NCBI RefSeq assembly: GCF_039555335.1 | Contig: NC_092637.1 | Coordinates: 45,029,613-45,093,612 of the forward strand | Length of the DNA stretch: 64,000 nucleotides | Direction of reading: 5' to 3' | Origin: Amphiura filiformis | Taxonomy: Eukaryota; Echinodermata; Ophiuroidea; Amphilepidida; Amphiuridae | Shown: in pieces, positions 1 to 64,000 of the stretch | Layout: each line of letters opens with the position of its first letter | Numbering within the stretch: the stretch's first letter is position 1 | Made by a program: the position numbers and the translations under genes | The notes under the pieces: model-generated | Told to the model about the DNA's origin: nothing | Database searches by the model: none | What the model saw: only the letters and a program-made list of their open reading frames with translations

Positions 1-438
1 TTGAAAATCGGTATTTTGGCAAGTGGACTACGGAGAAGTCTACCTCAAATGCATGCGCTGTATGTGCAAACTTATAACGCTCAAGCCTACAGATGCCAAT
101 TATTGTTCTATTTTGGACCTAATTACAGGTTAATACATGAATATCACTTGTTGATACGTGATACGCATTTATTAACCTATTTCATACACGCGAAAAAAAT
201 CACGCGATTTTTGTAACAAAATTCTCACTAAAAATGTTGGAAAATACAAGCATCAACCCGCAAAAACATGAACGCGTCTGAAAGCACTGCGCGTACTACA
301 CGGAGTGCGCGCCCGTGCAATTATACAACATGTATGCACGGCTAGTAATTTACTAACGATTGCTATGATTGGTTCTCACTATCTTGGAGTGATGAATTGC
401 TCTGAATGTGGTCTCCTAACCAGAATGACAAATTTACC

Positions 439-950
439 CCCCGGGGGAGGCACTCCCTATCTGAAATAGCAGGGATGTGCCTCGGCCATGTTAAAAGTAG
501 GGGGAATTCATGTCAAATGTACAATTACAAAAATATGGGGTCATTCAGTACACAACCTGAATAAATGGGGTCATTCGGTATGAAACTTTGAAAAAAGGAT
601 GGTCATTGGGGTAACAAAAAGTAAAATGGGAGTCATTGAGTACAGGATTGCCAAAATAGTATCATTAAGTACACATAAATAAGTGCCAAACTGCGTAAAA
701 ACAACTTGGCCACCTTGGAAATGTGAAAAATCTCATTATTTCTGGAGGAGAACACAAATACCACCTAAATTTGGGAATTAAAAGGGGGGTCATTGGGTAT
801 AGCAAGTAATAGAAAAAGGGGGTCATTGAGTACATGAATTTTTTTAAAGGGGGTCATTGGGTAATAGGTAGGACCATAACACAAAAAGGGGGTCATTGGG
901 TACAAGCCGGTTTGAAAAAGGTGCATATCTGTCATGGAAGTGCCCCCCGG
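439..950. mobile_element. TIR element with GGTCATTGGGTAC-type internal repeats
   Basis: A 512-bp insertion flanked by the direct repeat ATTTACC (432-438 and 951-957). Its ends are inverted: CCGGGGGAGGCACTCCC on the left, and the reverse complement of the right end reads CCGGGGGGCACTTCC. The 8.46-kb homologue lacks the insertion. The interior is a loose minisatellite in which GGGGGTCATTGGGTAC-like words recur every 30-70 bp. There is no transposase, so it is non-autonomous. The 7-bp duplication does not fix the superfamily. Confidence 0.75.
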
Positions 951-1287
951 ATTTACCCTAGCCCCACACAGTCGGTACTCTTTGGTCTAATGTCTTTGAT
1001 ATTAAAATAACTTTAAAAAAGAATGTTTGCTGCTTCTATACACCTGTTATGCTAATTATGTCATTGTCAAATTTGGACTAGTTTTGTAGACGTATACCAT
1101 TGTTAGATTTGAATAATAAATGGACATTGTACTTGTTCAAGTGACAAAATTCTTGTTTTCCTGTGATCTTTATGTATGATTTTGTTGTAAGATTTTTTTT
1201 ATATCAAAAAATTCAAAATAGAATTTTCGTAACATCCATACATAATGTACAATGAAAGTGTATGAAAATAATTTACACCCATTAGGG

Positions 1288-1451
1288 CAGCACTTGTTCA
1301 GTGCCTGTATGGGACCATGACAACCCCTCTCTGACATTACAAAATCCATCAGCCCCGGCGCTGCGCGCCTCGCTTCTCGGCGCTACGCGCCTCGCTGCAC
1401 GTCTCGGCGCTACGCGCCTCAATCCCAGCCGAGGAACTAGAGCTAGTTCTA
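1288..1451. mobile_element. Short insertion with 8-bp target duplication and GC-rich minisatellite
   Basis: A 164-bp insertion flanked by CATTAGGG at 1280-1287 and 1452-1459; the empty site is visible near 9010. An 8-bp duplication fits hAT-type elements but the ends are not clearly inverted, so the class is open. Positions 1356-1420 hold three imperfect copies of CGGCGCTACGCGCCTC, strikingly GC-rich in AT-rich surroundings. Confidence 0.55.
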
Positions 1452-1525
1452 CATTAGGGAACAAACTATATCAAGGAGAATTGAAGAATCACTGTTTTTG
1501 CTGGTATTTCTGATTTCAGAAAATC

Positions 1526-1780
1526 CTGTCGCCTGCATCACATCTCAAAAGGCTGCCTTGTGGGATTATGTTTTAATTAGTTCATCAAATTGTGATAGGA
1601 TACTGTAAAATTAACTTAATATATTTATTTTGAGGTAATATCACACTATTTCAATCTCATGTCCATTCATAAAAGAAAGCATGCTGAAATATAACATAAC
1701 AATATGAAATACAACAATGATAATAAAAATCACACATGGCAGCCTTTTGAGATACGACAGTATGTGATGCGGACAACGAT
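1526..1780. mobile_element. Small TIR element with GCATCACAT termini
   Basis: Inverted ends at 1526-1556 and about 1737-1780 share GCATCACAT and CTCAAAAGGCTGCC; the right arm contains GCATCACATACTG. The homologous DNA near 9075 lacks it. The outermost bases resemble the ends of the foldback element at 6203-7012, suggesting a related family. No coding sequence. Confidence 0.6.
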
Positions 1781-2479
1781 TAATAATTAAACTTTTGAAC
1801 TCATAACAAAAATTTTGAACATATCGCCAGTTCTGGCTCTGAACCCGCGCAATGATTTTGTTGGAAATCTTCTTTTCATGACAACACTTTGTGTATTGAA
1901 TTGGTGATTGTGATAAGATAATCAACCTTTGTTTGCTATCGAGGCAAAAAGTCACAATATTTAATTGTCACAAATATATAATATCTATGTAAGTAAATAA
2001 CACAGATATGTAGATATCATTTTGACGGTTGAATGGAAGGTCGTAAGTGCTTTGTTATACAACAAACTTCTTGCATTCAAATGATTATTGTGGTTAACTC
2101 TCTTCACATGGGTGTCAAACAATTTAAGAATTGTACATTTGTATGACCATATTTGGAATCAGCATGAAAAATGCATTACAATGAGTACAAACAAGCCCAG
2201 TATTGGTTTAGTGGTTCTTGAGAAAGCTCTTGATATTTTGAGAAAATGTCTCAAACTTGGACTTCTTATGTTGAAACCTATTGGCAGCATGCAGAGCATT
2301 AAACACTGAACTGGTTAAGTTTTGATGCTGCGTCACAACCGGTGTAGTTGCGCAATTGTCGTCTGGTGTCATGTGATGTTTTGTGATAAGAAAATAGTTG
2401 TTATTTCAAGAGAGCGAGGGTAGAAATGATCTGTCTTATGGATAAGGTCTGATTTGTTGCATCAAATTTTGCAACTGAA

Positions 2480-3310
2480 CTGTTCAAATGTGCTATTTTA
2501 AGCCACATAGTGAATGTGAATTTCAAATGGAGTTACGGGTGATTTTGTTTGAAATCTGCACCCTCTGTGTGGGAGATTAAGGTCATGTCTTCCACAGGGG
2601 GTGTATGGATTTAATAGCCATTGTTGATCGGCATGACCTGGTTCTTGTCATGCCCGAGTTACCATGGTTACAGCTTGTTTCAGAGAATGAGGTACCAATA
2701 TTTTGTGATGTGAATCAAGTAGCCATTAGCGTTTTCGAGATATGGCGGACACAATAGGATGGCGCTGCACGAAATGGGTTAAGTCTTTTGTGTACGAAAT
2801 GGGTTAAGTCTTTTGTGTACGCCATACATCGAAAAGGCTAATTTAGCCAACCAGAACCGCAACTTTCACATTTTCTCAGTGCACAAGCTACGTTTGCAAA
2901 AAGTGCCAAAAATCTTGATGTAAAGTATGGTGTTAAGCATTTAGAATGGGATGTGAGTGGCATCCTTTATGTGCTGGTGTGTACAGGACTTTTATGGCAC
3001 CAGCCAGTTGGTCTGATAAGCGATGCCCAGTAAAGGAAGGGTTACCACGGTTCACACAAGGTTCAACCCCTTTTGGGGTAGGAGGTGCTCCTCCCAACTT
3101 AGCAAATTTAAGTCCAAAATGTCTACTCTGTGGAAATATAGGGGCAAAAACGTCTGATCTCAGGAGAAAATGTTTGATGTACAGACCCCCCCCCCATTAA
3201 AATCGACATAATATTACCGTATTGGTCCGAGTATAGTCCCACCCGTTTTTTAGGTGAAAATTTTTCACAATTGGGGGGTGGGATTATATATATATTTTTT
3301 TTTTAAAGTT
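2480..3310. other. Unassigned DNA with a short tandem duplication
   Basis: I recognise no gene here. A 25-bp block starting ACGAAATGGGTTAAG occurs twice in tandem at about 2769-2820. An 84-codon open frame at 2946-3200 has no recognisable domain and ends in a C run. The stretch 3222-3300 (GTCCGAGTATAGTCCCACCC onward, then a TA/T-rich run) looks like the edge of a repeat but no partner end was found. Confidence 0.35.
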
Positions 3311-3319
3311 TTTGGTTTT

Positions 3320-3471
3320 GGAGTGTCCCTGGACCTAGACCTAAATGCTAGTATCATTCATGGTTGACCTAAAAAAATTGCATGATGTTTTGTGTTTCAA
3401 AACATTATGCATTTTTTTTAGGTCAACCATGAATGATACTAGCATTTAGTTCTAGGTCCAGGGACACTCCA
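3320..3471. repeat. Near-perfect 152-bp hairpin
   Basis: Arms of roughly 70 bp run from GGAGTGTCCCTGG at 3320 to its reverse complement ending at 3471, with only a few mismatches and a loop of a few bases near 3395. Weaker complementarity continues outside, into AAGTTTTTGG on the left and CCGAAAAAATAACTT on the right. A transcript would fold into one long stem. The likeliest origin is a MITE or foldback repeat; a small-RNA precursor is possible but untested. Confidence 0.8.
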
Positions 3472-3850
3472 GTGCCGAAAAAATAACTTCAAAAAACAGT
3501 CAGATGATTGAATCAGAACCCCCACTTCTACGTTTATGCTGTTCACGCTCTCTAAATGTAAACGACTGCCATTCTTCTCTGCCAGAAACTGCATGTCATT
3601 TATGCGCGGACCCAAATTATATCTACTGTTACCATGGTTACAGTTCTGATAGATTTCTTGATATGTATTAGATCACCACATATTTGGGATTGATCTTGGA
3701 CTTACAAATAAAACCTTTCTGTATTGGACCTTCATAAGAGGATTATTGTTTACTACATTTGTATGTTGTTATTTCACTTCAATAATTTAACTAAGCAGTG
3801 TGTAAAGGAACCCATGCAAAAGTTTTATGTTGTGGAATTTGCATGATTTA
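3472..3850. other. No gene recognised
   Basis: AT-rich DNA between the hairpin and the TIR element at 3851. The words ACCATGGTTACAG (about 3630) also occur near 2660. I see no open frame, RNA gene or repeat boundary. Confidence 0.5.
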
Positions 3851-4395
3851 CCCAGCAAACACAGAAACGTTTTAAAAATGTTATATTTTGGGTTTTATCT
3901 TAGATAAAAACGTTTTATTAACATTAAATGTTGCTTTATATAAAGGTCATGAAAACATTTTTAAATGTTTTGTATGAAAACACACTACAACAATATTTTT
4001 AAAATGTTTTCAAAATGTTATTGTAAACTATTTTTGCAAATATTTTGTCAACACTTAAATAACGTTATTTGCCCCCAGCAAATATTTTGAGCAAACATTT
4101 TTGCAAAATATATTTTTTCAACCCCAAAATAACATTCTGTTTAGAATGTTTTGTATCAAGTTTTCAAAAATGTTTTTGGAATGTTATAAACGTTTTTATA
4201 CCCTTTATATAACCCGACATTTAAACGTTTTCTGTAAAACATTTTGTGTTTGCTGGGCAGTAGATTATCACAAAATGTTTTTTAATGTTATGAAAACGTT
4301 TTATGCCCTTAATATAACCTTTATATAACATAAACATTTAAACGTTTTCGGACAACCTTTGCGAACGATGTCAAAAACGTTTTGTGTTTGCTGGG
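3851..4395. mobile_element. TIR element with CCCAGCAAACAC ends, TA target duplication
   Basis: Begins CCCAGCAAACAC and ends with the reverse complement GTGTTTGCTGGG, flanked by TA on both sides. The interior repeats AACGTTTT and AACATTTT words many times and has an internal copy of the end (TTTTGTGTTTGCTGGG, about 4241-4257), so it may be two fused elements. A truncated copy at 5553-5910 arises from the tandem duplication whose left breakpoint lies inside this element. The TA duplication suggests a Tc1/mariner-type MITE. Confidence 0.7.
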
Positions 4396-4927
4396 TACTT
4401 CCCAAATGTAAAAACGTACAGTACATCCTTTCACCAGTGTATAGAGCTGAATTTATGCTTCATCATCCATTGATGTCAAATATAAAATGCTTATTTTCAA
4501 TGTGACAAATATAGTACAAATTCATTATTGTTTTCTTCATATTTTTCATATATATATTTTATGATTAGCTTTATGGCTTCCTGCACCTGATTATTAAAAG
4601 TTAACGGCTTCCTACACATGTTGTGTTGTGACGTGAATGTCCTTGCTCTTACAAAATGAGCACAAAATGCCCAAATGACTTTCTCATATATGTCAGATGT
4701 GAATTCCTTACTTCATACTCTTTAGAATCATATACCAAAATGTCTTCAAAAATCAATATTTCCTCCAGAATTGCTTTTTTCTATCTAATTTTGCAATATT
4801 TAATAGACTGTGTTTGAATTACCCTTGCAACTTTACTCTCATTAATGTTGGAGCAGGTCACATTAGCCTATCCATGTTGTAATCTCATTCATTGTACACT
4901 GTAAAAATTGTGTGTTTTTATTTGCAG

Positions 4928-5057
4928 GCCAATTAAGACTATCTTCACCAAAGAGATTAGACTTACGGAGTCCGGACTTGGTCATGTTTGCATGTCTCTC
5001 AGAGAGGGTAAAATTCGTACCGCTGACACCCTACAAACTTTAGTTTTAAGTGTGTAA
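4928..5057 (+). other. Candidate small exon, copy 0
   Basis: A T-rich tract ending TTTATTTGCAG at 4917-4927 is a good splice acceptor. It is followed by 42 open codons (frame from 4929) to TAA at 5055. The predicted peptide (starting PIKTIFTKEIRL) matches no family I know. AGAGAGG/GTAAAA near 5006 could be a donor, giving a ~80-nt internal exon instead. Two more copies lie at 7245 and 14786. This is only an exon prediction; it could be the end of a gene whose other exons are outside or lost. Confidence 0.3.
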
Positions 5058-5384
5058 TATGTTGCCCTGATAATGCACACCATTTATGGTTTGGTATCGG
5101 GTTTTTGCCGATACATACCGGAGGGACAATATGATATCCAAAATGGCTAATTTCGATAGCAATACACCTGAGCTATTCTGAGACAGGACTCTTAAGTCAA
5201 ATCCTCTTTGATTTCCACACACATTTAGTGACCTTTGTGAAGTGTACTAAGATTTGAAAAGTGCAGGAAATTTTAAAAGTGAAGGACAAGTTTAAGGTAT
5301 TTTTGTATGAAAATTTATGGGCAGACAATGCAGGGTTGAAATGAAAATTGAAGCTTCATTCAATGTCAAACTTTATCCTTATTA

Positions 5385-5552
5385 GGCCAAAAAAAGAAAG
5401 GTTCGTCTCAAAGCTCGCGCGCGTTTGTAAAATCCCACGATTTGACAAAAACAAATGCGGAAATTTTGTTTATTTCAAAAAAAAAATTTTTTATAGTTTT
5501 TTCCAGAAAAAATTGGCGAAAATCAGACTTTTTTCTCAAAATACTAAAAAAA
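5385..5552. mobile_element. Truncated GGCC-ended MITE
   Basis: The left part of the same MITE that is complete at 7700-7953 and 15242-15489, preceded by TTA. It is cut at its A-rich centre, where the tandem duplication joins. Confidence 0.7.
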
Positions 5553-6202
5553 CAAATATTTTGTCAACACTTAAATAACGTTATTTGCCCCAGCAAATAT
5601 TTTGAGCAAACATTTTTGCAAAATATTTTTTCAACCCCAAAATAACATTCTGTTTAGAATGTTTTGTATCAAGTTTTCAAAAATGTTTTTGGAATGTTAT
5701 AAACGTTTTTATACCCTTTATATAACCCGACATTTAAACGTTTTCTGTAAAACATTTTGTGTTTGCTGGGCAGTAGATTATCACAAAATGTTTTTTAATG
5801 TTATGAAAACGTTTTATGCCCTTAATATAACCTTTATATAACATAAACATTTAAACGTTTTCGGACAACCTTTGCGAACGATGTCAAAAACGTTTTGTGT
5901 TTGCTGGGTACTTCCCAAATGTAAAAACGTACAGTACATCCTTTCACCAGTGTATAGAGCTGAATTTATGCTTCATCATCCATTGATGTCAAATATAAAA
6001 TGCTTATTTTCAATGTGACAAATATAGTACAAATTCATTATTGTTTTCTTCATATTTTTCATATATATATTTTATGATTAGCTTTATGGCTTCCTGCACC
6101 TGATTATTAAAAGTTAACGGCTTCCTACACATGTTGTGTTGTGACGTGAATGTCCTTGCTCTTACAAAATGAGCACAAAATGCCCAAATGACTTTCTCAT
6201 AT

Positions 6203-7012
6203 CGTCGGGTGCATCACATACTGGTCTATCTTGAATTTTTGACTTTTTTGAGAAAATTGGTATATAGTTCTTTTTTACGGAGCTCTTCAAATACAACAAA
6301 TTACAGACCTCAATTTTTCCTAGATAATTAGTTATAAAATGTTTAATTTAAACTATCTATGATTTTTTCAAAATACGTATTTTCACATACTGGTCTATCT
6401 CGAAAAACACGCATTTCTAGAAAATCGCAATTGAAAATCTTCGTAATAAGTTTACCTTTCTATAATTTAATTAGACTACGGATTTTCATGAAAGTGGTTT
6501 TAAATTAAAGCATACACTTAGTAGATTTATTTAAGTGGAATCTTTAATTATATTTACGTATGTAATATTGCTTAAAACTACACTTAAGTTGTAGTTCTGT
6601 ATGTGAAATCGTAATTTCCCGATATCGTATTGAAAGTGCATTACATACTGGTCTATCTCGAGATAGACCAGTATGTGATGCGTCTAAAGTCACATCATTG
6701 TGCGCGAAATCGAGATAGCCCCCAAGATAGACCAGTATGAAACGAATTTTAAATACGATATCGGGAAATTAACTATTTCACATACAGAACTACAACTTTA
6801 GTGTAGTTTTAAGCAATACTGCATACATAAATATAATTCAAAATTCCACTTAAATAAATTTGTTAAGTATATGCTTTAATTTAAAACCACTTTCATGAAA
6901 ATCCGTAGTCTAATTAAATTATAGAAAGGTTAACTTAATACGAAGATTTTCAATTGCGATTTTCTCGAACTGCGTGTTTTTCGAGATAGACCAGTATGTG
7001 ATGCGTCCGACG
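6203..7012. mobile_element. 810-bp foldback (long hairpin) element
   Basis: Flanked by ATAT (6199-6202 and 7013-7016); the empty site CTCATATATGTC is at 4684. Both ends carry CGTCGG followed by GCATCACATACTGGTCTATC. From about 6381 the left arm is the inverse of the right arm, and the two meet at a perfect palindrome centred on 6660/6661 (CTATCTCGAGATAG). The outer 6203-6380 is a left-side extension. Almost the whole element would form one hairpin. There is no open frame, so it depends on a transposase supplied elsewhere; the superfamily is unknown. Confidence 0.85.
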
Positions 7013-7244
7013 ATATATGTCAGATGTGAATTCCTTACTTCATACTCTATACCAAAATGTCTTCAAAAATCAATATTTCCTCCAGAATTGCTTTTTTCTA
7101 TCTAATTTTGCAATATTTAATAGACTGTGTTTGAATTACCCTTGCAACTTTACTCTCATTAATGTTGGAGCAGGTCACATTAGCCTATCCATGTTGTAAT
7201 CTCATTCATTGTACACTGTAAAAATTGTGTGTTTTTATTTGCAG

Positions 7245-7373
7245 GCCAATTAAGACTATCTTCACCAAAGAGATTAGACTTACGGAGTCCGGACTTGGTC
7301 ATGTTTGCATGTCTCTCAGAGAGGGTAAAATTGTACCGCTGACACCCTACAAACTTTAGTTTTAAGTGTGTAA
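7245..7373 (+). other. Candidate small exon, copy 1 (1-nt deletion)
   Basis: Same acceptor and exon as at 4928, but AAAATTCGTACC is AAAATTGTACC here, shifting the frame near the end. The peptide then ends at a TAG a few codons later. The lesion argues that this copy is not under strong constraint, or that the real exon ends at the GGTAAA before the lesion. Confidence 0.25.
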
Positions 7374-7699
7374 TATGTTGCCCTGATAATGCACACCATT
7401 TATGGTTTGGTATCGGGTTTTGCCGATACATACCGGAGGGACAATATGATATCCAAAATGGCTAATTTCGATAGCAATACACCTGAGCTATTCTGAGACA
7501 GGACTCTTAAGTCAAATCCTCTTTGATTTCCACACACATTTAGTGACCTTTGTGAAGTGTACTAAGATTTGAAAAGTGCAGGAAATTTTAAAAGTGAAGG
7601 ACAAGTTTAAGGTATTTTTGTATGAAAATTTATGGGCAGACAATGCAGGGTTGAAATGAAAATTGAAGCTTCATTCAATGTCAAACTTTATCCTTATTA

Positions 7700-7953
7700 G
7701 GCCAAAAAAAAGAAAGGTTCGTCTCAAAGCTCGCGCGCGCGTTTGTAAAATCCCACGATTTGACAAAAAACAAATGCGGAAATTTTGTTTATTTCAAAAA
7801 AAAAAATTTTTATAGTTTTTTCCAGAAAAAATTGGCGAAAATCAGACTTTTTTCTCAAAATACTAAAAAAAAAAAAAAAAAAAAAAAATCGCATTTCGCA
7901 TTTGTTTTAAATTTCTCGTGAGCTTTGAGACAAACCTTTTTTTTTTTTTGGCC
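7700..7953. mobile_element. GGCC-ended MITE with TTA target duplication
   Basis: Inverted ends GGCCAAAAAAAAGAAAGG and the complement of GGCCAAAAAAAAAAAGG, each followed inward by GT(C/T)TGTCTCAAAGCTC-like sequence, flanked by TTA at 7697-7699 and 7954-7956. A TTA duplication is typical of PIF/Harbinger elements. The centre is a long A run. No coding sequence. Confidence 0.75.
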
Positions 7954-8754
7954 TTAGGGAGCGGTCATTTTTCTATTGGGGAAATTGAAAACAGATTTTT
8001 GATGATTATGTGTTACAGCAAATCACTGATAGTATGTACCTTCAATTCAGAAAGTGCATAAATGTAATTGAATGGGGAGGTAGGTGCATGCTCATGATTT
8101 TGATTTTAATTATAAAGTGACTTTTTTTTGGGGGGGGGGGAAGGAAATAAATCACTGGAGGTAATGTTGCCTGAATATATTCATACAAGTTTGTATAATG
8201 AGGTAGAACCAAAGAGTACCGACTCTGCCATGTTTGCCATTATTTCGCTATGCATCCAACAACAAACTTCAGTTCAAAGCGTGTGTTGTTTGCTTTCTGC
8301 GTGTAACATGTTGCCCCAAAAATATGCGCAACTTATTTTGCTCAAGCCTACAGATACCAATTATTGACAATTGTTCTATTTTAAACCAATAAACACAGGA
8401 GGTATTCTATTTCCTCTCCTAACCAGAATGGCAAATTTACCATAGCATTCATTACACACAAGCTCACACAGTCGGTACTCTTTGGTCTAATGTCTTTGAT
8501 ATATTAATAATCGTAAAGAATGTTTGCTGCTTCTATACACCTGTTATGCTAATTATGTCGTTGTCAAATGTGGACTAGTTTTGTAGACGTATACCATTGT
8601 TAGATTTGAATAATAAATGGACATTGTACTTGTTCAAGTGACAAAATTCTTGTTTTCCTGTGATCTTTATGTATGATTTTGTTTAATTTTTTAAAATCAA
8701 TATAGAATTTTCATAACATTCATACATAATGTACAATGAAAGTGTATGCAAATA
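7954..8754. other. Kinase-locus flank, no supported gene
   Basis: Contains a 79-codon open frame at 8128-8367 with no recognised domain. Parts of it echo the candidate exon's neighbourhood: ACCAAAGAG...CATGTTTGC and GTGTAA-ATGTTGCCC occur in the same order near 4950-5070 and 8210-8320, so it looks like an older duplicate of that block. CAGTCGGTACTCTTTGGTC at 8469 is the inverse of sequence at about 8210. The block 8455-8745 matches 957-1260. Confidence 0.4.
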
Positions 8755-8989
8755 TCAAAAGTAGTTTAGAACTGGTTAACAACACTCATGAACCAAATAT
8801 TTCGGAGAAACCATTCTCCATCATCAGTGGTATAATACTTTTGCTAGATTCACTGATGATTCTCTAGTTTTTCTAGATGTTGACAATGTCCTTTTTGTCC
8901 TTTGTGATGGTGTTTCAAAAAGTGAGTGTTGTTGACCAGTTTTGAAAACTAATGCTCTTTCCCAAAATGTATAAAGCTCTTCATTTGTA
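8755..8989. mobile_element. Short TIR element, ~10-bp target duplication
   Basis: Flanked by TATGCAAATA (8745-8754) and TATGTAAATA (8990-8999); the homologous site near 1255 is empty. Inner inverted ends are AACTGGTTAACAACACTCA at about 8770 and the complement of AACTGGTCAACAACACTCA at about 8930. Non-coding; class unknown. Confidence 0.65.
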
Positions 8990-9606
8990 TATGTAAATAA
9001 TTTGCACCTATTAGCGAACAAACTATCAAGGAGAATAATCACTATTTTATTGGAATTTCTGATTTTTGAGAAAGAATTAAAACCTCAAAGCATCAATTTT
9101 GGACAGCCAGTTCTGGTTATAAACCCTCGCAATTATTTTGTTGGGGATATTATTTTCATCAGGACTGATCAGGAGACTTTGTATATTGAATTGGTGATCG
9201 CGATAAGATAATCGACCTTTGATACCGGTTTTTGTCTGTTAGTATTTGCCATCACGGCAAAATGTCCCAATATGAATTATTAATAATAATATCTATGTAA
9301 GTAAACATCACAGATATGTAGATATCATTTTGACGGTTGAATGGAAGAAGGTCGTAAGTGTTTTGTTATGATTATGCACTTGCATTTAAATTAGTATTTT
9401 TAAAAACTGAAACGTTGGTAAGTTTGGGTCTGCGTCACAACCTGGTGTCATGTGATGTTTTGTGATAAGAAAATAGTTGTTATTTCAAGAGTGCGAGGGT
9501 AGAAATGATCAGTCTTATGAATAGGTTCTGATTCGTTATATCAAATTCGTCTCCACTTTCAAATTTGGCTGCTTTCTAGAAGTTAGCAATTGATTATTAT
9601 GCCAAT

Positions 9607-10362
9607 ATGGCGTATGTAACAATTCCACGGGACAAGTTAAAGCTTGTGAAAAGAGTTGCACAGGGAAGCTTCGGTACAGTGTACAAAGCTCTATGGGATG
9701 CACACGAGGTTGCAGCAAAACGAATAGAAATTGAGGATGGACGACGTGAGGTAAGCTTTCTCTCAAAACTAGACCATCCAAATATTGTGAAGCTCCTTGG
9801 TTATGTTGATGATGACTTGGATTTCTACATAGTCCTTCAGCTCTGTGAAGGTGGTTCACTTCGACAATATCTCAATGCACATAGAGGCGCACATTTAGGT
9901 CCACGGTTTTATGACTGGTCAAAGCAAGCAGGAAGACCTATCGCGTTCCTTAAGAGGATGGGCGTGGTCCACAAAGACATTAAAACCCCCAACTACTTGA
10001 TCACAAATGGTAACATCTTAAAGTTGTGTGATTTTGGATCAGCCAAAGAATTGGATGTTACTATTTCCATGGCAACAGAAACAGCGTCTTATCCGTGGAT
10101 GGCTCCAGAACTTTTGCGAGACAACATCCTTTCTCCTACATATGACATCTATGCCTATGGAGTGGTTGTTTGGGAACTTTGGACAACAGATATTCCGTTT
10201 GAAGGCTCTGATTCACCTGCTATTCTCATTTGGAGGATATGTAACGACAACGAACGACCCCCAATTCCCCCCAACTGCCCCAAAGCAATTGCTGATTTGC
10301 TACGACATTGCTGGTTTACCGACTGGAAGAAAAGACCGACCATGGAGCAAGTGATGTCAATG
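9607..10362 (+). CDS. Protein kinase catalytic-domain exon, TKL group (ZAK/TAK1-like), copy 1
   Basis: One open exon encodes a whole kinase domain of 252 residues that would transfer phosphate from ATP to Ser/Thr. Visible motifs: glycine loop at 18-25 (AQGSFGTV, first Gly replaced by Ala), VAAK with catalytic Lys38, helix-C Glu48, HPNIVKL at 57-63, GGSL at 82-85, HKD catalytic loop at 122-124 with Asn129 (HKD instead of HRD), DFG at 142-144, WMAPE at 164-168, and a C-lobe ending in RPTMEQV. All catalytic residues are present, so activity is plausible. The pattern fits MAP3K-like TKL kinases such as ZAK and TAK1. The frame stays open 34 codons past 10362, but GTAAGT there is a strong donor and the extra residues do not look like kinase, so I end the exon at Met252 (phase 0). 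Downstream regulatory exons are not recognised. Start: first ATG of the frame, just before the glycine loop; an upstream exon cannot be excluded. The locus is duplicated at 17138. Confidence 0.85.
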
Positions 10363-10368
10363 GTAAGT
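10363..10368 (+). other. Predicted 5' splice donor of kinase exon, copy 1
   Basis: GTAAGT directly after codon 252 matches the metazoan donor consensus. The coding similarity to kinases stops at the same point. It is conserved in the second copy at 17894. Confidence 0.7.
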
Positions 10369-10789
10369 TCATTTGAAAAGCTGAAAAGCTTTCAGAAAAT
10401 TTCAATTTCAGAAAATACCTGTATTAACCTGATCCATCCAGGTTATGTTACACTTGAATACACATGATTGAGCAAGTGTTCTTTAAATGAACACCAAAAT
10501 CACTATGGAATTATATGAGTATTTTAGGTCACATAAAAGGACAGAATATGATTTTATTGGCCATCTATGTGCAACTTGATTTCTGAGTTATCTTTTTAAA
10601 TTTCTTGTTATGAAAAAAAATAAGCAGTTATAAAGAAGAATAAATAGAGGATATATAGTATGTGAAATTGCAAATGGGCACTTATGACAACAATGTGTTT
10701 ACATGTATGCATAATCAGTATAACAGTGAATATGTTGTTATGTAAAAAGGACATTGGGTTAAAAATGGAGAGGAAAAAGATGACTATTA
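10369..10789. other. Presumed intron or 3' flank, no gene
   Basis: AT-rich, no recognised exon. The second copy differs by an extra C near 17941, which changes the read-through frame; this supports the view that the DNA is non-coding. Confidence 0.5.
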
Positions 10790-10803
10790 CCGGGTATTGA
10801 ACC

Positions 10804-11393
10804 CGGGGGGATCACTCATATATAAAAGTTGTAAGCATCCGCGTGAATTGACTTTCAAAAATGACCCTAAGCTAGGATGTCGAAAATTTGTCAAACTGAC
10901 CCTAAACAAGGATTGTACTGAAATAAAAACACCTAAGCAAGGAATTGTTTTGAAATTTACCCCTAAAACAATAGAAATTATAAAAACACCCTAAGCAAGG
11001 AATTGGTTAGAAATTTGCCCCTAAACAAAGATAGATATTGCATGTGTCGGTACAGTGATATCGGCAAGCTTAAAATTGGCACTGTTGAAGTCGGCTCCGA
11101 TTTTTTTTTTAATCTGGTTGGTAAAATTGCTCAGAAACCACTCTTTTGTGCCGAATAATTTGATAAATATGTCACCACTAGGCCTAATGTCCGTTAATTG
11201 GGTAATTTAAAAAAATTACCCTATGTGAGGATCATCCTTTAAAAAAACACCCCTTCTTTTACTAAAATGAGTGTTTTGAGACCCTAATCGTGGATCCGCG
11301 CGGATCCTCGTTTTGATTTTCAAAACCACCCTAAATCCGCGTTTTCTTTCACGCGGATGCTTACAACTTCCATATATGAGTGCCCCCCCCCCC
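10804..11393. mobile_element. 590-bp TIR element inserted into a tRNA-like sequence
   Basis: The left end (CACTCATATATAAAAGTTG, then TAAGCATCCGCGTG) and the inverse of the right end (CACTCATATATGGAAGTTG, then TAAGCATCCGCGTG) match, separated from the flanks by a G run and a C run. The flanking direct repeat CCGGGTATTGAACC (10790-10803 and 11394-11407) is the T-arm/B-box of a minus-strand tRNA-like sequence, so the insertion split it. The interior repeats ACACCCTAAGCAAGGAATTG-like words. No coding sequence. Confidence 0.7.
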
Positions 11394-11460
11394 CCGGGTA
11401 TTGAACCGGGTACCCCATGGGTAAAACATAACGCGCTAACCAATTGAGCTATGTAACCCG
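11394..11460 (-). pseudogene. tRNA-like sequence split by a transposon, copy 1
   Basis: Read on the minus strand from 11460: GGGTTACATAGCTC, then TTGGTTAGCG (A box), an anticodon-like arm with loop TTTTACC closed by 5 pairs (two G-T), and CCCGGTTCAATACC (B box). The 3' end is displaced to 10780-10803 by the TIR element. The anticodon position would read TTA (codon TAA) and position 37 is C rather than a purine, so it looks like a relic or a SINE head rather than a working tRNA. Confidence 0.6.
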
Positions 11461-12338
11461 CTTCGTCCATGACGGAATTTTTAGAGCTTATATGCTACCG
11501 CCGTAAAGCTTGAGACTCCCGGGGAGTGAGTGTTGTTCGCTCTTTTCATAGAATGTGTATGATGCGAAACAAAAGTAGCTGTTGAGGAGACTGATTATTC
11601 ATTCATAATTCCCTACCCAGAAATCCGAAGTACTTTTAGTATTTAGAAACTGGTAGCCTGTAAAGGCCGATGTTTTTCATGATTTCTCCGGAAATACATC
11701 GACTTGGGGCGTCAAATTTCAGGATAGTAATGAGAAAAATAGTATCTATTATGTAATACCAAAACCTCATCAACAATGAAAAATATCGGGGGATGATGCT
11801 GTCGATCGGGTTACGGACCTTTAATTAGCCATTGTGACCGAGCCGGGGACCGAGCGATAAGATGTATGACACTGCATGACTGTAATTCGGACCACAGAGG
11901 TTTGTATATTTAAAAAACAAAATACCACGCAATACGTTACATACCGTAAATGTTCGCCTAATGGCGCACCTGGGCTCCTTTGCCTTGGGATAAATTTCAT
12001 GTGCAAATAGAGCGCTCCCTACACTGAAATCCAAACAAGAACTAGAGCGGTTCTCGGCTTTCGCGGTTCTCGGCTTTCGCGTTGTGCAATTCTTTATCGT
12101 TAGAAGGCGTTAGAAGGAGAGTGGTATTGTTTGGAAAGCCTGTGTGGTTGTAGCTGGTTGTATATTATTTCTGTTCAGAACCTTGTGTGGGTTGGACGAA
12201 TCAATGGGTGGGGGCATTTGGTTATATTGTGAAATTAGACTGTTTGGTTTTGAATATGGAGCAACAATGGAGTTGGAAATTGTTATGAAAGTGATAGACC
12301 AGAGTTCTAACGATTTGCAAACTGAGATGCTTACTTGC
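11461..12338. other. No gene recognised
   Basis: Mixed sequence between the tRNA-like relic and the LINE. GGTTCTCGGCTTTCGCG occurs twice in tandem at about 12049-12082. Open frames on both strands are short and overlap one another, without recognisable domains. Confidence 0.5.
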
Positions 12339-13831
12339 TTATTTCGGGTGGTTTTCCTGAACCACGACAGCTTTCCATGTCCTCCTGTCCTGCATCGCCG
12401 TTCCCAGGTCTGATGCTTGTAGTCCAGTGTCCTGCTTGAGTACATCTACATATGTAAGGGATGGTCTACCAGGGTTTCTTGTTCCATGTTTAGGAGTCCA
12501 GGTTATCAGATTGGCGACAGGTTCGCACTTGCTCCTGAAGCAGTGTCCAGCTAAGCATGTCCTCTTTTCTCTGATCTTCTCTGAGAGTCTTGGAAGGTCT
12601 ACATACAGCTCTTTGCTGTTCATATGCTGCTTCAATGGATGTTTTACACTACCCTAAGCATTCGAGTGTAACAGCCGTCCAGCTCTTAAGATAGTTTTGG
12701 AGTTATGGTCCAGGCTTCGCATCCATATGTTAACACAGACTCCAATGTTACACTGAAAAGCCGCAGTTTAAATTTCTTTGGTAGAGCAGACTTCCAGATC
12801 TTGTTTAGGCTGTTACATGCTCTCCAAGCTGCTGCCTTACGTGTTTTGACATCGTGCTCTGTGCCACGGTAGTTACCTCCTTGACTTAGGTCTCCTGACT
12901 TCGGTATTGTGATTATATTTAGAAAAGATCATTGATCAGGCATTCTTTCTTTTATCAATGCATCGTTGCAAAAACCTAGCACTAGGTCATCCAGGTCACA
13001 TCTCTTTAAGACTTCTGGTGGGATGCCGCCTTCTCCACTACTCTTTCCTTCTGCTATTGCTGTCTTCGCCTTTGTGTATTCTTCATGGCTAAAAGAACCA
13101 ACCTCAATCGCGAGATCATCTGTGATGGGTTCTATTATATCGTCTTCCCCCTCTATATCTGGGGAACTTCCTAGCAGATCTTTGAAATGATGATACCAGT
13201 TGTTTACCCTTTCCATCTGAGTATCTCTTTTCAGCTGGCCTCTCATTGACGATTTTCTTCCTGTAATGTCATTAATCAATCTCCAACTCTGACTGTGTTT
13301 ACAGTTGTCATGTGCCATTTCAACTTTTTCTTTTAACTTGGTGTTGAGATCATCCTCTATTGCATCCTCTAACTCCTGCTAATTCCTGTTGTCTTCAGTT
13401 GTATTTTCTTGATATGTCTCATAAGCATCTTTGATTTTCAGTTTTGCTGATGTTACTCTGTTATCACTTGAGAAGCACGCCTTCCTGATTTTCTTTCTAA
13501 CAGGTATGATCTTCTCTGTTGCCTCTGCAATGGCGCTTATAAATTTCTCATATCGTTCGGTGGCATTTTCATCAATATCTTCTAGAGGTTGGAATCTGTT
13601 GCATACCTCAATTGTATATTGCTGTTGTAGCTTTTTATCTGCGCATAAAACCCTCCAGTCATAGTGTTTCTTTCTTGGCAAAGCCTTGCTCTCTTTCTTA
13701 GACTTAGTCTGATCCTTGCTGATACAATCATATGATCAGATCCTATGCTAGAAAAGGCGCTATAGGCTTCAGCGTCCAGCAAGCTGTTCTTCCACTTCTT
13801 CCTAATCAGAACGTAGTCCAATTGGTATTTG
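12339..13831 (-). pseudogene. LINE missing its reverse-transcriptase core, copy 1 (RTE-like?)
   Basis: Minus-strand fragments lie in correct LINE order. 13821-13582 is the end of an endonuclease domain (DYVLIRKKW...SDHMIVSARI). 13681-13379 and 13318-12929 are the linker up to SSGEGGIPPEVLK. Then comes IPKSGDLSQGGNYRG near 12890, and directly after it KAAAWRACNSLNKIWKS and LESVLTYGCEAW, then the C-terminal RRTCLAGHCF...LITWTPKHG at 12635-12339. Between NYRG and KAAAW the whole YADD-bearing RT core is gone. Several stops and frameshifts also occur. The endonuclease style resembles RTE/craniofacial-development-like LINEs, but the clade is uncertain. Copy 2 has the same deletion, so the deletion predates the duplication. 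Confidence 0.7.
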
Positions 13832-13959
13832 CTTCCTGAGGTATTTGCTTACTGAGATAGTAGTAAGAAGTACAAGAAATTGTATAATTAATATTACTAG
13901 GCGATTACCCGTATTTGGCGGTTCTTGGCTATCGCAATTACCTGCCTGATGGTGACTAA

Positions 13960-14661
13960 GTTTTATACCCATACGACAGTTTTGAGTAATTTGACCTCAG
14001 ATGACCCCTGAGAAACCCCGGATGACCCCAAAATGACCTTTCATATATTTGGTTCTTAATGTCGACTGTACCCACCAAGTTTCATACCAATACAATAGTT
14101 TTAGTAATTTGACCTCAGATGACCCCTGGGTGACCCCGGATGACCTTTCAAATATTTGGCTCTAAATGTCGACTGTACCCATCATGTTTTTTTTTTGATC
14201 ATACAACAGTTTTAGTAATTTGACCTCAGATGACCCCTGGGTGCCCCAAAATGACCTTCCCAATATTTGGCTCTAATATCGACTGTAGGCCTACCCACCA
14301 AGTTTCATGCGCATACGACAGTTTGTAGTAATTTAGATGACCTCAAAATGACCTTCCAAAATTGGCTCTAAATGTCGAATGTACCCACCACGTTTCATGC
14401 CCATTCGACATTGTATAGTAATTTGACTTCATATGACCCCTGGGTGACCCCGGATGACCCAAAATGAACTGACCAAATATGGCTTTAAGTGTTGACTGTA
14501 CACCAAGTTTCATGCCCATACGACAGTTTTTAGTAATTTGACCTCAGATGAACCCTGGGTGACCCGGATGACCCCAAAAATGACCTTGCAAAAAATTAGC
14601 TCTAAATGTCGACTGTTTCCACCAAGTTTCATGCCCATTTTCACCAAGTTTCATGACAGTT
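13960..14661. repeat. TGACC-rich ~120-bp tandem repeat, copy 1
   Basis: About six diverged monomers. Each carries TTTGACCTCAGATGACCCC, then GGGTGACCCCGGATGACC, AATGACCTTCC, TTTGGCTCTAAATGTCGACTG and CCACCAAGTTTCATG in that order. The array is cut at 14661 where the next duplication unit starts. No coding potential. Confidence 0.85.
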
Positions 14662-14785
14662 TAGACTGTGTTTGAATTACCCTTGCAACTTTACTCTCAT
14701 TAATGTTGGAGCAGGTCACATTAGCCTATCCATGTTGTAATCTCATTCATTGTACACTGTAAAAATTGTGTGTTTTTATTTGCAG

Positions 14786-14915
14786 GCCAATTAAGACTAT
14801 CTTCACCAAAGAGATTAGACTTACGGAGTCCGGACTTGGTCATGTTTGCATGTCTCTCAGAGAGGGTAAAATTCGTACCGCTGACACCCTACAAACTTTA
14901 GTTTTAAGTGTGTAA
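14786..14915 (+). other. Candidate small exon, copy 2
   Basis: Same TTTATTTGCAG acceptor and intact 42-codon frame as at 4928. Whether it belongs to the kinase gene at 17138 is unknown; it lies 2.2 kb upstream in the same orientation. Confidence 0.3.
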
Positions 14916-15241
14916 TATGTTGCCCTGATAATGCACACCATTTATGGTTTGGTATCGGGTTTTGCCGATACATACCGGAGGGACAATATGATATCCAAAA
15001 TGGCTAATTTCGATAGCAATACACCTGAGCTATTCTGAGACAGGACTCTTAAGTCAAATCCTCTTTGATTTCCACACACATTTAGTGACCTTTGTGAAGT
15101 GTACTAAGATTTGAAAAGTGCAGGAAATTTTAAAAGTGAAGGACAAGTTTAAGGTATTTTTTTATGAAAATTTATGGGCAGACAATGCAGGGTTGAAATG
15201 AAAATTGAAGCTTCATTCAATGTCAAACTTTATCCTTATTA

Positions 15242-15489
15242 GGCCAAAAAAAAGAAAGGTTCGTCTCAAAGCTCGCGCGCGCGTTTGTAAAATCCCACGA
15301 TTTGACAAAAACAAATGCGGAAATTTTGTTTATTTCAAAAAAAAAATTTTTTATAGTTTTTTCCAGAAAAAATTGGCGAAAATCAGACTTTTTCTCAAAA
15401 TACTAAAAAAAAAAAAAAAAAAATCGCATTTCGCATTTGTTTTAAATTTCTCGTGAGCTTTGAGACAAACCTTTTTTTTTTTTTTGGCC
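15242..15489. mobile_element. GGCC-ended MITE, copy in duplication unit 2
   Basis: Duplicate of 7700-7953, again flanked by TTA (15239-15241 and 15490-15492). The central A run is shorter. Confidence 0.75.
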
Positions 15490-16286
15490 TTAGGGAGCGG
15501 TCATTTTTCTATTGGGGAAATTGAAAACAGATTTTTGATGATTATGTGTTACAGCAAATCACTGATAGTATGTACCTTCAATTCAGAAAGTGCATAAATG
15601 TAATTGAATGGGGAGGTAGGTGCATGCTCATGATTTTGATTTTAATTATAAAGTGACTTTTTTTTTTGGGGGAAGGAAATAAATCACTGGAGGTAATGTT
15701 GCCTGAATATATTCATACAAGTTTGTATAATGAGGTAGAACCAAAGAGTACCGACTCTGCCATGTTTGCCATTATTTCGCTATGCATCCAACAACAAACT
15801 TCAGTTCAAAGCGTGTGTTGTTTGCTTTCTGCGTGTAACATGTTGCCCCAAAAATATGCGCAACTTATTTTGCTCAAGCCTACAGATACCAATTATTGAC
15901 AATTGTTCTATTTTAAACCAATAAACACAGGAGGTATTCTATTTCCTCTCCTAACCAGAATGGCAAATTTACCATAGCATTCATTACACACAAGCTCACA
16001 CAGTCGGTACTCTTTGGTCTAATGTCTTTGATATATTAATAATCGTAAAGAATGTTTGCTGCTTCTATACACCTGTTATGCTAATTATGTCGTTGTCAAA
16101 TGTGGACTAGTTTTGTAGACGTATACCATTGTTAGATTTGAATAATAAATGGACATTGTACTTGTTCAAGTGACAAAATTCTTGTTTTCCTGTGATCTTT
16201 ATGTATGATTTTGTTTAATTTTTTAAAATCAATATAGAATTTTCATAACATTCATACATAATGTACAATGAAAGTGTATGCAAATA
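15490..16286. other. Kinase-locus flank, no supported gene
   Basis: Duplicate of 7954-8754, including the 77-codon frame at 15666-15899, whose start differs because of a G-run change. No domain recognised. Confidence 0.4.
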
Positions 16287-16521
16287 TCAAAAGTAGTTTA
16301 GAACTGGTTAACAACACTCATGAACCAAATATTTCGGAGAAACCATTCTCCATCATCAGTGGTATAATACTTTTGCTAGATTCACTGATGATTCTCTAGT
16401 TTTTCTAGATGTTGACAATGTCCTTTTTGTCCTTTGTGATGGTGTTTCAAAAAGTGAGTGTTGTTGACCAGTTTTGAAAACTAATGCTCTTTCCCAAAAT
16501 GTATAAAGCTCTTCATTTGTA
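16287..16521. mobile_element. Short TIR element, copy in duplication unit 2
   Basis: Duplicate of the insertion at 8755-8989 with the same AACTGG...AACAACACTCA inverted ends and TATG(C/T)AAATA flanks. Confidence 0.6.
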
Positions 16522-17137
16522 TATGTAAATAATTTGCACCTATTAGCGAACAAACTATCAAGGAGAATAATCACTATTTTATTGGAATTTCTGATTTTTG
16601 AGAAAGAATTAAAACCTCAAAGCATCAATTTTGGACAGCCAGTTCTGGTTATAAACCCTCGCAATTATTTTGTTGGGGATATTATTTTCATCAGGACTGA
16701 TCAGGAGACTTTGTATATTGAATTGGTGATCGCGATAAGATAATCGACCTTTGATACCGGTTTTTGTCTGTTAGTATTTGCCATCACGGCAAAATGTCCC
16801 AATATGAATTATTAATAATAATATCTATGTAAGTAAACATCACAGATATGTAGATATCATTTTGACGGTTGAATGGAAGAAGGTCGTAAGTGTTTTGTTA
16901 TGATTATGCACTTGCATTTAAATTAGTATTTTTAAAACTGAAACGTTGGTAAGTTTGGGTCTGCGTCACAACCTGGTGTCATGTGATGTTTTGTGATAAG
17001 AAAATAGTTGTTATTTCAAGAGTGCGAGGGTAGAAATGATCAGTCTTATGAATAGGTTCTGATTCGTTATATCAAATTCGTCTCCACTTTCAAATTTGGC
17101 TGCTTTCTAGAAGTTAGCAATTGATTATTATGCCAAT

Positions 17138-17893
17138 ATGGCGTATGTAACAATTCCACGGGACAAGTTAAAGCTTGTGAAAAGAGTTGCACAGGGAAGC
17201 TTCGGTACAGTGTACAAAGCTCTATGGGATGCACACGAGGTTGCAGCAAAACGAATAGAAATTGAGGATGGACGACGTGAGGTAAGCTTTCTCTCAAAAC
17301 TAGACCATCCAAATATTGTGAAGCTCCTTGGTTATGTTGATGATGACTTGGATTTCTACATAGTCCTTCAGCTCTGTGAAGGTGGTTCACTTCGACAATA
17401 TCTCAATGCACATAGAGGCGCACATTTAGGTCCACGGTTTTATGACTGGTCAAAGCAAGCAGGAAGACCTATCGCGTTCCTTAAGAGGATGGGCGTGGTC
17501 CACAAAGACATTAAAACCCCCAACTACTTGATCACAAATGGTAACATCTTAAAGTTGTGTGATTTTGGATCAGCCAAAGAATTGGATGTTACTATTTCCA
17601 TGGCAACAGAAACAGCGTCTTATCCGTGGATGGCTCCAGAACTTTTGCGAGACAACATCCTTTCTCCTACATATGACATCTATGCCTATGGAGTGGTTGT
17701 TTGGGAACTTTGGACAACAGATATTCCGTTTGAAGGCTCTGATTCACCTGCTATTCTCATTTGGAGGATATGTAACGACAACGAACGACCCCCAATTCCC
17801 CCCAACTGCCCCAAAGCAATTGCTGATTTGCTACGACATTGCTGGTTTACCGACTGGAAGAAAAGACCGACCATGGAGCAAGTGATGTCAATG
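17138..17893 (+). CDS. Protein kinase catalytic-domain exon, TKL group, copy 2
   Basis: Predicts the same 252-residue kinase domain as 9607-10362, with the same glycine loop, Lys38, Glu48, HKD124, Asn129, DFG and APE, and the same GTAAGT donor at 17894. Past the donor the two copies differ (an added C gives a 21-residue instead of 34-residue read-through), while the exon shows no amino-acid difference. This is consistent with the exon ending at the donor and with a very recent duplication. No further exons are recognised downstream, so whether this makes a full kinase is unknown. An uncollapsed haplotype in the assembly is an alternative explanation for the identity. Confidence 0.83.
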
Positions 17894-18321
17894 GTAAGTT
17901 CATTTGAAAAGCTGAAAAGCTTTCAGAAAATTTCAATTTCCAGAAAATACCTGTATTAACCTGATCCATCCAGGTTATGTTACACTTGAATACACATGAT
18001 TGAGCAAGTGTTCTTTAAATGAACACCAAAATCACTATGGAATTATATGAGTATTTTAGGTCACATAAAAGGACAGAATATGATTTTATTGGCCATCTAT
18101 GTGCAACTTGATTTCTGAGTTATCTTTTTAAATTTCTTGTTTTGTAAAAAAATAAGCAGTTATAAAGAAGAATAAATAGAGGATATATAGTATGTGAAAT
18201 TGCAAATGGGCACTTATGACAACAATGTGTTTACATGTATGCATAATCAGTATAACAGTGAATATGTTGTTATGTAAAAAGGACATTGGGTTAAAAATGG
18301 AGAGGAAAAAGATGACTATTA
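17894..18321. other. Splice donor and presumed intron, copy 2
   Basis: Begins with GTAAGT and is otherwise a duplicate of 10363-10789. No exon recognised. Confidence 0.5.
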
Positions 18322-18335
18322 CCGGGTATTGAACC

Positions 18336-18917
18336 CGGGGGGATCACTCATATATAAAAGTTGTAAGCATCCGCGTGAATTGACTTTCAAAAATGACCCT
18401 AAGCTAGGATGTCGAAAATTTGTCAAACTGACCCTAAACAAGGATTGTACTGAAATAAAAACACCCTAAGCAAGGAATTGTTTTGAAATTTACCCCTAAA
18501 ACAATAGAAATTATAAAAACACCCTAAGCAAGGAATTGGTTAGAAATTTGCCCCTAAACAAAGATAGATATTGCATGTGTCGGTACAGTGATATCGGCAA
18601 GCTTAAAATTGGCACTGTTGAAGTCGGCTCCGATTTTTTTTTTTAATCTGGTTGGTAAAATTGCTCAGAAACCACTCTTTTGTGCCGAATAATTTGATAA
18701 ATATGTCACCACTAGGCCTAATGTCCGTTAATTGGGTAATTTAAAAAAATTACCCTATGTGAGGATCATCCTTTAAAAAACACCCTTCTTTTACTAAAAT
18801 GAGTGTTTTGAGACCTAATCGTGGATCCGCGCGGATCCTCGTTTTGATTTTCAAAACCACCCTAAATCCGCGTTTTCTTTCACGCGGATGCTTACAACTT
18901 CCATATATGAGTGCCCC
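18336..18917. mobile_element. TIR element in tRNA-like sequence, copy 2
   Basis: Duplicate of 10804-11393. Flanked by CCGGGTATTGAACC at 18322-18335 and 18918-18931; the right C run is much shorter than in copy 1. Confidence 0.7.
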
Positions 18918-18984
18918 CCGGGTATTGAACCGGGTACCCCATGGGTAAAACATAACGCGCTAACCAATTGAGCTATGTAACCCG
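18918..18984 (-). pseudogene. tRNA-like sequence split by a transposon, copy 2
   Basis: Duplicate of 11394-11460, with the same A-box, B-box and TTTTACC loop. Confidence 0.58.
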
Positions 18985-19863
18985 CTTCGTCCATGACGGA
19001 ATTTTTAGAGCTTATATGCTACCGCCGTAAAGCTGGAGTCTCCCGGGGAGTTAGTGTGGTTCGCTCTTTTCATAGAATGTGAATGATGCGAAACAAAAGT
19101 AGCTGTTGAGGAGACTGATTATTCATTCATAATTCCCTACCCAGAAATCCGAAGTACTTTTAGTATTTAGAAACTGGTAGCCTGTAAAGGCCGATGTTTT
19201 TCATGATTTCTCCGGAAATACATCGACTTGGGGCGTCAAATTTCAGGATAGTAATGAGAAAAATAGTATCTATTATGTAATACCAAAACCTCATCAACAA
19301 TGAAAAATATCGGGGGGATGATGCTGTCGATCGGGTTACGGACCTTTAATTAGCCATTGTGACCGAGCCGGGGACCGAGCGATAAGATGTATGACACTGC
19401 ATGACTGTAATTCGGACCACAGAGGTTTGTATATTTAAAAAACAAAATACCACGCAATACGTTACATACCGTAAATGTTCGCCTAATGGCGCACCTGGGC
19501 TCCTTTGCCTTGGGATAAATTTCATGTGCAAATAGAGCGCTCCCTACACTGAAATCCAAACAAGAACTAGAGCGGTTCTCGGCTTTCGCGGTTCTCGGCT
19601 TTCGCGTTGTGCAATTCTTTATCGTTAGAAGGCGTTAGAAGGAGAGTGGTATTGTTTGGAAAGCCTGTGTGGTTGTAGCTGGTTGTATATTATTTCTGTT
19701 CAGAACCTTGTGTGGGTTGGACGAATCAATGGGTGGGGGCATTTGGTTATATTGTGAAATTAGACTGTTTGGTTTTGAATATGGAGCAACAATGGAGTTG
19801 GAAATTGTTATGAAAGTGATAGACCAGAGTTCTAACGATTTGCAAACTGAGATGCTTACTTGC
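18985..19863. other. No gene recognised
   Basis: Duplicate of 11461-12338, with the same short GGTTCTCGGCTTTCGCG repeat. Confidence 0.5.
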
Positions 19864-21357
19864 TTATTTCGGGTGGTTTTCCTGAACCACGACAGCTTTC
19901 CATGTCCTCCTGTCCTGCATCGCCGTTCCCAGGTCTGATGCTTGTAGTCCAGTGTCCTGCTTGAGTACATCTACATATGTAAGGGATGGTCTACCAGGGT
20001 TTCTTGTTCCATGTTTAGGAGTCCAGGTTATCAGATTGGCGACAGGTTCGCACTTGCTCCTGAAGCAGTGTCCAGCTAAGCATGTCCTCTTTTCTCTGAT
20101 CTTCTCTGAGAGTCTTGGAAGGTCTACATACAGCTCTTTGCTGTTCATATGCTGCTTCCAATGGATGTTTTACACTACCCTAAGCATTCGAGTGTAACAG
20201 CCGTCCAGCTCTTAAGATAGTTTTGGAGTTATGGTCCAGGCTTCGCATCCATATGTTAACACAGACTCCAATGTTACACTGAAAAGCCGCAGTTTAAATT
20301 TCTTTGGTAGAGCAGACTTCCAGATCTTGTTTAGGCTGTTACATGCTCTCCAAGCTGCTGCCTTACGTGTTTTGACATCGTGCTCTGTGCCACGGTAGTT
20401 ACCTCCTTGACTTAGGTCTCCTGACTTCGGTATTGTGATTATATTTAGAAAAGATCATTGATCAGGCATTCTTTCTTTTATCAATGCATCGTTGCAAAAA
20501 CCTAGCACTAGGTCATCCAGGTCACATCTCTTTAAGACTTCTGGTGGGATGCCGCCTTCTCCACTACTCTTTCCTTCTGCTATTGCTGTCTTCGCCTTTG
20601 TGTATTCTTCATGGCTAAAAGAACCAACCTCAATCGCGAGATCATCTGTGATGGGTTCTATTATATCGTCTTCCCCCTCTATATCTGGGGAACTTCCTAG
20701 CAGATCTTTGAAATGATGATACCAGTTGTTTACCCTTTCCATCTGAGTATCTCTTTTCAGCTGGCCTCTCATTGACGATTTTCTTCCTGTAATGTCATTA
20801 ATCAATCTCCAACTCTGACTGTGTTTACAGTTGTCATGTGCCATTTCAACTTTTTCTTTTAACTTGGTGTTGAGATCATCCTCTATTGCATCCTCTAACT
20901 CCTGCTAATTCCTGTTGTCTTCAGTTGTATTTTCTTGATATGTCTCATAAGCATCTTTGATTTTCAGTTTTGCTGATGTTACTCTGTTATCACTTGAGAA
21001 GCACGCCTTCCTGATTTTCTTTCTAACAGGTATGATCTTCTCTGTTGCCTCTGCAATGGCGCTTATAAATTTCTCATATCGTTCGGTGGCATTTTCATCA
21101 ATATCTTCTAGAGGTTGGAATCTGTTGCATACCTCAATTGTATATTGCTGTTGTAGCTTTTTATCTGCGCATAAAACCCTCCAGTCATAGTGTTTCTTTC
21201 TTGGCAAAGCCTTGCTCTCTTTCTTAGACTTAGTCTGATCCTTGCTGATACAATCATATGATCAGATCCTATGCTAGAAAAGGCGCTATAGGCTTCAGCG
21301 TCCAGCAAGCTGTTCTTCCACTTCTTCCTAATCAGAACGTAGTCCAATTGGTATTTG
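19864..21357 (-). pseudogene. LINE missing its RT core, copy 2
   Basis: Duplicate of 12339-13831 with the same endonuclease remnant, linker, missing RT core and C-terminal part. One added base near 20158 shortens the last open frame relative to copy 1. Confidence 0.7.
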
Positions 21358-21485
21358 CTTCCTGAGGTATTTGCTTACTGAGATAGTAGTAAGAAGTACA
21401 AGAAATTGTATAATTAATATTACTAGGCGATTACCCGTATTTGGCGGTTCTTGGCTATCGCAATTACCTGCCTGATGGTGACTAA

Positions 21486-22395
21486 GTTTTATACCCATAC
21501 GACAGTTTTGAGTAATTTGACCTCAGATGACCCCTGAGAAACCCCGGATGACCCCAAAATGACCTTTCATATATTTGGTTCTTAATGTCGACTGTACCCA
21601 CCAAGTTTCATACCAATACAATAGTTTTAGTAATTTGACCTCAGATGACCCCTGGGTGACCCCGGATGACCTTTCAAATATTTGGCTCTAAATGTCGACT
21701 GTACCCATCATGTTTTTTTTTATGATCATACAACAGTTTTAGTAATTTGACCTCAGATGACCCCTGGGTGCCCCAAAATGACCTTCCCAATATTTGGCTC
21801 TAATATCGACTGTAGGCCTACCCACCAAGTTTCATGCGCATACGACAGTTTGTAGTAATTTAGATGACCTCAAAATGACCTTCCAAAATTGGCTCTAAAT
21901 GTCGAATGTACCCACCACGTTTCATGCCCATTCGACATTGTATAGTAATTTGACTTCATATGACCCCTGGGTGACCCCGGATGACCCAAAATGAACTGAC
22001 CAAATATGGCTTTAAGTGTTGACTGTACACCAAGTTTCATGCCCATACGACAGTTTTTAGTAATTTGACCTCAGATGAACCCTGGGTGACCCGGATGACC
22101 CCAAAAATGACCTTGCAAAAAATTAGCTCTAAATGTCGACTGTTTCCACCAAGTTTCATGCCCATTTTCACCAAGTTTCATGACAGTTTTTATTAATTTG
22201 ACCTCAGATGAGCCCTGGGTGACCCCAAAATGACCTTCCAAAACTTGGCTTTAAATGTCGACTGTACCCACCAAGTGTCATGCCCATACAACAGTTTTTA
22301 CTATGACCTCTGGTGACCCAGAATGATCCCAAATTTGGCTCTAAATGTCGACTGTACCCACCAAGTTTCATGCCTATACGACCTTGGCCCACTAA
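21486..22395. repeat. TGACC-rich ~120-bp tandem repeat, copy 2 (longer)
   Basis: Continues about two monomers beyond the point where copy 1 is cut. It ends near 22395 after CCACCAAGTTTCATGCC. Confidence 0.85.
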
Positions 22396-22975
22396 CCAAT
22401 ACAAACTTGTTCTGCCTGTGGTGCATCCAGGTGGTATTCGCCGTGCATTCTCTAAATTCAGTAAATTTCCATCGTCAACCGTGTAATTGAATGGGATTAT
22501 CGATATTGAACCCCACAAAACTAACCGAGTATATGGGAAATGCCATACGGCCGAGCGGTTTTGCCAGGTCTCTCCGACCATCATGCCACTCGCCGCCTGG
22601 GTGCATCCACACACCAAGTTTGAGGGACGTACAACCCCTATTCTCCGAGAAAAGAGGTGAATAGTGCAAATTCTAATCATGAAATTGCGTTGCGATCCTC
22701 CTATTATACCGTTGTACAGAGCAAAATACGCCTATCGAATGTGTGTTATCGGCCCTTAGTGACTTTAGGACCCAAGGATTCGATCACGAAGAGCAACTAC
22801 GGTAGGCATATAGGTCCCCTGTACTAAAAAAAAGATCGGAGATAGCCTGGGCTTTTCTTTGTCCCAAACATAATAAATGCATATAGAACAATTTTTTTTT
22901 TCTTTTACAGCCCCAGACATTGAAAGTTCTGTTTCTTTTTCGTAGCGCTCGTGACGGAAAGATTTGTTGTGGTTA
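22396..22975. other. No gene recognised
   Basis: A transition between minisatellite and Penelope remnant. The minus-strand open frame at 22204-22680 runs through the minisatellite and is not supported. GGTGCATCCA occurs twice (about 22419 and 22598). Confidence 0.45.
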
Positions 22976-22979
22976 TTGT

Positions 22980-23200
22980 ACCTGGTTTTAAAGTTACCAG
23001 CTAAACTAAACTACTCAATCTCATGGGAAATTCTCAAGTATTCTAATACCCATATGCGCAGTTCAGGCCAATGCAATCTCTGTATGGAGGAAAAACTTCA
23101 CATCTTATACAGTAATAGACACGATTCAGAAGTCCCAATCAATAGGCGTAATGAGCTTGTATCTAAATGCCGTCATGGTAACCATCGACGCAAATCGCCC
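22980..23200 (+). pseudogene. Penelope-like element, C-terminal GIY-YIG tail
   Basis: The frame from 22964 contains INYSISWEILKYS-like sequence (here LNYSISWEILKYS), CNLCMEEKLHIL and RRNELVSKCRHGN. This order (W-x-IL, C-x-LC-x-EK, N-(K/R)R-x-EL-x-(S/T)-x-CRH) is what I know from the end of the GIY-YIG endonuclease domain of Penelope-like retroelements. The RT part and the GIY-YIG start are absent, so it is a 5'-truncated copy, as is usual for this class. It lies at the left edge of the long satellite. Confidence 0.6.
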
Positions 23201-23329
23201 GACCGAAAAAAAAAAACTAGTGGTGCATACAACACGAACAAGCCGGCCCACTTAATGACCTATGACCTCAAATATGTGAACATTCTATAGACACTGGCCA
23301 ATGTCAATTCATGTGTGCAATTAGCGTCA

Positions 23330-25150
23330 CTCAGCTATGTTGTTTGAGGCAGAAGATGCAATTTTAAGGTATTTCGTCTCGGACCAGAAGTAATCCCTGA
23401 AGGACCTTTGACTTCAAATAAAAAATACCACTACACTGGGTAACAGCAATTCATGTGTGATCATACCGGCTTTTTGCTATGTTTTTAATGGCTAAAAAAA
23501 TTGTTGACGGTATTTTGTTTTAGACCGGAAGTGACCCCTTAATGACCTTTGGCCCAAATAAAAAATACCACACATAGAGTTGGTAATAATATTTCATGGG
23601 TGAACATACCGTCACTATGGTATGTTTTACTTGACTAATAAAAATTGTATTTGGTTTTAGACCGGAAGTGGATTTTTAATCACTTTTAACCCCAAATTTG
23701 TGAACACCCTATAGACACTGGCTAATGTTAATGCATGTGTGAACATACCGGCTCTCTGCTATGTTTTTCCTGGCTAACAAAAATTGTTGAAGGTATTTTG
23801 TTTTAGACTGGAAGTGACCCCTTAATGACCTTTGACCCTTAATGACCTTTGACCCCAAATAAAAAAAATCACATATACACTGCGTAACAACAATTCATGT
23901 GTAAACATGACGGCTCTCTGCTATAGTTTTCCTTGCTAAACAAATTATTGACAGTGTTTTGTTTTTAGACTGGAAGTGACCCCTTAATGACCTCTGACCC
24001 CAAAAAATACCACACATAAACGTAGCAACAATAATTCATGTGTGATCATACCGTCACTGTGGTATGTTTTATTTTACTTGGGTAATAAAAATCGTTGAAG
24101 GTATTTGGTTTTAGACCGGAAGTGACCCCTTAATGTTAACACCCTATAGACACTGGCATGTGTGCAAGTGGCATCACTCTGCTTTGTTTTTTGTGGCAGA
24201 AGAAGCATTTTGAAGATTTTTTTGTCTTGGACCAGAAGTGACCCCTTAATGACATTTGACCAGAAATTTGTTAACCCCTAATAGGCATTGATTAACAACA
24301 ATGCTTTTGTGCAAGTGTCGTCGCTGTACTGTGTAACTTTAGACAGAATTTAATTTTTGAATTTTTTTAAATTTCAGACCAGAAATGACCCCTTTAATGA
24401 CCTTTGACTCCAAATCTGTGAACACCCCATAGGCACATGCTAATGTCAATGCATGTGTGCAAGTGGCGTCACTGTGCTATGTTATTTGTAGAAGAAGCAT
24501 ATTTAGTGTCAAAAAATCACATTTTTGGCCGTAAACCGGAAGTAGCTACCTCTTAATGACCTTTGACCCTAAATCTGTGAACACCCCTAAGGCACAGCGT
24601 AACAGCAATGCACATGTACAAGTGGCGTCATTGTGTGATGTTGCTTGTGGAAGAAGCAGCAGATTGACAGAAGAAGAAGGAACTATATAGTTGTCCGCAG
24701 ACAACAAACAAGACGGCATGAAGGTCAGATGGCTGAATGAAAGTTAGGTCTATGTCATCCGTCTCCCGTAGGTCGAGATACAGCCACTTTTCCGCAATTT
24801 TAAACATTTTACCGTGTGTCAGAAATGACCTTAGATGACCTTTGACCCCTACCCTGGGTCACGAATGTCATTAAATGTATTTTTCTTGTGTTCAGAGTGT
24901 CACAAGGAACATTTATATTAATTTTCAGCTTCATCCAAGCATGTCGGTCGATTAAAATTTTTGACCTTTGACCCCTATAACTTGACCCCTGTGTCACGGA
25001 TGTGGTTAACTGCACTTGCATTATGCTTAGAATGCCATAATGAACATTTCTGGTGATTTCCAGCTGAATCGGAACTTATATATGGATTTTCAACTTTTTG
25101 AACTTTGACCTTTAAAATTTTAAACATTTTTTGCAAATTTGACGTTTAGA
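23330..25150 (+). repeat. Satellite, forward orientation, divergent left part
   Basis: Monomers of roughly 150 bp (some longer) with GACCGGAAGTGACCCCTTAA, TGACCTTTGACCCC, AACACCCTATAGACACTGG, AATG/CATGTGTG and TATGTTTTTC. They are more diverged than the array further right, as expected at a satellite edge. Perfect TGACCTTTGACC (DR1) sites are visible for example at about 23827, 23845, 24558, 24834 and 24961. No genes. Confidence 0.85.
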
Positions 25151-25800
25151 CCTCCTTAATGACCTTTTACCCAATATAAAAAAAAACACCTCATATACAC
25201 CGAGAAAATGCATTGTTACAGTTTAAATAACAAAAATCTACTATGCTTAGTTATGGAGATAAAAATTATTTTATTATAACTGCGGCAGGTCCTGGACAGT
25301 ACCTGAATCCAGTCAGAAGCTATCTCATTGGGCGATGAAAATATAATACGAAAAGCATAGAAATATCCAAAACTATGGAACAATTTAGAGTCTCATTTTG
25401 TAAGGAATTTCTATCTGAAATCCCTCAGGTAATTCTGGCTAGAAATACCCGAAATATCGAATCATGCTGTAAACATCTGAACATGTTAAACACCATCTGA
25501 TCTCTTCACTCTACCGTGTACACGGTATAACAATATTGATTAATCGAAACAACTTTGTGAGAGATCAGTGTTACATGTCTTATTGGCTTTTAATGCGGCG
25601 TTCTGAAAAGTAAGCGTGCTAACTAGGAATTAAACAAAATATTAATTCCATACAGCTTAAAACACATAGCAAAGACTTGCAATTAATGGAGTTCACATAA
25701 TTTTCTTTCAGACTTGAAAGCAAGTATACTTTATATGTACCTGCACTTGGTACTATATTAAGTTATTTAGCTTAAATTATTTAGTTATATATAATAAGTT
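25151..25800. other. Unassigned insertion in the satellite
   Basis: About 650 bp without monomer sequence interrupts the array. I found no TIRs, open frames or RNA genes. Confidence 0.45.
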
Positions 25801-28302
25801 ATTTAGTCTAATTGACCTTTGACCAAAAAAAATTAAAATACCGTGCATGCATCGGGTAACATTAATGCATATATGAAGTTTATGTCACTCTGGTCTGGTT
25901 ATGTTTTGAGATAAACACAAATGAACATATTTGATGATTTTTGGTTTTTGACCGGTAGCGACCCCTTAATGACATTTGACCCCGAAACTGTAGACATCCC
26001 AAAGACCCTGTTTGGTAGCAATGCATGTGTGCTAATAACAACACTCTGCTATGTAATTGGTAAAAACAGTGATTTTTTGAATATTTTTAGCTTTCAGACC
26101 GGAAATGACCCCCTTAATGACCTTTGACCCCTTATCTGTGAACACCCTATAGACACCAACCAAAGTCAAGTCACATGACTTGACATCACATGTTATTTGC
26201 GGAAAAAGATACATTTTAGAGTAAAATTTTTTGCCATTGTGAGCAGGTCAAAGGTCAAATGGAGTTCAATGTCATGTCACATGTGGGGACATGGTCAGTG
26301 GTGTTTGTGACCATGTATAACAGAGCTAGGGCGAAACGTGGCAAGTCACGCAAAATGTCACGTGTTGCCAGAAGAAAGAAAGAACCAGTAAGAAACAGAA
26401 CAAGGCGGCAGGTCTGACGTCTTGTAAGAAAGAAAGAAATCATGCAAAAACAATACAAGCCGGCCTTCCAAAGGCCGGCTTGAAAGAAAGAAAGAAAGAA
26501 ATACTAGATATGGTTGCGGTCGCCTGCGACCGCGAGTATGCACTGCCGCCAGGTATTTTTGAAGGTATTTTGTTTAACACCGGAAGTGACCCCTTAATCA
26601 CCTTTGAACCCGCAAAAAATATTACATATAAACTGGGTAACCACAATTCTTGTGTGAACATACCGTTACTGTCCTGTGCTTTCCTTAGGTAATAAAATGT
26701 TTTGTAGGTATTTCGATTTATACCGGAAGTGACCTTTTAATGACCTTTGACCCAAAATCTGTGTACACCCCATAGACATTGTTTAATAACAATGCATGTG
26801 TGCAAGTGGCGTCGTTGTCCTACGTAATTTGTGGGACAAGAAGCATTTTAAAGGTATTTCGTGTTATACCGGAAGTGACCACATATTCACTAGAAATCAC
26901 ATTTCATGTGTGGACAAACTGTTACTGTTCTATGTTTTTCTTAGCTAATAAAACTTTTTGAAGGTATTTCATTTTATACCGGAAGTGACCCCTTAATGAC
27001 CTTTGACCCCAAATAAAAAAAATAACACATATACACTGGGTAACGACAATTTATGTGTGATCATACCGTTACTGTCCTGTTTTTCTTAGCCAATAAAATT
27101 TTTTCAAGGTATTTCGTTTTATACCGGAAGTGACCCCTTAATGACATTTAACCCCAAATTTGTGTACACTCCGTAGACACTGGATAATAACAATGCATGT
27201 GTGCAAATGGCGTCACTCTCTTACGTAATTTGTGGGAGAGGAAGCATTTTAAAGGTATTTCGTTTTGTACCGGAAGTGACCTCTTATTGACCTTTGACCC
27301 CAATTCTGTGTACAACTTTTAGGCACTGGATATAGATGATGCACGTGTGCAAGTCATGTCACGATGCTATGTATTATGTGGAAGGAGAAGCATTTTTAAT
27401 GAAAACCACGTTTTTGGTCATTGACCGGAAGTGGATGACCTTTGACCGGAAGTTGATCATGTGACATTTGTAGCCAGTATCAGTGATGACTGTGTCTAAG
27501 TTAAGTTGATATCCATGAAAGTATGTTAGAGCTAGAGTTATTTTTAAGTTTCAAGAGGGGGTCTGCAAAATGTTGTCAGAATAAACTAGATATGGTTGCG
27601 GTCGCCTGCGACCGCGAGCATGCACTGCTGCCAGGTATTTTTGAAGGTATTCTGTTTAACATCGGAAGTGACCCCTTTGGCCCCGCAAAAATATTACATA
27701 TAAACTGGGTAACCACAATTGTGAACATACCATTACTGTCCTGTGTTTTTCTTAGCTAATAAAATAATCTGAAGGTATTTCGTTTTATACCGGAAGTGAC
27801 CTCTTAATGACCGTTGACCCCAAATTTGTGTACATCCCATAGACACTGGTTAATAACAATGCATGTGTGCAAGTGGCGTCACTGTCCTACGTAATTTGTG
27901 GTAGAAGTAGCATTTTTAAGGTATTTCGTTTTATACCGGAAGTGATTCCTTAATGACCTTTGACCCAAAATAAAAAATACCACATATACACTAGGTAACC
28001 ACAATCCATGTGTGGACATACTGTTACTGTCCTATGCTTTTCTTAGATAATAAAATTGAATGTGTTTCGTTTTATACCGGAAGTGACACCTTAATGACCT
28101 TTGACCTTAAATTAAAAAAACATATATTTACTATGTAATATCAAGTCATGTGTGAACATACCGTGACTGTGTTATGTTTTTTTTCTGGCTAATAAAAATG
28201 TTGAACATTTTTGGTTTTTGACCGGAAGTGACCCCTTAATGACCTTTGATCCCAATTCTGTGTATAACCTGTGTGCAAGTGACGTCACGGTGCAATGTAA
28301 TA
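25801..28302 (+). repeat. Satellite, forward orientation, regular A/B dimers
   Basis: Two monomer types alternate. Type A has TGTGTACACCCCATAGACAC, AATGCATGTGTGCAAGTGGC and TACGTAATTTGTGG. Type B has ATACCACATATACACTGGG, CATGTGTGAACATACCG and TTTTTCTTAGCTAATAAAA. Both end in TTTTATACCGGAAGTGACCC and TTAATGACCTTTGACCCC. Spacing between successive ACCGGAAGTG sites is about 142-150 bp, so the dimer is close to 300 bp. Hairpin sites interrupt at about 26459-26535 and 27590-27618. Confidence 0.9.
26459..26535. repeat. Paired palindromes beside a GAAA tract in the satellite
   Basis: AAGCCGGCCTT-cc-AAAGGCCGGCTT is followed by (GAAA)n, ACTAGA, then GCGGTCGC-ctGCGACCGC. The same arrangement (hairpin, purine tract, ACTAGA, hairpin) recurs with different stem sequences elsewhere in the satellite (30254, 31044, 32903-33020). 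The second hairpin also recurs at 27598. Confidence 0.75.
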
Positions 28303-29642
28303 CAGGGTGTCCCAGAATGATTTATACCGGGAAAGTTGGATTTTTCTAGGTATGAAGAGCATTGCTATTGGTAGTATTGTTTTAATTTCTAAAATTTACA
28401 TATATTTAGCTTTCTTAGAAATTTTAGATTTTAGAAATAGGACGTTTCTAATAGAAGTTACAGGATATTGCGTAAATATGGTGAATTTCAAGTTTTGACA
28501 AAACAATTTTGAAAACCTGTAAAATTTCAGCACAAAAGTTATTTGGAAAATGTTATGCAGGTATATTTGTGCGTCCTGTTCTTAATTCTCTAAAATGGCG
28601 ATATCTATCGATTATTTATGATGTTGCAAAGCAATCCTTGTATGGAATAAAGGATTTGTTACGCTTGAGTGACCTTATCCTATTCTTTATTAGGCAGCGG
28701 TTTTGAAGACAATTATTGTGGTGTGTGAGTTTCAACATTTGAAATGCCGGCAGAGATAGATTTGTCATAAAAGTTCGTGGTTCGTCCTTCGTGTCACAGT
28801 ATGTATTTATGTCCACAGTATATTAGCAAACCCACAGCTACATAACGGAGGAGATTACAATTTGCTGCGAAGGATCCTTAAGGAAGTTATATCCTCTGTA
28901 ATAATGACATTTTTGGGTAAAAATTGTGGTCAAAATCGCATAAAAACTATGTTTTTCAACCTAAGTATCTGAAGTCATATTTAAATGTTTCACTTAATCC
29001 CATATCAAGAATTATTCAGCGTTGTAAGCTCTACATATGTGCCAAATTTGATGTATTTCCTATAAACACTGGCACACTGGTTAAGGTCTTTGCCTTTGGT
29101 GCGAGAGGTCCCGGGTTCAATTCCCCGCAGGACCAAAAGAAATCTCCGCTCTCCCCGTGGTTCATCTGGTAATGGCGGGGCAGATGATCCATGTTAAAAG
29201 ACCTCGTTTACAGGTGGTTCCGATCAGGGTAACGCCCGATTGTCGGCCACACTTGCCTGTTCTGTAAAAATACCTCGAACAGCTATCTACGGCGACCCCC
29301 TTCGTTCACCAGGTCACTTGTGCCTGGCCGAAGTTTCGTCAGCGTTATCTCGAATGTAGGATTTCTCCAATATATTGCACAGTACGGCAGGACGATGGTG
29401 ATAAAGGATCCATGCCCGGGGATCCATGTGCCTTTGCACTGAAAATTACACACACCGTTTTCATCTATTTTCAGTAATATCAATGCCACGCCAAAACGAA
29501 TCAAGCTATTTATATGAAAGTCAAAGAATAAGTAGGAGACATGTCTGTCATTGTACTGCACTAATTAAAATTGGATTCACTGTTGACTAAATATTTTTAA
29601 TATTTTTTTCAAACACGGTATAAATCATTCTGGGACACCTTG
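28303..29642. mobile_element. Tc1/mariner-like element (1340 bp) inserted in satellite
   Basis: Ends CAGGGTGTCCCAGAATGATT and the inverse of AATCATTCTGGGACACCTTG, flanked by TA (28301-28302 and 29643-29644). The satellite reads straight across once it is removed (TGCAATGTAA-TA-TGTGGAAG). No transposase frame is visible; it contains a tRNA-like SINE. The CAGGGTGTCCC end and TA duplication are typical of mariner-type elements. Confidence 0.82.
29070..29345 (+). repeat. tRNA-derived SINE-like insertion
   Basis: A-box-like ACTGGTTAAGGTCTTTGCC, then GGTGCGAGAGG, and the B box GGGTTCAATTCC with 3' GGACC form a tRNA-like head of about 65 nt. A non-tRNA body follows (CGATCAGGGTAACGCCCGAT and onward). 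The right end is not sharp. No target duplication was found. Confidence 0.55.
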
Positions 29643-30445
29643 TATGTGGAAGAAGAAGCATTTTAGTGAAAGTTTTGGTTTCTTACCGGAAGTGGCCTTC
29701 TTTTTACCTTTGACCCCAAATTAAAAAATACCATATATTCACTATGTAATAGCAAGTCATGTGTGAACATACCGTTACATGCTATGTTTTTTTCTGGCTA
29801 ATAAAAAATATTGAACGTTTTTGGTTTTTGACCAGAAGTTACCCCTTAATGACCTTTGATCCCAATTCTATGTACAACTTTTAGATATTGGCCATAGGTG
29901 ATGTACGTGTGTGCAAGTGACGTCACGGTGCTATGTAATATGTGGAAGGAGAAGCATTTTTAGTGAAAATCACGTTTTTGGCCACTGACTGGAAGTGGAT
30001 GATCTTTGACCGGAAATGATCATGTGACATTTGTGGCACCACCCAATGGTCCAGCCTCTTGTCACACTTTCACGATATCCGACGGATACCTAACAAGCGC
30101 TACGAAGCGTGCCTCTTCACACCTTACGAAATACTTACTAGCGTTGCGTTGGGTTGCGTTCCGTTGGAGTTACTTATACTACTCTTATTTCCTCTTACTT
30201 AATAGAGCAAATGTAAAGGTCGGCAGAAGAAGAAAGAAAGAAGAACTAGACTTAGCTGTGGTCTAAGACCACGAATGACCTTTGACCCCAAAATCTACGA
30301 AAATTCCACAGGCATTGCCTTATGTCAATGCATGTGTGCAAATAGTATCACTCTGACATGTTATTTGTGACAGAAGGGACATTTTGCATGATTTTTCATC
30401 TTGGACCGGAAGTGACCCCTTAATGACCTTTGACCCCAAATAAAA

Positions 30446-30498
<53 letters not shown>

Positions 30499-31164
30499 GT
30501 AAACATAATTCATATGTGCACATACCGTCACTCTCCTATGTTTTTCTTAGCTGATACAATTTTTTGAAGGTATATGGTTTTATACCGGAAGTGCCCTCTT
30601 AATGACCTTTGACCTCAAATCTGTGAATGATTCATAGACACTGTGTAATAGCAATGCATGTGCGCAAGTTGCATCACCGTCCTACGTAATTTGTGGGAGA
30701 AGTAGCATTTTGAAGCTATTTCGTTTTATACCGGAAGTGACCCCTTAATGACCTTTGACCTCAAACAAAAAATACCACATATACATAAGGTAAACATAAT
30801 TCATGTGTGCACATACCCTCACTCTCCTATGTTTTTCTTAGCTTATAAAATTTTTTTAACAATGCATGTGTGCAAGTAGCGTTACTGTCCTGCGAAATTT
30901 GTGGGAGAAGTAGCATTTCATGTGCCATGTAGGGGCAAGGTCAGTGATAGTCGTGACCAAGTTAGGTCAAAATCGGTGTAAGCATGTCAGTGCTAGAGCA
31001 AATGAAATGGTCGACAGAAGAAAGAAGAAAGAACTAGACTTAGCTGTGGTCTAAGACCACGAACACAGCCGTGTTGTGACCCCTTGTTGACCTTTGACCC
31101 CAAATTCTACGAAAACTCCACAGGCATTGCCTTATGTCAATGCATGTGTGCAAATAGTATCACT
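29643..31164 (+). repeat. Satellite, forward orientation, continued
   Basis: Further A/B monomers with TATACCGGAAGTGACCCC and TGACCTTTGACC. A (TA)n run lies at about 30448-30496. The palindromic word GTGGTCTAAGACCAC occurs at about 30254 and 31044 next to a GAAAGAA tract and ACTAGA. CRE-like GTGACGTCAC occurs at about 29918, and also at 28280 just before the mariner-like element. Confidence 0.9.
30448..30496. repeat. (TA)n microsatellite
   Basis: About 48 bp of almost pure TA inside a type B monomer. Confidence 0.9.
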
Positions 31165-31936
31165 CTGCAATATCCACGGTGTAAATCGCCCCAAAATGAC
31201 CTTTTACATGGTAAACACTTGAGGATGACCCTCTCTAGTTATTGGCATGAAGATGTTTTACGCAAAAAAATGGAAAGATGAGTTTAAACAATCTGATCAC
31301 CCCCTTCCCAATTACCCATTAGGTTTAAACTGCGTAGCAAAATCATCTTGAGGGATTCAAGTACACATCCCCGAGGGCACGTATAAATGACACGCCTTTC
31401 ATCACACAAAACTATAAACAAGGTACATAAAATGCCTTGTGTGTCGCCGAAAATCCGCACAATTGAAAACATTGTAAACATAACTGCTAGCGGTTGTGCT
31501 TTGTAGAACGTGTGCATTATGTAGTGTAAGGGTTCATCCAATGGTCATATCCTTGATTGATGTCATGTCATTCAGGCGTGGGAAAGTGAATCAACGTTCA
31601 CATGCATGATTTATATGTTTTAGCTGTGAAGAGCACAGTGAAGAGGCGGTGATAAGGAGTCCGGGGAAAGGAGTTAATCACGGTAACCTTCCGATTCCAA
31701 TTGTGTAACCCGTAAAATAGTTCTTTTAAAAAGAAGACATTGAGCTAAAATTGTTACAATTTATACGAATTATTTACTTGATGCAACATAAATGAGTACT
31801 TTAAGCTACTTTAATGAAAAAAGCTAGCAACAAAACGAAAGGCCAATTATACATAGGTATTGATCGATACTATCGAAAGAACCTTTGAAGAAGTATTTTG
31901 AAGGTATTCGGTCAGACATCGAAAGTGACCCCTTAA
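31165..31936. repeat. Left arm of a large interrupted inverted repeat
   Basis: Three consecutive blocks, called P (31165-31549), Q (31543-31605) and R (31605-31936), reappear inverted and in mirror order at 39108-38708, 37732-37665 and 34951-34663. The right arm is broken by three insertions. The sequence itself has no gene; it interrupts the satellite in both arms, so it was part of the array before the inversion. Confidence 0.82.
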
Positions 31937-32438
31937 AGCCTTAATGTACGATCTTTTTAAATTTTTAGAGTTTTCTTTTTTTCTTCTAAAATGATAATAT
32001 GCAATCATTATGAAAGTTCCCAATACCTTTGGACGCGAAAAACATTGGGAATTTGCAAAGAAACAACATCATAAACTTAACCTCTATCACTCGAAACATC
32101 TCGCACTATTTGGATTAGGACAGCGAGTGCGGCCTCAGAGTTAGTCTCCTACGCGGCCAGTTTGGTTACGCTCCTCCACATGTGGAGGGAGCGTAACCAA
32201 GCTAGTTTTGTAGGAGGCTACGGTTTGCGATCGTGGCCGACATAAAGTCATAATCTAAAAAAATTATGACTTTATGTCGGACCAACAGAAAATCGTCCCG
32301 TTTTACTACAAATAGGACGAATTTGACAGTTTGCTCATAGATTTAAGTTAGAACATGTGTAAGTATTACAAATATGCCAAAAAATCGGTTTTGAAAAAAA
32401 TAAAGGTAAATTCTGAAAAAAGATCGTACATTATGACT
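31937..32438. mobile_element. TTAA-flanked MITE at the satellite orientation switch
   Basis: Ends TAATGTACGATCTTTTT and its inverse AAAAGATCGTACATTATGACT, flanked by TTAA (31933-31936 and 32439-32442). The TTAA duplication points to piggyBac- or Kolobok-type mobilisation. It holds two internal hairpins (about 32143-32221 with TTTGGTTACGCTCC arms, and 32238-32280 with CCGACATAAAGTCATAAT arms). The satellite is forward to its left and reverse to its right. Confidence 0.8.
32143..32221. repeat. Hairpin with TTTGGTTACGCTCC arms
   Basis: AGTCTCCTAC...TTTGGTTACGCTCCTCCACA is followed by its inverse, with a short loop around TGTGGA. A one-armed relative with the same words (CAATTTGGTTCCGCTCC on the minus strand) lies at about 38608-38668. 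Confidence 0.7.
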
Positions 32439-32442
32439 TTAA

Positions 32443-34662
32443 TACTTCCGGTATAAAACGAAATAGCTTCAAAATGCTACTTCTCCCACAAATTACGTAG
32501 GACGGTGATGCAACTTGCGCATATGCATTGCTATTACACAGTGTCTATGAATCATACACAGATTTGAGGTCAAAGGTCATTAAGAGGGCACTTCCGGTAT
32601 AAAACCATATACCTTCAAAAAATTGTATCAGCTAAGAAAAACATAGCACAGTGACGGTATATTCACACATGAATTGATGTTACCCAGTTTACACGTGGTA
32701 TTTTTTTAATTTTGGGTCAAAGGTCATTAAGGGGTCACTTCCGGTCCAAGACAAAAAACATTCAAAATGCACCTTCTGTCACAAATAACATGGCCGAGTG
32801 ATACTGTGTGCACACATGCATTGACATAAGCCAATGTCTATGGGGTTTTCATAGATTTTGGGGTCAAAGGTCATTAAGGGGTCACAACACGGCTGTGTTC
32901 GTGGTCTTAGACCACAGCTTAGTCTAGTTCTTACACAGCCGTGACGTTAGTCACGGCTGTGTCTTTTTTCTTACAGGATCTTCTTTCTTTACACAGCCGT
33001 GACGTTAGTCACGGCTGTGTCTTTTTCTTACAGGTTCTTTCTTCTTTCTTCTTTCTTCTTTCTTCTGTCGACCATTACATTTGCTCTAGCACTCACGTGC
33101 TTACATCAATTTTGACCTAACTTGGTCACAATGATCATTGACCGTGCCCCTACATGTCACATGAAACTCGTGGGGTCAAAGGTCACGTAGGGGTCATAAA
33201 GGTCAAAAACGTGATTTCAACTCAAAATGCTACTTCTCCCACAAATTTCGCAAGACAGTAACGCCACTTGCACACATGCATTGTTATCACCCAGTGTCTA
33301 TAAATCATACACAGATTTGAGGTCAAAGGTCATTAAGGGGTCACTTCCGGTATAAAACCAAATTCCTTCAAAAATTTGTATTAGCTAAAAAAACATAGGA
33401 GAGTGACGGTATGTGCACACATGAATTATGTTTACCTTATGTATATGTGGTATTTATTTGTTTGAGGTCAAAGGTCATTAAGGGTTCACTTCCGGTATAA
33501 AACAAAATAGCTTCAAAATGCTAGTTCTCCCACAAATTACGTAGGACGGTGACGCAACTTGCACACATGCATTGTTATTACCCAGTGTCTATGAATCATA
33601 AACAGATTTGAGGTCAAAGGTCATTAAGGGGTCACTTCCGGTGTAAAACCAAATATCTTCAAACAATTTTATAAGCTAAGAAAAACATAGGAGAGTGACG
33701 GTTTGTGCACACATGAATTATGTTTACCTAATTTATATGTGGTATTTTTTATTTGGGGTCAAAGGTCATTAAGGGGTCACTTCCGGTCCAAGACGAAAAA
33801 CATTCAAAATGTCCCTTCTGTCACAAATAACATGGCAGAGTGATACTATGTGCACACATGCATTGACATAATCCAATGCGTATGGGGTTTTCGTAGAGTT
33901 GGGGGTCAAAGGTCATTAAGGGGTCACAACACGGCTGTGCTCGTGGTCTTAGACCACAGCTAAGTCAAGTTCTTTCTTCTTCTGTCTACCTTTACATTTG
34001 CTCTAGCACTGACATGCGTACACCGATTTTGACCTTAAAATCACATGAAATATTTTGTTACACAGCCGTGCCGCGGCTGTGTCTTGTATCGTACGAAAAC
34101 TTTCTGTCGACCTTTACATTTGCTCTAGCACTCACATGCTTGCACCGATTTTGACCCAACTTGGTCACAACCATCATTGACCATGCCCCTACATGTCACA
34201 GGGAATTCGTTGGGTCAAAGGTCACGTAGGGGTCACAGGGGTCAAAAACATGATTTCAATTCAAAATGCTACTTCTCCCACAAATTTCGCAGGACAGTAA
34301 CGCCACTTGCACACATGCACTGCTATTACCAAGTGTCTATAAATCATACACAGATTTGAGGTCAAAGGTCATTAAGGGGACATTTCCGGTATAAAACCCA
34401 ATTCCTTCAAAAATTTTATAAGCTAAGAAAAACATAGGAGAGTGATGGTATGTTCACACGTGAATTGTGTTTACCCAATGTATATGTGGTATTTTTTTAT
34501 TTGGGGTCAAAGGTTATTAAGGGGTCACTTCCGGTATAAAACGAAATACCTTCAAAAATTTTTATCAGCCAAGAAAAACATAGCACTCTCACGGTATATT
34601 CACACATGAATTGATGTTACCTAGTATACACGTGATATTTTTTTCGGGTGGGTCAAAGGTCA
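32443..34662 (-). repeat. Satellite, reverse orientation
   Basis: The same A/B monomers read on the minus strand: GGGTCAAAGGTCATTAAGG, GGGTCACTTCCGGTATAAAA. About a dozen perfect GGTCAAAGGTCA sites. GTGGTCTTAGACCAC palindromes occur at about 32903 and 33942. Hairpins ACACAGCCGTGAC-gtta-GTCACGGCTGTGT at about 32936 and 32993 are followed by CTTTTTTCTTACAGG; a shorter version is at 34063. Confidence 0.9.
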
Positions 34663-34951
34663 TTAAGGGGTCACTTTCGATGTCTGACCGAATACCTTCA
34701 AAATACTTCTTCAAAGGTTCTTTCGATAGTATCGATCAATACCTATGTATAATTGGCCTTTCGTTTTGTTGCTAGCTTTTTTCATTAAAGTACTCGTTTA
34801 TGTTGCATCAAGTAAATAATTCGTATAAATTGTAACAATTTTAGCGCAATGTCTTCTTTTTAAAAGAACTATTTTACGGGTTACACAATTGGACTTTCCC
34901 GGGACTCCTTATCACCGCCTCTTCACTGTGCTCTTCACAGCTAAAACATAT

Positions 34952-35543
34952 CTACCAAAAAACGTTTCAAAACGTAAAAAGGGGCCACAGTTTAAAAAAT
35001 CTTTCCTGTGTGGCTTTTCACCCTTTTTAAAACTTGGTCCCATTTATGAAAGTTTCTAAAGACCCATACGAAGTCACCTTTAGGCTACTTGTTTCTTTTC
35101 TTAGTTGTCAGTGTTCATTTTGTAGAGTAAATGAATTAATGTTCGTTGTTCGTCCGTAAAGACGTTATAATGTATTTTGATTTAAGCAAAAGTAGCAAAT
35201 ACTCACTTTGTTAAATTCTTCATCGTCTTGTGCGATTCTGCGCCTATGTACAGATGTAGGGCCTATATATAGCAGGTTGACAGACAGTCAATTTGGTAAG
35301 TATATAATACTCAACTACTCTTTATGAACACGCAAGATAATAAAATATAAACCTTCAAATGTTTTTGATAATACATAGCCTTCGTCATATTAAACCAAAT
35401 TGTTGCATGTAGAAATTAAGACTCGTTCTTCATGTTATTACTACTTTACTGAATGGGACCAAGTTTAAAAAAGGGTGAAAAGCCACACAGGAAAGATTTT
35501 TTTAACTGTGGCCCCTTTTTACGTTTTGAAACGTTTTTGGTAG
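34952..35543. mobile_element. 592-bp TIR element with ATAT target duplication
   Basis: Terminal inverted repeats of about 95 bp begin CTACCAAAAAACGTTTCAAA and include GGGGCCACAGTTTAAAAAA and CTGTGTGGCTTTTCACCC. Flanked by ATAT on both sides. Non-coding interior. The ATAT duplication is the same as for the foldback element at 6203. Confidence 0.85.
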
Positions 35544-35547
35544 ATAT

Positions 35548-37665
35548 TAATTCTTTTTTGAGGTAAAAAATATTGCGCAGTAAGTGGTTCTTTGTAGCCA
35601 TGCGAGGCGAACTAGTTGGATATCCATATTTCGCGGTTACTGGTTCTTTGTAGCCCTGCGGGGCAAACTATTTCGCGATGAGTGATTTTTTGAAGCTTCG
35701 AGGGGGCACATGATTAAGCTACACAGCCTAATTCGGCCCTGATTTGGTAAAATGATCTAACTTGAAATCAAAATCGCTGTTTCGAGAAAAAGAGCTTGAA
35801 AGTTTGAACACTTGACGTTTTTCTTTTAAATTAAATAAATTATTAAACTTAGAAAATATATAAATCTCGTTATTTGGTGCAGAAAAAAGTTAAGAGTCTC
35901 ACGTAACATCGCATGGTAAAAAGTGAAAAGTAATTGAACAAAATGGTGTTGTTCAATGATGTTTTAATATAAAATTATACACTGACGTTTCGTACAAAAA
36001 TACTTTATCAAAGTGAGCAAAAACAACCATGACAGTCCCATCACGCGCCACTACAACGACATTCCCCATATTCCGTCTGATCTTAGAGTCACTGGCCTTC
36101 TCCAAAGCTCAGGTTCAGATCACTAGCGTTGGTTGAAGGAACAACATACTATATACCATTACGGCACCCTTGCTGGCCCTAGAATGATAGCATCGGACTT
36201 AATGTCCAATTTTCTCCATTCAAACTTTAATTTCCTTTTGGTCACGCCCTGCCCATTTGGTAGATCTTCATTCTCTCCATTATATAGCAGTTTTTTGTAT
36301 TAATTTCCTGTGTTTTCTAATTTTCTTTTTTCCTTCTTTCTTTCTTTCTCTCTTTCTTTCTTTCTTTCTTTCTCTCTTTCATTCTTTCTTTCTCTCTTTC
36401 TTTCCTCCTTTCTTTCGTTTTTCTTTCATAGGCCTACTTTCATTATTCCTTTCCTTTTTAGTTCTTTTTCTTTTCTTTGTTTCTTTCTTCTCTTTTCCTT
36501 CCTTTCTTTTTTCCTTTCTTTCATTCTTTCTTCCTTTATTTCTCTCCTTCTTTCTTTCTTTTCTTTCTTCCTCGCTTTCTTTCTTTCTTTCTTTTTTCTT
36601 TCTTTCTTTCTTATTTTTTTTGTTTCTTTCATAGGCCTACTTTCATTCTTTCCTTTCCTTTTCTTTTTCCTTTCTTTGTTTCTTTCTTCTCATTTCTTTT
36701 CCTTCCTTTCTTTCTTTCCTCATTTCTTTCTTTCTTTCTTACTACATCTTCTCTGCTATAGGCCTATGGCCCTAGATTGCCGAGAAGGCATTGATCAAAC
36801 ACCATGCATGTGAAATGTTCCAAAGGTTAATGAACGAGAATGAAAAGAACAGATTAACTTTATCATGTTTGTCTCCCTATGCATGAGTGCGTATATTTAT
36901 GGCCTTTACAATATTTCCTTATGTTCTTGTTAGGTATGGGGTATTATTAAAATTTAAAAAAATAGTTATATTAAATGAAATCCTGGCACAAATAAATCGT
37001 CTTCATTCAATTGTGCTCTCTATATAAAGCAAGTAGAAATAGCTTGTACACTTTCGACATGGGAACACGTTTTGACGTATCTATAATTAGTAAAAAGATC
37101 TAGCTCAGCGGCCAGCCAACAAAAAGAAAATGTCTATAGTAGGCCCTTAGCTGGCCCTATACGTGAAACAAGATTTTCTCTCTGAATTGGCCGTATTTTA
37201 CGTGTAAGAAAATCAATCGCATTATCGTGTTCACTCAAAAATTTAGAAAATAAATGGGCACTTCTGGGTTGGGTATCTATAGAATTTAAGTATGATATAT
37301 TTTCGATGGTAAATATATTTCACTTTCAAAGTTTGTAGTTTTCATAATTGCAATTTCTGAATATGATATAAAAAGCGGTAAAAAGTCTATAAATGTAAGA
37401 GTATCGGATCATTTTGAATGTTAATAAATGCGAAACGCCGTCGGTAGACACCAGCAATATCAGGGATTACCGCGATTCTTGCAGTAGCTTTTATGAATAG
37501 AATACAATAGTGGATACAATAGCGGATACAATAGCGGAACAATAGAGCTCTAATACGGGCAAATAAACCTCGTCGCGTTTTGCTAAATTTCACTTCTTCT
37601 TTTTCATGAACTAACCGTTATTTTTTTTAACTTGTGGCAAAACTTCGACCGAAGTTTTTAATAAA
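35548..37665. other. Unclassified 2.1-kb insertion with CTTT tract
   Basis: It separates block R' from Q'. At 35580-35680 TTCGCGGTTACTGGTTCTTT and GTAGCC-TGCG-GG-GCAAACTA words recur in two or three copies. GACGTTTCGTACAAAAATAC near 35985 resembles the GAAACGTC-type ends of Penelope-like elements, but only weakly. GGATACAATAGCGG-type words repeat near 37510. No gene seen. Confidence 0.45.
36318..36748. repeat. (CTTT)n polypyrimidine tract
   Basis: About 430 bp of impure CTTT/TTTC, interrupted twice by CATAGGCCTACTTTCATT. Long open frames across it are composition artefacts. Confidence 0.9.
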
Positions 37666-37732
37666 TCATGCATATGAACGTTGATTCACTTTCCCACGCC
37701 TGAATGACATGACATCAATTAAGGATATGACC

Positions 37733-38707
37733 AGAGAGTTGATATTCTTGAGAGGGCACTCTATTCACGGGGTTTCTTTTCCAACGCTAAAAGATCACGA
37801 ATTTTGGTGGTTTGCAAATAAAAAGTGTCCGCACTATCGATTGATTACGTAACTGTTATGAATAATTTATTAGGTTTTTCAATGCAATTGCCTCGACCCA
37901 TTAATACATATTATCTGTATTATCAAAGTACTTGGAATAGCAATCCGGTGAGTTCACTGAACTACGCCCTAATACTGATGGCGTTTTAATGGCGTTTAAT
38001 GGCGCTAATCCTCTCCATACACAGATGAACAAATACAATAGATGAAGGTCAACACGTATGACCTCCTATGTGACATGTTATATGTGATGTACAAAAACCT
38101 GAATATCATAAAGATCAGTATTCGTTTGTGCATATGAACTGCACATTTACGTAGCTAGATATTACTCATTATATATAATGACAAATATTGGTATTATGAC
38201 AATACGGTATATACATTGTATATAAAACGACTAATAGATCCTACTATCATGGCGTCAGGTCAATGTTCATCATACCCCGTATGTTTCTTAAAATTCATTC
38301 ATATTTGAGACAAATTGCTGTGCCAATTTTATTGGTGCACAAGTAGATCCGTGTTTTTTTAATTTTCATTTCCTTTTAATGAAAGAATTAAGGTTTTCCA
38401 CTGCACGGTGGCCACAAGGGTGATACTAATTTTAATGCTATATTTTCAAAACGAATACGTGCTCCCTGGTTGGCTCTATAGCGATTTCACAGAAAAGGTA
38501 TTTCTAGTGCAATGCAGCGTCGGACTCTAGCTGAGAGCGTAGCCTAAGTCATTCCGGACTCCAAAAAGGGCTCTCCATACACAAATGAACAAACACAAAG
38601 GAGGGTAGTCTCCTCCGTGACCGGCTTGATTTCGATGGAGCGGAACCAAATTGGCTGCGGAGGAGACGGGTCATTTTTCCATGCAAATTTTTCAGTGTCA
38701 GCCGCCT
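37733..38707. mobile_element. 975-bp insertion with 9-bp target duplication
   Basis: Flanked by GATATGACC on both sides, and absent from the left arm at 31543-31549, which gives the empty site. CTCTCCATACACA-ATGAACAAA-ACAA recurs inside (about 38015 and 38572). No TIR or coding sequence recognised. Confidence 0.6.
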
Positions 38708-39112
38708 GATATGACCATTGGATGAACCCTTACACTACATAATGCACACGTTCTACAAAGCACAACCGCTAGCAGTTATGTTTACAATGTTTTCAATTGT
38801 GCGGATTTTCGGCGACACACAAGGCATTTTATGTAGGCTACCATGTTTATAGTTTTGTATGATGAAAGGCGTGTCATTTATAGGATATAATACGTGCCCT
38901 CGGGGAAGTGTACTTGAATCCCTCAAGATGATTTTGCTACACAGTTTAAACCTAATGGGTAATTGGGAAGGGGTGATCAGATTGTTTAAACTCATCTTTC
39001 CATTTTTTGCGTAAAACATCTTCATGCCAATAACTAAAGAGGGTCATCCTCAAGTGTTTACCATGTAAAAGGTCATTTTGGGGCGATTTACACCGTGGAT
39101 ATTGCAGTTTTG

Positions 39113-39369
39113 TCCACGGCAAATTCACCGTGACCTTTTCAGCCATAAACACGCTTAGTGAAGATTAAACCGAAATATGCAGTACAATCTAATGAACAGG
39201 GGAACATTTTGTAGGGTCAGATCAAAGGTCATGCAGAGGTCGAATTTTAGAAATGCATTATCTGGACATCTGTAAGGGGTACGGGACTCAAACTTGGTGA
39301 CAACAAGCCTCATGACCAGGGGAACATTTTGGAACATTTTGCAAGGGTCAGATACCTCCACAACACCAA
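39113..39369. other. Short non-satellite spacer
   Basis: CAGGGGAACATTTTG and GGGTCAGAT recur twice (about 39196-39222 and 39318-39352), so it is a small diverged tandem repeat. Confidence 0.45.
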
Positions 39370-39812
39370 CACGCCCCAGCTAGCACATGCATTGCTATTA
39401 CACAGTGTCTATGAATCATACACAGTTACGAGGTCAAAGGTCATTAAGGGGTCACTTCCGGTATAAAACCATATAACTTCACAACAATTTATTAGCTAAG
39501 AAAAACATAGCACAGTGACGGTATATTCACACATGAATTGATGTTACCCAGTTTACACGTAGTATTTTTTATTTTGGGTCAAAGGTCATTAAGGGTCACT
39601 TCGGTCCAAGACAAAAACATTCAAAATGTCCTTCTGTCGCAAATAATAATGGCATAGTGATACTATGTGCACACATGCATTGACATAAGCCAATGCATAT
39701 GGGGTTTCCGTAGATTTTGGGGTTAAAGGTCATTAAGGGGTCAGAACACGGCTGTGTTCGTGGTCTTAGACCACAGCTAAGTCTAGTTTCATTTGCTTCT
39801 GTGTGTGTGCAG
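39370..39812 (-). repeat. Satellite, reverse orientation, short block
   Basis: Three monomers with GGTCAAAGGTCATTAAGG (about 39430, 39577), then GGCTGTGTTCGTGGTCTTAG with the GACCACAGCTAAGTC palindrome at about 39757. The array ends next to a PIF/Harbinger-like MITE. Confidence 0.88.
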
Positions 39813-39817
39813 CATTA

Positions 39818-40235
39818 GGGGCTGTGCAATAATTATGAGCCCTGGGGGAGGGTAAAATTGGGGGCAAGAAATTTTGGCGAGCCAAAGGGGGGGGGCAAGC
39901 AATTTTGGCAAGGCGAGAGGGGGGGCAAGTGATTTTTGGCACACATTCATGGGGCGTCTTTTTAATAAAACGCTCTAAAAAGGCTTAGGAAAACAGTACG
40001 GAAACGCTTAAATATGCAAATTTTCCTGCTTGCTCCGCTCGCAACATACATCTAGACCATTTAAGGTTTGCAAATTGGGATCCCAAAAAATTGAAATGTT
40101 CAAAGGGGGGGGGCAAAGATTTTTTGGCGGGCCGAGAGGGGGGGCAAGCGATTTTGGCGGGCCGAGAGGGGGGCAAGCGTTTTTGGCGAGCCGTTTGAAA
40201 TTTTACCCCGGGGAAATAATTATTGCACAGCCCCT
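39818..40235. mobile_element. PIF/Harbinger-like MITE
   Basis: Ends GGGGCTGTGCAATAATTAT and its inverse ATAATTATTGCACAGCCCC, flanked by TTA (39815-39817 and 40236-40238). The interior holds several GGGGGGCAAGCGATTTTGGC-type repeats. Related to 55918-56398. Open frames inside are G-run artefacts. Confidence 0.85.
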
Positions 40236-40238
40236 TAG

Positions 40239-43103
40239 TTGTGGAGAGTCACTGATTATTATTCCGAGAAATGAAACTATTGGAACCAGTGATTGGCTCA
40301 GTCTAAGTAGTTTAAAAATTACTGGTTTCTTTTCACATTTCCTCATGTAAAACTATGTACACATGGTATAACACGCAGTTTGCACTCGCAATTGAGCCCA
40401 GTTTTCAACTTGCTCTCCTATTAAATGATTGATAAAAGACAGGTGAACGGATTCTCACCCTAAATACTTTCAGGTTTGCAACTCTATTTAAATGTATGCT
40501 ATCTATGTCAACAATAGCCCAACAATTTCCCAACAAATGCTCTATGAGTGCAATATCTATAGCCATAGTGATAGAAAGGCATCTATCTGATCATGTGCAA
40601 AATGTTCACATTTGAATTGCAACTATCACATTGTCCTTATGCAAGTTATGTTATAAATATGATATAATTACTTTGTACAACATATTAGATCTTCAGTCAG
40701 TATTGCATTTTGTAAATAATACATTAAAATTAATAAACAACAAAATTATTTCACTTGGTACCTACCTATCTAGCTATGGGTCTAGGTCATGAGAACTACT
40801 TGAGAGCTTTATGGGTTTTTTTTATTAACTGCAGTATTTTCAATGTATTGCTGTCTTCACTTCAAAATAACTTGACACACTAAGGCGTACAGTGAGTTTT
40901 GCCTGTAAGGTCATCAAGTTCAATGAATTGGGCTAGGTTCACTAGCTGACATATAGATTTAACACACATCGCCGACAAAGACGGTTTACTCCTGCAGTAT
41001 TATGTTTCAACGCATAAAGTAGTTCGATAAAATCAGCCAAATTATACCCATGTTAATCGTTTCACACAAGCAGAAATGATTCATTGTGTACTTATGTAGT
41101 GTTTTTCAAAAAGGAAAAAAAGTGAGATGAGAGGGTTGACAAAAGAAGTGTCTAAATTTTACGGTCGTAAATTCGCGATAAATTGTACGGCTTCAATTGA
41201 CTTGCGTTGGGTGTATAGGTACTCCAGCCTAAGCGGGAGTAGATTGTGAAAATTGCCCAACGTAGAAATATATACATTAACACGAGTAATCAGTGTTGCC
41301 ACGAATTACGTACTTGTTCGTGCAATCGCGCAAAAATCGGTTATATTATGGTTATGTAGCGATTAAACGGGGAATTGTTTTCGTCCCAAATACACCTTAA
41401 AACTTGGTGATATGCAACACCAGAGAAGTGCGTTGAAGTGAAACTAATAGGATTTCTTTCATTGGAATTGGTAATCTGATAATTGCTTCAGGCAAAATTG
41501 CCAGACTCAAAATCTATTTTAAATGTATATTATATGAGAGAGTGGGGATGCTAGACGAGGAGATGATCTGGTGGAGGGGAGGAGAGGAGAGGAGAGGTGA
41601 GGAGAGGAGAGGAGAGGAGATCGAGAGAAGAGAGGGGCGAGCAGAGCAGGGAGGAGTTTATTCCGTTTATTTTGATTTTTCCACGTTGATCATAGGCCTA
41701 CTGCTAAAACAGTGAGAGGGGGAGAAGGGTAAAGGAAATACAACATCCAATATTCAGATATCCACATAATTCAAAAGATGGCACAGGTGAGAGTTGGGGA
41801 GGGGGAGAGACAGACAGACTAGAAAGAGAAGAAAGCGAGAGGAGAAGAGGCAGGGGTCCTTTTTTTATAGTAAGAGTGAGTAAGATTGCCCACTTGAGAC
41901 GCCAGTGTTGCATATAATTGACTTATCCAACCTTTATTGACAGACATAAGTGTGATTGACAGCACCTATTATTACCTCTTCAAATGAGAAGCATGATGCC
42001 CCAAACGTAACAATGAAGTCAACTTACACACCATCCTACTTAATCCCTTGCGTTTTCGTTTCTGAACAATAGAGCTCCCGAAACAGAAAAGTTGAAACGA
42101 GGGAAGGTAATTCTCAAGAACTTTCATGTTGAAAGCTAGATCTACACTAATTCATACTTATAACAAAGGGATCAATGGAAATCACATCCACCGAGTTTCG
42201 CAACAATCCAACAATCTATATTCAGACGATCTTAAGAATGTTTGCTGTCTGAGGGTGATCATAAACAATTCATGACAATCCAAATATCTATTCGCCAGCA
42301 AAGTGGTTACATAACTCCCTGGTAACAGGATCACAAAAACATGAAAAATTGTAAAAAGGGTAGCAACATTGCAATTGCTAATACGCGGAAATGAAATTTA
42401 GCCAAGGGTTAAATCCTTGTTTAGGGTGCTTTTTAAAAGTTGATTATCACGGATGGTGTACAGGCCACAATGGGAGTGACCCCCGGGACTTATCACCTTG
42501 GGTCCTATTTAAGCAGTTGCAACTCATATACCAGCGCAATGCAAAAAGGTGTGGACACCGTCTGCTTCCCCCGTGTATTGCTCACCCGCGCCATTGATAA
42601 GTCAGAGCGCAAAAAATAAGTCTTTATATAAGTAACATATAGTTGCATAGTGTTATTGTTTTTCATTTGAATAAAAAACAAATCCACTGTACAAATATTC
42701 AGGGTACGAAAAAAAGTGTCATCGGTACCTCTAAGGTGCCTGCCAAGGTGTTACAGCAAATTTCCCCATAGCCTTCCGGTGGCAGCAGCATTTTTCTTCC
42801 TTATCTAAAATGGCGGCCCCCAGGGTTTAATTACAAATTCTTCAATTAATCAATATTTCTTGAAAATTTACCAAACAAACGGATACAGTCATGCCAGTTA
42901 ATATTTAATGTACATGTACAAATGGTCATAGAAGAAAGAATATAAGAAACATAAACAAATGAATTTTAGCAATATGTAACTGGGTACGGGTAAATGGTAC
43001 CATACAGTACATAGTTACACAAATACAGGAAAGTGAGAATAAAATACTCTCACTTCACAGATGCATGTTAACTCCACTCATGAATCCCACTGCGAGTCCT
43101 CTC
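40239..43103. other. No gene recognised (2.9 kb)
   Basis: Ordinary AT-rich DNA. 41566-41660 is a GAGGA-rich purine tract and 41800-41860 another. I found no TIR pair, tRNA-like sequence or convincing open frame. Confidence 0.5.
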
Positions 43104-43845
43104 ATAACAGTACGACAGCAACTTAGCTCACTTCCGGTATTTTTTACCGGCGTGACCTCTGCTGTTACGTAACGCAATGTTGAAAATCAGGTGGCAAATA
43201 CGGTTTTTAGAAAACATAAAAAATGGAATACACGAGTCGTTTCTCCCTTCATTTCCATATTGAGCCCATAGATAAGATATGAAACATGAGTATATAAGGC
43301 AAAGAATAACGTGTAAAAGTTGAATTATTGTGGAAAAAATGAATGCTTTTGGTGCCCGAAGTAGCCTAAAAAATGAGAGAAAATGCATGTCACGATCACT
43401 AAAGTGGTTATATCTGCAGCTTTGAGGAAACGCTGGTCTAATGCTTTTCTGTTGTGATAAACATTAATTAACCACAGCTTGTATTAAAATTTCAGCGAAA
43501 ATGAGCGGTGGAACAACCTAGTCGTAGGTTGAAAAGTTGCATTCTTTGAGTCCTCGTGCCGGAAGCGCACGTTGCAAGTGTCACGATGCTTCACGAAATG
43601 GATCCCAGCCGGCGCTGTCTATTATTATACATGTTATATTGATTAATATAGCAATTAAAACGTCTATTGTTATATATTTTATAAATGCAAAATACTCTAT
43701 TGTGTAACAAAATATTGTAGTCGTCAAAGAAGGTAGTATCATCTCATTTAACTGAAGTACAAGCAGTTTTGAAAAGATTGTTGTTGAGTGAGATCCTTGA
43801 ACACGTTGAACGAGAAATAAGATAGCAAAAGAATACCCTTTGCCC

Positions 43846-43912
43846 GAACAAGTTGCTTAGTGGACAGAGCGAAGGTGTGCAGTGCCGAAGGTTGAGAGTT
43901 CGATTCCCATGT
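43846..43912 (+). pseudogene. tRNA-like sequence (TIR element interior)
   Basis: GCTTAGTGGACAGAGCG (A-box-like) and GAGAGTTCGATTCCC (B box) are spaced as in a tRNA. The acceptor pairing is poor, so this is probably a relic or a tRNA-derived repeat. Confidence 0.5.
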
Positions 43913-44569
43913 TATCTTATCGATGATGTGGAATTTTTCAGTTCGTTTTTCTTTTCTTTTTTTTTCTCCCTTTTGTCTTTAATAATATAAGCCTAATGAA
44001 TGTCGGCTTGAAGGCCCACTTTTTTCATGATTTATTTCTTGTTCATGTTTAAGCCTAATCCTACATTCGAGTTCATATCTTTAAAAAAAATGCATTTAAG
44101 TTCAGTAGCTTTCAATATGATATAATCAAATAAAGCATGTCAAACTTAAGTAATTTTTAAAAGTTCAAGAATATATATAGGCCTATCAAATAAAGGAACG
44201 TCAACACAGATTTTCACGATTTTATAATTGGACTAGACCCCTCCCATATCGGCAACATATTTTATGAGCTTTTAAGCATACATATCAAATCATGAGATGC
44301 ACGAATTTCAAACCTAATATTTTGGCATATTTGTAATTTTTACACAATGTTCAACTTACACCTCGGATTACACCTAATATAATTGGAATCAGCCAAGTTC
44401 GTTGTCTAGACCAATCCCCCATAGAACACCACAGTTAAGCGGTCAAGATATTAAGTGTTTTCTTTCATTTTTATCTCGCTACTTCTGCTTCAAATCTAAC
44501 GTGAAAACCTTCCTGACAGTTATTTACTAATATTATAAATATTGTTATAATTTTTGAAATGACAAAACT

Positions 44570-44612
44570 TCAAATTTGCCCGAAATCGTATATTATGGCT
44601 TTAATAAAAATA
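44570..44612. repeat. Sequence resembling the end of the TTAA MITE
   Basis: AAATCGTATATTATGGCTTTAAT resembles the right end of 31937-32438, where the matching words are GATCGTACATTATGACTTTAA, and includes TTAA at the same place. No second end was found, so it is a possible solo end. Confidence 0.35.
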
Positions 44613-44667
44613 TGAAAACTAGGATTTAAAAATATGAGTTAAAATTAAATCAAAAATCAAAGAGAGG

Positions 44668-44738
44668 TGCTTGCGGGGTTCGAACCAAGATCGAACTTCC
44701 AAATACATGTATTTACCACTAAGCCATACCAGAGACAT
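44668..44738 (-). pseudogene. tRNA-like sequence (TIR element interior)
   Basis: On the minus strand TATGGCTTAGTGGTAAATAC (A-box-like) and TGGTTCGAACCCCGC (B box) are correctly spaced. It lies 0.8 kb from another tRNA-like sequence in the opposite orientation within the same element. Confidence 0.5.
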
Positions 44739-45536
44739 GATTGATTCGGTGACAATAATAGCAATGTTATTCCCACTCAGTGCCTCACTCGTGTATTCTA
44801 TTTCTGGAATGAATTAACACACGTCCAAATAATGTAACACAAACCTTTATGCTGACTTTTAAAATTGTTTGAACGTTGGGAGTATTATTTTCAAGTTAAA
44901 TAACCAACAATGGACAATTGACAATGAAAGTTTCTTTGCAGGAAAAACATCGGCCGTACAATATATGGCGTGACAGTAGTCACGCACAAAGATAAACATT
45001 TCAACATGTTCAATATTCGACTACGAATATACCCCAACCAAAATTCACGAAATTTTCAGGCAAGCTAACTTAAGTTATTCTATAACATGACACCGATTTT
45101 TGATTCCGGCGCTTTTTCTTGCTTGATGATATGAACATTTTGTGTTCGTGACATGCAATTTTTCTCATTTTCCGAGCTACTTTGGACATGTTCAAGCTTC
45201 TTTTTTTCCATTTAATTCAACTTTTACACGTTATTTTTTTTTTTTTTTTTTTTAGTTTAGTTTTATTTCACCATTCAATAACTTTTACATAAGTATAGCA
45301 AACTCATATGGTAGGAGACCAAACAGAGCAGGGCTCGAACAATTTTGGCCACCCTTTACAATAAGTTAAACATTTAGGACGAAACACAATCAGAAGACGT
45401 ATCAGACATAATTATGTGCAGACAAAGACCGGACAGGACACGTGAGACAGACAGTGTTGGCAATGGTTTAAGATTACTTATTATAATACATATTAATAAT
45501 AATTATGCAATTACATGATTATACAAACTAACAAAA

Positions 45537-47055
45537 TTATTCATAACGAGATAATAACTCACATTTGTACTTATTTTTGAAACTTATCAGAGTAAGTGAA
45601 TTTTTGGTATTTAAACTAACATTATTCCATAGTATAGGACCTTGTCGTCTAACAGTGTTACGGGCTAAATCATTTTTAAAATGATGTGCTCTATACATAT
45701 CAGATGATCTAGTATTATGTGTATGGATCGTACTAGCTTTAATAAAATAATTTGCAAAAATATCTGGTAGAAGATCATTATAAAATTTATACATGAAAAT
45801 TGCTTTCTGCAATTTGTGGATATCATACACTGTGAGACTATTGAATGAAGCAAAAAGGGGCGGAGTGTGGGCAAGAAAGTGAGAATTCGAACACAATCGA
45901 ATTATTCGCTTTTGCTTAATGTGAATTTTGTTTAAGTTACAGTTATTTTGATCAGCCCAAATAATATTACAATAGTTAATGTGTGGCAAGACCAAACTTA
46001 TATATAATGCAAACAATGTTTTTAAAGGTAAGACATGTTTGAGCCGAAATAAAATACCAGAATATTTGGACACAATATTAGTTATATATGTTGTGTGGTG
46101 GTTCCAAGTAAAGGACTCATCCAGTGTGATACCAAGGAATTTAATAGAAGAAACCTTTGAAATTGATACATTGTCAACATATATGACTGAATTGTGATAC
46201 ATTCGATTGCTAAGTCTGTTTTTAAAAATAATGTACTTAGTTTTATTTATATTGAGTGATAATTTATTTGCTTTAAGCCAGTTGGAAATGTTACATAATT
46301 CTTGATTTATTGTGTTGATAAGATAGGTGAAGTCTTTATGGGAAGCCAGGAGATTAGTGTCATCTGCGAAAATTATAAATTTGAAAAACTTTGAGGAGTA
46401 AACAATATCATTCAAATATAAGATGAAAAGTAAAGGACCTAAAATTGAACCTTGTGGAACTCCGCAAGTGGGATGAATTAATGATGATTTAACGTTATTA
46501 AACGAAACATACTGTGGCCTATTCATGAGGTAGTTCCTGAACCACTCGAAGGCAACGCCACGTACACCGTAGTGAGTTAGTTTAGATAAAAGAATGTCAT
46601 GGTTTAGCGTGTCAAATGCCTTCGAGAGGTCCAGGAAGATCCCAACACTATGCTGATTGTTATCTAAGTCAGTGACAATTTTGTTGTATGCATCCATAAT
46701 AGCCATAAAGAAGAATGATTTGGGCGAAAACCAAATTGAGATTGATGCAAAATATTGAGACTTGAAATAAAACCATATAATCTATTGTGCACAACTCGCT
46801 CAAGAATTTTCGAAAAACAGGGAGGACGGATATGGGCCTATAATTACCAAATTTGTGCCGGTCATCGTTCTTGAAAATAGGAATGACTTTGGCCATTTTT
46901 AACTGATTTGGGACAATGCCGGTGGTTAATGATAAATTAATTATATGAGCAAGAGGAGAAGCTATGATTGTGCGGACGGATTTAACAATATCGGGTTGTA
47001 TTTCATCAAAGCCACTACTTCTACCTGATTTGAATGAACGGCAGATATCTATCAT
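45537..47055 (-). pseudogene. LINE ORF2, part 3: reverse transcriptase, frameshifted
   Basis: 47055-46669 has GRSSGFDEIQPDIVK and VIPIFKNDDRHKFGNYRPIS; a shift near 46815 then breaks it. 46706-45537 continues for 389 residues with [35 protein letters not shown] and the catalytic FADD (here FADDTNLL), then thumb and C-terminal parts (LSLNINKTKYIIF, SIKFLGITLDE, HINYCNIIW). The stop lies about 0.3 kb before the poly(A). Confidence 0.85.
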
Positions 47056-47212
47056 TTCCTCGGGGTCAGTTGGAGTAAAAACAGAGAATTATTTGGGGAA
47101 TTAATATTGCGCAGAAAAGTATGAAAATTAGCATCAGTTTGGATTTTGTGGGCTAGGTTAGGACCTACATTTGCAAAATAAGAATTGAATTTATTAGCTA
47201 TTATGTTTTGAT

Positions 47213-47896
47213 CTATAATTTGCGCATGGTGAGCGTTATCATCGAAGAAAAATGACGGTAGAGGGTGTTTTTTTTGCGACCGAGAATATCATTTAGGGTA
47301 TTCCAAATAAGTTTAGTGTTATGTTTACAATTTTCGAGTTTGTTTGCATAATAATTCTTTTTTGCGGCTCTTATAAGGGAAGTAAGTTTGTTGCGGTAAG
47401 AAATATAAGTATTTTTATTGCTTGATGAAGGATGACCAATATATTTCCTATAGAGCTTTTCTTTTCTGTGAATTGATTTGAGAATTAAAGATGTGATCCA
47501 TGGTTTACGTGGTATATGCCGGTTACGTGAATTTCTAGTACCGCGTGCCTTAACAGGAAAATGAATGTTATAAATATGAAGGAATTTACTAATAAATGCT
47601 TCGTACGAACCATCAGCAGATGTCATATCAGTGACAAACTTCCAATCAATCAATTTCAAATGATTATAAAAATGTTCAATTGAACTTTGGTTATAAGTGC
47701 GAGTAGTGCCGATGTGTGGTTGAATAAATCGAAGTGGCATTGATTTTGTATATTGAAAGATTGGAAAATGGTCAGTAAGACCCACTACACACACACCAGA
47801 TTTGATTTGATGGTCAAGAACATTCGTAAAAATATTATCAATCAAAGTTGCAGTAGTAGGTGTCACTCTGGTAGGTCTATCAATCAATGAATACAT
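47213..47896 (-). pseudogene. LINE ORF2, part 2: endonuclease end and linker
   Basis: 227 residues: RPTRVTPTTATLIDNIFTN and VGLTDHFPIF (catalytic Asp-His of AP endonucleases) complete the nuclease. A basic linker (RKPWITSLILKSIHRKEKLY) typical of LINE ORF2 follows. It overlaps part 1 by 13 bp in another frame. A further shift near 47250 breaks it. Confidence 0.75.
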
Positions 47897-48813
47897 ACTA
47901 TTATTATGGAATGTTTCAGAAAATTATCAATAATATCATTTTCACTGTATTTTAGTAGATCTAAATTAAAATCGCCGGAAATATAACAATTTTTGTTTTC
48001 AGCAGAAATAGTGTTGAGGCTATGATCAAGATCGGTAATAAATAAATTAACATCAGTTCTGTGTGCACGATAAATTGAACCAATAATTGTATTCTTGGTG
48101 GTGGGACTTAGAATTTCAATAAAAACAGATTCTGAATGGGGTAAATCAATGTCATTTGTACAAAGTTTCAAATCATCTCTGATACGGTAAGAAAGTGAGT
48201 TGTGGACATAAATAGCCGTTCCACCACTCCTCCTTTCTTTTCGAGGGGCACTTAAAAGAATATAATTTTCAATATCAATTACATTAGAGTTATCTTCATA
48301 AAACCAAGTTTCAGATAAGGTTATTATACTGAATGCATGATTGAAACTTGAAATAAAATTATGTATGCTATCAAAATTTTTGTTAAAACTGCGAGAGTTA
48401 AGATGTAGAACAGAAAAGTCATCATTACATAATCCAGTCAAATCATTGTTATCAATAACATATTTACATGAAGCTGTGACATTATAATCATTTAGATGTC
48501 TAGAATCATCAGTTGTGTGGAGATTTTCTTCGAACAAAAATGGATTCAATCTCATACCCATCAAACGATTATAATCGATAGAATTACCATGATAATATAA
48601 CGAGAACCTAAATTCATCATCGTCTACGTAATGGTTAAATGGAAATAAATCACCTGTACAATTGAAACAAAACCAGTCATCGTGATCCCTTGTGTCTGTA
48701 TAAACACATCTAGTATGGTAAAATGAATTACATAGGCAACAGAAAATATTAGGCTGACGGGGTAGAATGGTTTTGTGACAGGAGTTGCAGTTATTTAACA
48801 TAATTAAATTCAA
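47884..48813 (-). pseudogene. LINE ORF2, part 1: PHD-like finger and endonuclease
   Basis: 309 residues in frame. Residues 9-53 carry C-x2-C (CNSC), C-x2-C (CCLC), H-x2-C (HTRC) and C-x2-C (CFNC), a PHD-like zinc finger. After a linker, an AP-type endonuclease starts: VLHLNSRSF, the catalytic Glu in LSETWF, SGGTAIYV, and the metal-site motif GDFNLDLL. The frame shifts near 47890; the domain's end lies in the next fragment. The endonuclease nicks target DNA to prime reverse transcription. Confidence 0.78.
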
Positions 48814-49467
48814 CCTGAGGAATCACATTCATCATTGTAGTAAACATACAAATAGTGTCATAACATAAGCAGTAAGCATCATTTAAGTATACCTTAGTAA
48901 CCAATACAATAAATCCAATTGCCAACATACAACATGAAGTAACATATAAAACATTTATACACATAGAGTATAAACACAGATGAATATGGGCCAATTTGGC
49001 GTGCCATAGTACATGGCAAGACAGATGCATCTAACACCAGGGTTGGGCCGGGCCATTAATTTTAAGAAAAAAAGAATATTTTTCAATGCAATAAAAAGGA
49101 AGTTTGAATAAATAAATACTTATTAAACAGAAGCAGAAGTTGGGAAGGGTCTGATGAAATAACAAAGGGAAAGAAACACCTCAATTTTGATGAGACAGTT
49201 TGAATGGTATAAACAATCACGTGCAGCTATACTCAGAGAGGCATCGTGATGCACAAACTTTTTGTTATGACTGAAAAATATCATTCATGTTTATAGGTCA
49301 TAGTTCATACTTCATATTTCAACAGTTCAAAGTTCATGAAAATGATATAGATGACATAAAAAATAACAACATGAGCATGCATGCTTTATAGCTCAAGGAG
49401 GTACCAAATGATTTTAGCAATATAAAAGTGCTCCTGGATTAAGCTAAGCAAGGATCAATTTGAAAAG

Positions 49468-50171
49468 TTACTTTGTAGGATCAAATGGTGCGAAGATTGG
49501 ATCGTACACCTTCCCATCTATGTAGAGTATGACGTCAGTACCTTTGGTCTTGATGTACGCTTTTCTTCCAGCAGCTTTAGCTTGACTCTTGATGGGTAGC
49601 AGGTTTTGGCGTTTAGACTGCATTTCCTTTGGTAGATGCTGAGAGATACCAAACTTCTTCTTTGAAGTTGATAGATTTGGAGCTAGCTTCAACACAGAAT
49701 CACGGTCCTTCATTTGAACAAACTTAACAATGATGGGTTTAGGTTTATCATTTGTAGATCTAGTTGGTAGGCGGTGCGTGTTAACAAACAACATACTTTT
49801 CGCTTCCTTGTGGTGAAGTTCTTCATGCAGAAAGTTCCGGATAGTTTGTTCACAATCCTCATCCATGCCATCTGACTGTTCAATTCCATAGAATAACAGG
49901 TTGGCTTTCTTGCTATACAGTTCTGTCTCCAAACGCTGGTCTTTCAGTAACTGTATGTCTTTCTTCAATTCATCACGAAGAGCAGGAATTGTGTCTTCGC
50001 GAAGGTCTGTAACTTCACTATCAACGTGCTCGATGCTGGATCTTAGATCAAAATTTCTGCTCTAATTCCAGTAAGTTCAGTTTTTAAGTCCGATATCTGT
50101 TGAGATAGACTATTAAAGTTTTTTGTCATGTCAGTCCTCATCAATTTGAGTAACTGAGTTGTTTCATCCAT
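49468..50171 (-). pseudogene. LINE ORF1 (RNA-binding protein), frameshifted
   Basis: The first ATG at 50171 starts MDETTQLLKLMRTDM and a heptad-rich, coiled-coil-like N terminus. A shift near 50055 breaks the frame, which continues from 49968 (MKKDIQLLKDQRL) as 166 residues. NLLFYGIEQ at residues 24-32 and the following acidic/basic block match the RRM-like domain of L1/CR1-type ORF1 proteins, which bind the element RNA and act as chaperones. KKFGISQHLP near the end is the typical C-terminal portion. It lies about 0.65 kb upstream of ORF2. Confidence 0.7.
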
Positions 50172-50776
50172 TATGAGATCAGCGTAAGTTTATAATCAGC
50201 CGAAGAGCAAATGAATACCACCGAGCGTGAATCTGGTAATCAACGTGGCGTATCAGCACAGTTAAAATTAGTGAGCAATCGTCCGAAGAGCGTCCACACA
50301 AACTCAATGGAGCTACAGTAACACACGTGAGTGTATAGTAGAATTGAACACGGCGGGCAAAACGTACAAGTCACAGTTCGAGTTTATCAAATTACAGGAG
50401 ATTTATAGTTATAACTGACATACCAATAGTATCAGAGTGATGTAAGATACTTCCGTTTGTGTGATAGTCAAATTATAGTGTTAGAAAAGCATGAAGCGAG
50501 TCATAATGGCTCGGCAGATGAGCGCTACCTCTTAGTGCAGTGTTGTACTGTCCGCCATTTTATTTATTTGTTGCTTTACACAAATGTTTGATGTCTTATC
50601 TGTGGTCAGGGTACATGAATGATGCATTATACGACCCGTGTCTTCCATTTCTGGAGCTATTTTGATAAAAAGCGTTTGCCGGCTAAAATTTCAACATTGT
50701 GTTACGTAACCCGTGTTCACCAACCCGTATAAATTTTCTGTCGAACAAAAGAGGTCACGAAGTTGCTGTCGTACTG

Positions 50777-51200
50777 ATAAGTTCACAATTAAAACAAATA
50801 TGTTACATCATGGATGGGGTTGGGTGGGGAGTAACACATTACGTTTGGGTTTTGGAAAGAACCTTCTGTTAAATCTGTTAAATCATGCATGACTCAATTA
50901 CAAATCTCTACATCCCTTTCTTCTTGTCTATTGATATTTTGAATAGTGTTTATCTTTCCCTAATAGATAGCGCTCTGATCGATTCTTCCTGCATATCAAT
51001 ATGCTTCATTTACATTACATTACAGAGATCGGACACTAATCCCTACCATAACAAACCATGCATAGACTCTACATGCAAATCCAGGTGATATAACAGGTCT
51101 ATATTACAGGATTAGATTAGTAAACTATGATCTATTTGCAAGTATTATATTGATTGAGCAGGAAAGATTTGATACTATTTTTTTGTATAGTAGTTTAGTT
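50777..51200. other. No gene recognised
   Basis: AT-rich spacer between two TIR elements. The 67-codon open frame at 50885-51088 has no recognised domain. Confidence 0.45.
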
Positions 51201-51372
51201 GCCGGCGTGCGTTATTTCTTTCTGCAACCATAATGGGCCGCAATGCGATAACATATAGTACATACATGTAATTAATAGGCCTATGAGGCTATAACACGAG
51301 TTTATTACCATTATTATTTCCTCTTACTTAATAAAATAAAAAGAAATCGATAGAATTAAAATTCTATAACGG

Positions 51373-51450
51373 TTTACCTGGGGTTCGAACCCACAACCTT
51401 TGTATCCATAGTCTAATGCCTACACGACTGTGCTATGATTCGTTGTGCCA
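51373..51450 (-). pseudogene. tRNA-like sequence (TIR element interior)
   Basis: Minus strand: ATAGCACAGTCGTGTAGGC (A-box-like), GACTATGGATAC in the anticodon region, GTGGGTTCGAACCCC (perfect B box with a paired T stem). Acceptor pairing is not convincing. Confidence 0.5.
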
Positions 51451-51531
51451 GAAAGGTGTTTGTTTATGATACTTATTGAATACGGAATAAACTGCATACA
51501 CTATTACTAGTATAATAAATACGAATATAAT

Positions 51532-51690
51532 CCTAACCTAACCCTAATCCCTAACCTAACCCTTACCTAACCCTAACCCCTAACCCTAAACCCTAAACCC
51601 TAACCTAACCTAACCCTAACCCTAACCCCTAACCCCTAACCCTAACCCTAACCTAACCATAAGACCCTAACCCTAAGACCCTAACCCTGA
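51532..51690. repeat. Interstitial telomere-like (CCCTAA)n repeats
   Basis: About 160 bp of CCCTAA mixed with CCTAA, CCCCTAA and CCCTAAGA variants. The flanks are ordinary DNA inside a TIR element, so this is not a chromosome end. Confidence 0.9.
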
Positions 51691-52029
51691 CAATAATGAA
51701 CCTTGCCTCGGACTATGCGGTTAGTGGTATATTGCGGCCCATTAATGGTTGCAGAAAGAAATTACGCTGCCGGCGTCAGGTATAGATAGAATTTTTTTTT
51801 TATGATGATGACATGTATGATGCAAACTCATAGGTGTTGTGCGTTTGGCAAGTTGGGAGGGGTGGGGGTTCAAAATGACCCCATAGGATTATAAAATTGC
51901 TCAAATACCTTTTTCAAATATATCAAATTATTTACATAAACAAACAAAATAAATAAATAAATAAATAAATAAATAAACGAAAAAATAGAACAAATTGCAG
52001 CGTAACATTAAAATCATAAATATCACCAT

Positions 52030-52102
52030 TGCTGGCAGGATGACTCGAACCAACGATATTGACATTAGCAGTCTGATGCTCTACCATTGAGCCATGACAG
52101 CA
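52030..52102 (-). pseudogene. tRNA-like sequence, Lys/Ser-like arms
   Basis: 73 nt on the minus strand: TGCTGTC pairs with GCCAGCA (6 of 7) as an acceptor stem. GGCTCAATGGTAGAGCATC is an excellent A box, CAGACTGCTAATGTC covers the anticodon (GCT-like) and GGTTCGAGTC is the B box. The anticodon and T stems are poorly paired. The D-arm wording is that of tRNA-Lys-like genes. The best candidate of the group, but still probably not functional. Confidence 0.55.
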
Positions 52103-52364
52103 TCTAGTGATGAGGGTCGAGTTTTTAGCTTATACAGTGTTTGTCTGTGATAATACCGCCTCGTGAAAGAAATAAATATAAAATCTCAACTTTTAATTTA
52201 AATTTATTTTATGATTTTCTAACCTATATTTTCTTTAGAGCAGGGACAACTATTTCCCCTTTTATCCAATTTGACCGCTAAATAAGAATCTATATACTTC
52301 TTTTATTACTAATTTAATTCCGCGATTAAGCAATATCAAAGATTAATGTCAAGCATCGCACAAC

Positions 52365-52441
52365 AGATATTTAGTTAGCTTAGTAGTCTTGCACAGTGCT
52401 TTTTAACCGCGAGGTACCGAGATCGATTCCACCGCTGCCTG
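52365..52441 (+). pseudogene. tRNA-like sequence
   Basis: AGCTTAGTAGTCTTGCACAG and GAGATCGATTCCACC are spaced like A and B boxes. Degenerate. Confidence 0.4.
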
Positions 52442-53640
52442 CAATTTTTTTTAAAGACTGGGAAATAATAACTTGACATTCGCCGCTGACATTCGTACTG
52501 CAGAAGCGGAGTTATAACTTGTTAAACTTTGCTCCTTCCGTAAAAGGGTACATTATTTTGGCACTACATTATTTCTTTTTTCCACATTACTGGTATTAAA
52601 TATCAAATGTCCTCTCTTGAACAGGATTTAGCCAAAGCAAACAAAGACTTATACATACATAAGTATAAGCTTATTATCCTCTTCAATAATAGGATTAAAG
52701 ATTGGTGCTTGACTGGAATTACGTCCTAGTATCATTGGTTATTGTTAAAAGGTAATAAGGTGTGTAATTGCAATATCTCCTCTGAATAGGAAAGACTCTC
52801 TACATCGAACCATGGATGCTGATAGTTCGCAATACTGTTATTAGCTGTTATTTAGGGGAAGGTATCTTCCAACCCCAAATTCAAATGACATGGAAAGCTA
52901 TAGCAAGTGCCCTTAAATTTATTTTAGCCTGGTTCAGGGTCCTGAAAAAGATAAATCCAGCCCTGGCTACACAAAATGAACATGAATGCTGCACACATTT
53001 GATCTACAATGTAACAGCCTGTGGACACTGCCACCCATGACATGTATGCTACATGTCTCATTCACACAATGACTGATCATCAATACAGAATAAGACCCAG
53101 CAAACTGTGAAAACATTTAAAGATTTTTTTTCTTTTTAGTGAAGTTCAAGTTATCATGTTAAAATATCATTATTTTAGCTTTTATTAATCATTTTGATAT
53201 TCCCCATCCAAAAACACTCCACTACTTGTATGCTGCACACATGTAGACTTAATGATAATGTGACTGGCATGAGATTTTCCGCCAGCCACATGAGAGTTCT
53301 ATGAGCTCACAGTGTACTTCTTGTGCCAGGCTTGGGCTAGTGCATCTGAGTCAAATGAATAGAGAGGTCCTTACCATACATACATTTGGGATTTTATAAG
53401 AGATTTAAAGGAGTTTTAAAATATTAATAAAACGTGGATATAATTATCCAGATGTGCATAATTAATGATAATAATTATATGATTAAGCTAAAAAATGGAT
53501 AATCTGTTGGATGTATATTGTGTAGATGTGCATAGTGAATGTACTTGGAAAATTGACAATTAATTTAATTCCTATTGATGTTTTGAGATAAATAATTTTT
53601 ATACATTGGATTGATTGGACTGGAATCGGACTGGGGTCGA
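52442..53640. other. No gene recognised
   Basis: A 74-codon open frame at 52816-53040 has no recognised domain. AT-rich, no repeat boundaries seen. Confidence 0.45.
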
Positions 53641-53765
53641 CTTCGAGCCCAAGTCCTTTTTTGACCAAGCTTAGCTGAGCCTTTTAATGTTCAATTCCGA
53701 GCCGAGTCCGAGTCCAGCAAAAAAGTGGATTTGGGTTCGGACTTGAGTCCGAGTCCAGACTTGAA
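53640..53765. repeat. Degenerate GAGTCC-type short repeat
   Basis: Words such as GAGTCCGAGTCCAG and GAGCCCAAGTCC recur across about 125 bp. Confidence 0.5.
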
Positions 53766-53937
53766 AGCTACATCACTGCTAAATATACTAAAATATGTTG
53801 AAATTAGTATTGCATAGTCATAATTTTGCACTTGCATCCCAAAATATACCACCTTTAGGCTAGATTCACCATGACCACCAGTATTTAATCTCTTTTTGTA
53901 CTTGTTTAATTAATTTGTTTAATTTGCTCATACCCAT

Positions 53938-54120
53938 AATTAGACCCATACAAGTACCCGTACCCGTACTCATGCCCTATTTTGACTTTGGACCCGTACC
54001 CGTACCCGTACTCATGGACTGGGACCCGGACCGTACCCATGACCTGGGACCCGTACCCATGGCTTGGGACCCGTACCGTACCCGTATTCATGGTCCGGGA
54101 CCCGTACCCGTACTCATGGC
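53938..54120. repeat. (ACCCGT)n minisatellite
   Basis: GTACCCGTACCCGTACTCATG and GGGACCCGTACCCATGG variants recur six or more times. Open frames on both strands here are repeat artefacts. Confidence 0.85.
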
Positions 54121-54310
54121 GGGTCTCAATACTACAAGTCTGCCATGAAAAAGTTCCGCAAATATCAACAGTGCGGCGTCAAGTGCGTTGACATGAGATC
54201 GGTAGAAATTCACTGTGGAGATTCCTCCACTTACCTGGAGCACCACAGGGCGACCGTTACACAAATACTATTAGTAGACAAAAGTTACTGCAGCCGTTTA
54301 AAGAAATGAA

Positions 54311-54598
54311 ATGACTATTGGTATATTTTTGGACTTGTCAAAAGCCTTTGATACAATCGATCATATACTCCTTCATAAATTAGAACACTATGGCTTCCGT
54401 TGTATTGTGTTAGAAATCATAATCAAAATATATTATATGTGGTGTTCCGCAAGGATCAATCTCGGGTCCACTTCTGCTTATACTCTTGTCAATGATATAA
54501 CTAATGCATCTAAAACACTCGAATTGCAGATGATACCACCATTTTGTACTCCCATAAAAACGTAGAACGTCAGACAAACCTGGTTAATGAAGAATTCC
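54311..54598 (+). pseudogene. LINE reverse-transcriptase fragment, part 1
   Basis: [16 protein letters not shown] and [11 protein letters not shown] are the same RT motifs as in the 45-kb LINE. Frameshifts follow, with CGVPQGS and LLVNDI legible in other frames, then ADDTT near 54530. The rest of the RT resumes at 56690 after nested insertions. Confidence 0.75.
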
Positions 54599-54814
54599 TT
54601 GACTTTTGAGTAATAATATTGGGGTTTTTTATAAGAATTTTCCAGTTTAAGTTTGTTTTGAGGATATATATTTTTTTGCTTGTATTTTATGTGTATTTCT
54701 AAATGTTTAGCAGTTTTTAAAGTGCAATATATATTCTTGTTCCAGAGAGGCTGATGGGATGTGAGTGTTATGTTTCTATGCATGTTTTTATGTGAGTAAG
54801 TTTAGCTGTGAGTA

Positions 54815-55812
54815 CAGGGTGTCCCCAAAAAAGAGGCCCCTCATTGCGCCCACTTTTTCCCCTATTTCTGAAAAATTGATCAAATATATTTTGGTATGTA
54901 AAGAAACCTTGAGTCGTTAGCTTTAATAAACCAAAACAATTTTATCAATCGGCTCACAACTTTTGTAGATACTCTTTTAAAGAAATGTACCCGTTTTTCA
55001 CTCTGTCCACGGAGAAGGTTTGGCTACTTCAAAGAAAAAAAGGAGTACACATACCATGTATGAATATCAAACATTCCTCAATGATAACTTTATAATTTTA
55101 TTTATGGAATGGGCTTTACCGGTGGGTTTATGGGCAATGAATTTTGTTATTAGTGTCATTAATTTGTGGGTAAAATGGATGCCGAATGGGACTTCTTTTG
55201 CTTTACTTGCAATTACTTACCTTTTCTTGGTTATTTATGCCTTTTTGTTTTATTATGTTTCTTACTTTGTTGTTTCTTCCTGTCTTTTTTTTATTTACCA
55301 CATAAGTCATTTATCTTTTTAGGATAAAAGGTAGCTCTAAAAGGCTGTTTGGTTTGTCTTTGGTTCTTTTGAAGTGAGTTTACTGTGCTGCTCTGCTCTC
55401 TACTTGGCGAATACAGGTTTCAGACCTGGTCCTCATTGCATCAATTGCGTTGCGTACCATCCTTGTGCGCTGGATACTTGCGAATGCATTCAGTAATACG
55501 TTTGCGAAGATCTTGGATTTTGACACAAAGGAAAAAAATCAAGTGGTGTGAGGTCTGGTGATCATGCAAGCCACTCCACAGCATGAGCCATCCCAACCAC
55601 TCTGTTTGCTATCCGTGGACAGAGTGAAAAACGAGTACTTTTATTTAAAAGGGCATATCTTCAAAAGTTGTGGGCCGATTGAAATATTTGTTGTGGTTTA
55701 TTAAACCTATCGATTAAAGGTTTCTTTACATACCAAAATATATTTAATCAACTTTTCAGAAATAGGAGAAAAAGAGGGCGCAATGAGGGGCCTCTTTTTT
55801 TGGGACACCCTG
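54815..55812. mobile_element. Mariner-like element (998 bp) with degenerate transposase
   Basis: Inverted repeats of about 205 bp starting CAGGGTGTCCC, with TA on both sides (54813-54814 and 55813-55814). On the minus strand near 55610-55500, NRVVGMAHAVEWLA, a stop, then SPDLTPLDFF match the third catalytic-acid region of IS630/Tc1/mariner transposases. The rest is frameshifted or deleted. It shares the CAGGGTGTCCC terminus with 28303-29642. Confidence 0.85.
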
Positions 55813-55917
55813 TATTTTAGGAGTACGTTTTGTATATGAGACTGCATGCTTGCTGATGATTGAGAGTGTAATTTTGTATGTTGCTCGTTTGCCTGTAGGT
55901 AGTAAGTGCTTGAGTTA

Positions 55918-56398
55918 GGGGTGGTGCAATAATTATGTGTACCCCCGGGGTGGTGAATTATAGGGGGGCAAAGATTTTTTGGCAGTCCAAAAGGGGGGGC
56001 AAGCATTTTTGGCAGGTCAAAAGGGGGGGGCCAAGCGAGTTTTGGCAGGTCGAAAGGGGGGGGAGCAATTTTTGGCACAGATATTTTGGGTACCATTTTA
56101 TATTACGCCCTAAAAAGGCGTAGGAAAACGTTAGGAACACGTTCAATTTTGAAAATGTCCTGCTCGCTGCGCTCGCATTATATGATAAGACAATTTAAGG
56201 TTTTAAATTCGGGTTCCCCAAAATCTTGCATGTGTAAGGGGGGGCAAAGATTTTTTGGCATGTCAAAGGGGGGCAAAGGTTTTTGACACATCGAAAGGGG
56301 GGCAAAGATTTTTGGCACGGCCAAAGGGGGGCAAGCGATTTTGGCAGACCATTTTGAGAATTCACCACCCGGGGTACACATAATTATTGCACCACCCC
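55918..56398. mobile_element. PIF/Harbinger-like MITE, second copy
   Basis: Ends GGGGTGGTGCAATAATTATG and its inverse, flanked by TTA (55915-55917 and 56399-56401). Interior GGGGGGCAAGCGATTTTGGCA-like words recur as in 39818-40235. Confidence 0.85.
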
Positions 56399-56689
56399 TT
56401 AGGTAAATAAGTGAGTGAGGATTTCTAATTTGGTTTTTTTTTGCGGCGTGAATAATTTTAAATTAGTTTGGTGTGTTGTGGCAATATCAGTGCTTGATTC
56501 TTGTGCAATATTTTTTTATTTATTTTTTTTATTAATAAGTGTTTTTCTATTACTGTTGTAATTTGATTATGCATGTATTGATTCTGTATGTTTTTATACC
56601 ATGTAAAAAAATACGCAATTTGGCCTTAGGGCCACGAGGTTATTTTTTTAATAAAATTGAATTGAATTGAATTGAATTGAAATAAAATA

Positions 56690-57050
56690 AGCTAGTAAAT
56701 TGTCAATTAATGCCACCAAAACAAATTGGCACACCCAAAATCGCATCGATGAATCAAGACCTATAAATCACACTAGATCATACGGCTTTAGAACAATGCA
56801 TCAAACTAAATTCCTTGGTGTGCTAATAGACGAATGCCTCACTTAGAAATGTCACATTGTGTATCTATAACTATTTCAAGAAATGTCGGCGTCATGAATA
56901 AATTGAAACATTTTGTTCCAAATCGTATTCTATATACACTTTACTGTTCGTTAATATTACCTTACCTGAATTATGGAATACTTTATTGGGAAATACATGT
57001 AAAACTTATTACTTAAATAAAGTGGTAAAGCTTCAAAAATGTGCTATATG
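56690..57050 (+). pseudogene. LINE reverse-transcriptase fragment, part 2
   Basis: SKLSINATKTNW, then TKFLGVLIDECLT, a stop, and VGVMNKLKHFVPNRILYTLY and SLILPYLNYGILYW are the RT thumb motifs that follow part 1. Disabled by stops. Duplicated at 58400-58761. Confidence 0.75.
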
Positions 57051-57174
57051 AACCGTGGAAAGCAGTCACTATAGAGATCACACAGCGAAATTGTTTTTTA
57101 ATTATATAACGTTTTAAATGTTGAAGATATGTACACACTGGAATTAGGTACTCCATAAATGAGTTGCCCTGTTC

Positions 57175-58368
57175 ATTACATAGCCGTGATTTCAACTCAA
57201 AATCCTTCTTCTCCCACAAATTACGTAGGACAGTGACGGCACTTGCACACATGCATTGTTATTACCCAGTGTCTATGGGGTCCTCACAGATTTGGGGTCA
57301 AAGGTCATTAAGGGGTCACTTTCGGTATAAAACGAAATACATTCAAAAAATTTTATTAGTTAAGAAAATGTCCCTTCTGCCACAAATAACATAGCAAAGT
57401 GGTGCCACGTGCATCCATGCATTGGTATTTTTATTTACGGTCAAAGGTCATTAAGGGGCCACTTCCGATATAAAACGAAATACCTTACATAGCCGTGATT
57501 TCAACTCAAAATGCTTCTTCTCCCACAGATTACGTAGGACAGTGACACCACTTGCACATATGCATTGTTATTACACAGTGTCTATGGGGTCCTCACAGAT
57601 TTAGGGTCAAAGGTCATTAAGGGGTCACTTCCGGTATAAAACGAAATAAATTTTATTAGTTAAGAAAATGCCCCTTCTGCCACAAATAACATAGCAAAGT
57701 GGTGCCACGTGCACCCATGCATTGACATTAGCCAATGTCTATGGGCGTTTTCATATATTTTGGGGTCAAAGGTCATTAGGGGTCACAACACGGCTGTGTT
57801 CGTGGTCTTAGACCACAGCTAAGTCTAGTTCTTTCTTCTTCTTCTGTCAACATTTTGATCAGCCATCGTAGCCACATGCCTTCAGCAATGTTGACCATAC
57901 TTGCTCATTAGGACTATTGGGTGGTGCCACAGATGTCAAATGATCAAATACAGGTCAAAGGTCATCCACTTCCAACTAAAAATGCTTCTTCTCCCACAAA
58001 TTACGTAGGACAATGACGCCACTTGCACACATGCATTGTTATTACCTAGTGTCTATAGGGTCTTCACAGATTTGGGGTCTAAGGTCATTAAGGGGTCACT
58101 TCCGGTATAAAACGAAAAACATTCAAAAATTTTATTTGCTAATAAAAACATAGGACAGTAACGGTATTTTCACATAAATTATGGATACCCTGTGTATATG
58201 TAGTATTTTTTATTTCGGGTCAAAGGTCATTAAAGAGTCACTTCCGGTATAAAACGAAATACCTTTAAAATGCGTCTTCTCCCACAATACATAGGACAGT
58301 GACACCACTTGCACACAAGCATTATCCTTACCCAGTGTGTATGGGGTCCTCACAGATTTGGGGTCAAT
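57175..58368 (-). repeat. Satellite, reverse orientation
   Basis: Monomers with ATTACGTAGGACAGTGACG, GGGTCAAAGGTCATTAAGG and CACTTCCGGTATAAAACG. The GTGGTCTTAGACCAC palindrome lies at about 57805, followed by (TTCTTC)n. Confidence 0.9.
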
Positions 58369-58370
58369 TG

Positions 58371-60081
58371 AATTGAATTGAATTGAATTGAAATAAAATA
58401 AGCTAGTAAATTGTCAATTAATGCCACCAAAACAAATTGGCACACCCAAAATCGCATCGATGAATCAAGACCTATAAATCACACTAGATCATACGGCTTT
58501 AGAACAATGCATCAAACTAAATTCCTTGGTGTGCTAATAGACGAATGCCTCACTTAGAAATGTCACATTGTGTATCTATAACTATTTCAAGAAATGTCGG
58601 CGTCATGAATAAATTGAAACATTTTGTTCCAAATCGTATTCTATATACACTTTACTGTTCGTTAATATTACCTTACCTGAATTATGGAATACTTTATTGG
58701 GAAATACATGTAAAACTTATTACTTAAATAAAGTGGTAAAGCTTCAAAAATGTGCTATATGAACCGTGGAAAGCAGTCACTATAGAGATCACACAGCGAA
58801 ATTGTTTTTTAATTATATAACGTTTTAAATGTTGAAGATATGTACACACTGGAATTAGGTACTCCATAAATGAGTTGCCCTGTTCATTACATAGCCGTGA
58901 TTTCAACTCAAAATCCTTCTTCTCCCACAAATTACGTAGGACAGTGACGGCACTTGCACACATGCATTGTTATTACCCAGTGTCTATGGGGTCCTCACAG
59001 ATTTGGGGTCAAAGGTCATTAAGGGGTCACTTTCGGTATAAAACGAAATACATTCAAAAAATTTTATTAGTTAAGAAAATGTCCCTTCTGCCACAAATAA
59101 CATAGCAAAGTGGTGCCACGTGCATCCATGCATTGGTATTTTTATTTACGGTCAAAGGTCATTAAGGGGCCACTTCCGATATAAAACGAAATACCTTACA
59201 TAGCCGTGATTTCAACTCAAAATGCTTCTTCTCCCACAGATTACGTAGGACAGTGACACCACTTGCACATATGCATTGTTATTACACAGTGTCTATGGGG
59301 TCCTCACAGATTTAGGGTCAAAGGTCATTAAGGGGTCACTTCCGGTATAAAACGAAATAAATTTTATTAGTTAAGAAAATGCCCCTTCTGCCACAAATAA
59401 CATAGCAAAGTGGTGCCACGTGCACCCATGCATTGACATTAGCCAATGTCTATGGGCGTTTTCATATATTTTGGGGTCAAAAGGTCATTAGGGGTCACAA
59501 CACGGCTGTGGTCGTGGTCTTAGACCACAGCTAAGTCTAGTTCTTTCTTCTTCTTCTGTCAACATTTTGATCAGCCATCGTAGCCACATGCCTTCAGCAA
59601 TGTTGACCATACTTGCTCATTAGGACTATTGGGTGGTGCCACAGATGTCAAATGATCAAATACAGGTCAAAGGTCATCCACTTCCAACTAAAAATGCTTC
59701 TTCTCCCACAAATTACGTAGGACAATGACGCCACTTGCACACATGCATTGTTATTACCTAGTGTCTATAGGGTCTTCACAGATTTGGGGTCTAAGGTCAT
59801 TAAGGGGTCACTTCCGGTATAAAACGAAAAACATTCAAAAAATTTTATTTGCTAATAAAAACATAGGACAGTAACGGTATTTTCATACATAAATTATGGA
59901 TACCCTGTGTATATGTAGTATTTTTTATTTAGGGTCAAAGGTCATTAAAGAGTCACTTCCGGTATAAAACGAAATACCTTTAAAATGCGTCTTCTCCCAC
60001 AATACATAGGACAGTGACACCACTTGCACACAAGCATTATCCTTACCCAGTGTGTATGGGGTCCTCACAGATTTGGGGTCA
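58371..60081. repeat. 1711-bp tandem duplication unit, copy 2
   Basis: Near-identical to 56660-58370, including RT part 2 with the same stop. It differs by small changes such as GGCTGTGGTC for GGCTGTGTTC near 59508. Confidence 0.85.
58400..58761 (+). pseudogene. LINE reverse-transcriptase fragment, part 2 (duplicate)
   Basis: Duplicate of 56690-57050 carried by the 1711-bp tandem duplication; the predicted peptides are the same. Confidence 0.75.
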
Positions 60082-63000
60082 AAGGTCATTAAGGGGTCAC
60101 TTCCGGTATAAAACGAAATACATTCAAAAAATTTTATTAGTTAAGAAAAACATAGCACAGTGACGGTATGTTCACGCATAAATTGTCGTTAGCCAGTGTA
60201 TATGTGGTATTTTTTTTATTTAGGGTCAAAAGTCATTAAGGGTTCACTTCCGGTATAAAACGAAATAACTTAGCTAAGGATAGCACAGGACAGTAACGGT
60301 ATGTTCACACAAGAATTGTGGTTATCCAGTTTATATGTAATATTTTTGCGGGGTGATTCAGGGGTCACTTCGTGTGTTAAACAAAATACCTTCAAAAATA
60401 CCTGGCGGCAGTGCATACTTCTTCTTCTTCTTCTTCTTCTGTCAACCATTACATTTGCTCTAGCACTCAAATGCTTACATCGATTTTGACCTAACCTGGT
60501 CACAATGATCATTGACCATGCCCCTACATGTCACATGAAACTCGCGGGGTCAAAGGTCACGCAGGGGTCACAGGGGTCAAAACGTGATTTCAACTAAAAA
60601 TGCATCTTCTCCTACAACTTACGTAGGACAGCGACCCCACTTGCACACATGCATTGTTATTACCCAGTGTCTCACAGATTTGTGGTCAAAGGTCATTAAG
60701 GGGTCACTTCCGGTATAAAACGAAAAACCTTCAAAAATTGTATTAGCTAAGTAAAACATAGCACAGTAACTGTATGTTCACATATGATCTGCAGTCACCC
60801 AATGTATATGTGGTATTTTTTATTTGGGGTCAAAGCTCATTAAGGGGTCACTTCCGGTATAAAACGAAATACCTTTAAAATGCATCTTCTTCCACAAATT
60901 ATGTGGGACAGAGACGCCACTTGCACACATGCATTGTTATTACCTAGTGTCTATTGGGTGTACACAGATTTGGGGTCAAAGGTCATTAAGGGGTCACTTT
61001 CGGTATAAAACGAAAAACCTTCAAAATGTTTTATTTGCTAAGAAAAACATAGGACAGTAACGATATGTTCACACATGAATTGTGGTTACCCAGTTTATAT
61101 GTGGTATTATTTTATTTGGGGTCAAAGGTCATTAAGGGGTCACTATCGGTATAAAACGAAATACCTTTAAAATGCTTCTTCCACAAATTACGTAGGACAG
61201 TGACGCCACGTGCACACATGCATTGTTATAACACAGTGTATGTATGGTGTACACACATTTGGGGTCAAAGGTCAGTAAGGGGTCACTTCCGGTATAAAAT
61301 GATATAGCTTGAAAATGGCCCTTCAGCCACAAAAAGCATAGCAAAGTGATGCCACGTGGACACGTGCATTGACATTAGCAAATGTCTATGGGGTTTTCAT
61401 ATATTTTGAGGTCAAAGGTGATTAAGGGGTCACAACACGGCTGTGTTTGTGGTCTTAGACTACAGCTTAGTTACACAGCCGTGACTAACGTCACGGATGT
61501 GTCTTTTTTCTTACAGGTTCTTTCTTCTTTCTTTCTTTCTTCTGTCACCCATTACATTTGCTCTAGCGCTCACATGCTTACATCGATTTTGACTTAACTT
61601 GGTCACAATGATCATTGACCGTGCCCCTATATGTCACATGAAACCGTGGGGTCAAAGGTCACGCAGGGGTCATAGGGGTTAAAAACGTGATTTCAACCCA
61701 AAATGCATCTTCTCCTACAAATTACGTAGGACAGTGACGCCACTTGCACACATGCATTGTTATTACCCAGTGTATATGGGGTGTACACAGATTTGGGGTT
61801 AAAGGTCATTAAGGGTCACTTCCGGTAAAAAAAAAGAAATATCTTTAATTTTTTTTATTAGCTAATGAAAACATAGAACAGTAACGATATGTTCACATAT
61901 GGGTTGCAGTTACCCAATGTATATGTGGTATTTTTTTATTTGGGGTCAAAAGGTCATTAAGGGGTCACTTCCGGTATAAAACGAAATAACTTAGCTAAGG
62001 ATAGCACAGGACAGTAACGGTATGTTCACACAAGAATTGTGGTTATCCAGTTTATATGTAATATTTTTGCGGGGTGATTCAGGGGTCACTTCGTGTGTTA
62101 AACAAAATACCTTCAAAAATACCTGGCGACAGTGCATACTTCTTCTTCTTCTGTCAACCATTACATTTGCTCTAGCACTCAAATGCTTACATCGATTTTG
62201 ACCTAACCTGGTCACAATGATCATTGACCATGCCCCTACATGTCACATGAAACTCGCGGGGTCAAAGGTCACGCAGGGGTCACAGGGGTCAAAAACGTGA
62301 TTTCAACTAAAAATGCATCTTCTCCTACAACTTACGTAGGACAGCGACCCCACTTGCACACATGCATTGTTATTACCCAGTGTCTCACAGATTTGTGGTC
62401 AAAGGTCATTAAGGGGTCACTTCCGGTATAAAACGAAAAACCTTCAAAATTGTATTAGCTAAGTAAAACATAGCACAGTAACTGTATGTTCACATATGAT
62501 CTGCAGTCACCCAATGTATATGTGGTATTTTTTTATTTGGGGTCAAAGCTCATTAAGGGGTCACTTCCGGTATAAAACGAAATACCTTTAAAATGCATCT
62601 TCTTCCACAAATTATGTGGGACAGAGACGCCACTTGCACACATGCATTGTTATTACCCAGTGTCTATTGGGTGTACACAGATTTGGGGTCAAAGGTCATT
62701 AAGGGGTCACTTTCGGTATAAAACGAAAAACCTTCAAAATGTTTTATTTGCTAAGAAAAACAGGACAGTAACGATATGTTCACACATGAATTGTGGTTAC
62801 CCAGTTTATATGTGGTATTATTTTATTTGGGGTCAAAGGTCATTACGGGGTCACTTCTGGTATAAAACGAAATACCTTTAAAATGCTTCTTCCACAAATT
62901 ACGTAGGACAGTGACGCCACGTGCACACATGCATTGTTATAACACAGTGTATGTATGGTGTACACACATTTGGGGTCAAAGGTCAGTAAGGGGTCACTTC

Positions 63001-64000
63001 CGGTATAAAATGATATAGCTTGAAATTGGCCCTTCAGCCACAAAAAGCATAGCAAAGTGATGCCACGTGGACACGTGCATTGCCATTAGCCAATGTCTAT
63101 GGGGTTTTCATATATTTTGAGGTCAAAGGTGATTAAGGGGTCACAACACGGCTGTGTTTGTGGTCTTAGACTACAGCTTAGTTACACAGCCGTGACTAAC
63201 GTCACGGATGTGTCTTTTTTCTTACAGGTTCTTCTTTCTTTCTTCTGTCACCCATTACATTTGCTCTAGCGCTCACATGCTTACATCGATTTTGACTTAA
63301 CTTGGTCACAATGATCATTGACCGTGCCCCTATATGTCACATGAAACCGTGGGGTCAAAGGTCACGCAGGGGTCATAGGGGTTAAAAACGTGATTTCAAC
63401 CCAAAATGCATCTTCTCCTACAAATTACGTAGGACAGTGATGACACTTGCACACGTGCATTGTAATTACCCAGTGTCTATAGGGTGTACACAGATTTGGG
63501 GTTAAAGGTCATTAAGGGGTCACTTCCGGTAAAAAAGAAATATCTTTAATTTTTTTTATTAGCTAATGAAAACATAGAACAGTAACGATATGTTCACATA
63601 TGGGTTGCAGTTACCCAATGTATATGTGGTATTTTTTATTTGGGGTCAAAAGGTCATTAAGGGGTCACTTCCGGTATAAAACGAAATAACTTAGCTAAGG
63701 ATAGCACAGGACAGTAACGGTATGTTCACACAAGAATTGTGGTTATCCAGTTTATATGTAATATTTTTGCGGGGTGATTCAGGGGTCACTTCATGTGTTA
63801 AACAAAATACCTTCAAAAATACCTGGCGGCAGTGCATACTTCTTCTTCTTCTTCTTCTGTCAACCATTACATTTGCTCTAGCACTCAAATGCTTACATCG
63901 ATTTTGACCTAACCTGGTCACAATGATCATTGACCATGCCCCTACATGTCACATGAAACTCGCGGGGTCAAAGGTCACGCAGGGGTCACAGGGGTCAAAA
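58886..64000 (-). repeat. Satellite, reverse orientation, with ~1.7-kb higher-order repeat
   Basis: From about 60.25 kb the monomers form a higher-order unit of about 1.7 kb. AACTTAGCTAAGGATAGCAC starts units at about 60266, 61987 and 63687 (spacing 1721 and 1700). Each unit has two sub-blocks beginning near CATGCCCCTACATGTCACAT or CGTGCCCCTATATGTCACAT. Units end with (TTC)n, CATTACATTTGCTCTAGC and hairpins ACAGCCGTGAC-taac-GTCACGG (61474, 63185). The array runs off the window end. Confidence 0.9.
61440..61520. repeat. Hairpin pair at the satellite unit boundary
   Basis: GTGGTCTTAGACTAC (near-palindrome) is followed 20 bp later by ACACAGCCGTGACTAACGTC and ACGGATGTGTC, then CTTTTTTCTTACAGG. 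The same pair recurs at about 63150-63230. Both stems carry one shared mismatch not seen in the 32.9-kb versions. Confidence 0.7.

Follow-up and report, generated by a model that had tools for sequence, protein, structure and literature searches.

The window analyzed here, i.e., the whole 64,000-nucleotide stretch of DNA, contains many copies of a monomer of ~146 bp. An nhmmer profile search of the window returned 98 matches, on the minus strand up to ~32 kb and on the plus strand beyond. The sequence-only reading had described a single array spanning 23330–64000. However, the monomers total only 12,030 of these 40,671 bases, and the profile search found no monomers in two large gaps, 34714–39383 and 39779–57191. 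The monomers are distributed over three main regions and part of an isolated element:

23248..31936, minus strand: monomer region A (nhmmer matches), with ~146-bp central repeats belonging to several older element copies
Gaps within 23248..31936, read between matches: interruptions of region A by left modules and a TIR transposon
32444..34713, plus strand: monomer region B (nhmmer matches), with central repeats in the orientation opposite to A
39384..39786, plus strand: 3' part of an isolated element, with three monomers (39384–39778) and a perfect right end
57192..64000, plus strand: monomer region C, with monomers to 63990 in elements arranged head to tail and truncated at the window edge

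An insertion inside the monomer array, at 28300–29645, has 30-bp terminal inverted repeats (97%) and TA at both ends; from its look, we take it to be mariner-like. Two further segments, 31165–31551 and 38708–39107, form an inverted pair with 94.5% identity and adjoin region A and the isolated element.

Two short words recur in the monomers. Exact copies of GGTCAAAGGTCA number 58 in the window (40 on the plus strand and 18 on the minus strand; 40 with a leading G), and exact copies of ACCGGAAGTG number 45 (18 plus, 27 minus); all fall within 23330–64000. We take DR1, DR5, and ETS/GABP, with their usual partner proteins, to be the names that fit these words. There are 48 occurrences in the window of the ETS-family core CCGGAAGT, which are candidate sites. 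RGGTCA half-sites number 75, 40, and 101 in the three main monomer regions, versus shuffle means of 8.1, 3.1, and 9.7. The earlier claim of more than 50 exact words in both orientations stands, at levels far above chance for half-sites. The reported periodicity of ~145–150 bp is also borne out: when neighboring exact DR1 words lie less than 200 bp apart (29 cases), the distance is 141–148 bp in 20. Other details of that reading change. The distance between the two words, given as ~15–20 bp, is 9 bp in the consensus, and a CRE-like word said to occur in a few monomers, GTGACGTCAC, is present but at only two places (28279 and 29917). The statement that most monomers carry the words holds for the DR1 12-mer and not for both words in exact form: among the 88 of 98 matches that span the conserved block described below, GGTCAAAGGTCA is exact in 53, CACTTCCGGT in 44, and both in 25.

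The array had been read as an independent satellite. It is instead the interior of a family of mobile elements, whose carrier modules had been overlooked, and a free-standing satellite is excluded because the ends of the arrays coincide with the ends of elements. By its structure, the array is shown to be the central tandem-repeat core of a putative non-autonomous Helentron-type rolling-circle family (HINEs), with elements nested and head to tail. The left side of an element consists of a 5' subterminal repeat and its inverted copy, a TTC/TTTC run, and a left module of ~110 bp, followed by the ~146-bp repeats; the right side consists of a 3' subterminal repeat, a palindrome, and a CTAG/T end, the slash marking the element boundary. 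The available text of two papers describes this plan for HINEs of oyster, Drosophila, and mite (PMC7492417, PMC4067079).

A scan for a hairpin, a short gap, and CTRR-T gave 12 matches in the window, compared with 1–6 scattered matches in each of 10 shuffles. Eight of the 12 are copies of two repeated sequences, each located at an array end on the monomer strand and each with 8 nt between the palindrome and CTAG/T. A right-end model with a limit of 10 mismatches describes eight right ends in which ACACGGCTGTGT, or a one-base variant, is joined to GTGGTC-TTA-GACCAC or its variant; T follows the right ends, where a HINE is expected to insert into T-rich sequence without target duplication. The 3' subterminal repeat ACACGGCTGTGT is the inverse of the 5' one, and in six of the eight right ends it starts 41 bp before the CTAG end, which lies inside the range of 38–60 bp from the 3' end given for mite HINE families in the available part of one study (PMC4067079). 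The palindrome GTGGTC-TTA-GACCAC lies 12 bp from the end, where HINEs have theirs 8–35 bp from the 3' end. Four left ends start with the inverse of the right-end repeat and continue with an inverted copy (ACACAGCCGTG...CACGGCTGTGT), as expected of the 5' repeat of a HINE; one of them folds as a 13-bp stem (−16.5 kcal/mol, z −7.4). A microsatellite and central tandem repeats, likewise characteristic of HINEs, are present as TTC/TTTC before the left modules and the ~146-bp repeats after them. A canonical Helitron would have a 5' TC, a 3' CTRR behind a palindrome, and insertion between A and T. The palindrome and 3' CTAG/T of the right ends are Helitron-like in this sense; the subterminal inverted repeats point to a predicted Helentron. 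The ends and the tandem unit are as follows:

32933..32962, plus strand: left end, ACACAGCCGTG and inverted copy (pattern match), with the 13-bp stem
32991..33020, plus strand: left end, second copy
61473..61502, plus strand: left end with 5 mismatches, starting 2 nt past the end of the preceding element
63184..63213, plus strand: left end with 5 mismatches, directly behind the previous element's right end
31034..31074, minus strand: right end with 3' subterminal repeat, GTGGTC-TTA-GACCAC, and CTAG/T
32887..32927, plus strand: right end
33929..33969, plus strand: right end with 2 mismatches and CAAG
39746..39786, plus strand: right end
57788..57828, plus strand: right end
59500..59540, plus strand: right end
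61435..61470, plus strand: right end with terminal CTTAG
63146..63181, plus strand: right end with terminal CTTAG
30246..30272, minus strand: right-end palindrome and CTAG/T, without the 3' subterminal repeat
26504..26533, minus strand: second kind of right end, GCGGTCGC-AG-GCGACCGC, 8 nt, and CTAG/T
27586..27615, minus strand: second kind of right end, other copy
61473..63183, plus strand: 1,711-bp tandem unit of two elements with the inner right end shortened; the next unit runs from 63184

The 1,711-bp units from 61473 and 63184 each lie directly behind a right end. At all eight right ends, the array stops inside the conserved block, with the 3' subterminal repeat beginning 1 nt after GTCAC or GTCAG. 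No autonomous partner or Rep protein was found among the eight scanned of 13 long ORFs, which gave only a kinase and a reverse transcriptase. Exact block and right-end patterns had zero matches in viral contigs and in prokaryote genome contigs, as expected for animal sequence, and Rfam had zero matches on the last array.

The described elements closest in plan are HINEs with satellite-like central repeats, such as Cg_HINE of Pacific oyster (Pearl, DINE-1 kin), which have the same left module of subterminal repeat, inverted copy, and microsatellite (PMC7492417, PMC4067079, each in its available text). The available text of the oyster paper gives central repeats of 138–181 bp per cluster, versus 146 bp here, a subterminal repeat and a palindrome in the right module, a fixed array orientation, and a mention of tandem elements with shortened inner copies (PMC7492417). 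It also describes segments of reduced variability within the monomers (PMC7492417). Nowhere does its text use “transcription factor,” “binding site,” or “nuclear receptor” (PMC7492417). The 3' CTAG/T found here resembles that of canonical Helitrons and of a Phytophthora proto-Helentron, as far as the available part of the source describes them (PMC4067079).

Within the monomer, conservation was assessed with 45 non-redundant monomers, drawn from 63 near-full copies among the 98 matches. The conserved unit is a contiguous 33-bp block, GGGGTCAAAGGTCATTAAGGGGTCACTTCCGGT, that occupies columns 58–90 of the alignment. Read as half-sites, the block is GGGTCA-A-AGGTCA-TTAAG-GGGTCA, i.e., a DR1 and then a DR5; the third half-site lies 5 bp past the DR1 and runs into, and overlaps, the ETS word CACTTCCGGT. 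One copy serves as an example:

32714..32745, plus strand: block, GGGTCA-A-AGGTCA-TTAAG-GGGTCA running into CACTTCCGGT

Nuclear-receptor response elements of the DR1 and DR5 kinds repeat the half-site RGKTCA directly, at a spacing of 1 or 5 bp, according to the available text of one study (PMC1785376). Triplets with this putative response-element layout, DR1 plus DR5 with at most one mismatch, number 56 in the window and 0 in each of 10 shuffles. The sequence-only reading had noted the DR1 and ETS words and had overlooked the third half-site. It had also supposed two intact words under constraint in an otherwise diverging monomer. A monomer alignment, named beforehand as the comparison that could refute this claim, shows the DR1 and ETS columns to be clearly more conserved than the others, with the consensus base present in an average of 93% of copies per column in the block versus 76% elsewhere in the monomer. 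Constraint on these columns is thus supported, and that part of the claim survived; the idea of two words with a free spacer did not. The exact DR1 12-mer is intact in 29 of 44 copies, whereas 96 non-block windows of the same width average 7%, with a maximum of 33%; intact copies of the ETS 10-mer number 28 among 45 monomers (against 11% on average and at most 37% in other windows); and the intervening 9 bases are unchanged in 28 of 44 (against 13% on average and at most 40%). The block is contiguous because these in-between bases are conserved about as well as both words.

Conservation produced by a search seeded with the words is excluded. A model built from linker columns only, and hence blind to the block, gave 80 matches, of which 71 extend to the 3' end of the linker; the block (at least 18 of 31 bases) follows 67 of these 71 linkers, with 37 exact DR1 words and 38 exact ETS words. 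Among 5,000 random 50-mers from outside the arrays, 19 scored 18/31 and none scored higher. Each repeat is shown to keep a 33-bp block of three half-sites running into an ETS site while the linkers diverge. The linker itself includes conserved words, e.g., CACACATG with 3.0 parsimony steps.

The distribution of substitutions is informative about when the block is kept. All of this evidence comes from one window, and the p-values are rough because many copies are related. Parsimony steps per column average 2.67 in the block and 5.28 in the linker (Mann-Whitney p 9e-7), with 2.4 steps per column in the spacer TTAAG and 2.33 and 1.83 in the half-sites. The first tree was built on the same linker columns that were scored, and the analysis was repeated with held-out columns in 40 random halves. 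In the held-out analysis, the block had 2.45 terminal and 0.28 internal changes per column, and the linker had 3.86 and 2.08, i.e., internal-to-terminal ratios of 0.12 and 0.54 (Fisher on rounded means, p 1e-6). The DR1 alone had 1.48 terminal and 0.10 internal changes per column (p 0.005). When variants are counted without a tree, 44 in the linker and 0 in the block are present in at least 10 of 45 copies; in the block, rare variants are common and frequent ones are absent. Recombination inside the block would also convert internal changes to terminal ones, and could mimic part of this pattern.

Pairs of copies at different distances were also compared. In hand-picked pairs, some of which share copies, the block is changed at 47 of 634 positions and the linker at 354 of 2,147 when the pair is ~84% alike (p 2e-9). 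For pairs ~91% alike, chosen in the same way, the counts are 3 of 130 for the DR1, 13 of 115 for the ETS end, and 93 of 1,018 for the linker (whole block p 0.08), so the ETS end is not protected at this distance. In duplicates ~1% apart, the block is changed at 6 of 638 positions and the linker at 10 of 1,910 (p 0.25; small counts). A slow-mutating block is excluded, since these ~1%-diverged duplicates change alike in block and linker. Indels are reduced relative to the linker (0.012 per position) only in the DR1 (0.006) among the parts of the block; the spacer and the ETS part each have 0.018. Together, the substitutions suggest selection on copies that keep multiplying, with free decay afterward.

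The uneven conservation would alternatively mirror how two linker types, both attached to a single shared block, descended from few founders with gene conversion, the block itself having no function. Alternating monomer types with unlike linkers yield many of the internal changes in the linker, the evidence is confined to one window, and the ~1% duplicates change alike (6/638 versus 10/1,910). We nevertheless consider a functionless block unlikely: the equal change in the ~1% duplicates also speaks against a block that mutates slowly, the older pairs differ strongly (47/634 versus 354/2,147, p 2e-9), and the block has many rare variants and no frequent ones.

The youngest duplicates also bear on the host-level role proposed in the sequence-only reading, in which the array would serve as a sink for receptors, a cluster of enhancers, or an organizer of chromatin. 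Since they show no visible protection of the block, selection at the level of the element fits better than a host keeping this locus. A host role here is the least supported of the explanations, and we regard it as very improbable: both words are exact in only 25 of 88 block-spanning monomers, and spread of the element already explains the sequence. The dense sites and their roughly nucleosomal spacing do fit such a role, and Alu repeats bind HNF4alpha, with the idea of a sink raised in that work; in its available text, however, the authors also judge that the receptor supply of a normal hepatocyte would change little through those sites that lie in accessible chromatin (PMC3252374).

The left modules carry related words outside the monomers. 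Among 12 hand-picked left modules, GGTCAAAGGTCA is exact in eight, where different spacers adjoin it (CGCAG, CGTAG, or TC before CACTTCC). A ninth differs from it by one mismatch, a tenth carries the DR1 in reverse orientation at a similar position, and the other two are without the region. Two of the modules illustrate this:

33060..33260, plus strand: left module after a microsatellite; its DR1 at 33173 is followed by CGTAG as spacer and then by a third half-site
26170..26385, minus strand: diverged left module, with DR1 at 26245–26257 (plus strand), opposite to the orientation of the element

A further DR1-like word, AGATCAAAGGTCA (one mismatch), lies outside the monomers at 39219–39247 and is followed by TGCAG and AGGTCG, giving the DR1 plus DR5 layout.

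Our best reading, held with evenly balanced confidence, is that the HINE core repeats keep the receptor/ETS-like block as a docking site that promotes the spread of the element, most likely one for host receptors and ETS factors. From the positions of the substitutions, the block would matter to the multiplying element rather than to the host at the locus. As a repeated docking site, it may be bound by host nuclear receptors and ETS-type factors, and docking could then open or activate the element wherever it mobilizes, be that a tissue or a germline stage. The simplest account is host-factor docking, given words that match the full consensus, survive changes of spacing, and are also present in inverted orientation. 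Conservation at the level of the words and at the level of the block can both hold if several factors touch the block.

Alternatively, the block of the same HINE carrier may be read by a Helentron Rep/helicase or be a rearrangement motif, with the likeness to receptor and ETS sites incidental. Recognition by the Rep protein is the main rival to host-factor docking, possible but doubtful. It fits the conservation of the full 33 bp, spacer included, and the ending of arrays inside the block at 8 of 8 right ends. Precedents exist, in the available portions of the papers, in the conserved motifs proposed to promote satellite rearrangement in nematodes (PMC3694981) and the transposase-recognized motifs proposed for oyster HINE repeats (PMC7492417). 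By contrast, diverged left modules that keep the DR1 with other spacers, and once inverted, look more like the site of an independent factor, and the eight ORFs scanned include no Rep.

Several observations tell against host-factor docking. First, TTAAG is conserved like the half-sites, more than receptors alone would need. Second, the ETS end is unprotected in the ~91% pairs, and indels are reduced only in the DR1 part. Third, conserved words such as CACACATG occur in the linker too.

Other repeats are known to spread sites for host factors. In Caenorhabditis, a rolling-circle family of Helitrons spreads the site of one host factor, the heat shock element, with 10 in one element; the factor is a different one, binding and expression were measured there whereas the present sites are candidates by sequence, and here one block is present per satellite-like monomer, unlike the arrangement in those Helitrons (PMC6927752, available text). 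Alu repeats, too, are interspersed repeats that have spread nuclear-receptor sites, both those of HNF4alpha and DR2 retinoic acid response elements (PMC3252374, PMC1785376). They are primate retrotransposons, however, and many of their sites formed only once the repeats had spread, through CpG decay of words that did not match the consensus. Here, unlike in Alu, the ancestral words already match the consensus and have been retained.

Satellite-like repeats in HINEs have been described, and so has the spread of receptor sites by repeats; we found no paper that joins the two. A literature search with subscription journals largely outside its scope returned nothing that combines Helitron, nuclear receptor, binding sites, and satellite, and nothing for the block or end sequences in the forms tried. 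Central repeats are common in HINEs (e.g., in oyster), and to our knowledge their benefit to the element is not known. Retention of the block in multiplying lineages, and not visibly in young residents, raises the possibility that central repeats are factor-docking sites, amplified because they aid transposition. Binding by receptors, if it occurs, would link the activity of the transposon to a hormone-type signal, and every insertion would then plant a complete receptor-site array, comparable to the HNF4/RAR sites of Alu and the heat shock elements of Caenorhabditis Helitrons.

A second tandem family, of ~112 bp, is located at 13960–14640 and 21484–22390, with 20 and 25 half-sites versus shuffle means of 1.7 and 2.4, in DR4 and DR5 spacing. 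It matches the 146-bp family only in short stretches at half-sites (best 26 bp, E 0.005), a similarity that fits common descent and convergence alike. Its half-site columns are conserved at 96% versus 91%, in 9 partial repeats only and with other stretches about as high. As a tentative, possible extension of the docking reading, a Helentron family may have a receptor/ETS composite site in its life cycle, with the repeats as amplified docking units, selected in the lineage of the element itself, through which a ligand-controlled host receptor would set the time and place of multiplication, and with the 112-bp family as an independent case.

Segments 7121–14662 and 14662–22189 are head-to-tail copies of ~7.5 kb with 99.5% identity, either a real duplication or an assembly artifact, and contain a protein kinase ORF (copy scanned, 9580–10467). 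A broken non-LTR retrotransposon on the minus strand, 45537–48822, has a reverse transcriptase domain in one ORF. An interstitial telomere-like (TAACCC)n tract occupies 51528–51688. On the minus strand at 52030–52101 is a tRNA-like sequence (Rfam 38.6 bits; none by ARAGORN in bacterial mode), which lies beside an (AAAT)n tract; the two together, 51936–52101, are probably a tRNA-derived SINE.
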